From positions 930,001 to 994,000 of the forward strand of contig LVKA01000008.1 of assembly GCA_001709035.1 (NCBI GenBank): DNA of 64,000 nt, written 5' to 3'. The DNA is from Candidatus Thiodiazotropha endoloripes (GTDB lineage: Bacteria; Pseudomonadota; Gammaproteobacteria; Chromatiales; Chromatiaceae). The translations under genes and the position numbers were made by a program. Of this stretch, positions 1 through 64,000 are shown piece after piece. The notes below the pieces were generated by a model. It made no database searches, was not told the origin of the DNA, and saw nothing but the letters and a program-made list of their open reading frames with translations. How positions within the stretch are numbered: position 1 is the stretch's first letter; each line of letters begins with the position of its first letter.

Positions 1-111
1 GATCTTTTTCGCCTGGCTGCAATTGCAGTGACGGGAGAGCAGGCTTTTCTCATAGGCACAGAAACGCTCGTTCATCTCCCGATATGTACGACGGAAAGCG
101 TCCTGGTCCAT
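1..111 (-). CDS. Unknown small cysteine-containing protein, 5' part only
   Basis: The reverse strand reads open from an ATG at 109-111 to the window edge for 37 codons, beginning MDQDAFRRTYREMNERFC and continuing with a Cys-x-Cys pair (CNCSQA). The rest lies outside the window. It starts two bases after the hslR stop, so it is probably the next gene of a grxC-hslR transcript. The sequence resembles short uncharacterised proteobacterial proteins with conserved cysteines that might bind metal, but that is recollection of a pattern and not a firm family call. No function is assigned. Confidence 0.55.
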   Translation of the reverse strand, partial: MDQDAFRRTYREMNERFCAYEKSLLSRHCNCSQAKKI

Positions 112-113
112 GA

Positions 114-518
114 TTAATCCGATTTATTGGTGAAGCGGTGAATCATACGTCGATTCCGTTTGGAGGGCTTGCCATGAGCTGGCTGCGGCATGCTGGCGCG
201 TTCCAACCGTTGTACTTCAATTACCTTCTCCCGCCTGGCGACACTCTCCGGGGTCTCTTCATAGAATAGTCGGGCCTCGGTCGCAGGTCGTCTTCGGTCT
301 GCGGGTACACTCACCTGGATATCCCACTCCAGGGAGCCTTTGTGAATTCTCAAGTGGCTTCCAGCCTTAACCTCTTTACCCGGCTTGGTACGTTGTCCAT
401 TGAGGTGTACCTTGCCGCCGTTGATCGCTTCAGCCGCGATCTGTCGGGTCTTGAAAAAACGTGCCGCCCAGAGCCACTTATCGAGCCGCACCTTTGCTGT
501 TAGATCAAAGTTCGTCAT
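114..518 (-). CDS. hslR: Heat-shock protein 15 homologue, S4-domain ribosome-rescue RNA-binding protein
   Basis: This small basic protein of about 134 residues has an N-terminal S4 RNA-binding domain (RLDKWLWAARFFKTR, then GGKVHLNG) and an Arg/Lys-rich tail. In Escherichia coli, Hsp15 binds free 50S subunits that still carry a nascent chain and helps recycle them after heat shock. The frame is open upstream to 599, but the preferred start is the ATG at 516-518. It places MTNFDLTAKVRLDKW at the N-terminus and leaves only a 14-base overlap with the upstream grxC. The S4 fold is clear and the specific HslR assignment is strong by length and sequence. Confidence 0.88.
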   Translation of the reverse strand: MTNFDLTAKVRLDKWLWAARFFKTRQIAAEAINGGKVHLNGQRTKPGKEVKAGSHLRIHKGSLEWDIQVSVPADRRRPATEARLFYEETPESVARREKVIEVQRLERASMPQPAHGKPSKRNRRMIHRFTNKSD

Positions 519-774
519 CCGTAATTCCCAGCAGCTGGTTGAGCTGCCCAGAGATCTCCATCGACGCCAGATCGTCATACCCACCCACATGAAAGTCATC
601 GATGAAGATCTGCGGCACGGTATGTCGATTGCTGCGACGCATCATTTCCTGCATGATTTCCCGATCATGATCGATCCTGATCTCCTCATAGGTGACGCCC
701 TTGTTCTCCAACAGATGTTTCGCGCGAACACAGTAGGGACAGATCGCTGTGGAATACATGACGACTTGTGGCAT
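505..774 (-). CDS. grxC: Glutaredoxin 3 (GrxC)
   Basis: This 89-residue cytoplasmic thiol-disulfide oxidoreductase uses glutathione to reduce protein disulfides. The active site CPYC is at about residues 12-15, followed by the glutathione-binding TVPQIFID motif and the GGYDDL motif, which is the full GrxC arrangement. A longer reading frame begins at 789, but the ATG at 772-774 (MPQVVMYS) has AGGAG about 8 bases upstream, so it is the better start. The gene overlaps hslR by 14 bases and the two are probably co-transcribed. Confidence 0.93.
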   Translation of the reverse strand: MPQVVMYSTAICPYCVRAKHLLENKGVTYEEIRIDHDREIMQEMMRRSNRHTVPQIFIDDFHVGGYDDLASMEISGQLNQLLGITDDEL

Positions 775-789
775 TAACGGACTCCTCAT

Positions 790-1163
790 GCTAACTGATT
801 GTAATAGCGATAAAAATAGTTTTTTATAATGGAGTAGTATCCTAACAGCAGGCTGATCACACTTCTACCGGAGGATAGCCTGAATCTGTTGATATGCCAT
901 GAAATCTGCTGGGTTGCTGAGTTCGTCACAACAAGCTATTGGGTTAGTGTTAACAGGCCCTATTTGGAAATAATAGACCCGGCGAGCCACGCCTCAAGCA
1001 AGGGCTGATTTGAAGCCCCGAGCAGGATTTGCTCTGTCACATAATGAATGGCATGAGATAATTGCGGAACGCCATTGTTGCTTTCAACTCGCGGCCGTAG
1101 ACTGCTCAAGATAAACGATCAATAGTCAACCGTCGGGCTGTTGACCAACAGACAGGAATTTCA
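790..1163. other. Intergenic region between grxC and pepN
   Basis: This divergent spacer should hold the promoters of grxC (reverse) and pepN (forward). It contains a degenerate copy of the dispersed hairpin repeat (931-961) and a short inverted repeat GTCAAC-N9-GTTGAC just upstream of pepN. No convincing small gene was seen. Confidence 0.5.
931..961. repeat. Dispersed hairpin repeat, degenerate copy A
   Basis: Bases 937-961 match the repeat core (ATTGG-TTAGTGTTAAC and the right arm AGGCCCT) with one change in the loop. The left arm is degraded (ACAAGCT in place of AGGGCCT), so the stem cannot form fully. It has the same orientation as the copies at 8653, 17255, 45127 and 46435. Confidence 0.75.
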
Positions 1164-3812
1164 ATGCGAACAGATAACGCCAAGTCCATCTATCTCAAAG
1201 ACTATCAGCCACCACACTTTCTGGTTGATCAGGTCTCCCTGGAGTTCGATCTGCAGCAGGAGAGGACATTGGTAACCAGTCACCTGAAGATGCGACGCAA
1301 TCCTGCCTCGACTGAGCAAAACCCGGAACTGGTGCTGGATGGTGAGAAGTTGAAACTCCTGCGCCTCGCCATTGATGACCAAGCGTTGAACGAGGCGGCC
1401 TATCAGCTTGATGATCGCACTCTGACCATTGCTGACGTTAAACAGCAATTCACCCTGTCGACCCAGGTAGAGATCAGGCCACAAGAGAATACCGCACTGG
1501 AAGGGCTCTATCGGTCGGGAAAGATGTACTGTACCCAGTGTGAGGCGGAAGGATTCAGGCGGATCACCTATTTTCCCGACCGACCCGATGTGATGGCCAG
1601 CTTCGAAACAACCATCATGGCCGATAAAGCGGCCTATCCGGTACTCCTCTCCAACGGTAACTGTGTCCATCAGCAGGATCTGCCGGAGGGGCGCCATCTG
1701 GTTCGTTGGGAGGATCCCTTTCCAAAACCCTGTTATCTGTTTGCCTTGGTTGCCGGCGATCTGAGGTTTCAGCAGGACAGCTATACCACCGGTTCAGGCC
1801 GTCAGGTCGATCTGCGTATCTATGTGGAACCGGAAAACATCGATAAGTGCGACCATGCAATGGTTTCGTTAAAACATGCCATGGCCTGGGATGAGGAGCA
1901 GTATGGCCGGGAGTACGATCTCGATATCTTCATGATCGTCGCTGTCAACGATTTCAACATGGGGGCGATGGAGAACAAGGGACTGAATATCTTTAATTCG
2001 AAATACGTGCTTGCCCGTCCCGATACGGCCACAGACAGTGATTTTCAACATATCGAGGGGGTCATCGCCCATGAGTATTTTCATAACTGGACCGGCAACC
2101 GCATCACCTGCCGGGATTGGTTTCAGCTCAGTTTGAAAGAGGGGTTGACCGTCTTCCGGGATCAGGAGTTTTCCGCCGACATGGGTTCCCGTGGGGTAAA
2201 ACGGATTGAGGATGTGCGGCTGCTGCGCAGCCACCAGTTTGCCGAGGATGCCGGGCCGATGGCCCATCCGGTGCGCCCGGAGAGCTACATCGAGATCAAC
2301 AACTTCTATACCGTCACGGTCTATGAAAAAGGTGCGGAAGTGGTCAGGATGCAGGCCAATCTATTGGGTGCCGAAACCTATCGCAAGGCAACGGATCTCT
2401 ATTTTGAGAGGCACGACGGTGAGGCGGTGACAACCGATGATTTCGTCAGATGCATGGAGGATGCGAGCGAGCGGGATCTGAGCCAGTTTCGTCTCTGGTA
2501 CAGCCAATCCGGTACACCTCAGGTTAGGGTGTCGACAAGTTACGACGAGCAGCAGGGGATACTGGAAATTACATTCAGCCAAACGACACCGGAAACCCCG
2601 GGACAGAAACAGAAACAACCCTTTCACATACCCATCGCACTGGCGCTGTTGGACAGTCAGGGAGAGTTGCTGCCGCTAAAGACCAGTGCGGCTGCAACTG
2701 GCGCGTCCAGGGAGCAGGTGTTGGAGCTGACCGAAGCGACGCAGACTTTTGCCTTCCATGATCTTGTGCAACAGCCGGTGCCTTCGATCCTACGGGGTTT
2801 CTCTGCCCCGGTTAAGCTGGAGTATGACTACAGCGACGATCAGCTGATGTTCCTCATGGCAAGGGAGTCGGATGACTTTAACCGTTGGGATGCCGCACAG
2901 ACGCTGGCCAGACGTACCTTGTTGAAACTGGTTGCAGCCTGTCAACAGGGCCTGCCGCTGGCATTGCCGGGGGGATTCGTTGAGGCGTATCGTCTGGCGC
3001 TGACCGATCAGCAGGCCGACAAGGCGCTGTTGAGTGAATTGCTGAGTCTGCCTTCGGAATCGAACACCGGTGATCAGATGACGCAGGTGGATGTGGAGGC
3101 GGTACATCAGGCCCGCCAATGGCTGAAGCGGGCCCTGGCAGAAGCGTTGCGGGATGATTTTGCAGCTGTCTATGAACAGAATCAGTCAGATGCTTATGAG
3201 ATTACCTCCGCGTCGATCGGACAAAGACGACTGAAAAACCTTGCCCTGAATTATCTGATGAGTCTCGAAGCGCCACAGATCGACCGACTCTGCATGGCTC
3301 AGTTTGAAACAGCCGATAACATGACCGATGTGATGGCGGCTCTGCATGGGTTGGTCAATCGCGATATCCCGGAGCGGGATCGAGCGTTGAGCGATTTTGA
3401 AGCCAAGTGGCGGAAGGATCCCTTGGTCATGGATAAGTGGTTCGCGGTTCAGGCCGGCTCCAATCTGCCCGGAACCCTCTCCGGAGTGAAGGCGTTGATG
3501 GAACATCCGGCCTTTTCAATCCGCAATCCCAATAAGGTACGCAGTCTGATCGGTGCTTTCTGCTCGACCAATCTTTTTGCCTTTCATGCGGCCGATGGTT
3601 CGGGTTATGAGTTTCTCACCGATCAGGTGATCACTTTGGACACCCTGAATCCACAGATCGCTGCCCGCCTGCTGCGTATCATGAGTCGCTGGCGACGTTA
3701 TGATGAATCACGCCAGCAATTGATGCGAAAAGCGTTTGAGCGGGTATTGGCGCAAACGGATATCTCTAAGGATGTGTTTGAGATCGCCAGTAAAAGTGTT
3801 GCCGAGGAGTAG
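1164..3812 (+). CDS. pepN: Aminopeptidase N (M1 family zinc metallopeptidase)
   Basis: This 882-residue protein has the standard length of gammaproteobacterial PepN and removes N-terminal residues from peptides in the cytoplasm. The substrate-anchoring GAMEN motif is at about residues 267-271. The zinc motif HEYFH is at about 303-307, with the third zinc ligand Glu about 19 residues later (LKEGLTVFRDQEF). The long helical C-terminal domain typical of the family follows. The ATG start gives MRTDNAKSIYLKDYQPP, which matches the family N-terminus. It appears to be a single-gene unit, and nothing looks degraded. Confidence 0.97.
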   Translation: MRTDNAKSIYLKDYQPPHFLVDQVSLEFDLQQERTLVTSHLKMRRNPASTEQNPELVLDGEKLKLLRLAIDDQALNEAAYQLDDRTLTIADVKQQFTLSTQVEIRPQENTALEGLYRSGKMYCTQCEAEGFRRITYFPDRPDVMASFETTIMADKAAYPVLLSNGNCVHQQDLPEGRHLVRWEDPFPKPCYLFALVAGDLRFQQDSYTTGSGRQVDLRIYVEPENIDKCDHAMVSLKHAMAWDEEQYGREYDLDIFMIVAVNDFNMGAMENKGLNIFNSKYVLARPDTATDSDFQHIEGVIAHEYFHNWTGNRITCRDWFQLSLKEGLTVFRDQEFSADMGSRGVKRIEDVRLLRSHQFAEDAGPMAHPVRPESYIEINNFYTVTVYEKGAEVVRMQANLLGAETYRKATDLYFERHDGEAVTTDDFVRCMEDASERDLSQFRLWYSQSGTPQVRVSTSYDEQQGILEITFSQTTPETPGQKQKQPFHIPIALALLDSQGELLPLKTSAAATGASREQVLELTEATQTFAFHDLVQQPVPSILRGFSAPVKLEYDYSDDQLMFLMARESDDFNRWDAAQTLARRTLLKLVAACQQGLPLALPGGFVEAYRLALTDQQADKALLSELLSLPSESNTGDQMTQVDVEAVHQARQWLKRALAEALRDDFAAVYEQNQSDAYEITSASIGQRRLKNLALNYLMSLEAPQIDRLCMAQFETADNMTDVMAALHGLVNRDIPERDRALSDFEAKWRKDPLVMDKWFAVQAGSNLPGTLSGVKALMEHPAFSIRNPNKVRSLIGAFCSTNLFAFHAADGSGYEFLTDQVITLDTLNPQIAARLLRIMSRWRRYDESRQQLMRKAFERVLAQTDISKDVFEIASKSVAEE

Positions 3813-4111
3813 TCTCAGGCGCTCCGGCAGACGCAGGGCTCAGTCCCCCTCAGCCGGTTATGAGCCATTTGATTCCAGGCAATCTTTACGACGCTATCGA
3901 CCCGGTGGACTTCTGTCGGTATTACTGCAGATTTTCCGTTTTGTTGAACGGATAGAACCAGGTTGAGTCGGGTTCCAGCAGCCGGTTTGATTGCTCAATA
4001 TCAATACCAAGCCGGAATTTCTCGTCTATGATCAATCCTATAGCTGATTTGACATTTGTTTCACAAGGGCAGGTCAGTTAATCTTTATGGTTTGGCAATA
4101 GAGACAATAAT
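3813..4111. other. Intergenic region upstream of the CHAD gene
   Basis: No gene is apparent. A TTGACA hexamer at 4049-4054 could be a -35 element for the CHAD-parA operon, but no matching -10 stands out. No clear rho-independent terminator was seen after pepN. Confidence 0.35.
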
Positions 4112-5665
4112 ATGGCCTTACACCCGATATCCTACCTGTTACCGGACGATTTCGATCTGCAGCAGTTGAAGAGTAGCTTCAAGGAATCCCATGGTTTACG
4201 GGAAGAGGTGCCCTCCAAAGTGAAACTGACTTATTACGACAGTTTCGACTGGAGAGTCTGGAATGCGGGTGGTGAGCTACACGAGGAGCAGGGTAGCCTC
4301 AACCGGCTCTGCTGGCACTCTATTAAAGGCCGTAAGGAACCACTCGTCCAGGTGATCGATCAATCTCCCGGGTTTGCCAAAGATCTGCCTGCCGGTGCTC
4401 TGGCCGATCAGCTGGCATCCGTACTTGAAATGCGTGTCTTGCAACCCAAGGTCCATGTGATACAGCAGCAGCAGACACTGGCGCTGCTCGATTCTGAAGA
4501 GAAGACCGTGGTGAGAGTGGTGCTGGAGCAGAACAGCTATGCCTCCATTGACGGCAAGCAGTCGGGTCGGTTGGAAGGCCGCATTGTGTTGAAGCCGCTG
4601 AAGGGCTATCTCAGCTATTTCGAGAAGATCGTCGAATACCTGAAGGCGATGAAGCTGCGCAACTGTGGGCAGAGCCTCTACCAGGATGCACTGCAGGGTG
4701 CCGGTATCAAGCCGGGAGACTACAGCTCCAAGTTGAATTATCGACTGGATCCTTATGCCAGCGCAGACAGCGCGGCCAGACAGATCCTGTTGGATCTGCT
4801 GAATACCCTGGAGGCCAACGTTGCCGGGACCAAAGCGGATCTCGACAGTGAGTTTCTTCACGACCTACGGGTTGCCACCCGGCGTACCCGCTCTGCGATG
4901 AGCCAGATCAAAGGGGTTTTTGATCCCCAGCAGCTTGAGCCATTCAAGCGGGGATTCGGCTGGATCGGCCAGGTGACCGGGCCGACCCGTGATCTGGATG
5001 TCTATCTGTTGAAGTATGATCAGTATCGGGCGAGCCTGCCTGAAGCACTGCAGGGGGATCTCGATCCTTTCTACAGCTATCTGTTGAATCACCATAAAAC
5101 AGAACAGGCAAAACTGGTCAGGAAGCTCAACTCTCCCCATTTCCGCAAACTGCTCAAAACCTGGCGGGAGTGGCTTGAAGAGAGCAAAGTCGATCTGGAG
5201 AATGCCCCTAGCGCGAACAAAGCCACCGCCAAATTGGCGGACAAGCGGATCAGTAAACTCTATGCGCGGGTCTTGCAGGATGGCTTGGCGATCGCGCCGG
5301 ACTCACCAGCCGAGATGTTGCATGATCTGCGCAAGGATTGTAAGAAGCTGCGCTATATGATGGAGTTTTTTCAGAGTCTCTATCCCAAGCCGGCCATTCG
5401 GGAGTTGATCAAGGCGCTTAAGGTGATCCTCGATAATCTGGGAGAGTTTCAGGACCTGGAAGTCCAGGCACACTCACTCGAGGATTTTGGCAGCGAAATG
5501 CTCAAAGAGGGGGCGCCGGCCAGTGCGTTGATGGCGATGGGGGTACTGGTGGGACGCCTGTTTGAAAGGCAGGCAAACGCTCGAGAGGAGTTTGCCAATC
5601 TGTTTGCCGCCTTCAGCAGCGACGGGAATCAAAAGGCCTTTCGAAAACTGTTTGGAGGGGCTTGA
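4112..5665 (+). CDS. CYTH-like and CHAD-domain protein, putative polyphosphate-granule protein
   Basis: This 517-residue protein has an N-terminal region resembling a CYTH-type (triphosphate tunnel) fold at roughly residues 1-200. A C-terminal CHAD domain (about 220-510) carries conserved His and basic motifs such as FLHDLRVATRRTRS and MLHDLRKDCKKLRYM. CHAD domains are conserved-histidine alpha-helical domains, and CHAD proteins have been shown to attach to polyphosphate granules in Ralstonia. The stop codon overlaps the ATG of the ParA-like gene by one base (TGATG), so the two should be translated together. Whether the CYTH part is catalytic cannot be judged here. Confidence 0.85.
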   Translation: MALHPISYLLPDDFDLQQLKSSFKESHGLREEVPSKVKLTYYDSFDWRVWNAGGELHEEQGSLNRLCWHSIKGRKEPLVQVIDQSPGFAKDLPAGALADQLASVLEMRVLQPKVHVIQQQQTLALLDSEEKTVVRVVLEQNSYASIDGKQSGRLEGRIVLKPLKGYLSYFEKIVEYLKAMKLRNCGQSLYQDALQGAGIKPGDYSSKLNYRLDPYASADSAARQILLDLLNTLEANVAGTKADLDSEFLHDLRVATRRTRSAMSQIKGVFDPQQLEPFKRGFGWIGQVTGPTRDLDVYLLKYDQYRASLPEALQGDLDPFYSYLLNHHKTEQAKLVRKLNSPHFRKLLKTWREWLEESKVDLENAPSANKATAKLADKRISKLYARVLQDGLAIAPDSPAEMLHDLRKDCKKLRYMMEFFQSLYPKPAIRELIKALKVILDNLGEFQDLEVQAHSLEDFGSEMLKEGAPASALMAMGVLVGRLFERQANAREEFANLFAAFSSDGNQKAFRKLFGGA

Positions 5666-6408
5666 TGCATATTCTCGGTGTTTACAATATCAAAGGTGGT
5701 GTGGGCAAGACGGCCACCGCAGTCAATCTGGCCCATCTGGCCGCCACTGAAGGCTATCGTACTTTGATCTGGGACCTGGATCCTCAGGCCGCCGCCACCT
5801 ACTATTTTCGCATCAAACCCAAAGTCAAAGGCAGTAACAAACGTCTGATCAAAGGCAAGCTTGATCTCGATGAAGTGGTCAAAGCGACCGACTTCGAAAA
5901 TCTGGATATGCTTCCGGCAGACTTCTCCTATCGGAATATGGATCTGCGGCTGGAAGAGGCGAAGAATCCGACCAAGCAGTTACTGAAACTGTTGCGACCA
6001 CTGTCGCAAGCCTACGACTACGTTTTCCTCGACTGCCCGCCCAGTATCTCTCTGGTATCAGAGAATATCTTTCGAGCGGCAGAGGGATTGCTGTTGCCCT
6101 TGATCCCCACAACCCTGTCGCTGCGCACCTACCAGCAACTGCTCGATTTTCTGGAAGGTCATCGGATCACGGGATTGGAACTGATGCCTTTCTTCTCCAT
6201 GGTCGACCGACGCAAACGAATGCATCTGGATGTGATGAAAAACCTGCCTGACGAGCATGGAGAGTTGTTGAAGGCACAGATACCCTATGCCAGTGATGTG
6301 GAAAAAATGGGTATCCACCGCATGCCGGTCCAGGCATTCGCACCGAAAAGCATTGCCGCCAGCTGTTATCAGGCCCTGTGGCTGGAGATGCAGCGTCGGC
6401 TGGGTTAG
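5665..6408 (+). CDS. ParA/MinD-family ATPase coupled to the CHAD protein
   Basis: This 247-residue P-loop ATPase starts MHILGVYNIKGGVGKTATA, giving the deviant Walker A motif KGGVGKT at residues 10-16. WDLDPQAAATYYF follows, and a Walker B-like VFLDCPPS lies in the middle. The family positions plasmids, chromosomes, carboxysomes or other cargo by ATP-dependent surface gradients. No parB-like gene is adjacent. The only partner is the CHAD gene, whose stop overlaps this start by one base, so a cargo bound by CHAD (polyphosphate granules) is a reasonable inference. The ATG at 5665 is preferred over the TTG at 5662 because of that overlap. Confidence 0.88.
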   Translation: MHILGVYNIKGGVGKTATAVNLAHLAATEGYRTLIWDLDPQAAATYYFRIKPKVKGSNKRLIKGKLDLDEVVKATDFENLDMLPADFSYRNMDLRLEEAKNPTKQLLKLLRPLSQAYDYVFLDCPPSISLVSENIFRAAEGLLLPLIPTTLSLRTYQQLLDFLEGHRITGLELMPFFSMVDRRKRMHLDVMKNLPDEHGELLKAQIPYASDVEKMGIHRMPVQAFAPKSIAASCYQALWLEMQRRLG

Positions 6409-6504
6409 GCCGGCAGCTGTGTCTCACCTTCGCAGCTGCTGGGCCACGCGGTAAATAAGGTAACGATCAGTTGGTCTCCCTTCGGGCCGGCCCACTAGTC
6501 TTCA

Positions 6505-6536
6505 CTAGGGCCTGCTAAACGAATCCAAACGACCCT
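6505..6536. repeat. Dispersed hairpin repeat, degenerate inverted copy
   Basis: This reads CTAGGGCCTG, a diverged loop containing GAATCCAA, then GACCCT. It matches the reverse complement of the consensus with several substitutions and one missing base. It lies between the ParA-like gene and yadG. Confidence 0.6.
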
Positions 6537-6685
6537 GAAAAGCGCAAATCAATCCATGCGACAGATTGGATGGTTATTTCTGCGCCGTAAGGTTGCAATT
6601 TGCGGTGACTGCCCCCATTAAAGCTGGACGAAAAGGGGTATGATACTCCTCCGCTTGGCGTACTGTGTCTGTAGGACCGAAAACA

Positions 6686-7618
6686 TTGTCTGCACTGGTA
6701 ATCGAAAATCTTCACAAGACCTACCGTAACGGTTTTGAGGCATTGAAAGGAATCAGCCTGAATGTGGCTGAAGGGGATTTTTTCGCCCTGCTGGGCCCCA
6801 ACGGAGCGGGTAAATCCACAGCAATCAGTATTATCGCTTCGTTGACTAACAAAACCGCCGGACAGGTCAGTATCTATGGCAAGGATCTGGATCGGCAGAA
6901 GAACGAAGCCAAATCGATGATTGGGCTGGTTCCCCAGGAATTCAACTTCAATATGTGGGAGCCGGTGGTTGAGATCCTGGTGAATCAGGCCGGCTACTAT
7001 GGCATTCCCAGAAATGCAGCCTTTCAGCGGGCTGAAGAGAGTTTGCGTCAACTCGATCTGTGGGATAAACGGCATACCCAGGCACGTTGGTTGTCTGGTG
7101 GTATGAAACGTCGGCTGATGATTGCCAGGGCGTTGGTGCATCGCCCCAAGCTGCTGATTCTGGATGAGCCCACGGCCGGTGTCGATATCGAGATTCGCCG
7201 TGCCATGTGGCAATTCATGAAGCAGATCAACAGTCAGGGTACAACCATTATCCTCACCACCCACTACCTGGAAGAGGCGGAAAGTCTGTGTCGTAATATT
7301 GCCATTATCGATCACGGCAGGATTGTCGAGCAGACCAGTATGTCCCATCTGCTCAGTCAGCTGAATACCGAACATTTCGTGCTTGATATCAGTAAGCCGC
7401 TGACTATGGCGCCAGAATTGCCGGGCTATAATCTGCAGCTGGTCGGTGATAAAACCGTTGAAGTCACGGTGCAGCGTGAGCAGAGTATGAACAGCCTGTT
7501 CGAATCCCTGACTCAGCAAGGCATAGCGGTCATGAGTATGCGCAATAAGCAGAATCGACTCGAACAGTTGTTTATCGATCTGGTGGCTCAGTCTAAAAGC
7601 GAGGAGCAGAGCTCATGA
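6686..7618 (+). CDS. yadG: ABC transporter ATP-binding protein, YadG type
   Basis: This is a cytoplasmic ATPase subunit of an ABC-2 type exporter of about 310 residues. It shows Walker A (GPNGAGKST), the Q-loop (VPQEFNFN), the signature LSGGMKRR, Walker B (LLILDEPTAGVD) and the switch His (TTHYLEEAE). Sequence and length match E. coli YadG closely, but the substrate of that system is unknown. Two starts are possible. GTG at 6665 lacks an obvious Shine-Dalgarno site. TTG at 6686 has GTAGGA upstream and gives MSALVIENLHKTY, which aligns with the YadG N-terminus, so it is chosen. The stop overlaps yadH by four bases (ATGA). Confidence 0.92.
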   Translation: MSALVIENLHKTYRNGFEALKGISLNVAEGDFFALLGPNGAGKSTAISIIASLTNKTAGQVSIYGKDLDRQKNEAKSMIGLVPQEFNFNMWEPVVEILVNQAGYYGIPRNAAFQRAEESLRQLDLWDKRHTQARWLSGGMKRRLMIARALVHRPKLLILDEPTAGVDIEIRRAMWQFMKQINSQGTTIILTTHYLEEAESLCRNIAIIDHGRIVEQTSMSHLLSQLNTEHFVLDISKPLTMAPELPGYNLQLVGDKTVEVTVQREQSMNSLFESLTQQGIAVMSMRNKQNRLEQLFIDLVAQSKSEEQSS

Positions 7619-8391
7619 GCTCAGGCCATGTAAAGCGTATCGCGTATCAGACCATTGTCACCAAAGAGGTATTGAGGTTTGCCCGGATCTGGGTGCAGAC
7701 TATTCTGCCGCCGGCCATTACCACCACGCTCTATTTTATTATTTTCGGTAAACTGATTGGTGAGCGTATCGGAATGATGGAAGGCTACCGCTATATCGAG
7801 TTCATCGTTCCCGGACTGATCCTGATGTCGGTCATACAGAACTCCTATGCCAATGTGGTCTCCTCGTTTTTCAGTACCAAGCTTCAGCACTACATTGAAG
7901 AGCTGTTGATCGCACCGGTGCCGAATTGGATTGTATTGGCCGGTTATGTAACCGGAGGCATGGCCAGGGGGTTGATCGTGGGCACGGTGGTAACCGGGAT
8001 CTCACTGTTTTTCACCGACTTGACGATCAACAGTTACAGCTTGACCCTACTGGTATTCGTACTGACTTCAATCCTGTTCTCCCTGGCCGGATTCATCAAT
8101 GCAGTCTACGCCAAGAGTTTTGATGATATCGCCATCGTCCCCACTTTTGTATTGACACCATTGACCTATCTTGGGGGCGTGTTCTATTCGATACAGCTTC
8201 TGCCCGAGTTCTGGCAGCAGGTTTCCCTGGCCAACCCGGTCCTCTACATGATCAACACCTTCCGCTATGGACTGCTGGGGGTATCGGATATCGATGTGCG
8301 GATCGCGCTGGTCATTATCGTAGCCTTCATTGTCGTGCTGACATGGTACAGCTTGAGGCTATTGTCCAGAGGCGTAGGTATCAAGGAATGA
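7615..8391 (+). CDS. yadH: ABC-2 type transporter permease, YadH type
   Basis: This 258-residue inner-membrane protein has about six hydrophobic segments and the ABC-2 permease motifs FTPxTYLGG-like (LTPLTYLGGVFYS) and ELLIAPVP. It pairs with the ATPase just upstream through a four-base ATGA overlap, so the two form one export unit. Sequence and length match YadH. The cargo is unknown; lipid or surface-polymer export is a family-level guess only. Confidence 0.92.
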   Translation: MSSGHVKRIAYQTIVTKEVLRFARIWVQTILPPAITTTLYFIIFGKLIGERIGMMEGYRYIEFIVPGLILMSVIQNSYANVVSSFFSTKLQHYIEELLIAPVPNWIVLAGYVTGGMARGLIVGTVVTGISLFFTDLTINSYSLTLLVFVLTSILFSLAGFINAVYAKSFDDIAIVPTFVLTPLTYLGGVFYSIQLLPEFWQQVSLANPVLYMINTFRYGLLGVSDIDVRIALVIIVAFIVVLTWYSLRLLSRGVGIKE

Positions 8392-8506
8392 CAAGCTTAC
8401 CAGGTAAATTGATTGACATGGGTAAACCCCCCCGGCAGTGCCGGGAGACTAACATAGGTTTTACCCTGACAGCAGTCTGAGCATTTCTCAGGCTGTTCGT
8501 TATGAC

Positions 8507-8576
8507 CACGTAGGACACGAAGGTTGGTGTTTCTAATGCGACGAGTTGTATGGTCCCTTCGTGCACTTCGTGGTAA
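8507..8576. repeat. Inverted repeat with 19-bp arms
   Basis: The arms 8507-8525 (ACCACGTAGGACACGAAGG) and 8558-8576 are reverse complements except for three positions, and they are separated by 32 bases. The sequence is of the CACGAAG type that recurs in intergenic regions of many proteobacteria, so it is probably a small repeated extragenic element. Confidence 0.55.
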
Positions 8577-8652
8577 AAACGATAGCGGTTATTATTGTGC
8601 GCAGCAGTGTGATTTGACTAAAAAATGTTAAGTCGCAAGCAATGAGTTCGTT

Positions 8653-8687
8653 CTAGGGCCTATTGGATTAGTGTTAACAGGCCCTAG
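8653..8687. repeat. Dispersed hairpin repeat, perfect copy B
   Basis: CTAGGGCCT (8653-8661), the 17-base loop ATTGGATTAGTGTTAAC and AGGCCCTAG (8679-8687) form a 9-bp perfect stem. It is identical over all 35 bases to the copy at 46435-46469. Confidence 0.9.
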
Positions 8688-8844
8688 CTCGGGTGTGTTG
8701 GACCGATAGTGTTGGTTTAGGCATGTGAGCACCTTGGACGCTTTGCAAGCCCTTTGAGGGCATTACCAAATAAGTCTCCCGGCTCTGCCGGAGGTGATTT
8801 AACTCCGTACTTGAGATTGCGTTTATTTGCAGACTCAAAACACC

Positions 8845-9834
8845 TCAACGCTTGATCTTGCGCAAAGTCTTTTCAGACCAGAATGAATTTCTGCGCTTTT
8901 TATTGTAACTGACCACTTTTTGTGGAATCACCGCCCAACTTTCCTGGCCGGTTCGCAGGTCGAGACCATACCAGTATTTCCAGAACAGAGCCCGCGGATC
9001 GCCCTCCCTGTCACTGTCCACCAGTCCCCAGTCCCTGTCGATGACTTTGATCAGTTCGTCATCCTTGAAATAGAGGGTGCGATAGTCGGCAAAGCTTGTG
9101 GTGTCGATGTAACTGATCCGATAGTCGTACCACCAATAGTCAAACCTGGTGGTGCTCTTTAAACCGTAAACCTCTTTGTTGATATGACGGCAGCTACGTT
9201 CCGGGAGTTCCCCGGCGTAGCGATAGTGCTTGCCTTCGAGGTCATCGATGGTGCCCAGGCAGGTACGCAGTTTTTTCTTACCGATCAGTTCATGCTCCTC
9301 ATCATCCGGTTTTCTCAGGGTGACATCACCGAATGTGAAGACACTGCCTCCCCAGGCATCGTCGTGTTGGGGTTGTGCGAATCTTCTGATCTTTCTCAGC
9401 GCGGGTAACCAGACCATATAGTCTTTGTTTTTCTCTTCATCTTTGTATTCGGTAATCAACATTCCGGTGCCCCGCAATTTGCCGGAATGGAAGATTGCCA
9501 GGTCTCGTGATTGAATCACTTCGTCTTCGGCTGATTGGTATTTGTTGTTCAGATGACGTTCCAATGCGGTGGCAGTGACTTTACCGCTGGAGGAGCGATT
9601 GATCAGTACGGTCATTGTGCGACCACGGCGCTCTATGGAGAAGTTCTTAAAAGCGTAAAAGTGATTGGCAAAGTAGACCTGTCTGGCGATCTCTTCAGCG
9701 CTGGGGATTTCATCTTCTGCTGGTAACTCCAACGTGCTATCGACGCCTCCAAAGGCTGTTGCAGTAATAAAAAAAGAGATCGTTAATACGCAAAGGCAGC
9801 TTAACCATTTGCCTGGCTTAAATTGAATGTTCAT
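8845..9834 (-). CDS. Outer-membrane lipoprotein-sorting (LolA-like) family protein
   Basis: This 329-residue protein has an N-terminal signal peptide (hydrophobic run at about 12-29, likely cleavage after TATAFGG). The body matches the family annotated as outer-membrane lipoprotein-sorting proteins (LolA/LolB-like beta fold). Supporting motifs include DYMVWLPALRKIRRF, GSVFTFGDVTLRKPDD, and a conserved YxxLYFKDDELIKV-like stretch near the C-terminus. Members often sit next to RND-type exporters, but here no exporter is adjacent. The small secreted protein lies about 35 bases upstream on the same strand, so the two may share an operon. The exact role is unknown. Confidence 0.8.
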   Translation of the reverse strand: MNIQFKPGKWLSCLCVLTISFFITATAFGGVDSTLELPAEDEIPSAEEIARQVYFANHFYAFKNFSIERRGRTMTVLINRSSSGKVTATALERHLNNKYQSAEDEVIQSRDLAIFHSGKLRGTGMLITEYKDEEKNKDYMVWLPALRKIRRFAQPQHDDAWGGSVFTFGDVTLRKPDDEEHELIGKKKLRTCLGTIDDLEGKHYRYAGELPERSCRHINKEVYGLKSTTRFDYWWYDYRISYIDTTSFADYRTLYFKDDELIKVIDRDWGLVDSDREGDPRALFWKYWYGLDLRTGQESWAVIPQKVVSYNKKRRNSFWSEKTLRKIKR

Positions 9835-9869
9835 AGACTTTCGCTACAGCTAAATTGATGGGCAGAAGC

Positions 9870-10271
9870 TTAGTTGGGATTCTGCTTTTTGATTTCACTT
9901 GAATATTTGAAAATGTCCTTTTTGATCTCGTCCAGGTTGCCCGTCTTGAGATACTGCTGATGCAACTGATCCTTATATTGGTCAGGTAATTTGTTGTAGA
10001 AGATGAAGCTGCCTGGAGAGGCTTCCTTTAGAAACAGGGAAAAGTCTTGCAGATTTTCGTAGGCGAGACCGGCGTTACTGGTATCTGTGCTGACTGCACC
10101 GACCCAGGTTAATTCCGGTGGTGGTTCAAATGTACCGCTGTTGAACTCGTGATAATCAGCTTTAATCGCATCAACATATTCGCTCTGCATGGCATGTAGC
10201 TGATTGCCTATGGATAGACTGCTCAAGAGAGAAAGTAAGAATAGAGATTGTATGAGTTTTATCTGTCGCAT
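9870..10271 (-). CDS. Small secreted protein of unknown function
   Basis: This 133-residue protein has a clear signal peptide (MRQIKLIQSLFLLSLLSSL, with likely cleavage near QLHA) and a mature part of about 105 residues rich in Asp, Glu, Lys and Tyr. I do not recognise the family. The GAGGTTTTC just upstream of the ATG is a fair ribosome-binding site. It lies upstream of and on the same strand as the LolA-like gene, which suggests a periplasmic pair. Confidence 0.7.
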   Translation of the reverse strand: MRQIKLIQSLFLLSLLSSLSIGNQLHAMQSEYVDAIKADYHEFNSGTFEPPPELTWVGAVSTDTSNAGLAYENLQDFSLFLKEASPGSFIFYNKLPDQYKDQLHQQYLKTGNLDEIKKDIFKYSSEIKKQNPN

Positions 10272-10665
10272 TGAAAACCTCCCTGTGTTTCTTTGCTAAG
10301 CTTTTTGATCGCTTTTTTGATTCCATCTGTGGTCTGTTGTCTAAACAAATTTTCCTCAGCTATTACGAGGTTACCCAAAACCTGATGACCGAACAGTTTG
10401 CTCTTCCCTGTTGCAATACTGTTTATCCAGCAGAGTGATATTTACCACATCGATGCAGGAAAATCCCGTCTTTTGATTAAATACCATTCCAGTAATTGCC
10501 GTTACTGATCCATGTTCAGTGTATCCAACATGATACGTTTTGATACCTGGCCAGGAGATTGTTACACACAAAAGTAGCCGTTGATAGTATCCCGGGGCCT
10601 GTGCACTGGGTGGTTCCGCACCCGATATTCAGCTCATTCCGATGCAGAGGGTCCGATTGATTGTC
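10272..10665. other. Intergenic region, no confident gene
   Basis: A reverse-strand frame (10371-10571) is open for 66 codons and looks loosely protein-like, but it starts only at TTG, has no ribosome-binding site and matches nothing known. The region may hold the remains of a gene or only the promoter of the small secreted protein. Confidence 0.35.
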
Positions 10666-11094
10666 TCAACACTGTTCCCAGGGTAGACCGTGAAAGCGCC
10701 AACCTCCCAAGGTGCTGCGTCGATGATCCTCATCAAGATCGCCTTCAAAACCTTCATCGATATGGAAGACCCGAACAAAGCCTGCATCTAACAGCGCTTT
10801 TCCCGCTTCCAGGGAGCGCTTGCCGCTACGGCAGATCAGGATCACCGGTGCGCAGCCCTCATCTATGGTGCAGATACTGCCCCCTAGCAGTAACTTTCGA
10901 ATCTCGGTTACAAAATGGGGATTGACGGTCCACTCCGGTTCATCGATCCAGGGTACATGTACCGCGCCTTTGGGGTGTCCGACAAACAGAAACTCCATGG
11001 TGGATCGAATGTCCACCAGTACGGACCTGGAGTCATCCTGTATCATCTGCCAGGCTTGCTGTGGCGCCAGATTTTGTAGTTTTTGCTCGCTCAT
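10666..11094 (-). CDS. Rhodanese-like domain protein
   Basis: This is a single rhodanese domain of about 142 residues. It has the LVDIRSTMEFLFVGHPKGAVHVPW core and the active-site loop CRSGKRS carrying the catalytic cysteine. Such proteins transfer sulfane sulfur between persulfide and thiol acceptors, which fits a sulfur-oxidising host, although no sulfur gene is adjacent. The start at 11092-11094 is chosen because AGGAGG lies five bases upstream. The frame extends to 11127 but that part lacks a ribosome-binding site. The N-terminus has no signal peptide, so the protein should be cytoplasmic. Confidence 0.88.
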   Translation of the reverse strand: MSEQKLQNLAPQQAWQMIQDDSRSVLVDIRSTMEFLFVGHPKGAVHVPWIDEPEWTVNPHFVTEIRKLLLGGSICTIDEGCAPVILICRSGKRSLEAGKALLDAGFVRVFHIDEGFEGDLDEDHRRSTLGGWRFHGLPWEQC

Positions 11095-11282
11095 AAGAGC
11101 CTCCTCTGTGGTATATCTTATTCTCAATATGTTAGATGCTTTAGGAATGAAAACAATCTATGTGTTTTACAGGGCGATTGAAATGGGAAGTTTTCCCGGT
11201 TGCCGGGTTGCGACACGATACACTCAGTTGTCGGGTCAATATTGATAAGCTAATCCTGAGATTTTGTGTACAATTCACGGTT

Positions 11283-12170
11283 ATGTTAGAGCGGATTCTA
11301 TTCAAATTCTGGTACTCTCTGCATCGTCTGCCTCTCTCCTGGTTGCATGCTTTGGGTCGTGTGCTGGGCAGACTCTATACCCTCATTCCCAATCGGGAAC
11401 TGCGCACAACTGAAATCAATCTGGGTCTCTGTTACCCCGGGATGGATGAGGTCGAGCGGCGTCAATTGCGCAACCAGACCATGCAACAGATCGGCTGTAC
11501 CCTGATGGAGATGAGCGCTATCTGGTTTCGGCCCCTGGACGATGTGTTGGCAATGATCAACACGATTCATGGCGAGGAGCACCTAATACGGGATGAAGGG
11601 CAGGGATTGATCATTCTTGCACCCCATATCGGTTGTTGGGAAATCGTCGGCGTGGAACTGCAGCGTCGGGGCAGGCTGACCAACCTATATCGTCCACCGA
11701 GAAAGGAGTCCTTCGGTGATTTGGTCAAACAAGCCAGAGAGCGGGGCGGGGCTGAAACCGTGCCTACCGACAATCGTGGCGTGAAGCGTATTCTGCAGGT
11801 GCTGAAAACGGGTGGCATGACGGGGATTCTGCCTGACCAGCAACCGAAATCTGACCGGGGTGCGGAGTTTGCGCCTTTTTTCGGCCACCCGGCACTGACT
11901 ATGTTGCTGACTAACAAGCTTGCCAGAAAGACTGGGGCAAAGGTGATCCTTGCCTGTGCCGAGCGCCTGTCGGGTGGGCGAGGCTATGATATCCATTATC
12001 TGCCAGCCCCCGAGGGAATTGCGGATGCTGATCCGCTACGGGCCGCCAGAGCCTTGAACCAGAGTGTGGAAACCCTGATCAACATGTTCCCGACCCAGTA
12101 TCAATGGTCCTACAAACGGTTTGCCAAACAGCCTGACGGGATCCCCTCACCTTATAAAAAACAGTCCTGA
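11283..12170 (+). CDS. lpxL: Lipid A late acyltransferase (LpxL/HtrB family)
   Basis: This 295-residue inner-membrane-associated acyltransferase has the family layout. An N-terminal hydrophobic segment is followed by PHIGCWE, giving the HX4E catalytic pair at about residues 115 and 120, and then by GILPDQQPKSDRG and the C-terminal QYQWSYKRF. The family adds a secondary acyl chain to Kdo2-lipid A. It could be LpxL or LpxM, and the acyl chain used cannot be read from sequence. The frame is open from 11160, but the ATG at 11283 (MLERILFKFWYSL) fits the family N-terminus and is chosen. Confidence 0.88.
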   Translation: MLERILFKFWYSLHRLPLSWLHALGRVLGRLYTLIPNRELRTTEINLGLCYPGMDEVERRQLRNQTMQQIGCTLMEMSAIWFRPLDDVLAMINTIHGEEHLIRDEGQGLIILAPHIGCWEIVGVELQRRGRLTNLYRPPRKESFGDLVKQARERGGAETVPTDNRGVKRILQVLKTGGMTGILPDQQPKSDRGAEFAPFFGHPALTMLLTNKLARKTGAKVILACAERLSGGRGYDIHYLPAPEGIADADPLRAARALNQSVETLINMFPTQYQWSYKRFAKQPDGIPSPYKKQS

Positions 12171-12454
12171 ACCATCCATCCTGCCGAGTATTCATTTGAT
12201 CAGATCGAGATTTCACCTCACCGGGTGATTAGGAATTAAAGAGCTACCCTGGTTAGCCGTTAAAGTGATAGGGCTTTGTATTTGACTCTTGGCCGGGTTG
12301 ACGGGGTAAGTGCTCCGGTATCTCCTGGGAAGAGCCGGTAACCAACAGAAACAGAAGATCCGGCAAAGCTAGATTAAAAGGATTGGGCTGAATTGAGTCT
12401 CAACAGCCAGATTGTCCTCAGTACGGCGGGTAATAGAGTCGGGGTTTCTCCAGA

Positions 12455-14323
12455 ATGATGAAAGGAATTGCTAAAAGAGTTCTCATTGCCACACTGGTAT
12501 TCGCTGTTATCTCGGTACCAGCAGCCGTGGCCAAGACATCGGCTGACAAGGCCGATGCACGCATTCTGATCGATGTTTCAGGGAGCATGAAGAAAAATGA
12601 TCCTAAAAACCTGAGACGGCCGGCGCTTCGTCTGCTGGTCGGCCTGTTGTCATCAGAGACCCGTGCCGGGGTCTGGACATTCGGTCAATATGTGAATATG
12701 CAGATCCCCCTTGGACAGGTGGATAAAGCGTGGAAACAGAAAGCCAGAAAAAGCTCAAAATCGATCGGTTCCCCTGGCCAGTTCACGAATATTGAGGGTG
12801 CGCTGAAACGATCCACTGAAGATTGGAGTGGTCCCCCGGGGCCTTATCGCCGGAGTGTCATTCTGCTGACTGACGGTATGGTGGATATCTCCAAAGATAA
12901 AAAGAAGAATGCCGCCTCCAAGCAGCGAATTCTGAAGAAAATACTACCCAGGCTGAAACAACATCAGGTCACGGTGCATACCATCGCGCTGTCGAAAAAT
13001 GCAGATCACGAATTGATGCAGGAGTTGGCAGGTCAGACTGGAGGCTGGTATGAACAGACTGAGACGGCGGATCAGCTACAAAAGGTCTTTTTGAGAATCT
13101 TCGAGAAGGTTGGCAAACCCGATTCTGTACCCCTTAAAGACAACAAGTTCACCATTGATCCAAGCATTACCGAAGCAACCCTGTTGGTTTTCCATAAACC
13201 GGGAGCCAAGCCGACTGAAGTCATTCCACCCGAAGGTCAGTCATACAATGCGGAAAACGCACCGGCGAATGTCAGTTGGCATCGGGATGAGGGCTACGAT
13301 ATGTTGACCATATCCGATCCCAAATCAGGTGAATGGCGCATTCGGGCTGAAGCGGATCCAGACAATCGGGTGATGGTGGTGACCGATCTGAAAATGGTCA
13401 CCACCGACCTTCCCAACCGGATCATTCACGGATCGAGTCTGGACTACCAGGTAAGTTTTACCGATCACGGCAAGACCATCAGCAAACAGGCGTTTTTGCA
13501 GAAAGTGAATATCGCCGCCAGCAGAAGCGATATTCTTGGTGACTCTGAGCCAAGGCCACTCGCGGATGATGGACGGGTGCCGGATGCCAAGGCAGGTGAT
13601 GGCTATTTCACGATGAGCTTTGGTGGAGAAGCCCTGAACAGCGGTGTCGGTGAGTTGATCATCGATGCCCGGGGAGCAACCTTCAACCGGCAACGGCGCA
13701 CTACCTATCAGGTCGTGCCTCCGGTGGAGATGAATCTGCAACCCCGTGAAGATGGCAAGACACTGGATCTGAAATTGAGTGCCGATGCAAAATTGATCGA
13801 GCCCGGTTCGTTACAGGTAGAAGCCTGGCTGGAGGATCAATCAGGGAATGAACTGCCACTATCTCTGCAGTCATCATCGGCTGGTGGGGACGCGGTCGGC
13901 GTGATCGATCTGATGGGATTTTCCGGTTCCAGAAAGGTTACCCTGAAAGCCCAAGCCCGTACTCTGGATGGTGCCGTGGTTGACTATATAGACAGTCCGG
14001 CTGAGGTCGAAGGAATGAAACCACCGGAGCCAGAGCCGGTACCAGCGCCTCCAGCGCCGCTATCTGAACCTGCGCCTGTCGCTGATCCGGTGCCGGAACC
14101 GGAGCCAGAGCCGGAACCAGAACCTGAGCCAGAGCCAGAGCCAGAAGAGGATCAGGGATGGCTGGGAGCTGCAATCTGGTTCGGTGCGATCAATCTGCTG
14201 TTGATCATTGTTGGTGGTGGTGTCTTCTGGTGGATCCGCAGATCAAATCAGAACAATCAGATCAGCCTGGTTGAGAAGTCTCCCGAGGCATCAGCAGAGG
14301 CTGAGCAGGAGAAAGCAGAATGA
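12455..14323 (+). CDS. Secreted/membrane-anchored von Willebrand factor A protein
   Basis: This 622-residue protein has a signal peptide (about 1-26, ending AVAKT) and a VWA domain at about 34-215. The complete MIDAS start is DVSGS (DxSxS), with LLTDG later. A beta-rich middle region of about 350 residues follows, then a Pro/Glu repeat linker, one transmembrane helix (about 572-594) and a short acidic cytoplasmic tail. VWA domains bind protein partners through a metal ion. It resembles a gammaproteobacterial family annotated as TIGR03503, which I cannot confirm. The stop overlaps the start of the next gene by four bases, so the two proteins probably work together at the inner membrane. Confidence 0.82.
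   Translation: MMKGIAKRVLIATLVFAVISVPAAVAKTSADKADARILIDVSGSMKKNDPKNLRRPALRLLVGLLSSETRAGVWTFGQYVNMQIPLGQVDKAWKQKARKSSKSIGSPGQFTNIEGALKRSTEDWSGPPGPYRRSVILLTDGMVDISKDKKKNAASKQRILKKILPRLKQHQVTVHTIALSKNADHELMQELAGQTGGWYEQTETADQLQKVFLRIFEKVGKPDSVPLKDNKFTIDPSITEATLLVFHKPGAKPTEVIPPEGQSYNAENAPANVSWHRDEGYDMLTISDPKSGEWRIRAEADPDNRVMVVTDLKMVTTDLPNRIIHGSSLDYQVSFTDHGKTISKQAFLQKVNIAASRSDILGDSEPRPLADDGRVPDAKAGDGYFTMSFGGEALNSGVGELIIDARGATFNRQRRTTYQVVPPVEMNLQPREDGKTLDLKLSADAKLIEPGSLQVEAWLEDQSGNELPLSLQSSSAGGDAVGVIDLMGFSGSRKVTLKAQARTLDGAVVDYIDSPAEVEGMKPPEPEPVPAPPAPLSEPAPVADPVPEPEPEPEPEPEPEPEPEEDQGWLGAAIWFGAINLLLIIVGGGVFWWIRRSNQNNQISLVEKSPEASAEAEQEKAE
14093..14147 (+). repeat. In-frame Pro-Glu codon repeat
   Basis: A six-base motif of the form CCRGAR is repeated about nine times and encodes alternating Pro-Glu residues just before the transmembrane helix of the VWA protein. 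Synonymous differences between units suggest selection for the peptide rather than very recent slippage. Confidence 0.8.
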
Positions 14324-15573
14324 TCGAAATCAGTTCATTGAGCGCAATGATCATTGCCGAGGTCATGCTCGGGCTGGTGGTTCTGAGTGGACTTTTGCTG
14401 CTGTTTACACTGCTTCGCAAACAACGGATACGGAAAGCGGCAAATCATCTTGCAGAGCGGGTGCAGACTGATAAGGAGAAACGATCCGAGCGGTTGAAAA
14501 AACTCTTGGAGGAGCAGTATCAGTTACAGAGTCCTCAGCTTGACCAGACGCTGCATGGCATCGTACAGACGGAGATGACGCTCTATCAGAATATGCTGAA
14601 TGGATTTCTCAAAGATGATCAGGTCTATCTGCAACAGATCGATGTGGATGTGGAGAACCTGGTGCTGGCCTATCAGGCCCTGGCTGGCAATGTCAGTGCG
14701 GCTGGTGGTTCAGACGATGTCAGCAGTGACGAGGTTGAAGCACTGAAAGCAGAGAATGAGCGACTTGCAGAAGAGCTCAGAGTGACCATGGATACCATGG
14801 GTCGGATGCTGAATGAATACTCAACCATGTTTGCCGATGGTGATGGCGGCTTTCCAGCAGAAGCGACAGCGGTTGTAAGTGAGGAAGCCAGTGCAGCGTC
14901 TGATCAGGTTCAACCTGTAGCTGCCGAAAAGGCGGCAGAACCTCCTCCGGCTGAAGCAGCAGCAAGCACAGAAACCGACAGCGATGATGATATGGTCATC
15001 CCGGATATGACAGAAGAGGAGTTAACAGAGTCCTCTCTATCAGAGCTGGAAGAGGAGAGCATCGAGACAGAGATTGAAAAAACGGCCGAAGCCGAAGCTG
15101 ACTCCGATACTCCGGACGAGGTTGTGCCGGATGTGGAGATTCCAGATGTGGAAGCTTCTGATGCAGCTACCTCCGATATTGTAATACCAGACGTTGAAGT
15201 GCCAGATGTAGAAATACCGGATGTGGATACAATGGCTGCAGATTCAGCAGATGTGGATGAAGAGGTTTCAGAGATCATCGATGAAGTGATGGAGATTGCT
15301 GATGACATGATGCATGAGACCGCTGAAGCCGAGGATCAACCGTCCGACGACGCAAAATCAGAAGCCGAAACGGAAGCTGCTGTTGAAAACAGTGAGGTAG
15401 CCGAGCAGAGTGGCGAATCCATGGTGGACGATCTGAACTCCATCGATATCGAAATACCTGAAATGGACAGCTCGGAAGTGGAACAAGCGGAATTTGAGCC
15501 AGGCTCACTGGAAGAGGAGTGGGCGAAGTTGCTGGAAGAGGAATCTTCCGATGAGGAGAAAAAAGAGAGTTAA
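14320..15573 (+). CDS. Acidic membrane-anchored coiled-coil protein coupled to the VWA gene
   Basis: This 417-residue protein has one N-terminal transmembrane helix (about 8-29), a charged probable coiled coil (about 30-160, ending with a helix that reads EALKAENERLAEELRV) and a long, very acidic low-complexity tail. The tail carries short repeats of the form P-D-V-E-I/V (for example DVEIPDVE). The C-terminus returns to a less repetitive segment ending SLEEEWAKLLEEESSDEE. I do not recognise a family. The ATG lies inside the stop of the VWA gene (ATGA overlap), and a strong terminator follows, so the two genes form one closed operon. Confidence 0.78.
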   Translation: MIEISSLSAMIIAEVMLGLVVLSGLLLLFTLLRKQRIRKAANHLAERVQTDKEKRSERLKKLLEEQYQLQSPQLDQTLHGIVQTEMTLYQNMLNGFLKDDQVYLQQIDVDVENLVLAYQALAGNVSAAGGSDDVSSDEVEALKAENERLAEELRVTMDTMGRMLNEYSTMFADGDGGFPAEATAVVSEEASAASDQVQPVAAEKAAEPPPAEAAASTETDSDDDMVIPDMTEEELTESSLSELEEESIETEIEKTAEAEADSDTPDEVVPDVEIPDVEASDAATSDIVIPDVEVPDVEIPDVDTMAADSADVDEEVSEIIDEVMEIADDMMHETAEAEDQPSDDAKSEAETEAAVENSEVAEQSGESMVDDLNSIDIEIPEMDSSEVEQAEFEPGSLEEEWAKLLEEESSDEEKKES

Positions 15574-15615
15574 CAGGTTTATAGTAGTTATCTGTTGGTT
15601 GGCAAACCTGCGAAT

Positions 15616-15648
15616 AAAAAGGGCGCATTACGCGCCCTTTTTATTTTT
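15616..15648. terminator. Bidirectional rho-independent terminator
   Basis: The stem GGGCGC-ATTAC-GCGCCC (15621-15637) is preceded by five A and followed by five T plus further T-rich bases. It can therefore end the forward VWA operon and the reverse soxYZ transcript. Confidence 0.88.
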
Positions 15649-15670
15649 ATCGAATCGTAACGATTCGATA
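15648..15670. other. Perfect 10-bp inverted repeat beside the terminator
   Basis: TATCGAATCG, a TAA loop and CGATTCGATA form a perfect stem directly next to the bidirectional terminator, 27 bases beyond the soxZ stop. It may stabilise the soxYZ mRNA 3' end or be a protein-binding palindrome; which of these is not shown. Confidence 0.6.
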
Positions 15671-15696
15671 TGAACAGCAGTTGCTGCAGCTGATCG

Positions 15697-16011
15697 TTAT
15701 TTGATCTTGCTGGTCATGCTGTCGCTCTTACCGGTGTTGTCGGTCCAGCCGAGTTCAATGTCATCGCCTTTGGCCGCACCGGAGAACTTGAAGGAGATGT
15801 AGGGGTTCTTGGAAACACCGCCACTCCATTCAGCCATCATCACAGTATTGCCTTTGTGCTTGCAAACCACTTCCTGGATGAAGTGAGCCGGAATGGTTTT
15901 ACCGGTCTTTTTGTCTTTACGGCCACCTGTCTCCATTGGATGGGTCATCAGGGCCTTAACAGTGGTTACGCCACCTTTCTCTTTGGCGCGGATCTTGATC
16001 GATTTAGCCAT
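15697..16011 (-). CDS. soxZ: SoxZ, sulfur-carrier subunit of the Sox complex
   Basis: This 104-residue protein has the SoxZ fold (starting MAKSIKIRAKEKGGVTTVKAL, with MTHPMETG and FIQEVVCKHKG). It forms a heterodimer with SoxY, whose C-terminal cysteine arm carries sulfur intermediates in periplasmic thiosulfate or sulfide oxidation. It lies 46 bases downstream of soxY on the same strand with a fair ribosome-binding site (GAGGTA). No other sox gene is in this window. It has no signal peptide, as expected, because SoxZ is thought to be exported with SoxY. Confidence 0.96.
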   Translation of the reverse strand: MAKSIKIRAKEKGGVTTVKALMTHPMETGGRKDKKTGKTIPAHFIQEVVCKHKGNTVMMAEWSGGVSKNPYISFKFSGAAKGDDIELGWTDNTGKSDSMTSKIK

Positions 16012-16057
16012 GCTCTATACCTCGTATTCGTTATGTGCTTGTCGGAATCGGCTGCGA

Positions 16058-16534
16058 TCAGCCGCCGCAACCACCAATGGTGACTTTGACTTCTTTCTTG
16101 GCGCTGTAGAGCTTGCCGCCCGCTTTGACAACACCAACGACATCGCCAGTTTTACCCATTTTGATACGGGTAGAGACAAAACCGGTTGCGCCTGGTCCCA
16201 TGACAAAATTGGCAACCAGAGGCACTGGGTTATTGGAAGCAATGATTGCGATGGATTCGACGCCATCAATGCTGGCATCAACTGTGATTGGTACTACGGC
16301 ACCATTTTCTGCGATATCCGGTGCTTTGACTTTAATGTCTGCAGATTCTGACACGTCAGAACTGCCAAGCAGTGCGTCCAGTGCGCCAGAGAGCTCCTTG
16401 GATTCGAAGGCGGCCTTGTTCCAGGCAGCCAGAACCTGCTGAGGAGCCAAAAGTCCGGTAGCAGCAGCGACACCTACCGAGCCAGCTGCGAGTGATCTTT
16501 TTAGGAAGATCCTGCGTTTCATTTCATTGCTCAT
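16058..16534 (-). CDS. soxY: SoxY, sulfur-binding subunit of the Sox complex
   Basis: This 158-residue protein has a Tat-type signal (KRRIFLKRSLAAGSVGVAA) and the diagnostic C-terminal arm GGCGG, whose cysteine carries the sulfur adduct. SoxYZ accepts thiosulfate from SoxAX and passes it to SoxB. In many symbiotic and free-living sulfur oxidisers that lack SoxCD, SoxYZ works with zero-valent sulfur storage. GGAGAG lies upstream of the ATG. soxYZ stands here as a two-gene operon separate from the rest of the sox genes. Confidence 0.96.
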   Translation of the reverse strand: MSNEMKRRIFLKRSLAAGSVGVAAATGLLAPQQVLAAWNKAAFESKELSGALDALLGSSDVSESADIKVKAPDIAENGAVVPITVDASIDGVESIAIIASNNPVPLVANFVMGPGATGFVSTRIKMGKTGDVVGVVKAGGKLYSAKKEVKVTIGGCGG

Positions 16535-17254
16535 TCATTCTCTCCAGACTGAGAAAGGTTAGTGATTAACGTTTGTTTTATGAAACTGAATGGGTTGGTC
16601 AATTTCATTGCCCAGTTCTTTGTGACCAATTTTGGTCGGGATTTACCCCTGTACCGTTGCAATCACATTTGCCGGGTCATTGGCATCAATAAAGCTGTCG
16701 TATTGAATTATTTTGCCTTGCAAGACATGTTGTTCCCGCTATAAACAATCAACTGGATCACCCTCTGATACTGGTTCGGTATTGGGATCACTCGCGGTCA
16801 CTCATGTTTGTCAGTGGCTTAGAACAACTTTTACAGTAAAAAGTTGCGACAGCTGTGCACCATGTCCTCCAGTGTTTATTTCGTTATTGAGGATGCGTTG
16901 TTACCGGCTTCTTTTTATTTAAACGGGTTTGCCGGCAAACATTACCTTTACAGGTAGATCGTAAGAATACCGAATCAGAGAGCGATATCAAGCAAAAAAT
17001 TTTGAAATATTAGTGCTTTGTGATGTTAGCAGCATGGCACCCTTATGAAAGGCTTGGGTTTGTTCCGCTTCGGATAGGGGTTTTCCTGAATTAGAGTTAT
17101 ATGCTATCCCAACCGCGGGTTTTGCGGGGTATGGCATGGCTGACGGCTGAAACCCGGCCGATTTGGTCTGAAGATTGTCAAAAGCCTGGTTTGACGGCTG
17201 AATCCGGCCTGTTCAGGCGATGAATTGAGGCAGCGGCAGGCCGCTACGGCTTTT

Positions 17255-17285
17255 AGGGCCTATTGGATTCGTGTTAACAGGCCCT
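17255..17285. repeat. Dispersed hairpin repeat, copy C
   Basis: AGGGCCT, the loop with one change (GATTCGTG instead of GATTAGTG) and AGGCCCT form a perfect 7-bp stem. The outer CT/AG pairs of the 35-bp form are not conserved here. Confidence 0.85.
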
Positions 17286-17342
17286 GGCCGGATCCGGCTT
17301 GGAATTGGAGAAATTCCGATCGATGCGCCACAGCACGGGTGG

Positions 17343-17366
17343 TTTGGAATCGTGTTATCAGGCCCA
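17343..17366. repeat. Dispersed hairpin repeat, degenerate half copy
   Basis: TTTGGAATCGTGTTATCAGG followed by CCCA keeps the loop and right arm of the repeat with several changes. The left arm is gone. It lies 58 bases after copy C and abuts the bepA stop. Confidence 0.5.
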
Positions 17367-17373
17367 GGTCGGC

Positions 17374-18834
17374 TTACTGCTCTTTTTTGACCAGATCGCG
17401 AAGTTTTTGCAACCGGGATTCGATCCTGGAAGTCTGATAGAAATCGGTCTGTTCCGCCTCTTTCAACGCAATCTCCAGTTGGCGGATGGCCGGGTGAAAC
17501 TCTCCTCTGGCCACATAGGACTCAGCCAGCATGCGGTGGGATTCAGCTTTCCGGCCGGCCTTTTGCTCAATCTTGCTGAGTAAGCGATAGAGTCTCGGAT
17601 CCCTGTCGTGGAGCGTTAGGGTCTGCTGGGCCACCGATTTGGCCTCTGCAAGGCGCTTGCTATCCGTCAGATCCTCAATGTATGCGATTGAGATCGGATA
17701 GCTTTCAGGCATCAGTTGATAGTAGGTCTCAAGTGTTTTCAGCGCTTTTTCCGCTTCATCCTGTTGCTTGGCGATGTCAGCAGACAGCAACACATACTGC
17801 GGCTGCTGCGGTGCGTTTTTTAGCAGTTTATCAATCGCCTCTTCCGCTTTCTCATACTGATGGTCGGCCTTCAGCGCCAATGCGTAGCCGTACTGATGCG
17901 CCTCCTTGTTCAGATGGCGACCTTCCTCAAGTCCGGTCGCAAAATGCTTCACTGCGGCTTTAGGATCCTTGAAGGACCTGACTCGAAGTGTTTCACGGGT
18001 GAGAAAGTAGCTCAAATCCCCGGGGTACTGTTTATAGGGGTAGGTCTCCGCTCTTCCGAGGGCGTCAGCAATGCGATTGGTGGTAACCGGGTGCGTGCGT
18101 AGAATCTCCGGGATCCCCGAATCATAAAGGCGGCTGGCATGGGTCAGTCGCTCGAAAAATACCGGCATGGCGCGGGGATCGAAGTTGGATTTGGCCAGTA
18201 TCTTGATACCCACCGTATCAGCCTCTTCTTCATTGCTTCGGGTGAAGTTGATCTGCTCCTGTACGGCACTGGCCTGAACCCCGGTGGCCAGAGCAATCCC
18301 GGCATCCGGTGACGTGGCGGCGCCGACCAGGATGGAGGCGAGTAGCAGAGCGGCTGTCTTTCCACTCATCTGATTTGCCGCATCAAAGGCCCGCAACAGA
18401 TGCTTTTGAGTGACATGAGCGATTTCGTGAGCGATCACCGAGGCCAGCTCACTCTCGCTCTGGGTGGCGAGAATCAGTCCACTGTAGATACCGATATGAC
18501 CGCCGGGACCGGCAAAAGCATTGACTTCAGGGAGCTCGATGACAAAAAAGTTAAATTCCTGACCGATGGCTTCACTCTGCTTGAGCAGTTTCTCACCCAG
18601 GTTTTGAATGTATTCCGCAATCAGTGGATCATCCATTACCGGGCTTGTTTTTCTGACGCTCTGCATGAATTCACGGCCAAGCCTGATCTCATCCGCGGGT
18701 GTCAGGTATTGGTCTGATGGGGAACCCAGTTCAGGTAGTTTGATGCTCTCTTCTTCTGTGTCAGCACTGGCTGTGGGAAGTATCAATGCCAGCAGGAGGA
18801 GCGTGATTCGGAGTTTCAGTGGTGTTCTTGCCAT
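17374..18834 (-). CDS. bepA: Periplasmic M48 metalloprotease with TPR repeats (BepA/YfgC family)
   Basis: This 486-residue protein has a signal peptide (MARTPLKLRITLLLLALIL, cleavage near SADT), an M48 zinc protease domain with HEIAH at about residues 136-140, and a further zinc ligand in NEEEADTVG. Four or so TPR units fill the C-terminal half. BepA degrades or chaperones misassembled outer-membrane proteins such as LptD and BamA. Length and layout match the family. It is transcribed alone on the reverse strand. Confidence 0.93.
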   Translation of the reverse strand: MARTPLKLRITLLLLALILPTASADTEEESIKLPELGSPSDQYLTPADEIRLGREFMQSVRKTSPVMDDPLIAEYIQNLGEKLLKQSEAIGQEFNFFVIELPEVNAFAGPGGHIGIYSGLILATQSESELASVIAHEIAHVTQKHLLRAFDAANQMSGKTAALLLASILVGAATSPDAGIALATGVQASAVQEQINFTRSNEEEADTVGIKILAKSNFDPRAMPVFFERLTHASRLYDSGIPEILRTHPVTTNRIADALGRAETYPYKQYPGDLSYFLTRETLRVRSFKDPKAAVKHFATGLEEGRHLNKEAHQYGYALALKADHQYEKAEEAIDKLLKNAPQQPQYVLLSADIAKQQDEAEKALKTLETYYQLMPESYPISIAYIEDLTDSKRLAEAKSVAQQTLTLHDRDPRLYRLLSKIEQKAGRKAESHRMLAESYVARGEFHPAIRQLEIALKEAEQTDFYQTSRIESRLQKLRDLVKKEQ

Positions 18835-19237
18835 GCCAATAACTGATACCTGTGAATGCAGAATAGTTCCTCAATCAGAACGCATATGGGGAGTGCCCCT
18901 GATTGGGGCACGCCCATTGTAAAGGGTTAATTAGTCGATGCCATCTTAGCGCCATATCTGTACTGGTGATAGTCGGCCATGGATTGCTGGACGGTTGAAT
19001 CCAACCTATTAAGGCTTCTGGTTAATACGTTATGGGTGGATTGAGTTATTGGTCTCTTTTGGTGCTTTACGGGTGATTGTTCGGTTTTACCTAACACTCA
19101 ATAAATCTTTAAGAATGAAGAGGTTGTCTTTTCAAATAATTGCTTTAATCTAGCGCCCCACGACCAACCGGCCGGCCGTGAATCGTGTGGATCTTGATCC
19201 TGACCGGTTTACATTGGCTTTCAATTAACGGAGTTCC
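18835..19237. other. Divergent intergenic region between bepA and the haem protein
   Basis: The region should contain promoters for both neighbours. No gene, strong hairpin or copy of the dispersed repeat was seen. Confidence 0.4.
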
Positions 19238-19807
19238 ATGATGAAGAAGAGCGTAGTTTTATTTCTTGCATCCATTTGCCTGAGTGGAGGCGTTCAGGCA
19301 GATCAGGCCATGCAGGCCAATATCAAAGAGGGTAAAGGGGTGATCAAAGCCTATTTCGGTGACCTGAAAGGTGAACTGCAAAAGGGTATGAAAGAGAATG
19401 GTCCGGTATCAACCATTTCAACCTGTAATACCGTTGCCCCCAGTCTCACTGAAGCCCATTCTCAGATGAGTGGTTGGAGTGTGGGTCGGACCAGTCTTAA
19501 GGTGCGGAATCCTGAAAATCGTGCCGATGCCTGGGAAACCGCCGTACTGAACGAGTTTGAAAGCCGTAAGATCGACGGTGAAGATCCCATGAAGATGATC
19601 AAGGCGGAAGTGGTTGAAGAAAACGGCCGTAAAGTATTCCGTATGATGAAGGCCATTCCGACCGCTGAAGTCTGCACCAAGTGTCATGGTGCTGAACTTG
19701 CCGAGCCGGTCAGTGCAAAACTCAATGAGCTCTATCCCGCTGATGAGGCGCGTGGTTACAAGCCTGGTGATCTACGTGGCGCCTTCACACTGAAGAAAGC
19801 ACTGTAA
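19238..19807 (+). CDS. Periplasmic DUF3365 (Tll0287-like) c-type haem protein
   Basis: This 189-residue protein has a signal peptide (cleavage near VQADQ), a DUF3365/Tll0287-like domain and one c-type haem motif CTKCH at about residues 146-150. The conserved tail RGYKPGDLRGAFTL is typical of the family. Such domains occur alone or as sensors in histidine kinases and are thought to bind haem for redox or gas sensing. Here it is a free periplasmic protein without a kinase beside it. The ATG at 19238 and the one at 19241 are both usable, with GGAG upstream. Confidence 0.87.
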   Translation: MMKKSVVLFLASICLSGGVQADQAMQANIKEGKGVIKAYFGDLKGELQKGMKENGPVSTISTCNTVAPSLTEAHSQMSGWSVGRTSLKVRNPENRADAWETAVLNEFESRKIDGEDPMKMIKAEVVEENGRKVFRMMKAIPTAEVCTKCHGAELAEPVSAKLNELYPADEARGYKPGDLRGAFTLKKAL

Positions 19808-19858
19808 TCAAATACCGAGATTGCCCCGGGTTCGCTGCACGACACTGTTCTGCAGACA

Positions 19859-21091
19859 TCAGTTGAGTTGGATGCGTTGACCCCAGGGGGTCTTCTGCTT
19901 GCCTTTGACCAGCCAGATGACTGGGTAGTAGGGTGCATGGGGGGGGAAAGCCCCCTCCGCATCGGTAAAATAGACCACCAGATCCGGGCTCAAGTCCTGC
20001 TCCGCGATCCACTCGAAAACTGGTTTGAAACTGGTGCCACCACCCCCGGTGATTTTTTCAGGCAGGTCGAATTCCTCCCAGGACTCGTAGATCCAGGGAG
20101 CCTCTTCGGCAATGACCGAATCACAGGCGAGCAGGGTGACTCGGGCCCGCATCTGGCCTTTGAGTGCATTGACCTCGGCCAGAAACTCCCCCATCTCCTC
20201 ATCCTGTATCGAGCCGCTTGTATCCAGGGCGACCACCAGTTCCAACTGATTGCTGCGCAGACTCGGTAGTATGAATTCTCCCTCTCTACGTGAGGGTCTT
20301 TGATAACTGAAGTCATCCCTTGCCAGAGCGGTCATATACCTCGCCAACAGTAGTCGCCAGGGAAGCTGGGGTTGCAGCAGATGGTCGACCATTCGGGCGA
20401 TTGCACCATCCAGTTTGCCCGCCTGCATCGCCTGTTGGGCTGCCCCGGCCATTCGTTGCTGCCACTGGATATTCAGGGTCTCAGCCTCATCCGGAGACAG
20501 GGGAGGTGGTTGTGAGGCAGCGTTGCCTGAACCGCTCTGGGGATTGTCAGGCTCATCACCCTCTTGCTCGCTATTCTTCTGCTGCTGGCTGTTGGCGATA
20601 TCCTTTTCCGACTTACCGCTGCCGGAGCTCTTGGTGTTGTCCTGGTCATAGACATGATTGTCCAACGGTTGGTCGTCGTTATTCTCATCCAGACAGGGGT
20701 AGATCTCTTCAGCAGTCATGCCGCTGAATTGGGGTAGCATCAATGATCCCGGTGGTGGCTTCAGCCCATCTTCGGTGAGCAGGGGATTGATCGCATAGTC
20801 ACAGGCCATATCCCAATGCAGCTTGGTTCGATGCTGTCGTCGGGCGAAATGGGAGAGGGCGCAGTGCAGGGCCTCATGGGCCAGCATGAACTGGGTTTCA
20901 TCGAGGGTGAGCTGATCGATGTATGTGGGGTTGTAATAGAAGGATTTGGCGTCAGTGGCTGTGGTCGGACACCAGTCTGGATTGGCTTCCTGCATGGGAA
21001 GCCGCATCACCAGTGCGCCGAGGAAGGGCTTATCAAGAATCAGCTTGGTTCGTGCGGCGGCCAGTTTGGTCTCGATCTCATCTTGATCCAT
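19859..21091 (-). CDS. VWA-like putative metallopeptidase (DUF2201 family)
   Basis: This 410-residue protein has an N-terminal DUF2201-type region with a HEALH zinc-protease-like motif (about residues 92-96) and YNPTYIDQLT before it. A low-complexity Ser/Gln/Asp/Pro segment lies at about 150-200. A C-terminal VWA-like domain follows with DTSGS (MIDAS) and VVYFTDAEG. It lies about 40 bases downstream of a MoxR ATPase gene. MoxR AAA+ proteins commonly remodel clients with VWA partners, so these probably form one chaperone or activation machine. The client is unknown. Confidence 0.85.
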   Translation of the reverse strand: MDQDEIETKLAAARTKLILDKPFLGALVMRLPMQEANPDWCPTTATDAKSFYYNPTYIDQLTLDETQFMLAHEALHCALSHFARRQHRTKLHWDMACDYAINPLLTEDGLKPPPGSLMLPQFSGMTAEEIYPCLDENNDDQPLDNHVYDQDNTKSSGSGKSEKDIANSQQQKNSEQEGDEPDNPQSGSGNAASQPPPLSPDEAETLNIQWQQRMAGAAQQAMQAGKLDGAIARMVDHLLQPQLPWRLLLARYMTALARDDFSYQRPSRREGEFILPSLRSNQLELVVALDTSGSIQDEEMGEFLAEVNALKGQMRARVTLLACDSVIAEEAPWIYESWEEFDLPEKITGGGGTSFKPVFEWIAEQDLSPDLVVYFTDAEGAFPPHAPYYPVIWLVKGKQKTPWGQRIQLN

Positions 21092-21101
21092 CAGTACTCC
21101 T

Positions 21102-21114
21102 GGTTAACAGGCCC
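21102..21114. repeat. Half copy of the dispersed hairpin repeat
   Basis: GGTTAACAGGCCC keeps only the right part of the repeat. It lies in the short spacer between the MoxR and VWA/DUF2201 genes. Confidence 0.45.
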
Positions 21115-21130
21115 GGTCGCAGCGGGTTTC

Positions 21131-22174
21131 TCACTCATACAGCATCACGTCGGATACCGCCTGCGCCCAATCATTGAACTGTGGAACGCTGAACAGGGTT
21201 TCACCGATCGCCCGGTGCATGTCGGAAACCAGCATCACGCCCATCTCCCGTTGTGGGAAGCGGCCGGCATATTCGAGTATGCGCCCATGCACCTCAACTC
21301 CGTCACCCGACTCATTCGCCCGGATTGCACGCCCCACCAGCGCGGAGGCAACCGCATACTGCAGATCGATCTCATTTGGCATCGAGACCTCTTCACCGCG
21401 TAATATCGCATCCAGATCGGGCATCTTGTCCAGGCTGCTGACGAAGGCATGTAGCTCCACCCCGGCGGCCGGTCCAACACAGGCTTGCAGGGCACCTTGA
21501 AGCAGCTGAGGGTGGTCGAAGAATTTCTGCAGCGCCCGATGGGCAAACTCCCAGGAGCGAGGCGAGGGGAAGGCCACCGGGTTATGCGCCGGATCAAAAT
21601 CAAACAGCAGTTCAGGACGGAAACGCAGAAAGGCGATGATCCGTTCATCGATTTGATTACGGTAGGCCCAGGCGACCCAGTCATCCAGATTGGTCTCTAC
21701 CTCAAAATGGGAGAAGCGGTTGGCCAGAGGTGCCGGCATGCTGTAGGTAACCCCCCGGTCACCCTGACGGTTGCCTGCGGCAAAGATGGCCCAGCCTTCA
21801 GGTACCTGATATTCGCCCAGACGCCGATCCAGTATCAGCTGGTAGGCTGCGGCTGAAACCGTGGGTGGGGCGGAAGTGATCTCATCGAGAAACAGGATGC
21901 CCTGGCTGCCATGGCGCTGCTCATCGGGCAAAAGAGAGGGAATCGCCCAATCGACGCTGCCGTTGGAGCGGAAGGGTATTCCGCGCAGATCACTGGGCTC
22001 CATCTGGGAGAGTCGGATGTCGATCACCGGGGCCTGATGCTGCTGCGCGACCTCCCGAACCATGTCCGATTTACCCACGCCGGGTGGACCCCAGAGCATC
22101 ACCGGGGTGTGGTGACCGGCACGGGTACTGATGAACTCTTGCTCAAGTATGGTGAGTAGCTGGATGGGACGCAT
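21131..22174 (-). CDS. MoxR-family AAA+ ATPase
   Basis: This 347-residue ATPase has Walker A GPPGVGKSD at about residues 29-37, Walker B ILFLDEITSAPP, sensor 1 IFAAGNRQGD and an arginine-finger region. MoxR proteins act as chaperones that activate or assemble complexes together with VWA proteins. It sits between an unknown gene (9 bases upstream) and the DUF2201/VWA gene, all on the reverse strand. It is distinct from cbbQ further on in this window, so the segment has two separate MoxR/VWA systems. Confidence 0.92.
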   Translation of the reverse strand: MRPIQLLTILEQEFISTRAGHHTPVMLWGPPGVGKSDMVREVAQQHQAPVIDIRLSQMEPSDLRGIPFRSNGSVDWAIPSLLPDEQRHGSQGILFLDEITSAPPTVSAAAYQLILDRRLGEYQVPEGWAIFAAGNRQGDRGVTYSMPAPLANRFSHFEVETNLDDWVAWAYRNQIDERIIAFLRFRPELLFDFDPAHNPVAFPSPRSWEFAHRALQKFFDHPQLLQGALQACVGPAAGVELHAFVSSLDKMPDLDAILRGEEVSMPNEIDLQYAVASALVGRAIRANESGDGVEVHGRILEYAGRFPQREMGVMLVSDMHRAIGETLFSVPQFNDWAQAVSDVMLYE

Positions 22175-22183
22175 AGGTACTTC

Positions 22184-22747
22184 CTAATCGAAGAGGTTTC
22201 TGATCGCACGGGAGAGCTGTTTATAGACCTCCGGCCCATCCACATCCATGACCTGATCGATCACCCAGCGGTTATCGTGTTCATCGCCCGCCATTACCTG
22301 TTGTATCTCAAAACCCAGATGGCGCAGGAAAGGGTAGCTGGGTCCCTGATCGCTGAAGTTGAACTCGGCATACTCGGCAGATCGCTCATTGTAGAGGGCG
22401 ATCAGATGGTTGGCATGGTCACCGGAACCGATTATCTCGTTCGCGTTGTCCCGATAGTGGTCGGCCAGCTTCATCACCAGGGCTGTAATGGTCGCGACCC
22501 GGTTTTCATCGTCTCCCATCTGGTGGATCAGGCGGTCAGCGATCTGTACCTCGTAGATCAGATACTCGGCAATCACCGCCAGGCGCTGTTCATCATTGTG
22601 ATAAACAAAGTTCTCTCCATGCAGGGTGATCGCCTTATCCAGTGCAATACGCCAGGCAATAAATGCGATGGCGCCACCAATCTCATCAGCAGAACGTGCG
22701 GCATCCTCATCGTGCCATTGACTCTTGATTCTGATTGCCAAGTTCAA
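22184..22747 (-). CDS. Unknown protein of the MoxR/VWA operon
   Basis: This 187-residue, mostly helical, acidic protein (starting MNLAIRIKSQWHDEDAARSADE) has no signal peptide or membrane segment. I do not recognise a domain. It is the first gene of a tight operon with the MoxR ATPase and the DUF2201/VWA protein, with a 9-base gap to the ATPase. It is therefore a candidate client or adaptor of that ATPase. The start follows GGAGAATTTG, a reasonable ribosome-binding site. Confidence 0.7.
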   Translation of the reverse strand: MNLAIRIKSQWHDEDAARSADEIGGAIAFIAWRIALDKAITLHGENFVYHNDEQRLAVIAEYLIYEVQIADRLIHQMGDDENRVATITALVMKLADHYRDNANEIIGSGDHANHLIALYNERSAEYAEFNFSDQGPSYPFLRHLGFEIQQVMAGDEHDNRWVIDQVMDVDGPEVYKQLSRAIRNLFD

Positions 22748-22945
22748 ATTCTCCTATTGATCTCTATCGGTCCGGTGTTTACCGGAGTCGGCAGTCAAGT
22801 TGCGGGTCTGAGGGGAGGCGTCATCGGATCGTAATGTTACTTGTACTGCTTTGTAATAACCCAGTATTTTACTCGGATTAAGCTGAATTTCAATGCCTGT
22901 TGAGCATATACACTCAAAACGCCTTATCTGCCTGCTTTTGAGCGG

Positions 22946-23494
22946 CTACCGGCGGCTGCTCTTATCCGGATTACGCAGTAAAACATAGGCTGCACCCGTT
23001 CCGCCATCCCGACGGGGTGCCGAAGTGAAGGCCAGGACATCGTCTCTTTGGCGCAGCCAGATGTTGAGTTTATGCTTGAGAATGGGCTGCCTGCCTTCCG
23101 AGCCATAACCCTTGCCGTGTATGATCCGGACACAACGAATCCGTCGCTCCTGACACTGTTTTAGAAAACCATCCAGATCAGCCCTGGCATAACGAACCGT
23201 CAAGCCATGCAGGTCCAGTTCACCGCCAATCTCCAGATATCCCCGCTGCAGGTCGTGCATCAGGCGGTTTTGAACGCCGGGTCTGGCAAAATAGAGTACC
23301 TCACCGGTTTCGATCTCGTGATCCGAATAGTGGTCTTGTGAGGACTCCTCCTCATCCCCAATCGGTAGATTCAGTGGTCTGGGAGTCAGACGGCGGCGAT
23401 AGGGCTCCGCTCGTGACTCATTGAGTGGCACAGCATCCCCGAGTTGCTCGTGGAAGAGTGCTTCGTCATCGGATTTGTCTCGCTTTTTGCTCAT
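22946..23494 (-). CDS. Smr-domain endonuclease-like protein
   Basis: This 182-residue protein has a disordered basic N-terminus and a C-terminal Smr domain with ELDLHGLTV and the conserved IIHGKGYGS motif (HGxG). The length is like E. coli SmrA/SmrB. SmrB cleaves mRNA at collided ribosomes, whereas the roles of other stand-alone Smr proteins are less clear. It is divergent from surE, a common neighbour in gammaproteobacteria. SmrA and SmrB cannot be told apart with certainty here. Confidence 0.88.
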   Translation of the reverse strand: MSKKRDKSDDEALFHEQLGDAVPLNESRAEPYRRRLTPRPLNLPIGDEEESSQDHYSDHEIETGEVLYFARPGVQNRLMHDLQRGYLEIGGELDLHGLTVRYARADLDGFLKQCQERRIRCVRIIHGKGYGSEGRQPILKHKLNIWLRQRDDVLAFTSAPRRDGGTGAAYVLLRNPDKSSRR

Positions 23495-23525
23495 CTTCAG
23501 GCTGAGGGTTCTGTGTCTCGTTATT

Positions 23526-23541
23526 TAATGTTAACAGGCCC
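23526..23541. repeat. Half copy of the dispersed hairpin repeat
   Basis: TAATGTTAACAGGCCC keeps the end of the loop and the right arm of the repeat. It lies between the Smr gene and surE. Confidence 0.45.
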
Positions 23542-23635
23542 CGTGAGCGGTTGAGAAGAATCTCGATCCCGCGCTTCACCCGCTGGGGATTTGGAGGGTG
23601 AGACTGATCACTATTTACAGTATATTGTGCCCCCT

Positions 23636-24379
23636 ATGAACATCCTTCTGAGTAATGATGACGGCTATCAGGCCACTGGGCTGATGATGCTGGCCGAGCA
23701 GCTGTCTGAAGTCGGCAAGATTGTGGTTGTGGCCCCTGACCAGGACCGCAGTGGCGCCAGTAACTCCCTGACTCTGGTCAATCCGTTGCGCGCCCGGACC
23801 ATGGAGAATGGCTTCATTCGGGTGGATGGCACACCGACGGATTGTGTCCATCTGGCGATCACCGGATTACTCGAGCAGGAGCCGGACCTGGTGGTTTCCG
23901 GTATCAATGCCGGGCCGAATATGGGGGATGACGTGCTCTACTCGGGTACGGTTGCTGCGGCTACCGAGGGCCGCTTTCTTGGTCTGCCTGCGGTCGCCAT
24001 CTCCATGAACTCCCATAATCCTCAACATTTCGAGACGGGTGCTCAGGTTGCTGAGATTCTGGTCCGAAGATTGGTCGAAGCGCCGCTGAGTGAGAGTGTC
24101 ATTCTGAATGTGAATGTGCCGGATATTCCCTATTCGGAGCTGCAGGGTATCGTCTCCACCCGACTCGGGCATCGGCATAAAGCGGAGCCGGTAGTCAAAA
24201 GCCATGATCCAAGGGGCAAAACCATCTATTGGGTAGGCCCAGCCGGGGCTGAGCAGGATGCGGGACCCGGCACGGATTTTCATGCCGTCAGGCAGGGATA
24301 TGTCTCGGTGACACCCTTGCATGTGGATCTGACCCGCCACAGTGCGCTACCGATCCTTGATGAGTGGCTGAAACAATGA
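23636..24379 (+). CDS. surE: 5'/3'-nucleotidase SurE
   Basis: This 247-residue metal-dependent nucleotidase dephosphorylates nucleoside monophosphates in the cytoplasm during stationary phase. The metal-binding NDDG is at residues 6-9, and [23 protein letters not shown] is characteristic. The ATG at 23636 ([15 protein letters not shown]) matches the family start, and the open frame from the TTG at 23591 is too long. The stop overlaps the pcm ATG (ATGA), starting the usual surE-pcm-nlpD-rpoS stationary-phase cluster. Confidence 0.97.
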
Positions 24380-25041
24380 TTATCGGTGGCGATCATCAAG
24401 GTATCGGCATGACCTCCCGGCGAACCCGGGAAAGGCTGGTAGAGCGTCTACGCAGTAAGGGAATCCGCAATCTGGCGGTATTGGAGGCGTTACGCAATAC
24501 GCCACGCCATATTTTTGTCGATGAGGCGCTGGCCAGCCGTGCCTATGAGGAGACGGCACTGCCAATCGGCCATGGCCAGACCATTTCACAACCCTATACG
24601 GTGGCGCGGATGACCGAGGCGCTGCTGGAAGGCGGTAGGCCGGAGAGCGTGTTGGAAATCGGTACCGGATCAGGCTATCAGTGTGCCATTCTCGCCCAGC
24701 TGGTGCGACGGGTTCACAGTGTTGAACGAATCTCAGCACTGCTCGATCAGGCGCGGGCAAGATTTCGGGAACTTGGACTGCGCAATATCCGTCTCAAGCA
24801 TAGTGATGGTGGCGTTGGGCTTCCCGAGTATGCTCCCTATGATGGCATACTCGTTACGGCTGCAGCGGAGGCTCTGCCTCAAAGCCTGCTGCAACAATTG
24901 GCTGTGGGTGGATGTTTGATTCTGCCGGTAAAGAGTAATCAGGGACAAGTGATGTTACGTATTACCCGGACCGAAGATGGTTTTCAACAGCAGACCTTGG
25001 AGTCTGCGAATTTCGTACCCTTAGTCGGAGGGATGATTTAG
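24376..25041 (+). CDS. pcm: Protein-L-isoaspartate O-methyltransferase
   Basis: This protein of about 221 residues repairs isoaspartyl damage using S-adenosylmethionine. It shows [19 protein letters not shown], the SAM-binding [11 protein letters not shown], and the C-terminal FVPLVGG. The ATG at 24376 overlaps the surE stop by four bases and is preferred, although the ATG at 24409 ([10 protein letters not shown]) aligns with E. coli Pcm and is also possible. The stop overlaps the following GTG start by one base. Confidence 0.95.
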
Positions 25042-25616
25042 TGAGACTCTTTTCATCCTTGTATGCCCGTACGATGAAATTGTCCAGACACCCCCATGCG
25101 CCTCGCTATCTCGCCGGACTGAGTTTTGCTGAATCCTCTTTTTTTCCGATTCCTCCCGATGTGATGCTGGCGCCGATGAGTATGGCGGAACCTTCGAGGG
25201 CCTGGTTTTATGCCGGTTTGACCACCGTGGCCTCAGTCGTCGGGGGCATTTTAGGTTATTTTATCGGTCTGTTTGCCTTCGATCTGATCGAACCGCTTCT
25301 CAGGGACTGGGGCTATTGGGAGGGTTATCTCGCCGCTAAGGATTGGTTTAGCCGCTGGGGATTCTGGGCGGTTTTTTTAGCGGGATTTTCGCCGATTCCC
25401 TATAAGATTTTTACCATCACAGCGGGTGTTGTGGCGATGTCCTTCGTCCCTTTTGTTGTCGCTTCGCTGATCGGTCGTGGAGCCAGGTTTTTCCTGGTGG
25501 CTGCATTGATGGCTTGGGGTGGGGCCCGTATGGAAAGGGCATTGCATCGCTATGTGGACCGGTTGGGGTGGATCATGGTGGTAGCATTTGTATTGTTGTT
25601 CATATTTCTGAAATAA
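25041..25616 (+). CDS. yqaA: YqaA/DedA-like inner-membrane protein
   Basis: This 191-residue membrane protein of the SNARE-associated/VTT (DedA-like) family has about four hydrophobic segments and the motif AESSFFPIPPDVML. GFSPIPYKIFTITAGV is also present, and both are typical of YqaA. The family is linked to membrane-potential or lipid-carrier homeostasis, but YqaA itself is not well defined. The GTG start overlaps the last base of the pcm stop. This gene between pcm and nlpD is a common arrangement in sulfur-oxidising gammaproteobacteria. Confidence 0.9.
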   Translation: MRLFSSLYARTMKLSRHPHAPRYLAGLSFAESSFFPIPPDVMLAPMSMAEPSRAWFYAGLTTVASVVGGILGYFIGLFAFDLIEPLLRDWGYWEGYLAAKDWFSRWGFWAVFLAGFSPIPYKIFTITAGVVAMSFVPFVVASLIGRGARFFLVAALMAWGGARMERALHRYVDRLGWIMVVAFVLLFIFLK

Positions 25617-25664
25617 CAGAGGGGTGCTGAGTGTGAGCAGAGCAAATCGGTCCCTGGGTTGCCT

Positions 25665-26570
25665 ATGAGAGAGCACGGCAGCCTGACTGGCCTATCCCTA
25701 TCGCTCCCCGTGATGATGTTCTGTCTGCTGATCGGTATCAGTGCCTGTTCCACCAAAGGCAGTGCGCCGGTTTACAACCGTCCAGTCAGCCCTTCCCAAC
25801 AGGGGGTAACCACCGCTGCGACCAATAAGCCGGTCAGCCCCTCTGCACACAGGTATAAATCCTCCAGGACATACTATCTTGTGCAACCTGGGGATACGCT
25901 CTACTCGATTGCCTGGCGACACTATCTGGAACATGAACTTCTGGCAGCCTGGAATGGCATCAAGGCCCCCAGGTATTCAATCTACCCGGGGCAGCGGCTG
26001 CGCCTGAAACCGCCGGAAGTACGGAAAACCAGGCACAGGCAACCCACTGTTAACACACCCGTGAAAAAGGTAGTAACAAAGGCTCAACCCACAACACCCG
26101 TTGTCAGGCCTGTCGCTAAACCACCGCCTAATCCGACACCGGTTAAATCTGCAGCGGTAAAAAAGCGTGTTGCCACAAATCAGCAAAAGCGCGTTAAGTT
26201 AGCCTGGCGTTGGCCGACCAAAGGAAGAGTGGTGCAGACTTTTTCATCCTCTGATCAGAATCGCAAAGGTGTGCGGATCGGTGGACAGATCGGCCAGCCA
26301 ATCAAGGCCGCTGAGGCTGGTCGCGTGGTCTACGCCGGCGGTGGATTGGTCGGTTATGGCAATCTGGTCATCATCAAGCATGACAAGAATTACCTGAGTG
26401 CCTATGGATACAATCGAAAACTGCTGGTAAAAGAGGGTGATAATCTCGCCAAAGGCGATATAGTGGCGCATATGGGTTCGCCACACAGCGGTGGTCAACC
26501 GGTACTGCATTTTGAGATCAGAAAACAGGGGAAGCCGATTAATCCCCTGCCGCTGTTACCAAGAAAATAG
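25665..26570 (+). CDS. nlpD: NlpD-type lipoprotein, LysM plus degenerate M23 domain
   Basis: This 301-residue lipoprotein has a lipobox (LIGISAC, cysteine at about 24), a LysM peptidoglycan-binding domain (YYLVQPGDTLYSIAW, about 65-110), a basic linker and a C-terminal LytM/M23 domain. Catalytic zinc ligands are missing: the usual HxxxD site reads RKGVRIGG, and the HxH motif is reduced to VLHFEIR. As in E. coli NlpD, it is probably an amidase (AmiC) activator and not an enzyme itself. The ATG at 25665 is chosen over TTG 25659. The rpoS promoter may lie inside this gene, as in enterics. Confidence 0.93.
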   Translation: MREHGSLTGLSLSLPVMMFCLLIGISACSTKGSAPVYNRPVSPSQQGVTTAATNKPVSPSAHRYKSSRTYYLVQPGDTLYSIAWRHYLEHELLAAWNGIKAPRYSIYPGQRLRLKPPEVRKTRHRQPTVNTPVKKVVTKAQPTTPVVRPVAKPPPNPTPVKSAAVKKRVATNQQKRVKLAWRWPTKGRVVQTFSSSDQNRKGVRIGGQIGQPIKAAEAGRVVYAGGGLVGYGNLVIIKHDKNYLSAYGYNRKLLVKEGDNLAKGDIVAHMGSPHSGGQPVLHFEIRKQGKPINPLPLLPRK

Positions 26571-26667
26571 ATAATTACGATAGCTGGACTGGCTTTAGCG
26601 TTCGGATTTGGGAGTGAGATGACAGATCGATAACGCCTAGGCATGGTTCGACCAATGGAGATGAGTG

Positions 26668-27669
26668 ATGAGTAACAATCCTGATGAATCGGCAGAGGCA
26701 GATAGCGATGCCGTTCTCGAAGATCTGGAAGATCAGGATCTGAGTCTGAACGAAAATCAGGCGGAGAGTGAAACGGTACAGGAAAAACCCGAAGTCACAG
26801 AAGCCCTGAAACCCAAGGCGGCTGAGGCTGGGGATGCGCAAATGGATGCAACCCGGCTCTATCTCAATGAGATTGGTATCTCCAAACTGCTGACAGCAGA
26901 GGAAGAGGTTCATTTTGCCAGGTTGGCTCAGAAAGGAGACCAGTCGGCCAGGCAGCGGATGATTGAGAGTAACTTACGTCTGGTGGTCAAAATCGCCAGG
27001 CGCTATATGAATCGGGGGCTGGCACTGCTCGATTTGATCGAAGAGGGTAATCTCGGTCTGATCAGGGCGGTGGAGAAATTCGATCCTGAACGTGGGTTCC
27101 GCTTTTCAACCTATGCGACCTGGTGGATTCGGCAGACCATCGAACGGGCCATCATGAATCAGACCAGGACGATCCGTTTACCGATTCATGTGGTGAAGGA
27201 GATCAATGTCTATCTCAGGGCGGCCCGTAAGCTTGCTCAAACCCTGGACCATGAACCCAGTTCCGAAGAGATTGCCGATCTGCTCGATCGCCCGATTGAC
27301 GAAGTCAAGCGCATGCTCGGTCTGAATGAGCGTGTCACCTCGGTGGATACACCTTTTGGCAAGGATGCTGACAAGCCACTGTTGGATACCATTGCGGATG
27401 AAAAGAACCAGGATCCGACGGTGGATATTCAGAATGACGGTCTGAATGCCAATCTGGATCGTTGGTTGAGCAAATTGAACGACAAACAGAGAGAAGTGGT
27501 AGAGCGACGTTTTGGTCTACATGGCTATGAGAACTCCACCTTGGAACAGGTCGCGAATGAGCTGGGGGTGACGAGGGAGCGGGTGAGACAGATACAGATG
27601 GATGCGTTACGTCGACTGAGGGATATACTCGAGCGAGATGGGTTCTCAGTGGAATCGATCTTTAAATAG
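26668..27669 (+). CDS. rpoS: RNA polymerase sigma factor RpoS
   Basis: This 333-residue sigma factor of the sigma-70 family controls the general stress and stationary-phase response. Region 1.2 is [21 protein letters not shown], region 2 includes [20 protein letters not shown] and the melting motif [14 protein letters not shown], and region 4 ends [20 protein letters not shown]. The acidic N-terminal extension is longer than in enterics. The ATG at 26668 has GGAG seven bases upstream and is preferred over the GTG three bases earlier. It follows nlpD as usual. Confidence 0.96.
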
Positions 27670-27680
27670 AGTGGGCTCAG

Positions 27681-28418
27681 ATGCATACCTGTTGCCAACA
27701 AGCAGAGGTTAATGATCCGTCCCGGCAGGAGGTGGCCTGCTGCGATTGTGGATTGGATCCGCTCTGTCAGGTGGTAGATTACGGAGCATGCGAGCTGGCC
27801 GACTCAAAGGTGGTATTGATGCGCCGCCAGCCGATGCAGCGTGGTGAATTATTGTTTTCCGCAAAACAGCCTTTTTCCGCTCTGTTCGCGGTCAAATCCG
27901 GATCATTCAAAGCGATCAGTCTTGATTTGTCCGGCAAAGAGCGGGTGGTGGGATTCTACCTGCCGGGTGATCTGATTGGTGCAGAAGGGATCGCGAACAA
28001 GGTCTACTCCTTCACGGTCAGAGCGCTGGAGGAGAGCTCTATTTGCAGAATGGATCTGGATCAGATGCCTCAATCCGGCCGCGGAAATGAGAGGTTGCAG
28101 GGAGCTCTGATCTGCACACTCGGCCAGGAGGTCAGCATCAACCATCTGGTGACCAGCGCCTTGATACAGCAGAACGCAGAGCAGCGATTGGCCGCCTTCA
28201 TTCTGAACCTATCAACCCGATGCGGAATGCGTGGGTTGTCTCAGTACCAACTTGATCTCAGCATGTCCAGGAGTGATATTGCCAGCTACCTTGGCTTGGC
28301 GCGCGAGACGGTGAGCCGAACCCTTACCAGATTTCAAAATTACGGATTGATCGGAATCAGTAAACATATTTTGAAAGTCGTCAATCCAGAAGGCCTGCAA
28401 AAAGTCACTTTGGCCTAG
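27681..28418 (+). CDS. fnr: Fnr-family oxygen-sensing transcription regulator
   Basis: This 245-residue Crp/Fnr protein has Cys20, Cys23 and Cys29 in ACCDCGLDPLC and Cys122 in SSICRMD, exactly the positions of the four [4Fe-4S] ligands of E. coli Fnr. The cyclic-nucleotide-like beta-roll follows. The helix-turn-helix reads SRSDIASYLGLARETVSRTL, with the Glu, Ser and Arg that contact TTGAT half-sites. It should be an oxygen-labile activator. It lies 11 bases after rpoS and upstream of the cbb3 operon, whose leader has an Fnr-like box, so it probably controls ccoNOQP. Confidence 0.94.
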   Translation: MHTCCQQAEVNDPSRQEVACCDCGLDPLCQVVDYGACELADSKVVLMRRQPMQRGELLFSAKQPFSALFAVKSGSFKAISLDLSGKERVVGFYLPGDLIGAEGIANKVYSFTVRALEESSICRMDLDQMPQSGRGNERLQGALICTLGQEVSINHLVTSALIQQNAEQRLAAFILNLSTRCGMRGLSQYQLDLSMSRSDIASYLGLARETVSRTLTRFQNYGLIGISKHILKVVNPEGLQKVTLA

Positions 28419-28801
28419 GGACTTTTAACATAAAACCGATCACGCCCCCCTCTGTTACGTCAACCGGTACGAGTACTTCTGAATCACACCTCTCTGCGTT
28501 ACCCATGGTTCATTTGGACTTGCCAAACTTCTCTTCTCGTCCCTCGATTTCACTTCATCATGCGTAGCTCGCCCTATTGATAAACTTATGAGGGGATTAG
28601 TATCGATTATTGGATAAGTGGCTTTCAGATCGATCTTTCAGAAATTTCAAAACATCGTTTTTTAGTGAGAGTGATTATCAATCAATTTTTTGTTTTTAAT
28701 CTTTTTCCATCCGCAGGCAAAAGTTTTTCAAACAGGTTTGTCAGTAGCAGTTTTAAAGAGTTCGTCTTGTAATAGCAGAATTTTGTTTATTTATGATTTC
28801 T

Positions 28802-28815
28802 TTGATCTGAGTCAA
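28802..28815 (+). promoter_or_regulatory. Fnr/Anr-type binding site
   Basis: TTGATCTGAGTCAA matches the Fnr consensus TTGAT-N4-ATCAA with one mismatch. It lies 216 bases before the ccoN start. If the promoter at 28897 is right, the box is unusually far upstream for a class II site, so a second promoter or a class I-like arrangement is possible. Confidence 0.65.
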
Positions 28816-28896
28816 TTAATCAGTATTGCAGATATTTAACAGTTAAATCAATAAGTTACGCTATATTCCCTTTGATGGGTTATAGGCTAATTCGTA

Positions 28897-28926
28897 TTGA
28901 CATCTGATCCAATAAAGAGTGATATA
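28897..28926 (+). promoter_or_regulatory. Candidate ccoN promoter
   Basis: TTGACA at 28897-28902 is followed by GATATA at 28921-28926 with an 18-base spacer. This is a plausible sigma-70 promoter about 105 bases upstream of ccoN. It rests only on hexamer matching. Confidence 0.35.
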
Positions 28927-28940
28927 TGTCACGCTGCAAT

Positions 28941-28956
28941 TGTGTCATTTGACACA
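28941..28956 (+). promoter_or_regulatory. Perfect inverted repeat in the cco leader
   Basis: TGTGTCA-TT-TGACACA is a 7-2-7 palindrome 75 bases before ccoN, a typical size for an operator of a dimeric regulator. It resembles Crp/Fnr-superfamily sites in general form but matches no regulator I can name with confidence. Confidence 0.5.
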
Positions 28957-29031
28957 GTTGTATCTGTTGAGAAGATCTCGACAAAAAATCTTTAAAGTTT
29001 TGTTCAATTATTTGTTTTAAGAGGGGGGTAC

Positions 29032-30465
29032 ATGGACGCCGCAGCCGAGCAAAAATACAACTTCGATGTTGTACGCTGGTTTACCGTCATGGCCGTCGTC
29101 TACTTAGTAGTAGGCGCATTAGTAGGTGTGTATATCGCCGCCGAGCTAGCCTGGCCGGTTCTGAATTTTGATTCACCATACATTACATTTGGACGGCTTC
29201 GTCCGCTCCATACCAACGCTGTTATCTTTGCGTTTGGTGGCTGTGCGTTGATGGCGACATCATATTACAGTGTCCAGCGAACTTGTGGCGTTAGGCTCTG
29301 GAGTGACAAGCTGGCCTGGTTTGTTTTCATCGGTTGGAACCTGATCATCGTATCCGCCGTTGTTACCCTGCCTCTTGGCCTTACCTCTGGTAAAGAGTAT
29401 GCAGAGCTGGAGTGGCCGATTGATCTGGCGATCGCGGTCGTCTGGTTGGCCTATTCATTCAACTTCATCATGACGCTGGCAACCAGAAAGTCATCCCACA
29501 TCTATGTATCCAATTGGTTCTTCCTGGGTATGATGGTGATGATTACCTACCTGCATGTGGTCAACAGCCTGGCGATCCCGGTTGATCTGTTCAGATCCTA
29601 CTCTGTCTTCTCCGGTGTTCAGGATGCGATGGTCCAGTGGTGGTGGGGACATAACGCAGTAGGTTTCTACCTGACTGCTGGCTTCCTCGGTATCATGTAC
29701 TACTTCGTACCCAAGCAGGCCGGTCGTCCTGTCTACTCCTATCGTCTGTCAGTCATCCACTTCTGGGCGCTGATGTTCGGTTATGTATGGCTGGGTGCTC
29801 ACCATCTGCAGTACACTGCACTGCCTGACTGGACCGGCTCTCTTGGTGCCGCAGTCTCTCTGGCAATGATCATTCCTTCATGGGGTGGTGCTGTAAACGG
29901 TATGATGACCCTGTCCGGTGCCTGGGACAAACTGCGCACCGACTACGTCCTGCGTTTCATGATCATGTCTCTGGCCTTTTATGCCATGTCCACCTTTGAA
30001 GGTCCGGTCATGTCGCTGAAGACCGTTAACGCCCTCTCTCACTACACCGACTGGACCGTAGGTCACGTACACTCCGGTGCTCTGGGTTGGGTAGCCATGG
30101 TTGCCATCGGTGCGATCTACCACCTGATGGTGCGTACCTTCCACACCGAAATGTGGTCAACCAAGCTGATCAATGCTCACTTCTGGACAGCAACCATCGG
30201 TGCGGTTATCTATGTCGTTGCGATGTGGGTCTCCGGTATCATGCAGGGCCTGATGTGGCGTGCCTATGATGAGTACGGCACTCTGGCTTACACCTTTGCG
30301 GAATCCGTTGAAGCAATGCATCCCTACTACGCCATGCGCGCGATCGGTGGTGCGATCTTCCTGCTTGGCGCTGTAATGATGCTGATCAACGTCCTTATGA
30401 CTGTCGCTAAAGCATCAAGCGAAGGTAGTCTGCAACAAGCCCGCACCGCTGCGGCTACAGCTTAA
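29032..30465 (+). CDS. ccoN: cbb3-type cytochrome c oxidase subunit I
   Basis: This 477-residue catalytic subunit has about 12 transmembrane helices and binds haem b, haem b3 and CuB. It shows [16 protein letters not shown] (haem ligand His), [18 protein letters not shown] (the CuB/cross-link region), AHHLQY, and [15 protein letters not shown]. The cbb3 oxidase reduces oxygen with high affinity and fits microaerobic life. A strong purine-rich ribosome-binding site (AGAGGGGGG) precedes the ATG. It is the first gene of ccoNOQP. Confidence 0.97.
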
Positions 30466-30485
30466 TCTTAAGGGGGGTTCGCAAA

Positions 30486-31199
30486 ATGGCGAATGATAAT
30501 AAATCTGTAAGCTTTCAGGAGAAGATGGAAAAAAACATCTGGCTGCTCCTGATCATTCTGGCTATATCCCTCTCTGTAGGTGGTCTGGTCGAAATCGTTC
30601 CGCTTTTCACCATGAAGAACACCATGGAGCACAATGCAGCGCCTGAACTGCTCTGGCAGCGTCAGCCAGGTCAGACTCTGCATGACCACAAGCCGGGTGA
30701 TGGTATGCGTCCGTATACTTCGCTTGAGCTGGCTGGACGTGATATCTATCTGAAAGAAGGCTGCTACACCTGCCATTCTCAGATGGTGCGTCCTTTCCGT
30801 GATGAGAAAGAGCGTTATGGTCACTACTCATTGGCTTCCGAGTCCATGTACGACCATCCCTTCCAGTGGGGCTCCAAGCGTACCGGTCCTGACTTTGCCC
30901 GTCTCGGCGGCAAATATTCAGACGACTGGCATCGCAAGCATCTGCGTGAGCCACGCTCCGTGGTTCCAGAGTCCGTCATGCCTAACTACCCTTGGTTGAA
31001 AGACAACCTGATCGAGGGCAAGGATATGGCAAGTCGTTTTGAAGTCATGCGTCTTCTGGGTGTTCCATACACCGATGAAGACATTGCCAGTGCCAATGGC
31101 GAACTGGCTGGCAAGACTGAAGAAGATGCGATGGTGGCCTATCTGCAGGTACTGGGCACCATGGCTACTTTGGACGAAAACAAAGTCTATCGTCAGTAA
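30486..31199 (+). CDS. ccoO: cbb3-type cytochrome c oxidase subunit II
   Basis: This 237-residue membrane-anchored mono-haem cytochrome c has an N-terminal transmembrane helix (about 18-40). The CYTCH haem motif is at about residues 93-97, within [17 protein letters not shown], and the axial Met lies in [11 protein letters not shown]. It delivers electrons to CcoN. It starts 20 bases after ccoN with AAGGGGGG as ribosome-binding site. The last base of its stop is the first base of the ccoQ start (TAATG). Confidence 0.97.
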
Positions 31200-31405
31200 T
31201 GAAAGAGTACTTTTCTACTAATTGGGAGGCGATGACCACCAACGATTGGATCGGCATGATCATGACGGTGGTCACCTTCTTCCTGATGATAGGCGTATAT
31301 TTCTACGCGCTACGTCCAAAGAACAAGGATAAGCTTGAAAAGAATCGCTTTATCCCGATGGACGATGATGCAAATGATAGCGGAGATAAAAATGGCGGAA
31401 AATAA
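31199..31405 (+). CDS. ccoQ: cbb3-type oxidase subunit CcoQ
   Basis: This 68-residue small membrane protein has a single helix (about 17-37, MIMTVVTFFLMIGVYFYALRP) and a charged C-terminal tail. CcoQ stabilises the assembled cbb3 complex. It overlaps ccoO by one base and ccoP by 14 bases, so the three are translationally linked. Confidence 0.93.
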   Translation: MKEYFSTNWEAMTTNDWIGMIMTVVTFFLMIGVYFYALRPKNKDKLEKNRFIPMDDDANDSGDKNGGK

Positions 31406-32243
31406 TCCTTTTCCGGGTGAAAACAACACCGGACATATTTGGGACGATAACATCCGGGAGCTGAGTAACCCTCCTCCACGGTGGTGGATGATCGCCTTCT
31501 GGGCCTCGGTAATCTGGTGGATTGCCTATGGTGTTCTCTATCCCATGTGGCCTGTAGGTCAGGAGCCTACACAAGGTATCATGGGTTGGAGTCAGATGGA
31601 TGAGTACAAAAAGGGTGTGGACGAGGTTGAAGCGGTACGTGCCGAGTTCGAAACCCAGATCAAGGGTATGTCAGCCAAAGAGATCCTGGCCACACCTGCT
31701 CTGACTCAATACACCATCGCTTCTGCGAAGGTACTGTTTGGTGACAACTGTGCGGCCTGTCATGGCGGCGGTGGTCAGGGTGGTCCCGGCTATCCTGTAC
31801 TGGCTGACGACGATTGGCTCTACGGTGGTAGTGTCGACAACATTTCGCAGACTGTCACCATGGGTCGTAAGGGCATCATGACCGCCCACGGCAAGATCCT
31901 CTCGGATGCAGAGATCGACAGCATGTCTGAAGCCATCATGGCCGGTAACCCCACTTCTGATCCTAACTTCACTCAGAAGGGTTGTATCGCCTGTCATGGC
32001 ATGGACGGTAAAGGTATGGCCGTACTCGGTTCAGCCAATCTGACCGATGGCATCTATCGTTTTATGCCTGCTGAAGGTGAGACCCTGCTCGACAGCATCA
32101 AATACACCATCAAATATGGTGTGAATGACGCAACTGAGCCTAAGACTCGTGATGCTGTTATGCCGGCTTTCGGTGGTCGTCTGTCTGAAGATGACATTAA
32201 AAAGCTTGCTGTCTATGTCCACAGATTCGGTGGCGGACAATAA
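31392..32243 (+). CDS. ccoP: cbb3-type cytochrome c oxidase subunit III (di-haem)
   Basis: This 283-residue di-haem cytochrome c of the cbb3 oxidase has an N-terminal hydrophobic region (WMIAFWASVIWWIAYGVLYP). CAACH lies at about residues 120-124 and CIACH at about 198-202, with axial methionines in TMGRKGIM and DAVMPAFGG. The frame extends to 31335, but the ATG at 31392 (MAENNPFPGENNTGHIWDDN) matches the CcoP N-terminus. It overlaps ccoQ by 14 bases. Confidence 0.97.
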   Translation: MAENNPFPGENNTGHIWDDNIRELSNPPPRWWMIAFWASVIWWIAYGVLYPMWPVGQEPTQGIMGWSQMDEYKKGVDEVEAVRAEFETQIKGMSAKEILATPALTQYTIASAKVLFGDNCAACHGGGGQGGPGYPVLADDDWLYGGSVDNISQTVTMGRKGIMTAHGKILSDAEIDSMSEAIMAGNPTSDPNFTQKGCIACHGMDGKGMAVLGSANLTDGIYRFMPAEGETLLDSIKYTIKYGVNDATEPKTRDAVMPAFGGRLSEDDIKKLAVYVHRFGGGQ

Positions 32244-32281
32244 GGCTTGTAAAGCCGACAAAGCATTTTTTTCACCATTGG

Positions 32282-32307
32282 CCGTGTGAGCATGGAAACT
32301 CACACGG
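32282..32307 (+). other. Intercistronic hairpin after ccoP
   Basis: CCGTGTGAG and CTCACACGG form a perfect 9-bp stem around an 8-base loop. No T-run follows, so it is more likely an mRNA-processing or stabilising structure than a full terminator. It lies between ccoP and the 41-residue membrane protein. Confidence 0.7.
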
Positions 32308-32328
32308 TTACAAGATAAGGGGATTGCT

Positions 32329-32454
32329 ATGAACGGAGATGCAGTTTTTTGGGGTTCAATAGTCACCGTGGTGATTAGCGTGGTGATTGTCATCTACTTG
32401 GGCTTCAAGGTCAGCAAACTCATCAAGAGTGATGCGGAAAAGCATAATAGCTGA
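32329..32454 (+). CDS. Tiny cbb3-linked membrane protein, CcoM-like candidate
   Basis: An ATG with AAGGGG upstream opens a 41-codon gene encoding MNGDAVFWGSIVTVVISVVI and onward, one transmembrane helix (about 7-27) and a short charged tail ending DAEKHNS. It ends just before a strong terminator and follows ccoP by 85 bases, so it is the last gene of the cco operon. Pseudomonas stutzeri cbb3 oxidase contains a 37-residue single-helix subunit, CcoM. Size, topology and position suggest a similar role, but there is too little sequence to claim homology. Confidence 0.72.
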   Translation: MNGDAVFWGSIVTVVISVVIVIYLGFKVSKLIKSDAEKHNS

Positions 32455-32474
32455 GCAAGATTGGCGCTAAGTTG

Positions 32475-32508
32475 AAAAGGGGGGGTATTTATACCCCCCC
32501 TTTTTTTA
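32475..32508 (+). terminator. Rho-independent terminator of the cco operon
   Basis: A run of seven G, the loop TATTTATA and seven C followed by seven T form a classical terminator, preceded by AAAA. It ends the ccoNOQP-small-protein transcript. Confidence 0.93.
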
Positions 32509-32836
32509 TGTAAGAAAAGCTACAGTCTTTCGGCATCTGGTGCGGTGAAATAACACTTATTTAATTTAGGGTTTGGCGCTTGAGGAGCACTTTATTAGGT
32601 AGCTTTACTATACTAGTTAGGTAGATAAAACAGTGCCTTAGTCATTTAAACTGTTCATTATTTCCAGTTTCGCTAAATTTCTGAAATCGTTTTGAGTCGT
32701 TGCAGAATTCTGTAGAATAACCATGGAGTGTTGTTTAATTGCTTCTAACTTATTGATAAATCGCATGGCTTGATAATAAGCCTGTCTATATCATCTTTTT
32801 CTTATTTACCCCCACTGCTTCAGAGGAGTTGAGCCA
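32509..32836 (+). other. Intergenic region upstream of ccoG
   Basis: This AT-rich spacer has no gene. It contains isolated TTGAT half-sites (for example near 32752 and 32770) but no complete Fnr box. It probably holds the promoter for the ccoGHIS assembly genes. Confidence 0.4.
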
Positions 32837-34273
32837 TTGAGCGCAAGTGATACGACTGCATCCAAACAACAGGTTGTGGATGACCTTTACGCTGAATCCG
32901 CACATTGGCATCTGAATACCGGTGAAGAGACGATTCATGCCAAACGTATTGGTGGTCACTGGCGAAACCTGAAATGGTTGGCAGCTTCTTTCTGGCTCAT
33001 CTACTTTATCGGCCCCTATTTTCAGTGGGGTGATCGTCAGGCGGTACTGTTCGATATCCCTAACAGACAATTTCATATTCTTGGGGCAACCATTCTGCCC
33101 CAGGATTTCTGGATGCTCTCACTGACCCTGCTGTTTTTTGCCCTGTTGCTGGCGGTGGCAACCGCTCTGGCTGGCCGGGTCTATTGTGGCTTCTTCTGCT
33201 TTCAGACCGTTTGGACCGATGTGTTTACCTGGCTGGAAGAAAAGCTCGAAGGGAATCCGGTCAAAAGACGCAAACTTGAAAAAGAGACTCTGAGTGCCAG
33301 AAAGATCAGAATCAAAGTAACCAAGCACCTGATCTGGCTGCTGATCTCGGTTCTGACCGGCATCAGTTTTGTTGCCTGGTTTTATGATGTGTTTGACCTT
33401 TGGCGTGACATTTTCACCCTGCAGGCCGGTTCGGTGGCGTTTGGCACCATTGCGCTGTTTACCGTAGGGACCTATGTGCTGGCTGGCTATATGCGTGAGC
33501 AGGCCTGCTTCTGGCTCTGCCCCTATGCCAGAATCCAAGGGGTTATGATCGATAAAACCACCGTCGTACCCTCCTATGATTTTCATCGCGGTGAGCCCAG
33601 AGGGCGCATCAAGAAGGGGCAATCGGAAGAAGAGCGGACCACCGGTGATTGTGTGGACTGCAAGCAGTGTATCGCTGTCTGCCCGACTGGTGTGGATATC
33701 CGTCATGGTCAGCAGGAAGGTTGCATCATGTGCGCACTCTGTATCGATGCCTGTGATGAGGTGATGGAGAAGATCGGCCGACCCACAGGTCTGATTCGTT
33801 ATGAGTCCTTTGAGTCTCTTGAGGCGAACAAGAAGCCGGTGCCACTCTACAAGCGCCCCAGAGTCTGGGTCTATTCCGCGATTATGACGCTGGCGCTGGC
33901 CGGTATTGCCTATGGTTTGACCTCACTTGCACCCTTGGAGATCAAGGTGATCCATGATCGCCAGCCACTCTTCGTATTGCAGAGTGACGGCAGCATTCAG
34001 AACAAATATACGGTCAAAATCCTCAACAAAATGACCAATGACCTACCGGTCACCATCAGTGCTGAAGGCCTGGATGGTCTGATACTGGTCGATGCGGACC
34101 AAGTCACCACAGCTCGCCGTGGCAAGGTCACACCTCGAACCGTGTTTGTTCGGGTGCCCCAGGAGAAGCTGACGGCTGAGAGTCTGCCGATCATCTTCAA
34201 AGTTCGGGGTGAACGGGACGGCGAGGTGCTGGAAAACAGCCGAACGAGCGTTTTTATTGGCCCAAAACGCTAG
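32837..34273 (+). CDS. ccoG: cbb3 oxidase assembly protein CcoG (polyferredoxin, copper handling)
   Basis: This 478-residue membrane protein has several helices (about 50-70, 95-115, 170-190, 205-225, 345-365) and two [4Fe-4S] motifs, CVDCKQCIAVCP at about residue 272 and CIMCALCIDACD, followed by an immunoglobulin-like C-terminal domain. CcoG is a cupric reductase used in copper supply to cbb3 oxidase. No ATG is available near the N-terminus. The TTG at 32837 with AGAGGAG upstream is the likely start and gives MSASDTTASKQQVVDDLYAE. Confidence 0.95.
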   Translation: MSASDTTASKQQVVDDLYAESAHWHLNTGEETIHAKRIGGHWRNLKWLAASFWLIYFIGPYFQWGDRQAVLFDIPNRQFHILGATILPQDFWMLSLTLLFFALLLAVATALAGRVYCGFFCFQTVWTDVFTWLEEKLEGNPVKRRKLEKETLSARKIRIKVTKHLIWLLISVLTGISFVAWFYDVFDLWRDIFTLQAGSVAFGTIALFTVGTYVLAGYMREQACFWLCPYARIQGVMIDKTTVVPSYDFHRGEPRGRIKKGQSEEERTTGDCVDCKQCIAVCPTGVDIRHGQQEGCIMCALCIDACDEVMEKIGRPTGLIRYESFESLEANKKPVPLYKRPRVWVYSAIMTLALAGIAYGLTSLAPLEIKVIHDRQPLFVLQSDGSIQNKYTVKILNKMTNDLPVTISAEGLDGLILVDADQVTTARRGKVTPRTVFVRVPQEKLTAESLPIIFKVRGERDGEVLENSRTSVFIGPKR

Positions 34274-34300
34274 CTCTTGGTAAAATAGCCGACAATCTCA

Positions 34301-34337
34301 GGGCGGGCAGCGATGTCCGCCCTTTTCATTTTTTTAT
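34301..34337 (+). terminator. Terminator-like hairpin between ccoG and ccoH
   Basis: GGGCGG and CCGCCC surround a 10-base loop, and a T-rich run (TTTTCATTTTTTT) follows. It could reduce transcription of ccoHIS relative to ccoG. Confidence 0.7.
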
Positions 34338-34361
34338 GCGTAGTCGTTATAATTTGCAGCC

Positions 34362-34865
34362 ATGACAGAGAAAAAATCAGCTTGGAGAAGTCCCTGGGTA
34401 ATCGGTTGGGTGGCCATGGTAGTAGTTTTCTTCACCATGAACATGATCATGATCTACCTGGCAACCCAGAACAACCCGGGTTTGGTTGTGGATGACTTCT
34501 ATGACCGTGGCCAGGATTATGAGAAAAACATGCTCAAACGCCAGGCCAGAGACCCAAAATGGGTGATGAAGATCAAACTGCCTTCTAAGATCGAGATTGG
34601 CCAACCGGTAGTTTGCCAGTATACGGTAAAAGACCGCGAAGGCACCCCGATCGACCGTGATGAAGTCACTTTTCACGCCTATCGCCCATCTGATGCAGAT
34701 CAGGATTTTTCGGTACCGATGCAGCGGATCGGCCCTGGTCTCTACGAGGCGACGGTGAGTTTCCCCCTGAAGGGTGCCTGGGATCTACTGGTCAGCATTC
34801 GCAACGGCGAAGATGAATACCAGGTTCCCAAACGTATCGGTGTGGGTATAGATTGGGTGCCTTAG
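34362..34865 (+). CDS. ccoH: FixH/CcoH-family cbb3 assembly protein
   Basis: This 167-residue protein has one N-terminal transmembrane helix (about 12-34) and a periplasmic FixH domain of about 125 residues (WVMKIKLPSKIEIGQPVVCQYTV, GAWDLLVSIRNG). CcoH/FixH is needed for cbb3 assembly and may act as an assembly chaperone or subunit. It lies between ccoG and the copper ATPase ccoI as expected. Confidence 0.92.
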   Translation: MTEKKSAWRSPWVIGWVAMVVVFFTMNMIMIYLATQNNPGLVVDDFYDRGQDYEKNMLKRQARDPKWVMKIKLPSKIEIGQPVVCQYTVKDREGTPIDRDEVTFHAYRPSDADQDFSVPMQRIGPGLYEATVSFPLKGAWDLLVSIRNGEDEYQVPKRIGVGIDWVP

Positions 34866-34999
34866 CAGGTTCTTATCGAGTTAAATTGAGTGATATCGAG
34901 CTGATTCAGGATAAAGCCGTGCCAAGGATTTCTGTCAATACAGAGAGCTTAATGCCGGTTTGACCGGACAAAGATCATCATCTCTTCGCAGGAGAGTCC

Positions 35000-37498
35000 G
35001 TGTCACATGTAGAGGCCTCTGAAGGCTGCTTCCACTGCCAACTTCCCATTCCCAAGGAAGATGAAGTTATCGGTCAGATCGAGGGTGAAGAGCAGCGTTT
35101 CTGCTGTCTCGGCTGTAAAGCGGTCTGCGAAGCGATCTACGATGCCGGCCTGGAAGGCTTTTACCAGCGTACCCCTGATGGCACCAATCTGGCGCCTCCA
35201 CCGGATATACCGACCGAACTGGCGTTGTATGATCTGGATGATGTGCAAGCTGAATTTGTCGGTGAACTGGGTGAAGAGCGGGATATTCATCTGCTGATTG
35301 AAGGGATACATTGTGCAGCCTGCGTCTGGTTGATCGAAAATACCCTGAATCACGTACCCGGTATTATCTCCGCTCAGGTCAATCTCTCAGGCAAGCGACT
35401 TCATGTCAGGTGGCACAACAGTGCGATCTCCCTCTCGCAGATCATTCAGCGTCTCGGGCAGATCGGTTATGCGGCTGTTCCCTACGACCCCGAAGCGGCT
35501 GAGGGGGCGATAAAAAAGCAGAATCGCCATCTGCTCTATCGAATGGCCTTCGCCGCCTTCGGTATGATGAACCTGATGTGGATCTCCATCGCCCTCTACG
35601 CCGGGGCGAGTGAAGGGGAGTTTCGAAGCCTTTTTCATTGGATCGGCTTCGCTTTGGCGACACCGGTGCTGATCTATTCGGGGTATCCGTTTTATAAAGG
35701 TGCCTGGTCCGGTCTGCGTAGTATGCATCTGGGAATGGATCTACCGATTGCCATCGGCGCCACCATTACCTACCTCTACTCTCTCTATATCACTCTGAGT
35801 GGCAGTACCGTGGGGGAGGTCTATTACGATACGGTGGTGAATTTTCTGTTCGTCATTCTGGTGGGTCGCTACCTGGAAGCGATGTCGAAGCGCCAGGCTG
35901 TGGCGGCCACCCAGCGCCTTCTCGATCTGCAACCGAGGGTGGCCACCCGTCTATCCCAGGATGGTGTCGAAGAGGTTGTGCCGATTCGTGCCATCGCAGT
36001 GGGTGAGCTGGTATTGGTCAAACCGGGCGAACGGGTGCCGGTGGATGGTATTGTGAAGATGGGCGAGAGCTCGATTGATGAAGCGATGCTCACTGGTGAG
36101 TCCCAATCCATCGATAAACAGTCTGGTGATCCGGTCTCTGCCGGAACCATCAACGGAGCTGGAGCTCTCCAGGTGGAGGTTTCCGGCTTGCTGAAGAATA
36201 CCGCGCTTGGGCGGATTATCAGTCTGGTTGAGGAGGCGCAGGGTTCTAAGGCGCCGATTCAGTGTCTGGCCGATCAAATCGTCCCCTGGTTCGTCGCTGT
36301 GACGTTGGCGTTGGCGACCCTGACCTTTCTCTACTGGGTCAACAGCGATTTTGAAATTGCCCTGCTGGCGGCAACCTCCGTGTTGATCATTACCTGTCCC
36401 TGCGCTTTTGGCCTGGCAACCCCCATGTCAATTGCCGTGGCCTCGGGGCTCGGCGCCAAATACGGCATTCTGGTTAAGAATGGTGAGGTACTTGAAACGC
36501 TCTCCACCATTAACCATGTGGTGTTCGATAAAACCGGTACCCTGACAGAGGGAGGGCTCTCTGTCGTCGGCATTTATACCGATCGTGAGCAGTGGCAGGA
36601 GAGTGACGAGCGAGTCTCGGATTCGCTGGTGGAGTTAATGGCGCTGCTGGCTGCTGTTGAGCGACAATCAGAGCATCCTACGGCTGAGTCGGTTGTGAAT
36701 TGGGATGAGACATTCAATCACCTGCAGACTCGATATCGATGCAGCGATTTCAAGGCCCTTCCCGGGCTTGGTGTGACCGGGCTGGTCGATGATCGGCAGC
36801 TGACGATCGGCAATCTCACCCTGCTGGAGCGGCAGCGGTGCCAGATGTCCGATAGGCTGGAACAGCACGCCCGTCAGCTCGATGAACAAGGCATCGGCTG
36901 GTTCCGGGTGGCGATCAATGACAAAGAAACGGCACTGGTTGCTGTCGAAGACCGTATCAGGCCGGATGCCAAAGCGCTGATCGGTTCACTCAAAGCTGAG
37001 GGCATCGCTGTGACGCTGCTCAGTGGTGATCGCCGGTATGCTGCGGAAGCGATTGCTGAGCGTCTCGGTGGCATGGAGGTGATTGCTGAGGTGCTTCCCG
37101 AGGAAAAAGATCAAGTAATCAGTCAGTTGCAGTCAGATGGGCATCGTGTGGCGATGGTCGGTGATGGGGTTAACGATGCCCCGGCACTGGTCCGGGCTGA
37201 TGTCGGTATTGCCATGGGCTCAGGTACGGATGTCTCCATAGCCAGTGCCGATATCGTGTTGATGAGCAGTGAACTGGAGCGGGTGCGTCTGGCCATCGGC
37301 TTATCCCGCAGGGCGTTGCTCACGATACGTCAAAATATCGGTATCTCAATAACCTACAATATCATTATGGTGCCACTGGCAATGGCCGCTGTGGTAACCC
37401 CACTGGTAGCCGCCATCTCTATGCCGTTGAGTTCGCTGGCGGTTATCGGTAACTCAGCCCGTATCCGTACCCTGTTCAAAGGTGTTAAAGTAAACTAA
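35000..37498 (+). CDS. ccoI: Copper-exporting P1B-type ATPase for cbb3 assembly
   Basis: This 832-residue P-type ATPase has an N-terminal metal region (CFHCQLPIP, FCCLGCKAVC) and a heavy-metal-associated domain with CAACVW at about 111-116. The membrane CPC motif is at about residues 466-468, the phosphorylated Asp is in DKTGT (about 510), and GDGVNDAPAL follows. CcoI/FixI moves copper to the periplasm for loading the cbb3 active site. The GTG at 35000 has GGAGAG upstream. ccoS follows 23 bases later. Confidence 0.96.
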   Translation: MSHVEASEGCFHCQLPIPKEDEVIGQIEGEEQRFCCLGCKAVCEAIYDAGLEGFYQRTPDGTNLAPPPDIPTELALYDLDDVQAEFVGELGEERDIHLLIEGIHCAACVWLIENTLNHVPGIISAQVNLSGKRLHVRWHNSAISLSQIIQRLGQIGYAAVPYDPEAAEGAIKKQNRHLLYRMAFAAFGMMNLMWISIALYAGASEGEFRSLFHWIGFALATPVLIYSGYPFYKGAWSGLRSMHLGMDLPIAIGATITYLYSLYITLSGSTVGEVYYDTVVNFLFVILVGRYLEAMSKRQAVAATQRLLDLQPRVATRLSQDGVEEVVPIRAIAVGELVLVKPGERVPVDGIVKMGESSIDEAMLTGESQSIDKQSGDPVSAGTINGAGALQVEVSGLLKNTALGRIISLVEEAQGSKAPIQCLADQIVPWFVAVTLALATLTFLYWVNSDFEIALLAATSVLIITCPCAFGLATPMSIAVASGLGAKYGILVKNGEVLETLSTINHVVFDKTGTLTEGGLSVVGIYTDREQWQESDERVSDSLVELMALLAAVERQSEHPTAESVVNWDETFNHLQTRYRCSDFKALPGLGVTGLVDDRQLTIGNLTLLERQRCQMSDRLEQHARQLDEQGIGWFRVAINDKETALVAVEDRIRPDAKALIGSLKAEGIAVTLLSGDRRYAAEAIAERLGGMEVIAEVLPEEKDQVISQLQSDGHRVAMVGDGVNDAPALVRADVGIAMGSGTDVSIASADIVLMSSELERVRLAIGLSRRALLTIRQNIGISITYNIIMVPLAMAAVVTPLVAAISMPLSSLAVIGNSARIRTLFKGVKVN

Positions 37499-37521
37499 TC
37501 ATAGTTGATGGAGTACATCTA

Positions 37522-37731
37522 ATGGATGTCATTTATGGCCTGATTCCAGGCATGATCTTTTTGGGGCTGGCTGCCGTGGGGGTGTTGTTCTGGGCTGCCC
37601 GTAGCGGCCAATTTGATGACCTGGAGGGTGAGGCCCATCGAATCCTGATGGATGACGATATCGCACCCGCGAAAAAGCCCAAAAAAGGTTTGCCAAAACA
37701 GATGATGCCGGATGCAGAGGATCAGGATTAG
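37522..37731 (+). CDS. ccoS: cbb3 oxidase maturation protein CcoS
   Basis: This 69-residue protein has one N-terminal membrane helix and the family motif FWAARSGQFDDLEGEAHRIL. CcoS is needed to insert cofactors into CcoN. It ends the ccoG-H-I-S assembly operon. Confidence 0.94.
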   Translation: MDVIYGLIPGMIFLGLAAVGVLFWAARSGQFDDLEGEAHRILMDDDIAPAKKPKKGLPKQMMPDAEDQD

Positions 37732-37748
37732 ACCTGCTTTCCAGCGAT

Positions 37749-38444
37749 TCAGCTGTTCTTCATTTTTTCTTCATATTGCGCATTACTGCTTTTGATCTGC
37801 TCCACCAGCCCTTGGATACGTTCCAGGGGCATATACTGAATAAGCTCCTTTCCTTCAGGATTGAGTCCGATGGTCATGCCCCTGTCCGGATAGATCCAAT
37901 GGGTCACACCGGTTTCCGTTTCGACAATTTTGTCTGCCGGTTCACCAAACCGGCTGTTGATCAGCTTCTCGTCCAGATTGGCAGCAGGGATGTAGTTGAT
38001 CAATTCGATGGGCAGTTGTTCGGCGATCTGTAAATCATCACTGCCGAGAACGATTTTGTGGGTCGTGTCCGAGGTGCGACTGATCCGGGAGCCCCGCTCA
38101 ACCAGTTGATTCAATAGCGACTCATCCGCTTTCAAAGCGAGGATGAAGTCAGCCCTCAGTCCACTGAGAAAAACCCGTTCGAAATAGGCCTCAAGTGCCG
38201 GATGTCCATCGGCGCCGATGAACAGATTGACCTTGCCCTGGTTTTGGAATATCTCCCTCGCCTCCGGCAACTGGCTTTTGTTGAGGGTCAGGTCAAATAC
38301 TTGTATTTCATTATTGGCAGTTATCTGGATGTCCCAGGGCAGCTTTGGGTCACTGTCAACCTTGCGCCCACCCGGCAGTAGAACGGCGAGGGCGACTGCC
38401 ACCACCGAGAGGGAGATAACCCAAAAGATAATCTTCTTTTCCAT
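37749..38444 (-). CDS. Membrane-anchored periplasmic protein of unknown function
   Basis: This 231-residue protein has an N-terminal anchor (about 5-23, IIFWVISLSVVAVALAVLL) and a periplasmic part with THWIYPDRGMTIGLNPEGKEL near the end. I recognise no named domain. It is convergent with ccoS, with only 17 bases between the stops, and is not part of that operon. The reading frame looks intact, with codon use like its neighbours. Confidence 0.75.
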   Translation of the reverse strand: MEKKIIFWVISLSVVAVALAVLLPGGRKVDSDPKLPWDIQITANNEIQVFDLTLNKSQLPEAREIFQNQGKVNLFIGADGHPALEAYFERVFLSGLRADFILALKADESLLNQLVERGSRISRTSDTTHKIVLGSDDLQIAEQLPIELINYIPAANLDEKLINSRFGEPADKIVETETGVTHWIYPDRGMTIGLNPEGKELIQYMPLERIQGLVEQIKSSNAQYEEKMKNS

Positions 38445-38779
38445 TTAGTCTTTAACCTGCTGTCGTTACTTCTTTCGCTTCATCGATGATTGGACGGGTT
38501 TAGGCTCTGCGGACCCTTGGGTGTGCAACCAGTCTACAGACTTTGTCGTCAAGCCTGTTCTCTGGCATTATTGCCGACCGGTACTGCATAAATCTGTCGG
38601 GCAAAACCGGTGTAGTTCTGCATCTTACCTGCTTTATGTCCGTTTCACAGAGTCTAATCATGAAACTGATGAAATGTCCCGATCAGTACTCGAGTCGTCT
38701 TGCCTGAATTTGGCCGGAATAGGGCCAAGCATGGGCTATACCTACTCCGGCAACCGAATCATCAGGGGAGGATTCTACA
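38445..38779. other. Intergenic region
   Basis: No feature is recognised apart from the likely promoters of the flanking genes. A forward frame across it (38521-38910) has no ribosome-binding site and overlaps the better-supported small gene at 38780 in another frame. Confidence 0.35.
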
Positions 38780-38923
38780 ATGGGAAGTGGATTGTGGTTT
38801 ATAACAATTCTCAAGGAGCAGCCATGGATCGGTTTAGTAATCGGCATCCTATTGTTTTTATTGCTGTTTTGGGCGAAAAAATGGTTGGTGGCCAAACTCA
38901 TGGAAAGTGAAGGTGAGAGCTGA
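38780..38923 (+). CDS. Small single-helix membrane protein, unknown
   Basis: An ATG preceded by AGGGGAGGATTCTACA starts a 47-codon gene (MGSGLWFITILKEQPWIGLV and onward). It encodes one strong transmembrane helix (about 15-32) flanked by a Lys/Trp-rich cytoplasmic side and an acidic C-terminus (MESEGES). Good ribosome-binding site, sensible topology and an open frame support it. It lies 139 bases upstream of another membrane-protein gene on the same strand. Its function is unknown. Confidence 0.6.
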   Translation: MGSGLWFITILKEQPWIGLVIGILLFLLLFWAKKWLVAKLMESEGES

Positions 38924-39062
38924 TTGGCTTATACCGCCTACAGGTTTAAACTTAAACCCCAGTTTTTATTGGCATTAATCGCTGTATCGCCCGATGGAGA
39001 GTTGAATTTCATCAAGCAAAGATGCCACCTCAAAGGTAACAGACCAGGTATAAAGAAACTCG

Positions 39063-39617
39063 ATGAAATTTGAGATCCAAGAAGAATTGGTAAAAAAAGC
39101 CAAGATACCTCATGATGTTTTTCTGACCAATCTGATTGGTAATCACATTTTATGGTTTGTCGCTGCACTGGGTCTGGTGCGCTCCTTTTGGCAGCCACTG
39201 GCGCTGGTGCCTGTTGTCTCTTTTGTGCTGCTTTTCTATACCCTCTGGCGAGCGAAGAAGTCGAAAGATCGCGATGAGTGGTATGTCTATGCCCATTGGC
39301 AGATTGCCGCCGAGCGAAGCCGGCTGTTTATCTATATGCTGGTAGCTGTGCTGACTGTGTTTTTTCTGGGTTGGCTGGGATACACCTATATGGGTATGCA
39401 GAAAGTTGCTGTCATGGCGATGATCGGTGGTATCGGCATTCTGCCGATCATGGTAACGGTACTGATCCTGATTCTGATGGAGTCCGATGCCTTGCATCAG
39501 GCAGCTCAGGGTAAACTCGGCAAGCGGATGGTGGAAAAGTATCCTTTTCCGGATCATGTTGTGATCCTGGAGGATGACAGGGAAGAAGACGCTGAGACTG
39601 ATACCCCCGCCAATTGA
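39063..39617 (+). CDS. Four-helix inner-membrane protein, unknown
   Basis: This 184-residue protein has four predicted transmembrane segments in two pairs (about 27-43, 45-62, 88-108, 113-135). The loop between the pairs is charged (RAKKSKDRDEWYVYAHWQIAAERSR) and the tail is acidic. I do not recognise the family with certainty, although conserved hypothetical proteins of this shape occur in sulfur-oxidising gammaproteobacteria. Confidence 0.75.
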   Translation: MKFEIQEELVKKAKIPHDVFLTNLIGNHILWFVAALGLVRSFWQPLALVPVVSFVLLFYTLWRAKKSKDRDEWYVYAHWQIAAERSRLFIYMLVAVLTVFFLGWLGYTYMGMQKVAVMAMIGGIGILPIMVTVLILILMESDALHQAAQGKLGKRMVEKYPFPDHVVILEDDREEDAETDTPAN

Positions 39618-39672
39618 AGAAGCTGTCTGAACTATTTGGTCGCCAGCTTAAGAGTACCGCCAGCTGGTTGAT

Positions 39673-40050
39673 CTACTCCCCGATCATCATCAGAGCCGCT
39701 GCCACTCTTCGCCCTTCCGACATCAGAATGTTATAGGTCCGGCAGGCAGCATCGGTGGCCATCACTTCCAAACCAATCTGATGCTCCAACAGCGGGCGGA
39801 TCAGTTGGTGGTCGGGAAAATGTTGTTTTGAGCCGGTGCCCAGCACAATGATCTCCGGGGTCAGGGAGGCCAGATGGGCAAAATCCTCCTGCTTGAGCTC
39901 CTGGAATCGGGCGGGACGCCATTCAGGGATGATCCGGTCCGGCATGATGACCAGGCTCTCCCGGTATATCTTGCCACTGATGGTTATCTCGAATGCCCCG
40001 TAATTCTGGATGGCGTGACCGCTGTTGCTGTCGTCAAGTATGAATTTCAT
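39673..40050 (-). CDS. Mth938-like domain protein (DUF498 family)
   Basis: This is a 125-residue single-domain protein of the Mth938/DUF498 (NDUFAF3-like) family. It has YGAFEITISGKIYRESLVIMPD, the core PEIIVLGTGSKQHFP and GLEVMATDAACRTYNILMSEGRRV. Mitochondrial relatives help assemble respiratory complex I, but the bacterial role is not settled. It is convergent with the upstream membrane-protein gene and stands alone. Confidence 0.9.
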   Translation of the reverse strand: MKFILDDSNSGHAIQNYGAFEITISGKIYRESLVIMPDRIIPEWRPARFQELKQEDFAHLASLTPEIIVLGTGSKQHFPDHQLIRPLLEHQIGLEVMATDAACRTYNILMSEGRRVAAALMMIGE

Positions 40051-40294
40051 ACTCCGACCTTACCGCAAACAGTGTTTGCAAAAAAGTGACCTTTGTTACC
40101 GCTATGGGACAACCGCCACTCAAGGCATGAATTCCGGGGTAAACGTGTGACTTCAAAGGATGCTTGTGTACCGGAACAGAAAGAATTTCAAAAAATTGCA
40201 TCGATCACACCAGATAAGTGTTTCCTGAATTGATCTTTTATTATGGGTCAGTTAACTTTGTACCTTTTCACCTAACAGAAAAGTCGAGGTATCC

Positions 40295-41500
40295 GTGTCC
40301 ACGCAAGAGATGGAAGAGTTCCGCAGAATCAAGCGGTTGCCACCCTATGTGTTCGCTATTGTGAATGAACTCAAGGCGGCGGCGCGAGCGCGGGGCGAGG
40401 ACATCATCGATTTTGGTATGGGGAATCCGGATCAACCCACGCCACAACATATCGTGGATAAGCTTTGCGAGGTTGCAAACCGTAAAGATACTCACCGTTA
40501 CTCCATGTCGAAAGGCATACCCCGGCTACGTCGGGCGATGAGTAACTGGTACAAAAGTCGCTACCAGGTCGATCTCGATCCCGAGACTCAGGTGATCGCC
40601 ACCATCGGTTCCAAAGAGGGCCTGGCTCATCTGGCGCTGGCCTGCATGGGACCGGGGGATTCGGTACTGGTCCCCAATCCGGCCTATCCCATACATCCTT
40701 ACGGTTTCATCATATCCGGCGCCGATGTGCGTCATGTACCAATGGTGCCCGGTGTCGATTTCTTCGATGAACTGGTCAGAGCGATCAAGGACTCCTGGCC
40801 AAGACCGAAAATGCTGGTGTTGAATTTTCCCGGTAATCCGACCACCCAATGTGTCGAGCTGGACTTCTTCGAGAAGATCGTAGAGATCGCCAAGGAGTAC
40901 AATATCTGGGTGGTGCATGATCTGGCCTATGCGGATATCGTCTTCGATGGCTATGTGGCGCCCTCGATTCTGCAGGTACCTGGGGCCGATGAAATCGCGG
41001 TGGAGTTCTTCTCCCTGTCGAAAAGCTACAACATGCCGGGTTGGCGGGTCGGTTTCATGTCAGGAAACAAGACTCTTGTGGCGGCGCTGGCACGCATCAA
41101 GTCCTATCTGGACTATGGAACCTTTACACCGATTCAGGTTGCTGCCATTGCGGCGCTGGAAGGTCCCCAGGATGTGGTACGGGAGATCTGCAGTATGTAT
41201 CAGAGCCGTCGGGATGTGTTGTGCGACGGTCTGAACAATATCGGCTGGCATGTAGAAAAACCGAAAGCAACCATGTTTGTCTGGGCGCCGATTCCTGAGC
41301 CCTATCGTGCCATGGGTTCCCTTGAATTTTCCAAGAAGCTGTTGAGCGAAGCCAAGGTTGCTGTGTCACCGGGTGTCGGATTCGGTGAGCATGGTGATGA
41401 TCATGTCCGGTTTGGTTTGATTGAAAATGAACACAGAACCCGCCAGGCGGTGCGGGGTATTCGCGATATGTTCCGTAAAGACGGACTGATCGAATCTTGA
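40295..41500 (+). CDS. alaC: Alanine-synthesising aminotransferase (AlaC type)
   Basis: This 401-residue PLP-dependent class I aminotransferase has the PLP lysine in [12 protein letters not shown] (about residue 240), the motif [11 protein letters not shown] and [13 protein letters not shown]. It matches AlaC, which makes alanine from pyruvate and glutamate. It starts at GTG 40295 with CGAGGT upstream. It lies 25 bases before hom, an order (alaC-hom-thrC) seen in many beta- and gammaproteobacteria, so the three probably share a transcript for aspartate-family amino acids. Confidence 0.94.
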
Positions 41501-41525
41501 GCAATCTACTGTAGGAGTAATTACT

Positions 41526-42839
41526 GTGAATCCAGTTAAAGTTGGTTTGTTGGGCCTTGGCACGGTTGGAGGCGGTACGCTGAATGTCCTGACCCGCAAT
41601 GCCGATGAGATTGCCCGTCGTGCTGGTCGCGGTATCCAGATAACCCATGCAGCGGCCAAGGCTTATGATCCCAGCAAATTGTCCGGTCTGGATCAGGTTG
41701 AGATCAGTGATGATGCCTTTGCGGTGGTGGACAATCCTGAAATTGAAATCATCATTGAACTGATTGGCGGCTATTCACCCGCACGCGAATTGGTATTGAA
41801 AGCGATTGAAAACGGTAAACATGTGGTTACCGCGAATAAGGCGTTGATCGCCATGCATGGCAATGAAATATTCGCAGCGGCACAGAAGCATGGGGTGATG
41901 GTGGCCTTTGAAGCCGCTGTGGCTGGTGGTATTCCGATTATCAAAGCGGTTCGTGAAGGGTTGGCGGCGAATCGTATCGAATGGATCGCCGGTATTATCA
42001 ACGGCACAGGAAACTTCATTCTTACCGAAATGCGCGATAAGGGGCGAGAGTTCTCCGACGTGCTCAAAGAGGCGCAGGCATTAGGCTATGCGGAAGCGGA
42101 CCCCACCTTCGATGTGGAAGGCATCGATGCCGCTCACAAACTGACGATTCTGGGCTCAATCGCTTTCGGCATTCCTTTGCAGTTTGAAAAAACCTATACC
42201 GAAGGCATTACCAAAATCGAACCCCAGGATGTGGAGTATGCCAACGACTTTGGTTACCGCATCAAACATCTTGGGGTTACCCGTAAGACCGAGAAGGGTA
42301 TCGAGATGAGAGTCCATCCCACCATGATTCCCCACCGGCGTTTGATTGCCAATGTGGATGGGGTGATGAATGCGGTATTGGTCAATGGAGATGCTGTTGG
42401 GCCAACACTCTATTACGGCGCTGGAGCGGGATCCGAACCGACTGCATCTGCGGTGCTGGCCGATGTGGTGGATGTGGTGCGGGCACTGACTACCGACTCA
42501 GAGAACCGGGTCCCCCACCTGGCATTTCAACCAGGAGAGCTGGTCGATCTTCCGATCCTGCCGATCGAAGAGGTCGAAACAGCCTACTACCTGAGAATGC
42601 AGGTTGAGGATAAACCGGGCGTGGTCGCCAGAATTGCAACCATCCTGGCGGATTCCCAGATCAGTATTGAAGCGATTCATCAGAAAGAGCCTGCAGAAGG
42701 TGACAGTACCGTACCCCTGGTGATGATCACCCAGACCGTCGTGGAGAAGCGCCTGAATGATGCCCTGGCTGCCATTGAACAGCTGGGTAGCGTCTCAGGA
42801 CAGATCATGCGGATCAGGATTGAGCGACTCGATGGCTAG
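41526..42839 (+). CDS. hom: Homoserine dehydrogenase
   Basis: This 437-residue enzyme reduces aspartate semialdehyde to homoserine in threonine and methionine synthesis. It shows the Rossmann motif GLGTVGGGTL, VTANKALIAMHG, the catalytic region GIINGTGNFIL and EADPTFDVEG, plus a C-terminal ACT domain (about 350-430) for feedback control. The GTG start has GTAGGAG upstream. It is the stand-alone form and is not fused to aspartokinase. Confidence 0.97.
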   Translation: MNPVKVGLLGLGTVGGGTLNVLTRNADEIARRAGRGIQITHAAAKAYDPSKLSGLDQVEISDDAFAVVDNPEIEIIIELIGGYSPARELVLKAIENGKHVVTANKALIAMHGNEIFAAAQKHGVMVAFEAAVAGGIPIIKAVREGLAANRIEWIAGIINGTGNFILTEMRDKGREFSDVLKEAQALGYAEADPTFDVEGIDAAHKLTILGSIAFGIPLQFEKTYTEGITKIEPQDVEYANDFGYRIKHLGVTRKTEKGIEMRVHPTMIPHRRLIANVDGVMNAVLVNGDAVGPTLYYGAGAGSEPTASAVLADVVDVVRALTTDSENRVPHLAFQPGELVDLPILPIEEVETAYYLRMQVEDKPGVVARIATILADSQISIEAIHQKEPAEGDSTVPLVMITQTVVEKRLNDALAAIEQLGSVSGQIMRIRIERLDG

Positions 42840-42936
42840 TTGTCGATCGATTCAGCAGTAAGTTTCTGACAGGGGGGGCTGCGAAAATATCAGGCCCCAT
42901 GAGATAAAGAAAAAGATTTTTTGAGGTTTAAATATC

Positions 42937-44079
42937 ATGTCATTCCGTCCCCGATATACTGGATTGATCGACCGCTACCGTGACCGACTGCCTGTGCACG
43001 ATGATACCCGGATCATCAGTCTGGGAGAGGGTAATACGCCACTGATACGCCTGCACAATATTCCCTCACAACTGGGCAAGGATGTGGACATCTACGTAAA
43101 GTATGAAGGTCTGAATCCAACCGGTTCATTCAAGGACCGGGGTATGACCATGGCGGTCACCAAAGCGGTGGAAGAGGGCAGTAAAGCGATTATCTGTGCC
43201 TCCACCGGCAACACCTCCGCGGCCGCGGCAGCCTACGCGGCACGAGCCGGAATTACCGCCTTCGTGCTGATCCCCGATGGCAAGATTGCGATGGGAAAGC
43301 TGGCTCAGGCGATGATGTACGGCGCCATAACCATCCAGATCAAGGGCAACTTTGATGATGGTATGCAACTAGTCAAGGATGTGGCTAATCATGCTCCGGT
43401 AACGATTGTTAATTCGATCAATCCCTATCGTCTGCAGGGGCAGAAGACCGCAGCCTTCGAGATTGTCGAGGAGTTGGGGCATGCGCCCGATTTTCACTGT
43501 CTGCCGGTAGGCAATGCAGGCAACATCACCGCTCACTGGATAGGCTACTGTGAGTACAGTTGCACCAGTGGAGAGAAAGTCACGGATGCCTGTGCCTACT
43601 GTGGTGGTCAGTGTAAATTTGCCGGTGGCGCAATTACCGGTAAACGACCAAAAATGGTCGGCTATCAGGCCTCGGGTTCCGCCCCATTCATGCGTGGTGG
43701 ACCGGTAAAAGATCCTGAGACCGTAGCTACGGCGATTCGCATCGGCAATCCTCAGTCCTGGAATCAGGCCTGGAAAGTCCAGCAGGAGTCTGGTGGCTGG
43801 TTTGACGAGTGCAGCGATGAGGAGATTCTGGGGGCACAAAAGCTGTTGGCAGAAAATGAAGGGGTATTTTGCGAGCCCGCTTCGGCCACATCACTGGCTG
43901 GTGCTATGCGCGATATCAAATCCGGCAAGATCCCTGAAGGCTCGAGTATTGTCTGTACCCTGACCGGGAATGGCCTGAAAGATCCGGATACCGCGATACA
44001 GCAGTCAACCTCACCGGTAATGACCATTGATGCCGAGCTGGAAGCGGTAAAACACTCGATTCTGGACAACATGGTTTGA
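42937..44079 (+). CDS. thrC: Threonine synthase with a cysteine-rich insert
   Basis: This 380-residue PLP enzyme converts O-phosphohomoserine to threonine. The PLP lysine is in [11 protein letters not shown] (about residue 62), and it has [17 protein letters not shown] and [13 protein letters not shown]. Five cysteines lie close together at about residues 205, 209, 219, 222 and 226, just after the phosphate-binding loop, looking like a small metal-binding or disulfide insert. The length is of the short threonine synthase class. It is the last gene of alaC-hom-thrC. Confidence 0.95.
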
Positions 44080-44112
44080 TGACCGAGTAATCCTCCTTGT
44101 TGAGCGGATGCC

Positions 44113-45150
44113 GTGAATATGGGGAGACAGATCGATCTGTTACTGCCGGGCCTTCATTGGGATACGGCGCTAAAACAGCTTAATGATCAGGACTATCAGC
44201 CAAAAAACCTGGAGCGGGTGCTCAGTAAGGCAAAGTTAGTCGCTGCGCCCGGCGTAGATTTGACGACAACGCTGTTCAGTCTGTTTGGGGTTACTGTGGT
44301 TGCCGATCGTGATCTTCCTTCCGGCGCCGTCACAGCATTTACACCGGATCGGCGAACAGACGGGGATTGTTGGGCTTTGGCAACCCCTGTCCATCTGCTG
44401 GCAGATCGTGACAGGCTGATTTTGATCAGATTGGCTCCCCAATCCATCGAGAGTGATTATGCCCATCGGCTGATCAGACGATTCAATTCCCATTTCGAAT
44501 CAGAGGGGCTTTCACTCGTAGAGGTGGCTCAGGGGCAGTGGTGTATGAAGCTGAGCGCTCTGCCGGAAATAACAACCTCGGATATCGAGTCGGTTGCAGG
44601 GCGGCATATTGAAAATTTCATGCCGGCAGGTCCTGATGGCGCTTATTGGCGGGGGCTTCTGAATGAAATACAGATGCTGTTCTATCAGGAGGAGATGAGT
44701 CAACAAAGGATGTCTCAGGGAGACGCCTGTGTGAATGGGCTTTGGCTATCCGGATTTGGTGTTTGCCCTGAAATAATTAACAGGTATTCCGCCTTGTTTG
44801 GTTCACACCCACTGCTCTCCGGGCTGGCCAGATTGAGCAATTTGCCGGTCAGTGATCTACCCGACGAGTTTGCAGAGGCAACCGCCGAAGATGGCAATAT
44901 TGCGATCCTTTTCACTGACCTCTACGAGGCTGAACTCAATGCCGATACCGGCGATTGGGCAAGGGCCTTGAGTGAGACTGAGCAAAAGCTGTGCGGCTTA
45001 CTGGAAATTGTTGATTTAGAGAAGGATCAGCTCAGTATCTATACTTGCAAGGGAACTCGATTTGAGGTGCGGAATAGGAACTCGATACTGGACCTCTTTA
45101 AAGGCAAGAAATCACTATTTCAAATACTAGGGCCTATTGGATTAGTGTAA
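44113..45150 (+). CDS. RpfE-like (COG4255-type) protein of unknown function
   Basis: This 345-residue cytoplasmic protein has the motifs TPVHLLADRDRLILI, GRHIENFMPAGPDGAYWRGLLNEIQMLFY and VNGLWLSGFG. These match proteins annotated as RpfE-type or phosphoglycerate-mutase-like regulators in proteobacteria, with unknown biochemistry. The GTG at 44113 or the ATG at 44119 may be used. Its last eight codons (LGPIGLV and stop) lie inside a copy of the dispersed hairpin repeat. In other copies the matching frame would read on, so the repeat replaced the native C-terminus. Confidence 0.72.
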   Translation: MNMGRQIDLLLPGLHWDTALKQLNDQDYQPKNLERVLSKAKLVAAPGVDLTTTLFSLFGVTVVADRDLPSGAVTAFTPDRRTDGDCWALATPVHLLADRDRLILIRLAPQSIESDYAHRLIRRFNSHFESEGLSLVEVAQGQWCMKLSALPEITTSDIESVAGRHIENFMPAGPDGAYWRGLLNEIQMLFYQEEMSQQRMSQGDACVNGLWLSGFGVCPEIINRYSALFGSHPLLSGLARLSNLPVSDLPDEFAEATAEDGNIAILFTDLYEAELNADTGDWARALSETEQKLCGLLEIVDLEKDQLSIYTCKGTRFEVRNRNSILDLFKGKKSLFQILGPIGLV

Positions 45151-45161
45151 ACAGGCCCTAG
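45127..45161. repeat. Dispersed hairpin repeat, copy D
   Basis: CTAGGGCCT, a 17-base loop with one base changed (GTGTAAAC instead of GTGTTAAC) and AGGCCCTAG form a 9-bp perfect stem. The changed base creates the TAA at 45148-45150 that ends the RpfE-like gene. Confidence 0.9.
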
Positions 45162-45363
45162 GGAGAGGCGAGTGCTGATCGGGAGTGGTGTTTCTGAAGC
45201 CTATGAAGATTGTAAATAGCAATCTGCACTCAACCTGGTTAGATCATTAACAGTGAGTTGTAATCAGTGGTCGTTGTGGACGGCTGACGGAAACACCAAA
45301 ATGCAGCAACGAGTGACTTAAAATGAGTTATCTCCAGGTCAGCTGTTTAGCAGAGTGGTTTTG

Positions 45364-46829
45364 CTTACTTGTGGACTGATCTTGACCTTAGTATATGGGT
45401 TGCTGAAAACAGCCTGTAATCCCATGGGTTGATGTTATTACCCCCTACCGTACTATCTGCTTGACCGTAGGTGGCGCAAGCGCCGGCATGAATTGCGGAA
45501 AAGCTTCGGGCCGATATTACTGCTGTAGCTTGTCATCCATTCGGTGGTCTGGCTGTTGTCTGATAACGCTCAGATCCAGTTTGAATCCCAGGTGATGCTG
45601 ATCATGATACTGAGTGCCAGCGCGGTAGCCCTGTTTGGCATCAAGCGTACAGCAAGAATGGTTTTGCCTATCCTGGTATTGATCAGTGCACCCTCAGTTT
45701 GGTCTGTACTTCCTCAGCCATTACAAGTACCAATGACAGTATTTGTTACTGAATGTTGCACTTTACTGGGCATGCCTGATTTCAATAATCCTCTTTTATG
45801 ATGATCCCGGAAGGAGTGTTTGAAGTGGGGGTGCCTGCGGTAGTCTGAGTGTCGGATCACCGCAGTAACCCTTGCAATGAGTCACTCACTCCTCTCCCAC
45901 TATTCGCGCCGACATGCAGTTTTAATCTGTTGCTGGCGTCAGGCGTCACGATTAACTCAAATAGTATTCATATCGACATTGTTGTGCTTTCAGGTAACTA
46001 CACAGATATGACAGCCAGTCTGCTGAATGATCAGTTCTGGCTTGGTTGGGTTGTGTTTGTACTCTGCACAGCAGCTTTTATGTACGCCGCTTTGAGGTGT
46101 GAAAAGAGGCTCAAGGCAGAACAGAATCGTCTTGTGGTCGAGTCAGGTAAGGTTTCTGTAATAAAGTTTTACTACAATAAACTAAGCTTTATTGCAAGTG
46201 TGTTATTGGTATCCGCCAGTGCCGGTCTGATATATAGTGTGATTCCTATGAATCGCGATGGAATGCGTGGAAACCATGATTTTGACTTCAGCTTCAGTTG
46301 AATAGAACTCACAGTGGTGGTGGCAGGTGAAAGCTGGAATCCAGCCCGGGTCAATGCGGATATTGAAAAATGCGCGGCATACCAGGGTGCCGGTATCAAT
46401 GCAGCGTTAATACCACCTATCGGTTATGCGGAAGCTAGGGCCTATTGGATTAGTGTTAACAGGCCCTAGGAAAGAAGCGGTCAACGATCGTGGTCAGGCT
46501 TATAATAGGAATGGCTGGATCAGCAGTGGACGTGTTAATCGGGTGATCAATCTTTCAGCTGGAGTATAATCTCGGTATTGGAAGAGAAGATCGTTGATAG
46601 TAAGAGAAATGTGCGCATTATATGGCGATGGTAGTACATAGGAGGTAGGGTCTCATCGAGCAAACTGTACGGTATTTTTGGTACACTGAAATGCCGTCAT
46701 GGTGCAGCTGGGATAGTGAGCTCTACAGATAAAACAGGTGATAGTGAATTGAAACGTAGAGGGATGCAGAGATTCACTAATTTGGTAGCTGATAAGATAG
46801 AGAAGCACTATTCAGCACAGAAAAACTGA
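45364..46829 (+). pseudogene. Decayed XrtA exosortase fused to EpsI domain
   Basis: Read across frames, the region follows an exosortase. RRWRKRRHEL is followed by an in-frame TAG, then VVWLLSDNAQIQFES and a helix ending PSVWSVLPQPLQ, then a frame change to IPEGVFEVG. The catalytic-cysteine region is split between frames (an ACGS-like stretch against a TGA at 45846). INSNSIHIDIVVLSGNYTDM and DQFWLGWVVF follow, where the usual Arg and His appear as His and Gln. EpsI-like pieces follow (SWNPARVNADIE, KLYGIFGTLK and a tail to TGA 46827). A hairpin repeat lies inside. Boundaries are approximate. The gene is clearly inactive. Confidence 0.68.
46435..46469. repeat. Dispersed hairpin repeat, perfect copy E
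   Basis: The 35 bases are identical to 8653-8687. It interrupts the EpsI-like part of the exosortase pseudogene: the likely frame before it (frame of GYAEA) differs from the one after it (frame of EAVNDRGQ) by one base. This agrees with insertion into a once-continuous gene. Confidence 0.9.
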
Positions 46830-46882
46830 GATCTCATCTTTTCGCGTAATTGCAACTAATTATCTAGAACAAACAGAACATC

Positions 46883-47746
46883 ATGACTTCGCAAAACAGA
46901 CAAATTAATGCCATTACCGTTGATGTTGAGGACTACTATCAGGTTTCGGCATTTAACAAGCAGATAACAAGAGCTGACTGGGATGGCTATGAGTCACGTG
47001 TCTATGACAATACACACAGGATTCTTAAGATATTTGATGATAATAATATTAAAGGCACATTTTTCATATTGGGCTGGGTGGCTGAACGCAACAAAAAGCT
47101 GATTAACGAGATTTCAGAACTTGGACACGAAGTGGCCTGCCATGGATATAGCCATGATTTGGTTTATAACCAAACGCCTGAAACTTTCCTTGAGGAGACC
47201 AAGCAATCCAAGGCAATTATTGAAGATATCGTTGGCAAACCGATTAAAGGCTATCGTGCCGCCAGTTACTCGATTACGGAAAAATCCCTTTGGGCCTTGG
47301 ATATTCTCACGGAATGTGGTTTTTCCTATGACTCAAGCATATTTCCCATCATGCACGATCGGTATGGTATCCCGGGCGCAAAGACCATGCCTCACCGGTT
47401 AAAAACAGAAAATGGTAATGAGATTATCGAGTTTCCTCTCTCGACTGTGGGAGTTGCCAAGCGGCGCTTGCCGGTTAGTGGGGGAGGGTATTTCAGATTG
47501 TTTCCCTATTGGTTGTCGAAGGCAGGATTAAATCGTGTCAACCGGAATGATCAGATGCCATTTATTTTCTACATGCATCCCTGGGAAATTGACGAAGGAC
47601 AGCCAAAGATAAAATCGAGTAGACTCTCTGAGTTCAGGCACTATAACAATATTGATAAATTTGAAGCCAGATTGTTGAAACTGATAAGGGATTTTGAGTT
47701 TTCGACTGTTTCAGATGTACTGCAGCGTTTAGATTTTGATGTATGA
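46883..47746 (+). CDS. XrtA-system polysaccharide deacetylase (DUF3473)
   Basis: This 287-residue cytoplasmic NodB-type deacetylase has the catalytic Asp-Asp motif VDVEDYYQ, the metal-binding HGYSHDLVY (HxxxH) and GYRAASYSI. The C-terminal DUF3473 region has FYMHPWEID. This combination is typical of the deacetylase linked to PEP-CTERM/exosortase A exopolysaccharide loci. It directly follows the broken exosortase and looks intact. No other EPS gene is nearby, so its substrate and present role are uncertain. Confidence 0.9.
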   Translation: MTSQNRQINAITVDVEDYYQVSAFNKQITRADWDGYESRVYDNTHRILKIFDDNNIKGTFFILGWVAERNKKLINEISELGHEVACHGYSHDLVYNQTPETFLEETKQSKAIIEDIVGKPIKGYRAASYSITEKSLWALDILTECGFSYDSSIFPIMHDRYGIPGAKTMPHRLKTENGNEIIEFPLSTVGVAKRRLPVSGGGYFRLFPYWLSKAGLNRVNRNDQMPFIFYMHPWEIDEGQPKIKSSRLSEFRHYNNIDKFEARLLKLIRDFEFSTVSDVLQRLDFDV

Positions 47747-48987
47747 TCGAAAATGATAGGCCGAAATAACTAATACTTGTATTGTTCGCCCGAAGAATAG
47801 TAAGGCGTATTGGTTGCCAAAAACTGTTGCGGGTTGTAAGGGAAAAAATGAGGCCGCTATCAATTCAGCTCAGAAATCAGTTCATATCCTGATGCTCTCT
47901 CCCCACGTTCACCACCGTTCCATAACGGATAGGAGTGGACTTTCAATTCGTATAGCGATCGTAATAACCATCCCTAATTCATCTGCTAAGCTAAATCGTT
48001 TCTGAGCTGCTGAATCTCATAGCCGAGATATCAACGATTTTTTATCAGTTGGTCTACTCAATGGGATCTGCCACAGTTCCATCATACAGCGACTGAGGGA
48101 TGAAAGGTTGCTTTAATAAGGCTGCCGATATGGTATAGAAATCAACACCTGCAGTGGTGATCGCGTTCCTGTGCCCAGCCGGATTGGCTTTTCGTTAATC
48201 ATGGTGCAATGCACTAAGATTGCCGGAGAAGCACTAAGCTCGAGACAGTTATAAGAATGTCGTCAAAGCTAATAGATCGAACTCGTACGATCAGTATTCA
48301 ATGTACACCCACCAAGATCGTTAGGCAGGTGATGCGTATCTTTGCAGTCACTGTATGAATAAGAGCCTATCTGGAATGAGGCTTCGCTCCAGAGGGCGCA
48401 ATTTTAGGCCGTATCCGATCGATTTCTTCTCTCATAAATTCAGTTCTGAGATAGGTGATGAGTGGGTTAACGAGGCTAAAAGATTACCCGCCAAAGATGA
48501 TAACGACAATTTAAAGGTGCTAATTGATAGGCAGAAGATTCCTGTAATATTATAAATAAATATTATGAATAGTTTAATAACCATAATTAAATTATTATAA
48601 TTTATTGCGTGCAACGACTCAGAAGCGCTTGATGCTGCTTTGAATGTAAAAATGCTTGTTTTAAAAATGGTTTAACCTAGTCTTAACTTATGTGATGAAC
48701 GGGATGATAGGGATTGTAACCAGCTGCCAATAGTGCGGAAGGGGGATTCAGATCAATTGGGGTTCTGTTTGTCTAGTGTGAAACTAAGTAACATCTGAAC
48801 TCTATTACAAAAAACTGAGCTGGATCGAGGGATGAAGTATCGATATACAGGGTGCGCCAACTGTTATCATCCACTTAAAAATTCTTTAAGGGCACACAGA
48901 GATCGCCTTCCATTGAGATTTCATCTTGAGCAGTGGATGGCTTGGCGTTTTGAAAATGATGGATGCGTGGGGGATTTGTAGAAATCG
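47747..48987. other. Long region with no intact gene
   Basis: About 1.24 kb is interrupted by stops in every frame. Short frames (for example 47814-48005 and 48355-48555) have no family resemblance and poor start sites. Its position after the exosortase locus suggests further decayed genes, but I could not identify any. The part from 48550 on is AT-rich and should hold the promoter of the downstream binding-protein gene. Confidence 0.45.
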
Positions 48988-49890
48988 ATGTTGTTGCTGA
49001 AACAAATTGGGTGTTTCAAACAGGATGGCATCAAAGTGCCTGATTTTCGACGAACCCTTTCAGGGTTGGTTGTGTGGTTATTTGTCTCTACGATCGCGTA
49101 TGCTTCTGAAAGTCTGGTAATGGGGGTGCATCCATACCGCCCACACAATGAACTGAAAGAGATGTTTCAGCCGTTGGCGAATTACCTGAGTTTGGAGTTG
49201 GGTCAGAAGATCGAGGTTAGAATCGGGGATTCCTACCAGTCTCATCATGACGCGATTCTCGCCGGCGATGTTGATTTTGCCTATATCGGGCCTTCGTTGT
49301 TTGTTAGTTTGACGCGCTCTACTAACGATATTCCGGTATTGGCAAGATTGGAGGTAAATGGTAAACCGACATTTACCGGGAAAATTATCGTCAGTAATGA
49401 TAGTGAGATTAATGACCTTGAAGATCTCAAGCAACGACAATTTGCCTTTGGTAGCAGATCTTCAACCATGAGCCATTTGGTACCTAGACAGATGCTCTAT
49501 GAGGCTGGTATCGATTTAGATGATTTAGCCGGCTATCGCCACTACAGTAACCATAATAATGTCGCTTTGGCGGTGCTTGCAGGTGATGCCGATGCAGGTG
49601 CAGTGAAAGAAGCGGTTTATGAAAAGTATAAGAGGCATGGAATCGTAGCCATTAAGACAACAGATGCAATCTCTGAGCATCTTTTTATCGGTGCGCTGAA
49701 CACAGGCAGCCAGTTACTCAATGATTTGAAATCAGCACTGTTAAAACTCGACCACAAAAACAGTCAAACTGCGTCGGTTCTGAAACCTATTAAGCAGACA
49801 GCAACTGCGCTGGTGAAAACCAATCATCAGGACTACGACGGTTTGAGGGGAATTCTAAATACTCTAGAGCAGAGAGGTGTCCAGTGGTAG
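48988..49890 (+). CDS. PhnD-like periplasmic substrate-binding protein
   Basis: This 300-residue type 2 periplasmic binding protein of the phosphate/phosphonate (PhnD) family has a signal segment (about 26-41, SGLVVWLFVSTIAYA), then MGVHPYRPHNELKEMFQPLANYLS, DFAYIGPSLFVSL and GDADAGAVKEAVYEK. No ABC permease or ATPase is adjacent. Its end overlaps the start of a GGDEF-EAL membrane protein by seven bases, so it probably acts as a ligand sensor for that protein, in the manner of NspS with MbaA in Vibrio. The true ligand is unknown. Confidence 0.88.
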   Translation: MLLLKQIGCFKQDGIKVPDFRRTLSGLVVWLFVSTIAYASESLVMGVHPYRPHNELKEMFQPLANYLSLELGQKIEVRIGDSYQSHHDAILAGDVDFAYIGPSLFVSLTRSTNDIPVLARLEVNGKPTFTGKIIVSNDSEINDLEDLKQRQFAFGSRSSTMSHLVPRQMLYEAGIDLDDLAGYRHYSNHNNVALAVLAGDADAGAVKEAVYEKYKRHGIVAIKTTDAISEHLFIGALNTGSQLLNDLKSALLKLDHKNSQTASVLKPIKQTATALVKTNHQDYDGLRGILNTLEQRGVQW

Positions 49891-52475
49891 AGCATGTAAA
49901 TCGCAAGCCATTCCTACTGCTTGTCAGTATCTCTACGCTGTTCTTCATGATTCTGTTATTCGGTACGATATGGGTGTTCGTCAAGCATCAGCACGAGCAT
50001 CACATGGAGGTAACCAAAGCACTTGCCAGAGGGCAGATGGAAGTCATCTCTTTTATTACCCAGGAAGAGTTGCAAAAAGGGAACTACGACTCTATCGCAC
50101 TATTATTCAAGCAGTGGGCGAGTCAGTATGTTGAAGTGGATGAGGTGGAATTGATCTCAAAAAATGGATTTATGATTGCCGGTTATGGCCCGCTGAATCC
50201 GGCTGATAGAAGATTTGTAACGGATAAGGAAATTACCTATTCCTATCGGGGTAAAGCCAAGTTGATGATGGCTTACAGCCTGGAGGGAGCGTACCAGTTG
50301 ACCAGTGATCTTATTTTTCAAATGATCCTGGCAGGTTTGAGTATCTCTTTCGTCTTTTCACTGCTTTTCTATCTCTTTGCTTCGCGTAGACAGGAAGCGG
50401 GTCTTCTTTCCGCTATGGTTGAAGAGCTGAGAGATGCAGAATCACGTAATAAACGACTGGCTGCATATCCTAAGGCTAATCCTAATCCAATCGCTGCGTT
50501 TGACCTGGATGGTAAGGAAATATTTTGCAATCCGGCATTCAAACGATTGATCGGTCTATTGCATGCGAAAGATAGTAGCATCTTATTACCGGATGACCAT
50601 ACTGAGATTCTCAGGAGAGTCGGGAGTGGAGAGAATCAACTCTATGCAGAAGTGGATACTGGTTACAAACACCTACTTCTGCACTACCAATGGATTGGTC
50701 TCGTGGAAGAGGTCTATGTCTATATACAGGATGTAACTGCGTTGAGGCTTGCTGAGCAGGCTTTGATCAATGAGCGAAATCAGGCACGTACAACATTGTC
50801 ATCGATTGCAGATGCTGTTGTGACAACAGATGCAAATGGTCGTGTTGTCTATTTGAATGATTCTGCTTTGAAAATACTAGATCAGGATGCCGATTCGGTG
50901 ATTGGGAAACACCTTGAGGCGGTATTTGTCCTGTTGGATGAAGAGCGGGATACTCAAATTGATAACCTGCTAGTGCAGTGTCAGTTGAATAAGACAGGGG
51001 CAGTCGTGAGTCAGTTGGCTCGTTTGGCATTGGTTGATGGCAACAACCTGCATGTGAATGTGACTGCAAATCGGATTCTCAGTAATGATAAGGAGATGTC
51101 AGGTGTCGTTGTTGTTATCAGAGATGTGACAAGAGAAAGGCGGTTGCAGGAGGAGCTGTACCGACAGGCCAGCCATGACAATCTTACTGAGCTGCTGAAT
51201 CGTAGCGCTTTTGAGTCGCATCTGGAACAATCTCTGGAATCGGCGAGAAAACGAGGCCATCAACATATCCTCTGCTTTATGGATTTGGATCAATTTAAGG
51301 TAGTAAATGATACTTGTGGCCACGTGGCCGGAGATGAGCTGTTAAGACAGATTGCAGCAATCATGCGGCGTCATTTTCGTGGAAGCGATGTACTTGCGCG
51401 AGTGGGTGGGGATGAATTTGGTGCGATTTTAACTGATTGTCCTCTTTCCATGGCTCAGGATCGGGTAAATGGATTACGCAAAGAGATTCAGGAGCATACC
51501 TTTACCTGGCAGGAGCATAACTTCCGCATCAGTATCAGTATTGGGATTGTAGAGATCGATCAATACAGCGAGAGTATTGGAATGCTGATGAGTTCAGTGG
51601 ATGCGGCCTGTTACTCTGCCAAGGATTCTGGCAGAAATTGTATCACTGTCTATCAAAGAGACAGCAGTTCCACTAAGCAGCTGTTGGGGCAAATGCAGTG
51701 GGTTTCACAAATAAACAATGCGCTAAGTCAGGATCGATTGGTTCTCTATGCGCAGCCTATTGCAGACTTACAGAGCGATGAGTTGGTGATCAAGGGCATT
51801 GAGATATTGGTCAGGATGAGATCTCAGGAAGGAGAGCTTATTCCACCGGGGGCTTTTCTACCATCCGCAGAACGGTATGACTTAATAGATCGTATCGACT
51901 ACTTTGTGGTTGAGAAAGTTATGCAGCTTCTGACCCAATCTGGCTCCGATTACCCTGACTGTTTCATCAATATCTCAGGAATGACATTAAGTCGGAATGA
52001 GCTTTCAAACAAACTCAAATTGTTGCTGGAGAAGTACGCGATAAACCCACAAAAGTTGGTTTTCGAGGTAACAGAGACAGCAGCGATACAAAATTTAACC
52101 AGCGCACTGAATACTATCAACGAGTTGAAAGAGCTTGGTTGCCGCTTTGCATTGGATGATTTTGGCTCTGGTCTCTCATCGTTTGGTTATCTCAAGAATC
52201 TGCCAATCGATTTTGTTAAAATCGATGGAATGTTCGTAAAAGAGATAAATAAGAATCCTGTGGATAAGGGCATGGTGGAAGCGATTAAGACAGTTGCCGA
52301 TACTATGGGGTTGGTTACCATAGCTGAGTTTGTCGAGGATAGTTTGATACAGGAGGAGCTTAAAAGGATTGGTATCTTTTTCGGTCAAGGTTACAGTATT
52401 GCTCGTCCGAAGCCGATCGAGGATTATTTAAAAAATAGGAAAGGACACAATAATATCATTTGGTTATCGACGTAA
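49884..52475 (+). CDS. PAS-GGDEF-EAL membrane protein (c-di-GMP turnover)
   Basis: This 863-residue sensor has two transmembrane helices (about 9-31 and 143-165) around a periplasmic domain of about 110 residues. Two PAS-like domains follow (about 190-420). The GGDEF domain (VGGDEFGAIL, about 507) keeps the full active motif. The EAL domain reads EILVRM where EALLRW is usual, but retains the key acidic, Asn, DDFGSG, Lys and Glu residues. Both activities are therefore possible. The GTG start overlaps the binding-protein gene by seven bases. The periplasmic domain likely contacts that protein and sets c-di-GMP levels. Confidence 0.93.
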   Translation: MVEHVNRKPFLLLVSISTLFFMILLFGTIWVFVKHQHEHHMEVTKALARGQMEVISFITQEELQKGNYDSIALLFKQWASQYVEVDEVELISKNGFMIAGYGPLNPADRRFVTDKEITYSYRGKAKLMMAYSLEGAYQLTSDLIFQMILAGLSISFVFSLLFYLFASRRQEAGLLSAMVEELRDAESRNKRLAAYPKANPNPIAAFDLDGKEIFCNPAFKRLIGLLHAKDSSILLPDDHTEILRRVGSGENQLYAEVDTGYKHLLLHYQWIGLVEEVYVYIQDVTALRLAEQALINERNQARTTLSSIADAVVTTDANGRVVYLNDSALKILDQDADSVIGKHLEAVFVLLDEERDTQIDNLLVQCQLNKTGAVVSQLARLALVDGNNLHVNVTANRILSNDKEMSGVVVVIRDVTRERRLQEELYRQASHDNLTELLNRSAFESHLEQSLESARKRGHQHILCFMDLDQFKVVNDTCGHVAGDELLRQIAAIMRRHFRGSDVLARVGGDEFGAILTDCPLSMAQDRVNGLRKEIQEHTFTWQEHNFRISISIGIVEIDQYSESIGMLMSSVDAACYSAKDSGRNCITVYQRDSSSTKQLLGQMQWVSQINNALSQDRLVLYAQPIADLQSDELVIKGIEILVRMRSQEGELIPPGAFLPSAERYDLIDRIDYFVVEKVMQLLTQSGSDYPDCFINISGMTLSRNELSNKLKLLLEKYAINPQKLVFEVTETAAIQNLTSALNTINELKELGCRFALDDFGSGLSSFGYLKNLPIDFVKIDGMFVKEINKNPVDKGMVEAIKTVADTMGLVTIAEFVEDSLIQEELKRIGIFFGQGYSIARPKPIEDYLKNRKGHNNIIWLST

Positions 52476-52635
52476 GATGCAGCATAATTATTTTATAGAT
52501 TTATATTAAGATTATCTGTGTGGTATAGTCAGAGGAAATGTTGTATTAATTAATGATTCTCAGTATTTATCATGACTGATGCCACAGTAACCGAGAACAA
52601 AGTGACTTCATGGCGGAGGTGGATAATATGAGTAG

Positions 52636-53316
52636 ATGATAACTATAAAAGTACATTTCAAATATGATAGTTTAGGGAATCTTAGGTTAGATGGCTGCAT
52701 GGATAAAGAGATAACCCATTCATTCTACTCTATAACAGCATGGATTTTACAGCGACTCATATACCCCTTGTGTCGCTTTTATTACTTTAAAATAAGAGGC
52801 GTAACTCTTATAGATGTGTCTGGTATGAAAAATGCGGATACACCTCTATTATTGGCTGTAGCGCCTCACACCAAGCATTCAGATGTAGTGATCGTTCCAG
52901 CTTCTGTTCCTTTTCATTTGTTACCTGTCAGGTGGTTAGCTGATGAAAAAATCTTTACCAATCAATTAAAATCTTACTGGTTAAAGCTATGGGGAGCTGT
53001 TCCAGTAAAAAGGGATCGTCATGGCGAACTGAGAATTGATGATATAGATACGATTATTGAATTTACTGAAAGTGGTAAATGCGTAGGAATCTTCCCTGAG
53101 TGCTGCTTAGTAGGAGGGCACTTTGGTGAATTACACCAAAGCTTGATATCTAAAGCCTTAAAGAGAAGATTACCTGTCTACCCTATCGGTTTAGGATTTT
53201 CAGAGTTATCTTCCGTTGGTGACAAACTCATGGTTGAGCGTATAAAAGAATCTGTTCAGATTGGCGAGATTCTAACTAAGCCAGAGGATCTGCTGGATAG
53301 GTGGACGCACTTGTAG
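52636..53316 (+). CDS. PlsC-like 1-acylglycerol-3-phosphate acyltransferase family protein
   Basis: This 226-residue protein has the acyltransferase motif HTKHSD (HX4D, about residue 78), followed by GAVPVKRDRHGE and FPECCLVGG, a variant of the usual FPEGTRS block. The family transfers acyl chains to lysophospholipids or similar acceptors at the inner membrane. The start may be 52636 or the ATG at 52699. The gene is AT-rich compared with housekeeping genes in the window, which suggests later arrival. A tiny frame (ATGAGTAGATGA) with GGAGG upstream overlaps the start. Confidence 0.8.
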   Translation: MITIKVHFKYDSLGNLRLDGCMDKEITHSFYSITAWILQRLIYPLCRFYYFKIRGVTLIDVSGMKNADTPLLLAVAPHTKHSDVVIVPASVPFHLLPVRWLADEKIFTNQLKSYWLKLWGAVPVKRDRHGELRIDDIDTIIEFTESGKCVGIFPECCLVGGHFGELHQSLISKALKRRLPVYPIGLGFSELSSVGDKLMVERIKESVQIGEILTKPEDLLDRWTHL

Positions 53317-53408
53317 GGCGTTCATGTTTTGGATTACTCAATAGGCATCTGACCAGGTTCGAATGGATTGAATGAGAGATGATGGTATAAGTCACTCTCA
53401 GCTTCTGA

Positions 53409-53945
53409 TCAGCCACCATAATCCATGATTTGATCATGTGGAAGGTATTCCGCTACATCACTATGTAAGAATCTTAGTATAACGAAACTGTCGCCAGGTC
53501 CACCGTCGACCATTTCAGCATCAGCCTGACCAAGGTGGTTATAAATATCCCCATCTGGAAATCCGTAGTTGGCATAGACGTATGGAGGAGTTCCATAGTT
53601 GTATGAAAATGCAAAAAAGATATCGATGTCATCAATTCCTTCATCGCTGGCACCAGTGCTTAGATCACTACCTGAGTTACAATTTATACTGATGCTCTGA
53701 CTTAGCACCTGTTGCTCTTCCACTTCACCGTTATTGGGGATCATGTCCCTGTCTATGGGAATATTTCCCGCAAAGTCAAATCGGATATAAATAAATAGTT
53801 CGTCAGCTCCCATTGATAATGCAGTCAGGTCAACAGGGTACTAGTACTCTGGTGCGCCGCCTGGCGTTATCTGTTGATCAGGGGCATCTTCGATATAGTT
53901 AATGCTATAAATAGAGCTAATATATTCAGGTATTTCTTTAGTATC
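53409..53945 (-). pseudogene. Broken gene of unknown function
   Basis: An open frame of 134 codons (53409-53813) begins MGADELFIYIRFDFAGNIPI and ends DQIMDYGG. Upstream in the same frame the sequence stays protein-like for about 35 further codons (EYISSIYSINYIEDAPDQQ region) but is broken by a TAG at 53841-53843. The simplest reading is a gene with a nonsense mutation that has also lost its 5' end. Translation from 53813 as a short protein is the alternative. No family is recognised. Confidence 0.5.
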
Positions 53946-54045
53946 TCAGTGATACACAACCACAGGACATCATGGCTCTGTCTCTGTGGCTGTGTCGTGT
54001 GAGGTCAGATGAGCCATAAATTATCGTGAGCTCATGTGGCCTTCA

Positions 54046-54681
54046 CTACAGTCTCTTTTTTCTTCTGTTTAGCGAGAGCATGCCTACTAAACCAGAACCA
54101 AATAACCAGACTGCAGCAGGAACTGGCACAGCGCTTACATCATTACCATCGGACACATCGAGTTGAATATCGATTGTGGTCGGTAGAAGTGATCCACCTG
54201 CAAGAAAGGCGTAATAGTGCTCAGTGGGATCAAAATTTCTTGGATTCAGCGACCCGGTAAGGTCATTCGTTGCGTCAGGTGCAATATAGTTCGAGCCCCA
54301 ACTGTAGATCTCCCAGCCCACGACATTGTCATTAAAAAACTGGGTTACATCTACATTTGTATCAGACAGGGCAAGAAAAGCACTGGGATCATTGTAGAGA
54401 GCATCATTAGGATCTGTGGCGAGGGCAAAACCCAATGTAGTACCTAATGTGGTATAGCTGCTGGTCGTCAATTGGATATCCATCTGCCCATCCCAACCAC
54501 TACCAAGGTCGACTCTGATGATATCTGCTGCGACGGTACCTGTGGCGCCATTGATATTAACCGGGTATTGAGGATTGGTAAGATCCAGCTGGGAGCTATA
54601 CTGAGCGGTAGCTGCCATGGTAGTGCAGCTGACTAACGTCATCATTGCGGCGATCCATTTCATGTAATTTCGATACTTCAT
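54046..54681 (-). CDS. PEP-CTERM (VPxPA-type) sorting-signal protein
   Basis: This 211-residue exported protein has an N-terminal signal (about 1-26, ending TMAATAQ), a beta-rich middle part with many Thr, Asp and Asn, and a C-terminal sorting signal. The signal reads VPVPAAVWLFGSGLVGML then Arg-Arg-Lys-Lys-Arg. Such tails are recognised and cut by exosortase, and the proteins usually go to the outer surface or matrix. The exosortase in this window is broken, so sorting would need another copy elsewhere in the genome. No paralogue is adjacent. Confidence 0.9.
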   Translation of the reverse strand: MKYRNYMKWIAAMMTLVSCTTMAATAQYSSQLDLTNPQYPVNINGATGTVAADIIRVDLGSGWDGQMDIQLTTSSYTTLGTTLGFALATDPNDALYNDPSAFLALSDTNVDVTQFFNDNVVGWEIYSWGSNYIAPDATNDLTGSLNPRNFDPTEHYYAFLAGGSLLPTTIDIQLDVSDGNDVSAVPVPAAVWLFGSGLVGMLSLNRRKKRL

Positions 54682-55142
54682 TTACATCTCCTTGTTCTTG
54701 ATTAGTGGAAGTAACTTTGCCTAACACAGTTGATTCTTATCAACCGATGCGGTTATGACGATATCGAGTTGATACATAATTAAACACTAGGGTTTACCCT
54801 ATTCTGTGAAACGAAGCAGCGTATGAAATGTGAAACAATCGACCCTTTAATAACCTTGTGCCAACCAGGTTCAGTGTGGATTTTTCAACGTAAATAATGA
54901 AAGGCCAGTTGAGAATCGATGTGAAGAGAGATGATTGGGGGCTTGTCTATTTTTAGCGGGATATTTCAGTTAAAGTGCTGGTCCAGATTTCCCTAATCCG
55001 TTAGTTAGACTTAAATGTCTCACTAAAGATCCAGAAAAACATGGGTTTCAGCTATGTGAGAATCAATGAAACCCGTTTACAATATCGATAAACTGGAAAG
55101 GCGGATTTTCAATCAATAACGACTCAACAGCGTGCTAAGACC
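54682..55142. other. Divergent intergenic region
   Basis: This spacer lies between the PEP-CTERM gene (reverse) and the 55143 gene (forward). No additional gene or clear operator was seen, and no copy of the dispersed repeat is present. Confidence 0.4.
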
Positions 55143-55445
55143 ATGACAGACAGAATATACAAAGGTATTCACAACGATCCCAAAGGCGCCATGAATCCCA
55201 CCGGAAACATCATCCGGGATGCCTGGGTTTTTGGATTGATTCCGGAAACTGAGACCTGCGAAGGTTGGACGGTTCAGGGGATCACCGATCTCTATGACAA
55301 GGTTACTCTAGAGTGGGAGAAATATGGACACTTGGTGTCGAATCTACCGGAGGATCTAGCCGAAAGACACAGCCGAATCTATCAACAGGCGATCAGCCAG
55401 GCAAAGGCCAAAGGCTGGGATCCTGAATTGGGTGATGATGACTGA
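55143..55445 (+). CDS. Unknown 100-residue protein near the cbb operon
   Basis: This soluble protein starts MTDRIYKGIHNDPKGAMNPT and ends with an acidic tail (ELGDDD). It has no signal peptide, membrane segment or known motif, although the regular composition suggests a compact folded protein. It lies 11 bases upstream of another unknown gene on the same strand and is convergent with cbbO. I recall similar small proteins in other chemoautotrophs but cannot name a family. Confidence 0.72.
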   Translation: MTDRIYKGIHNDPKGAMNPTGNIIRDAWVFGLIPETETCEGWTVQGITDLYDKVTLEWEKYGHLVSNLPEDLAERHSRIYQQAISQAKAKGWDPELGDDD

Positions 55446-55456
55446 GGTTTGTAGAT

Positions 55457-55912
55457 ATGGGGGAAAATCTCAGCGAAATATTCTTTCGCCCGGATGAGCT
55501 GGCTTGTGAACGTTTGACCATTCCGGCTCCTCTCTACAATCAGTGTCGGCTAATTTTGAGTCGCTGTCAGTATGAACATGTATTTGTCCCGGTTCGTACC
55601 ATGCAGATACAGGCGGTGCTGGATGAGAACGAGGTAATTTTTATCGATAACCTGGCCTATGCGGTTAAGGATGGCCAGGGTGGTAAGCTGATTCGATTGG
55701 CCTGGAAGTTTCGTCGTGATCTCGATCGGGATAATCTGACCGAACCGGCGCCAATCGATATGATCTATTACGACGAGAAAGCCAGGGAGCTTCATAATCG
55801 TCTGATCGGCGAGTTTAAGAAAGCCATGGATCTGCTTGAGGAAAGGGCCAAAGAGCATGGCTGTGAACCCAAAGTCAAACGGGTCCTGCCCTTTCCAAAA
55901 GCAGATTCCTGA
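55457..55912 (+). CDS. Unknown 151-residue protein near the cbb operon
   Basis: This soluble protein starts MGENLSEIFFRPDELACERL, has a beta-rich middle (FVPVRTMQIQAVLDENEVIFID) and a helical, charged C-terminal half. No family is recognised. It is tightly spaced after the 55143 gene, so the two form a small operon. Its stop is 19 bases from the convergent cbbO stop, so the position next to the RuBisCO genes may or may not be functional. Confidence 0.75.
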   Translation: MGENLSEIFFRPDELACERLTIPAPLYNQCRLILSRCQYEHVFVPVRTMQIQAVLDENEVIFIDNLAYAVKDGQGGKLIRLAWKFRRDLDRDNLTEPAPIDMIYYDEKARELHNRLIGEFKKAMDLLEERAKEHGCEPKVKRVLPFPKADS

Positions 55913-55931
55913 TCAGAGTCAGCTGTCTCGG

Positions 55932-58313
55932 TTAGCCAGTCAGTGCGGCGAACACACTGGGTAGTCTTTCCGGCAGGCGTTCCACATTATCCACGATCGA
56001 GTAGCCGTTCTCACCAAAGATTCTGGAGACATAGCGATCAGCGTTGGGATCAAGGGTCAGGCAATAGGTATAGACGCCCTGCATGGCCAGGTCCTCAACC
56101 GCCTTTTTGGCATCGTGTCGAAGGTATTGAGGATCCCGCTCATCGATATCTGCTGGCTCTCCGTCGGTAACCAGTAGCACCAGTCTTTTTTGTGCATTTT
56201 GCTCGGTCAGATGCCAGCCGGCATGACGCAGTGCCGCCCCCATACGGGTGGAGAGCCCACCCTTCATGCCCGCCATGCGTGCTTTGGCTACATCGTCATA
56301 ACTCTGATCGAAGTCCTTGAAGCGATAATACTGCACATCATGACGACCATCCGATGCAAAGCCGTGAACGGCAAAGTTATCACCAATCGAGTCGATCGCC
56401 CAGGAGAGCAGTCCGGCAGACTCCCGGGTCAGGTCGAGAATGCTTTCCTGATCCTCATAACCCTCTTCACCTTCGGCGATGTCGCCAATCTTTTCATTGG
56501 TCGATTCAGAGAGGTCGAGCAACAGTACGATCGAGAGATCGCGAACATGGCGTGTGATGCGAATGTTGATCCGTGGGTCGGGCATAACGCCTCGGCGGAT
56601 GTCGATCATTGACCGAACAGCCGCGTTAAGATCCAGCTCTTCCCCCTCTTCGTACCCCCTGCGCCGTACAATGCCCTGGGGCTGCAGCGCATCGATCAGA
56701 TGGCGGATACGCGAAGCGATTGGTTTGTGCTTGGTAAGGATCTCGTCCATGATTTCGGGATCGCCAACGCCTTGCTTGCGCTCAATGACGGTTGCCCATT
56801 CGGGACGCGCAAGCTGTACATGGTAATCCCACTCATTGTAGTGGTAGGGATCGGATACAGGCTCCACGCCTTCCATCTGATTGTAACTGACTCCCATGTC
56901 TTCGTAGGGGAACAGCTCAGTGGAGAGCACCAGGATCTCATCCGGATTGTCGTGAGTCATCTCTGAGTCGAGGTCGTTGACGAACTCCATCAGACTGACG
57001 TACCGACGAACCGTCTTCTGTGAAGTCGGCAGGTAGTCGATGCCCTGGGATTCGAACATGTTCTCAGAGAAATCCCAGAAATAGCGGTTGTCGTCCCGAT
57101 ATGGGATCGGCCACTCGGAGAGGATGCGCACACTGGGAATCTTGGCGATTTCGGTAATTTTGTTGTAGAAATCGATACCAGCCATCCAGGACAAGCGTGG
57201 ATTGTAGGGGTCCTCTTCCAATTTGGTTACGAATTCATCGGCCGTCTGATTGATTACATCAAGCTCATCACGATAATCGCGATCCATGATGGCGCGGGTT
57301 GTTCGCATCATCAGGTCCATGGTCTCGTGCGGCTTGCCATAATCATCGTTCTCACCAGGCTCGGAGGTGAAGAACTGCAACCAGAGTTTGCGTAAACCGG
57401 GAAATGCGCTGTAGGCAAGGTACTCGACGCGAGCATCCTCGAACAGTTCGATCATACGCATTTGTGCCTGTGAGAGTTGCTCTGCAGAGATCGGTTCACG
57501 GGTATAGACCATGTGCGCAGCTGCATGAGCTGCAGTGGCCCGATAGACCTCCATGCCATGAATGCCACGGAATGGATCGAAGGCATCCGGAACGTGGATC
57601 TGAAAACTCTCGATATAGGGTCGAATGCCCTGACGGGATTCGAAGTCGCCTGCCGTGGGTCGCATGAAAAAGGCGCGTGCCCAGAGTGCGCGCAAGTAGA
57701 AGTTGAGCTTGCGCTGATTATCGATGAACAGGGTACCGCGTCTTTCAGACTGGAGAATCGAGCGGGCTGACTCGGTCTGCAGGCCAAAGTAGGCCAACTG
57801 CCCATCCAGGTCACGCTGATGCGCCTGTGCTCCCCACATCACCCAACGACGAAGTCCGCCCAGAGTCAGCTTGGAGAGGAGTTCGTCCAGGTTCTCCATC
57901 ATCGGACGCAGACCCCTTGGGGCTTTGCCTGTCATCTGGTGCAACAGCTTGAGAAAACCGCGCATGACATCAGCATCGCCGAGGCGTGAGGCTGCTAGTG
58001 GTAGGCTGGCCACAATCAGGGTGATGACACTGCCGGAGGTGTGCGAAGCCAGTTTCATCATCGCTTCGACGATATCGGGGATGATGTCCTCACCCACCTC
58101 TTTGGCAACCCCCGGCATTTCCTGTACATAGGTCAGTACCAAGTCCTGGCCACGACCCAGAGTACAGAAGGCGCGCATACCTTCCAGGTAGTTTTGCAGG
58201 CCACGCGGCGACATGACCCGTTGGGCCTCATGGTAGGATGACTCAAGTGCCTCAAAGTGCTCGTGGTCGCCCTCATCGAGGCAGGTGATATATTCCGAAA
58301 AATTGACGCTCAT
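55932..58313 (-). CDS. cbbO: CbbO, VWA subunit of the RuBisCO activase CbbQO
   Basis: This protein of about 793 residues ends with a VWA domain (last 230 residues) containing the MIDAS sequence LLLDLSEST and LVTDGEPADIDERD. A long helical N-terminal part resembles NorD-like proteins. With the AAA+ protein CbbQ it forms the activase that removes inhibitory sugar phosphates from form I RuBisCO. The frame opens at 58364, but the ATG at 58311-58313 (MSVNFSEYITCLDEGD) has GGAGAG upstream and is preferred. It is the last gene of cbbLS-cbbQ-cbbO. Confidence 0.94.
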   Translation of the reverse strand: MSVNFSEYITCLDEGDHEHFEALESSYHEAQRVMSPRGLQNYLEGMRAFCTLGRGQDLVLTYVQEMPGVAKEVGEDIIPDIVEAMMKLASHTSGSVITLIVASLPLAASRLGDADVMRGFLKLLHQMTGKAPRGLRPMMENLDELLSKLTLGGLRRWVMWGAQAHQRDLDGQLAYFGLQTESARSILQSERRGTLFIDNQRKLNFYLRALWARAFFMRPTAGDFESRQGIRPYIESFQIHVPDAFDPFRGIHGMEVYRATAAHAAAHMVYTREPISAEQLSQAQMRMIELFEDARVEYLAYSAFPGLRKLWLQFFTSEPGENDDYGKPHETMDLMMRTTRAIMDRDYRDELDVINQTADEFVTKLEEDPYNPRLSWMAGIDFYNKITEIAKIPSVRILSEWPIPYRDDNRYFWDFSENMFESQGIDYLPTSQKTVRRYVSLMEFVNDLDSEMTHDNPDEILVLSTELFPYEDMGVSYNQMEGVEPVSDPYHYNEWDYHVQLARPEWATVIERKQGVGDPEIMDEILTKHKPIASRIRHLIDALQPQGIVRRRGYEEGEELDLNAAVRSMIDIRRGVMPDPRINIRITRHVRDLSIVLLLDLSESTNEKIGDIAEGEEGYEDQESILDLTRESAGLLSWAIDSIGDNFAVHGFASDGRHDVQYYRFKDFDQSYDDVAKARMAGMKGGLSTRMGAALRHAGWHLTEQNAQKRLVLLVTDGEPADIDERDPQYLRHDAKKAVEDLAMQGVYTYCLTLDPNADRYVSRIFGENGYSIVDNVERLPERLPSVFAALTG

Positions 58314-58323
58314 GGTTCTCTCC

Positions 58324-58525
58324 GGACGCAAATTCCGCCGAGGTACGCAGAGGCCGCAGAACAAACAGCTGATACAGATGGGTAAGAATCAGTGTCTGCA
58401 GACTGAAAGGGGCTTTCCGCCCAGGCGCCTACCTCTTGGGAAGGCACTCTTTCAAATCGATACACGACATGAGTCATTGATTGAACCCTCTGCGCAGTCT
58501 GCACTCCTGTACGGTCTCCGCGTCC
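58324..58525. repeat. Inverted-repeat element between cbbQ and cbbO
   Basis: The left end (GGACGC at 58324, then GAGGTACGCAGAGGCCGCAG) and the right end (CTCTGCGCAGTCTGCACTCC then GCGTCC at 58520) are imperfect reverse complements of the CGCAGAG type. They enclose about 150 bases with no gene. It separates cbbQ from cbbO by about 220 bases, where these genes are usually close. It is likely a small mobile or extragenic repeat. Confidence 0.5.
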
Positions 58526-58533
58526 AACGCGCA

Positions 58534-59340
58534 TCAGAAATAGGTGTTGACCGCAGCACTCAGGGTGTCGCGCATATCCGGATCATCGGTAAGCGGGGTG
58601 ACCAGGGCCATTTGACACGCTGACATTGGGTCGATGCCTTTGGAAACCAGCTGTGCCGCGTACACCAGCAGTCGGGTAGACATGCCTTCATCCAGGCCAT
58701 GACCTTTAAGGTTTCGAGAACGCTGAGCGATCTGTACCAGCTTGCCGGCAGTCTCCGCGTCTACGCCGCCTTCATGCTGTACGATCTCGGTCTCGGTTTC
58801 GGTTTCCGGATAGTCAAAGTCCATGCCGCCAAAGCGTTGTTTCGTGGACTGTTTAAGATCCTTCATCAACGACTGATAGCCCGGGTTGTAGGAAATAACA
58901 ATCTGGAAATCCGGATGTGCCTTGACCAGTTCGCCTTTCTTTTCAAGCGGCAGTTCGCGACGGTGGTCGGTCAGCGGGTGAATCACCACAGTGGTGTCCT
59001 GACGGGCCTCGACGACTTCATCGAGATAGCAGATGGCACCAATCCGTGCAGCCACGGTCAATGGTCCGTCCTGCCACTTGGTGCCGTTGATATCGAGTAG
59101 GAAACGTCCAACCAGATCGGAGGCGGTCATGTCTTCATTACAGGCAACGGTGATCAACGGCTTGTTCAGCTTGTACGCCATATATTCAACAAAGCGTGAT
59201 TTACCGCAACCCGTTGGGCCTTTGAGCATGACCGGCATGCGCGCATCGTAGGCTGCCTGGTACATCTCGACTTCATTACCTACGGAGCGGTAGTAAGGCT
59301 CTTCTTTAATCTGATACTGGTCTGAGTTGATATCGCTCAT
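58534..59340 (-). CDS. cbbQ: CbbQ, AAA+ subunit of the RuBisCO activase CbbQO
   Basis: This 268-residue MoxR-type AAA+ ATPase has Walker [17 protein letters not shown], Walker [16 protein letters not shown] and sensor-region [10 protein letters not shown]. It forms hexamers that bind CbbO and remodel inhibited RuBisCO. It lies downstream of cbbS and a terminator, so its mRNA level probably depends on partial read-through or on its own promoter. NorQ and GvpN are close relatives, but the cbb context decides the name. Confidence 0.95.
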
Positions 59341-59476
59341 GATGTCCTACCTTTTTGTAATCAGGTTGTTATTCGCCAGGATGCCAAAGGCACCGCAGGG
59401 GTAATAGTTGAAAGCTGGTTTTCCGAAACCCTGACACACTGTTTTGGAAAACCAGCTGACTTTGAGCAGCTGTTTC

Positions 59477-59516
59477 AAAAAAAAGCCCCGCCGCCCAGGG
59501 TAGGGGGGCGGGGCCC
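59477..59516 (-). terminator. Rho-independent terminator after cbbLS
   Basis: On the reverse strand a GC-rich stem (GCCCCGCCCCCC with GGGCGGCGGGGC, one mismatch) is followed by eight T. It lies 27 bases after the cbbS stop and should set cbbLS expression above that of cbbQO. Confidence 0.9.
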
Positions 59517-59542
59517 TTCGACTAAGCTTCTGTGATCAGAAC

Positions 59543-59899
59543 TTAGACAGTTTCACCACGGTAGATAACCATGGACGCACCGGCGCACTGGGCGTAGTTG
59601 TCCAGGCCCAGCAGGCGTACGTGGTTCTTCGGGTGAGCCTGGTGGCAAGCTTCACACTCGGCTAGGATGGCGTCAACGTCGGTCTCACCGAACATCGGAA
59701 GTTTCCACATGTACCAGTAGCTGCCACTCGCATTTTCTGGTTCAGTATGTTCGATGGATGGGTTCCAGCCTTTGGATACGATGAACTCGATCTGGGTACG
59801 GATCTGGTCAGCATCCATTGAAGGCAGGTAGGAGAAAGTTTCAAACTTGCGGCTATCTGCATTGGCCAAGCTTGACTTGTAGTCTTGCATATCACTCAT
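59543..59899 (-). CDS. cbbS: RuBisCO form I small subunit
   Basis: This 118-residue protein is the small subunit of form I RuBisCO. It shows [34 protein letters not shown] and the C-terminal [20 protein letters not shown]. It joins CbbL in the L8S8 enzyme. It lies 79 bases after the cbbL stop with AGAGGT upstream of its ATG. No carboxysome shell genes follow; cbbQO follow instead, as in the non-carboxysomal form IA type with CbbQO. Confidence 0.97.
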
Positions 59900-59978
59900 T
59901 GGTATATACCTCTAACTGTTCGAATTTGATTGAGTCGTTCAGCCGGTGGTCGGGTGCCGACCACCGCTGAACTGGTCA

Positions 59979-61397
59979 TTACTTGTGAGAAACGTCCAGC
60001 TTGTCGACGGTGTCGAATTCGAACTTGATCTCTTTCCAGGTTTCCATGGCGGCTTTCAGCTCAGGGCTGGAAGCAGCAGCATTGGTAAGGATGTCCTTAC
60101 CTTCCTTCTCCAGCTCACGGCCTTGGTTACGAGCTTCAACACAGGCTTCAACCGCAACACGGTTAGCAGCGGCGCCAGCAGCGTTGCCCCATGGGTGACC
60201 CAGGGTACCACCACCGAACTGGAGTACAGAGTCGTCACCAAAGATGTTAACCAGTGCAGGCATGTGCCATACATGGATACCACCGGAAGCAACCGGCAGT
60301 ACGCCAGGCATGGAGCCCCAGTCCTGATCGAAGAAGATACCGCGTGAGCGGTCTTCTTTGACGAAGGAGTCGCGCATGATGTCGATCCAGCCCAGGGTCG
60401 CGTCACGGTCGCCTTCCAGCTTACCGACAACGGTACCGGAATGCAGATGGTCACCACCGGACAGACGCAGGATCTTGGTCAGTACGCGGAAGTGGATACC
60501 GTGGTGCGGATTACGGTCGAGGACCGCATGCATGGCGCGGTGAATGTGCAGCAGCATGCCGTTGTCCTGACACCATTGAGCCAGCTGGGTGTTTGCAGAC
60601 CAGCCACCAGTGATGTAGTCATGCATGATGATCGGCGCGCCGATTTCTTTTGCGTATTCAGCTCGCTTCATCATTTCGTCGGAAGTCGGTGCAGTAACGT
60701 TCAGGTAGTGACCCTTGCGTTCGCCGGTTTCAGCTTCCGCTTTCTGAATCGCTTCCATGACGAAGTCAAAACGATGTTTCCAGCGCATGAAAGGCTGGGA
60801 GTTGACGTTCTCGTCATCCTTGGTGAAGTCGAGACCACCACGCAGACCTTCATAGCAGGCACGGCCGTAGTTTTTAGCGGACAGGCCAAGCTTTGGCTTG
60901 ATGGTACAACCCAGCAGTGGACGACCGTACTTGTTCAGCATATCACGCTCAACCTGGATACCCTGAGGTGGTCCATTACAGGTCATGACATAGGCAATTG
61001 GGAAGCGGATGTCTTCCAGGCGCAGTGCACGCAGGGCCTTGAAGCCGAAAACGTTACCAACAAGAGAGGTCATGACGTTAACGACAGAGCCCTCTTCGAA
61101 CAGATCGATCGGGTAGGCTACGAATGCGTAGAAACAGGTGTCGTCGCCAGGAACGTCTTCGATGGCGTAGGCACGACCTTTGTAGTGATCCAGGTCGGTC
61201 AGCAGGTCGGTCCATACAGTAGTCCAGGTACCGGTAGAAGACTCAGCGGCCACAGCGGCTGCCACCTCTTCACGTGGTACGCCCGGCTGAGGGGTAACTT
61301 TGAAGCATGCCAGGATATCAGTATCCAGTGGCGTGTACTCGGGCATCCAGTATGTCTCGCGGTACTCTTTTACACCCGCATCATATTTCTTGGCCAT
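59979..61397 (-). CDS. cbbL: RuBisCO form I large subunit
   Basis: This 472-residue large subunit fixes CO2 onto ribulose-1,5-bisphosphate in the Calvin cycle. The catalytic motifs are complete: [19 protein letters not shown], the carbamylated-lysine region [16 protein letters not shown], and loop 6 [11 protein letters not shown]. The length and the cbbQ/cbbO neighbours point to form IA of the cbbLSQO kind. A good ribosome-binding site (GGAGGA) precedes the ATG. The divergent cbbR is 255 bases away. Confidence 0.98.
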
Positions 61398-61652
61398 TAT
61401 AGCGATTCCTCCAAATTTAGGATTGCGTTGCCTTGAAATACAGCCGGTAGTCAGTTAACCGGCTGTAAGTAAATGTTTCATGTATATGCTCAATTAAAGT
61501 TTCAGCATATGCTCAATCAAGGTGCAGCTAGTATAGGTATCTCAGAGCTTAAGGGAAGTCAGATCTTTTAATCGAAATCATAAATAAAAACTTATACTAT
61601 AATGGAGTCATAATCATATTTTCTGATACTTGGATCGGTAGATACCTCTGGA
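61398..61652. promoter_or_regulatory. cbbL-cbbR control region
   Basis: The region has two direct repeats, ATATGCTCAAT at 61484-61494 and at 61507-61517, spaced 23 bases apart (about two helix turns) and suiting a LysR-type tetramer. A perfect 10-bp hairpin TACAGCCGGT-N9-ACCGGCTGTA (61439-61467) lies in the cbbL leader. An AT-rich TATACTATAAT stretch upstream of cbbR may be its promoter. The assignment to CbbR is inferred from position. Confidence 0.6.
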
Positions 61653-62561
61653 ATGCACGTAACTCTCCGTCAATTAAAGGTTTTTGAGACCGTCGCCCAA
61701 CATCTCAACTACACTCAGGCCGCCAAGGCGCTGCATCTGAGCCAGCCGGCCGTGTCGATGCAGGTCAAACAGTTGGAAGAGTCGGTGGGTATGCCCCTGT
61801 TCGAACATGCGGGTAAAAAGATCCAGCTGACCGAGGTCGGGCGGGAAGTGCATCAATACGCCCGCACGATCTTTCAGACCTTTGAAGAGATGGAGGATGT
61901 GGTGTCAGCCTTGAAAGGGCTCGATACCGGGCATCTGGATATCGCGGTGGCGAGTACCGTCAACTATTTCGCCCCCAGGCTGTTGGCGGCGTTCAGCCGC
62001 AGTTTTCCCAGTATCGATCTGCGTCTGGATGTGACCAATCGTGAGCGGTTGATGAGCCTGCTGCAGAATAATGAGACCGATCTGGTGCTGATGGGGCGGC
62101 CTCCGGGGGATATCGATCTGGAATTCAAGCCTTTCATGGATAACCCTTTGGTGGTGATCGCACCACCGGGCCACCCTTTGCAGAATCAACGGAATATTCC
62201 TGCCAAGCGTTTAAGTGAAGAGGTTTTCATCATGCGTGAGGCGGGGTCGGGCACGCGATTGGCCATGGAGCGCTATTTCGACGAGCAGCAGATTGAGATC
62301 AGACCCGGTATGCAGATGACCCGTAATGAAGCGATCAAGCAAGCGGTACGTGCGGGGATGGGGCTGGGTGTGGTCTCCACCCACACGATCGAGCTCGAGC
62401 TGGAGACAGGGCGCTTGGTGGTGCTCGATATCGAAGGTTTTCCACTGCAGCGCCACTGGTACCTGGTTTACCGTAAAAACAAGCGCTTATCTCCGGCTGC
62501 CCGGGCATTTTTCGATTTTGTGATGGCGGAAGCCCAGCACATCAAAGATGCGCCGGTTTGA
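61653..62561 (+). CDS. cbbR: LysR-type regulator of the Calvin cycle operon
   Basis: This 302-residue LysR regulator has the N-terminal helix-turn-helix (LNYTQAAKALHLSQPAVSMQVKQL, about 16-40) and a substrate-binding domain starting near 90. It is divergent from cbbL, the standard place for CbbR, which senses Calvin-cycle metabolites and activates cbb transcription. The sequence is close to other CbbR (HLDIAVASTVNYFAPRLL and GSGTRLAMERYF). No second cbb operon is in view. Confidence 0.94.
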   Translation: MHVTLRQLKVFETVAQHLNYTQAAKALHLSQPAVSMQVKQLEESVGMPLFEHAGKKIQLTEVGREVHQYARTIFQTFEEMEDVVSALKGLDTGHLDIAVASTVNYFAPRLLAAFSRSFPSIDLRLDVTNRERLMSLLQNNETDLVLMGRPPGDIDLEFKPFMDNPLVVIAPPGHPLQNQRNIPAKRLSEEVFIMREAGSGTRLAMERYFDEQQIEIRPGMQMTRNEAIKQAVRAGMGLGVVSTHTIELELETGRLVVLDIEGFPLQRHWYLVYRKNKRLSPAARAFFDFVMAEAQHIKDAPV

Positions 62562-62595
62562 ATGCAGGAGTGGCAGTGAAAGGGTATAATCACCA

Positions 62596-62676
62596 TTTAA
62601 GGTCCACTGTTTCACGGCGTCGCTGCAACAGGCCGGTTTTTCCCCTTGCAGCGGTGAAACAGCAGCGGACTTTAAA
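62596..62676 (+). repeat. Long imperfect inverted repeat upstream of dxs
   Basis: The arms 62596-62628 and 62646-62676 match over most of their length (TTTAA, GTCC, CTGTTTCAC and CGCTGCAA in one arm; TTGCAGCG, GTGAAACAG, GGAC and TTTAAA in the other). They enclose a 17-base loop with a run of T. It could be a terminator of cbbR, an attenuator or a small repeat element. Confidence 0.65.
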
Positions 62677-62782
62677 GCATTCTGCCGATTCTAGATTCGA
62701 TCATAGGTTTCTGCAGTAGAGGGGCTGTCGGGCAGAGGGCAGCTTCAATTTCAGACTGTATCATCAAGGAGCCATCCTAATC

Positions 62783-64000
62783 ATGTCAGATCAGGGCACG
62801 ACGGGTAACACCCCCAAGAGCATGGGTGACTATCCAATCCTGAGCCAGGTTAACTACCCGGGTGATTTGCGTAAGCTGGACCCGATCAAGCTGCGTCCAC
62901 TGGCGGTGGAAATGCGGCGATTTCTCATCGACAGTGTAGCTCAGACCGGAGGGCATCTGGCGGCTGGATTGGGGGTAGTGGAGCTGACCATTGCCCTGCA
63001 CTATGTGTTCAATACCCCCTATGACCGGCTGATCTGGGATGTGGGTCATCAGGCCTATCCACACAAGATTCTCACCGGGCGGCGCGAACGTATGGGGAGC
63101 CTGCGTAAAAAAGGTGGGCTATCCGGTTTTCCCAAGCGTAGCGAGAGTGACTATGACGCCTTCGGCACCGGCCACTCCAGCACCTCCATCGGTGCCGCAC
63201 TGGGTATGGCGGTGGCCGCCAAACAGAAGGGGGAGAACCGCAAGGTTGTCGCCATCATCGGCGATGGCGCCATGGGGGCCGGGATGGCCTTTGAGGCCCT
63301 CAATCAGGCTGGCGCCCTGGATCAGGATCTGCTGGTGATCCTCAATGACAACGATATGTCGATCTCCGAACCCGTGGGTGGGTTCAGTAATCACCTGGCG
63401 AAACTGCTCTCCGGCAAGGTCTATACCAGCATGCGTGAGGGTGGCAAATCTGCGCTCAGCCATCTGCCCCACCAGTTAAGCGATCTGGTGGGCAAATGGG
63501 AGGAGCATATGAAGGGCATGGTGATGCCAGGCACCCTGTTTGAAGAGATGGGCTTTAACTATATCGGTCCCATCGAAGGGCATGACTTCGATACCCTGAT
63601 CACCACGCTGCACAACATGCGGCATATGCGTGGCCCCCGTCTGCTGCATGTGGTGACCCAGAAGGGTAAGGGCTATATCCCGGCAGAGCAGGATCCCTGT
63701 GTCTACCATGGGGTGACTCCGTTCGATCCGGCCACCGGCAAAATGGAGAAAGGTACCAGCAGCAAGACCTATACCCAGGTATTCGGTGATTGGTTATGTC
63801 ATGTTGCCGAGCAGGATGAAAAGCTGGTCGCCATCACACCGGCCATGAGTGAAGGCTCTGGCATGGTGACCTATGCCAAACGTTTTCCACAGCGCTATTT
63901 TGACGTGGGAATCGCCGAACAGCATGCGCTCACCTTCGCGGCCGGCCTCGCCTGTGAGGGGTTGAAGCCGGTGGTGGCGATCTACTCCACTTTTCTGCAG
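62783..64000 (+). CDS. dxs: 1-deoxy-D-xylulose-5-phosphate synthase, 5' part
   Basis: The first 406 residues of Dxs are in the window, and the frame runs off the edge. Dxs joins pyruvate and glyceraldehyde-3-phosphate in the first step of the MEP isoprenoid pathway, using thiamine diphosphate. It shows [32 protein letters not shown], the cofactor motif [16 protein letters not shown] and [14 protein letters not shown]. The ATG at 62783 is preceded by AAGGAG. The long leader with the inverted repeat at 62596 may carry control elements. It lies 221 bases after cbbR. Confidence 0.97.

Follow-up and report, generated by a model that had tools for sequence, protein, structure and literature searches.

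A dispersed 35-bp hairpin in Candidatus Thiodiazotropha endoloripes as a likely replication-polarised deletion scar of an IS5-type miniature transposon

The stretch of DNA analysed here (64,000 nucleotides, referred to as the window) carries several near-identical copies of a 35-bp hairpin, raising the question of whether this hairpin moves by itself, serves a function in its own right, or is the remainder of something larger. We find that it is most likely a scar left by deletion of a ~265-bp element during DNA copying, rather than an independently mobile unit. Our overall reading, to which we assign a probability of about 80%, is that a miniature transposon (MITE) spread by an IS5-family transposase is reduced by host replication slippage at its end repeats, giving rise to solo hairpins whose orientation follows replication.

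Copies in the window and in related genomes

As described in an earlier sequence-only reading of this locus, the window has two identical copies (8653-8687 and 46435-46469) and a third, at 45127-45161, with one base changed. Both identical copies match the consensus exactly, the former with TA at each edge. A fourth copy, placed by that reading near 17255-17285, spans 17253-17287 and has three differences, with the outer TA changed to TG. Fold prediction reproduces the 9-bp stem that had been proposed, and all four copies, together with a truncated one at 935-957, lie on the + strand, confirming the single orientation already remarked upon. The 35-mer was not recovered, at zero to three mismatches, from 100 shuffles of the window, compared with four copies in the window itself. 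Rfam searches returned no matches in the window, and none in four loci at E values up to 0.5.

Empty orthologous sites, which the same reading had suggested seeking in relatives, do exist: the solos at 45127 and 46435 are both absent from the corresponding sites of four relatives. The former overlaps the 3' end of the open reading frame at 44113-45150, and the stop codon of this frame comes from the solo, an insertion that is missing in four relatives.

Across the genome of origin, the 35-mer occurs at 43 places within three mismatches (29 forward, 14 reverse; control 0), its 29-base core at 119 places and its 22-base half at 205 places, the latter two within two mismatches. By any of these measures, the copy number falls within the tens to hundreds that had been anticipated, and not below ten. 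The core is present in 22 of the 56 genomes searched, the genome of origin included: 21 of the 22 genomes of the genus (it is missing from G001) and one from another genus of the same family. In named assemblies, exact cores were found in 26 stretches, belonging to Candidatus Thiodiazotropha, Sedimenticola, and other gammaproteobacterial assemblies.

A miniature element with IS5-like ends

From its sequence context, the 35-bp repeat is one end of a larger MITE of ~265 bp, with the layout TA-GGGCCTGTTAACAC...GTGTTAACAGGCCC-TA, two internal hairpins, and a length too small to encode a transposase. Its terminal inverted repeat reads TTGGATT[A/C]GTGTTAACAGGCCC. In the solo hairpin, the loop and one arm together correspond to the terminal inverted repeat, and the other arm repeats its outermost bases. 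The loop is thus indeed as conserved as the stem, because it is a transposon end; the suggestion that it is kept for a protein or RNA that reads the hairpin loop is not borne out.

Inverted pairs of this kind number 32 in stretches of the genome of origin, 22 of them 263-285 bp long and 10 of them 62-173 bp, and inverted pairs with equal, fixed spacing are found in G002, G010, and G032. A related full element (L035) is predicted to fold as DNA with -91.7 kcal/mol (z -14) into a three-way junction, in which the two ends form a stem from which two hairpin arms extend. By eye, one internal arm of this element (L035:6911-7177) seems to be a homologue of the other, with the order inverted.

A profile built from nine full-length elements (nhmmer) assigns several weaker window copies to this MITE. 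A truncated right end, consisting of the terminal repeat and a few internal bases, lies at 916-962 (+ strand, E 2.7e-05) and includes the 935-957 remnant of the 35-bp copy; degenerate right ends lie at 17327-17365 (+ strand, E 0.002) and, inverted, at 6506-6578 (- strand, E 0.0049). Of the degenerate copies that had been listed, those at 931, 17343, and 6505 are therefore MITE ends by this profile, and those at 21102 and 23526 had no match to it at E values up to 1. The profile also finds a degenerate internal hairpin module with unrecognisable ends at 28479-28579 (+ strand, E 1.7e-07), which is absent from the earlier list of copies.

The family occurs in three site states, as full elements, as 35-bp solos, and as empty sites. 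Element edges are mostly TA, occasionally with one base changed. Where a site is empty, exactly 2 bp are missing along with the element, as a target duplication predicts. Between the genome of origin and G002, such 2-bp-exact empty sites were seen in seven of nine element/empty comparisons (eight single copies and one pair), a count from which L051/L200 (gaps 55 and 17), L075/L202 (-2 and 84), and the single copy L194/L100 (40, no element called) were left out. Base-level reading of 19 site/genome rows, a hand-picked subset of the candidate combinations, gave nine exact empty sites, seven of them with TA; other rows were shared solos (L053, L058) or differed in other lengths (L087, L052, L051, and a second site in L106). 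A further exact empty state was found in G010 for site L298.

This TA duplication argues against the RAYT/REP model, and the REP-type unit that had been proposed is better described as the end of an IS5-type MITE of ~265 bp. A likeness to REP/REPIN sequences with their RAYT transposases does exist, in that both families comprise inverted doublets and singlets, and the REPIN paper likewise proposes that a doublet can become a singlet through deletion between its repeats (PMC3116915). The present family differs from them in its 2-bp TA duplication and its IS5-like ends. For REP/REPIN elements, we know of no target-site duplication.

Ends of the TAGGGCCTGTTAAC type flank IS5-annotated genes in three of the four plasmid records examined out of 11 listed. 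In these three (L239, L240, L242), the elements are ~810-830 bp long and the ends match over the first 14-18 bases, one end with one difference; the fourth (L241) has a 111-bp inverted pair without a gene. The BLAST matches of single ends are themselves weak (E 2 to 5). The N-terminus of the transposase corresponds to Pfam PF13340 (DUF4096, IS4/5 family). Within the genus, four transposase-like matches (37-54% identity) were found in 2 of 22 genomes, three in G007 and one in G013; three of these matches lie between similar ends (L283, L284, L285; one to four mismatches in 16), and one has only one end found (L286). The genome of origin had no match to the transposase query at E 1e-8. From these sequence relationships, we infer that the MITE was probably spread in trans by a TA-duplicating transposase of the IS5 family. 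It resembles known IS5-family MITEs in being short, without space for a transposase, and in having IS5-like ends and a TA duplication, and differs from them in its two internal hairpin modules and self-palindromic ends; the latter would make the element prone to leave scars.

Beyond chromosomes, the full element had no match in phage sequences, and in plasmids matched one record, a Methylophaga plasmid (72% across 47% of the full element). Among viral contigs, the 20-base end had no matches; the 16-base end occurs in 11 stretches, three of which contain ~270-bp inverted pairs with TAGGGCCTGTTAACAC ends (L231:11134-11404, L233:935-1204, and L235:365-631).

Solo hairpins at orthologous sites

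Orthologous sites capture the conversion of paired elements to solos in place. At L066/L193, a solo in the genome of origin faces a 265-bp element in G002; at L078/L191, the full element is in the genome of origin and the solo in G002; and at L113/L037, a solo in G016 corresponds to a 130-bp pair in the Ctena orbiculata symbiont. Read by eye, the joints at these sites (AGGGCCT, GCCCT, and GCCT) fall at direct repeats, one copy of which lies on the outside of one end and the second on the inside of the opposite end. At a fourth site, L088/L344, the full element of the genome of origin is represented in G002 by an 18-bp palindrome, GGGCCTGTTAACAGGCCC, and both loci have the identical changed left edge, TC. 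Since GTTAAC is contained in both ends, a joint at this word should leave precisely GGGCCTGTTAACAGGCCC. Less regular remnants are present at L070/L349, L106/L346, and L062/L398.

The scars are located between TA duplications, where they might alternatively represent excision footprints of the IS5-family transposase rather than products of replication slippage. We consider this very unlikely, as cleavage at the element ends would be expected neither to produce joints that vary in place and length (AGGGCCT, GCCCT, GCCT, GTTAAC) nor to link their orientation to replication.

Palindromes of 18 bp with TA edges (up to two mismatches) occur in all 22 genomes of the genus, at 2-18 places each (control 0), including 16 places, six of them exact, in the genome of origin. 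G001 has six such places yet no 35-bp core, and therefore not every palindrome need derive from this MITE; some may have arisen from different elements that carry these ends, or from copies joined end to end.

Once formed, solos persist across relatives. For 12 solos of G004, judged by match length with bases read at four sites, G020 has a 31-32-base insert at 11 and a scar plus a full element at one; G010 has eight solos, two sites without insert, one scar plus full element, and one uncalled site; and G014 gave just four weak partial matches. Two candidate full/solo sites were rejected, L086/L173 because the insertion points differ and L297 because the scar is kept in G004, G020, and G010. 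At this shared scar (L297, L337, and L338), a full MITE abuts one edge in G020 and the opposite edge in G010. Scars may, on the sequence arrangement, serve as targets for full MITEs.

Could the 31-bp solo instead be mobile by itself, inserting at replication forks in the form of a single-stranded hairpin that brings its TA with it? IS200/IS605-type and REP elements are thought to insert in a similar manner, and relatives do offer solo/empty site pairs: at least nine solo sites of the genome of origin (45127, 46435, L050, L054, L055, L056, L062, L071, and L079) are empty in at least one relative, so that insertion as a solo is conceivable there. The near-uniform AGGGCCT arms of the solos would also suit such a unit. 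Among the matches listed, 25 of 35 solos in the genome of origin have these arms, compared with 4 of 44 full-element inner arms (p 1e-8), and in G002 the corresponding figures, again among the matches listed, are 29 of 39 and 2 of 10. We interpret this excess as preferential loss of the elements whose repeats are best; the alternative interpretation is a separate lineage of solos. The three paired-element/solo sites and the 18-bp palindrome site speak against self-mobility, as does the match between solo variants and the full elements that share their genome. In G016, ATCGG is found in six of eight solos and in three pairs; in G004, one pair and several of the solos have a GATTGGATGAG-type variant. 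Solo variants track the full elements in the former genome and, to a lesser extent, in the latter. On balance, we regard a self-mobile solo as the chief alternative, though an improbable one, and its more specific form, a 31-bp hairpin with an IS5-type end borrowed from the MITE and an orientation locked to replication, as slightly less probable still. If true, it would perhaps be the smallest transposing unit described.

Orientation relative to replication and a slippage model

In four genomes, 86 of 95 strict solos among the matches listed are co-oriented with replication (p=7e-17, a value that assumes independence, with copies shared by descent between genomes kept in), which answers the earlier suggestion to compare orientation with replication. 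With the leading-strand sense taken as '+', the surviving end is the right-hand one. Strict solos were those with an intact inner TA and an arm at most one base from GGGCC, and GC skew was pooled over 150 kb. With skew as the guide, and among the matches listed, 27 of 34 solos agree in the genome of origin, where two of the seven discordant ones sit at a skew of +0.001 that leaves the replication direction ambiguous, and 38 of 39 agree in G002. All eight TA-bounded copies in G016 agree with skew. For G004, replication direction was taken as the side of dnaA, and 13 of 14 strict solos are concordant, after 2 of 16 copies had failed the strict rule and with one copy of uncertain side near a skew change (at 812796) scored as concordant. 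In G016, G004, and G002, skew switches from minus to plus at dnaA. The window has positive skew, and the one-way orientation of its copies on the + strand follows from this polarity. An earlier, looser count using local skew (32/13 in the genome of origin and 52/6 in G002, among the matches listed; other single copies 10:3 and 8:5, respectively) is superseded, because looser solos take in right ends of damaged full elements.

Strong polarity would also be expected of a self-mobile hairpin inserting at forks, and L066, one of the three conversions, is among the nine discordant solos and thus runs against the trend, a point in favour of that alternative.

Neighbouring gene direction does not explain the polarity. 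For the 85 of 87 solos with two neighbours among the matches listed (mechanical open reading frames of at least 120 aa), the ratio of concordant to discordant copies is 21:3 between tandem genes running along replication, 17:1 between tandem genes running against it, 29:2 between convergent genes, and 9:3 between divergent ones. These figures also bear on whether solos are functional hairpins, such as terminators or mRNA stabilisers, held under selection. The solos are mostly intergenic, with 2 of 87 inside long open frames, and 31 of 85 lie between convergent genes (both among the matches listed), as might be expected of such signals. Their polarity, however, tracks replication and not transcription, beside fork-facing genes as well (the 17:1 class), a number of orthologous sites are empty, and the repeat lacks a T-run, making a selected function the most far-fetched of the explanations considered.

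Deletion by slippage would account for both the joints and the polarity. Each end is nearly palindromic: AGGGCCT, or a variant of it, lies on the outside of one end and recurs on the inside of the opposite end, forming a direct repeat that brackets a very strong hairpin. A polymerase slipping between the AGGGCCT copies would skip the hairpin and leave the 35-bp solo, whereas a slip between the two GTTAAC words would leave the 18-bp palindrome. Such nearly precise excision could be carried out by the host, with no need for transposase. If the hairpin arises on one of the template strands as the fork passes, fork direction would set which end survives. On the lagging template, the polymerase would reach the right end first; copying of this end would free the left one, whose outer AGGGCCT, now single-stranded, could accept the slipped primer, while a jump the other way would have to land on sequence that the stem still holds paired. 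This asymmetry between a freed left landing site and a locked opposite one would predict the observed polarity. The lagging template is the preferred strand for slippage, and we place the event there tentatively; an early jump on the leading template gives an identical scar, and the polarity is compatible with either strand.

The MITE itself, its IS5-type ends, and the proposed formation of solos by nearly precise excision all belong to known kinds. In Tn10 and Tn5, nearly precise excision is a deletion between short direct repeats within the inverted repeats, leaves a fixed remnant, and is independent of transposase and RecA. The scars described here share the short-direct-repeat deletion inside inverted repeats and the fixed remnant, and differ in forming a natural, multi-species record with replication polarity rather than the outcome of a laboratory reversion assay. 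Correia and ERIC elements are likewise small bacterial MITEs close to genes, and Correia elements also target TA; we know of no sequence relationship between either and the present MITE. A dominant solo product sets the present family apart from Correia elements, for which none is described in the consulted part of a published account (PMC10969869).

In the open literature, no report of replication-polarised MITE scars was found by titles and abstract openings. Slippage at palindromes has mostly been studied using E. coli constructs. Several species carry natural deletion scars by the tens in each genome, and about nine in ten of these agree with fork direction. The strand preference of hairpin deletion would thereby become measurable in wild bacteria, and the orientation of each scar would provide a mark of fork direction at its locus. 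One class of 'REP-like' solo hairpins would, moreover, be explained as remnants and not elements.

A separate observation concerns the surroundings of the 8653 solo. The ~430 bp at 8388-8818 are replaced by 20-30 bases in five relatives, and portions of this segment have similar, dispersed counterparts in other parts of G008, G009, and G011. A second repeat family may, judging by these resemblances, be present at this position.
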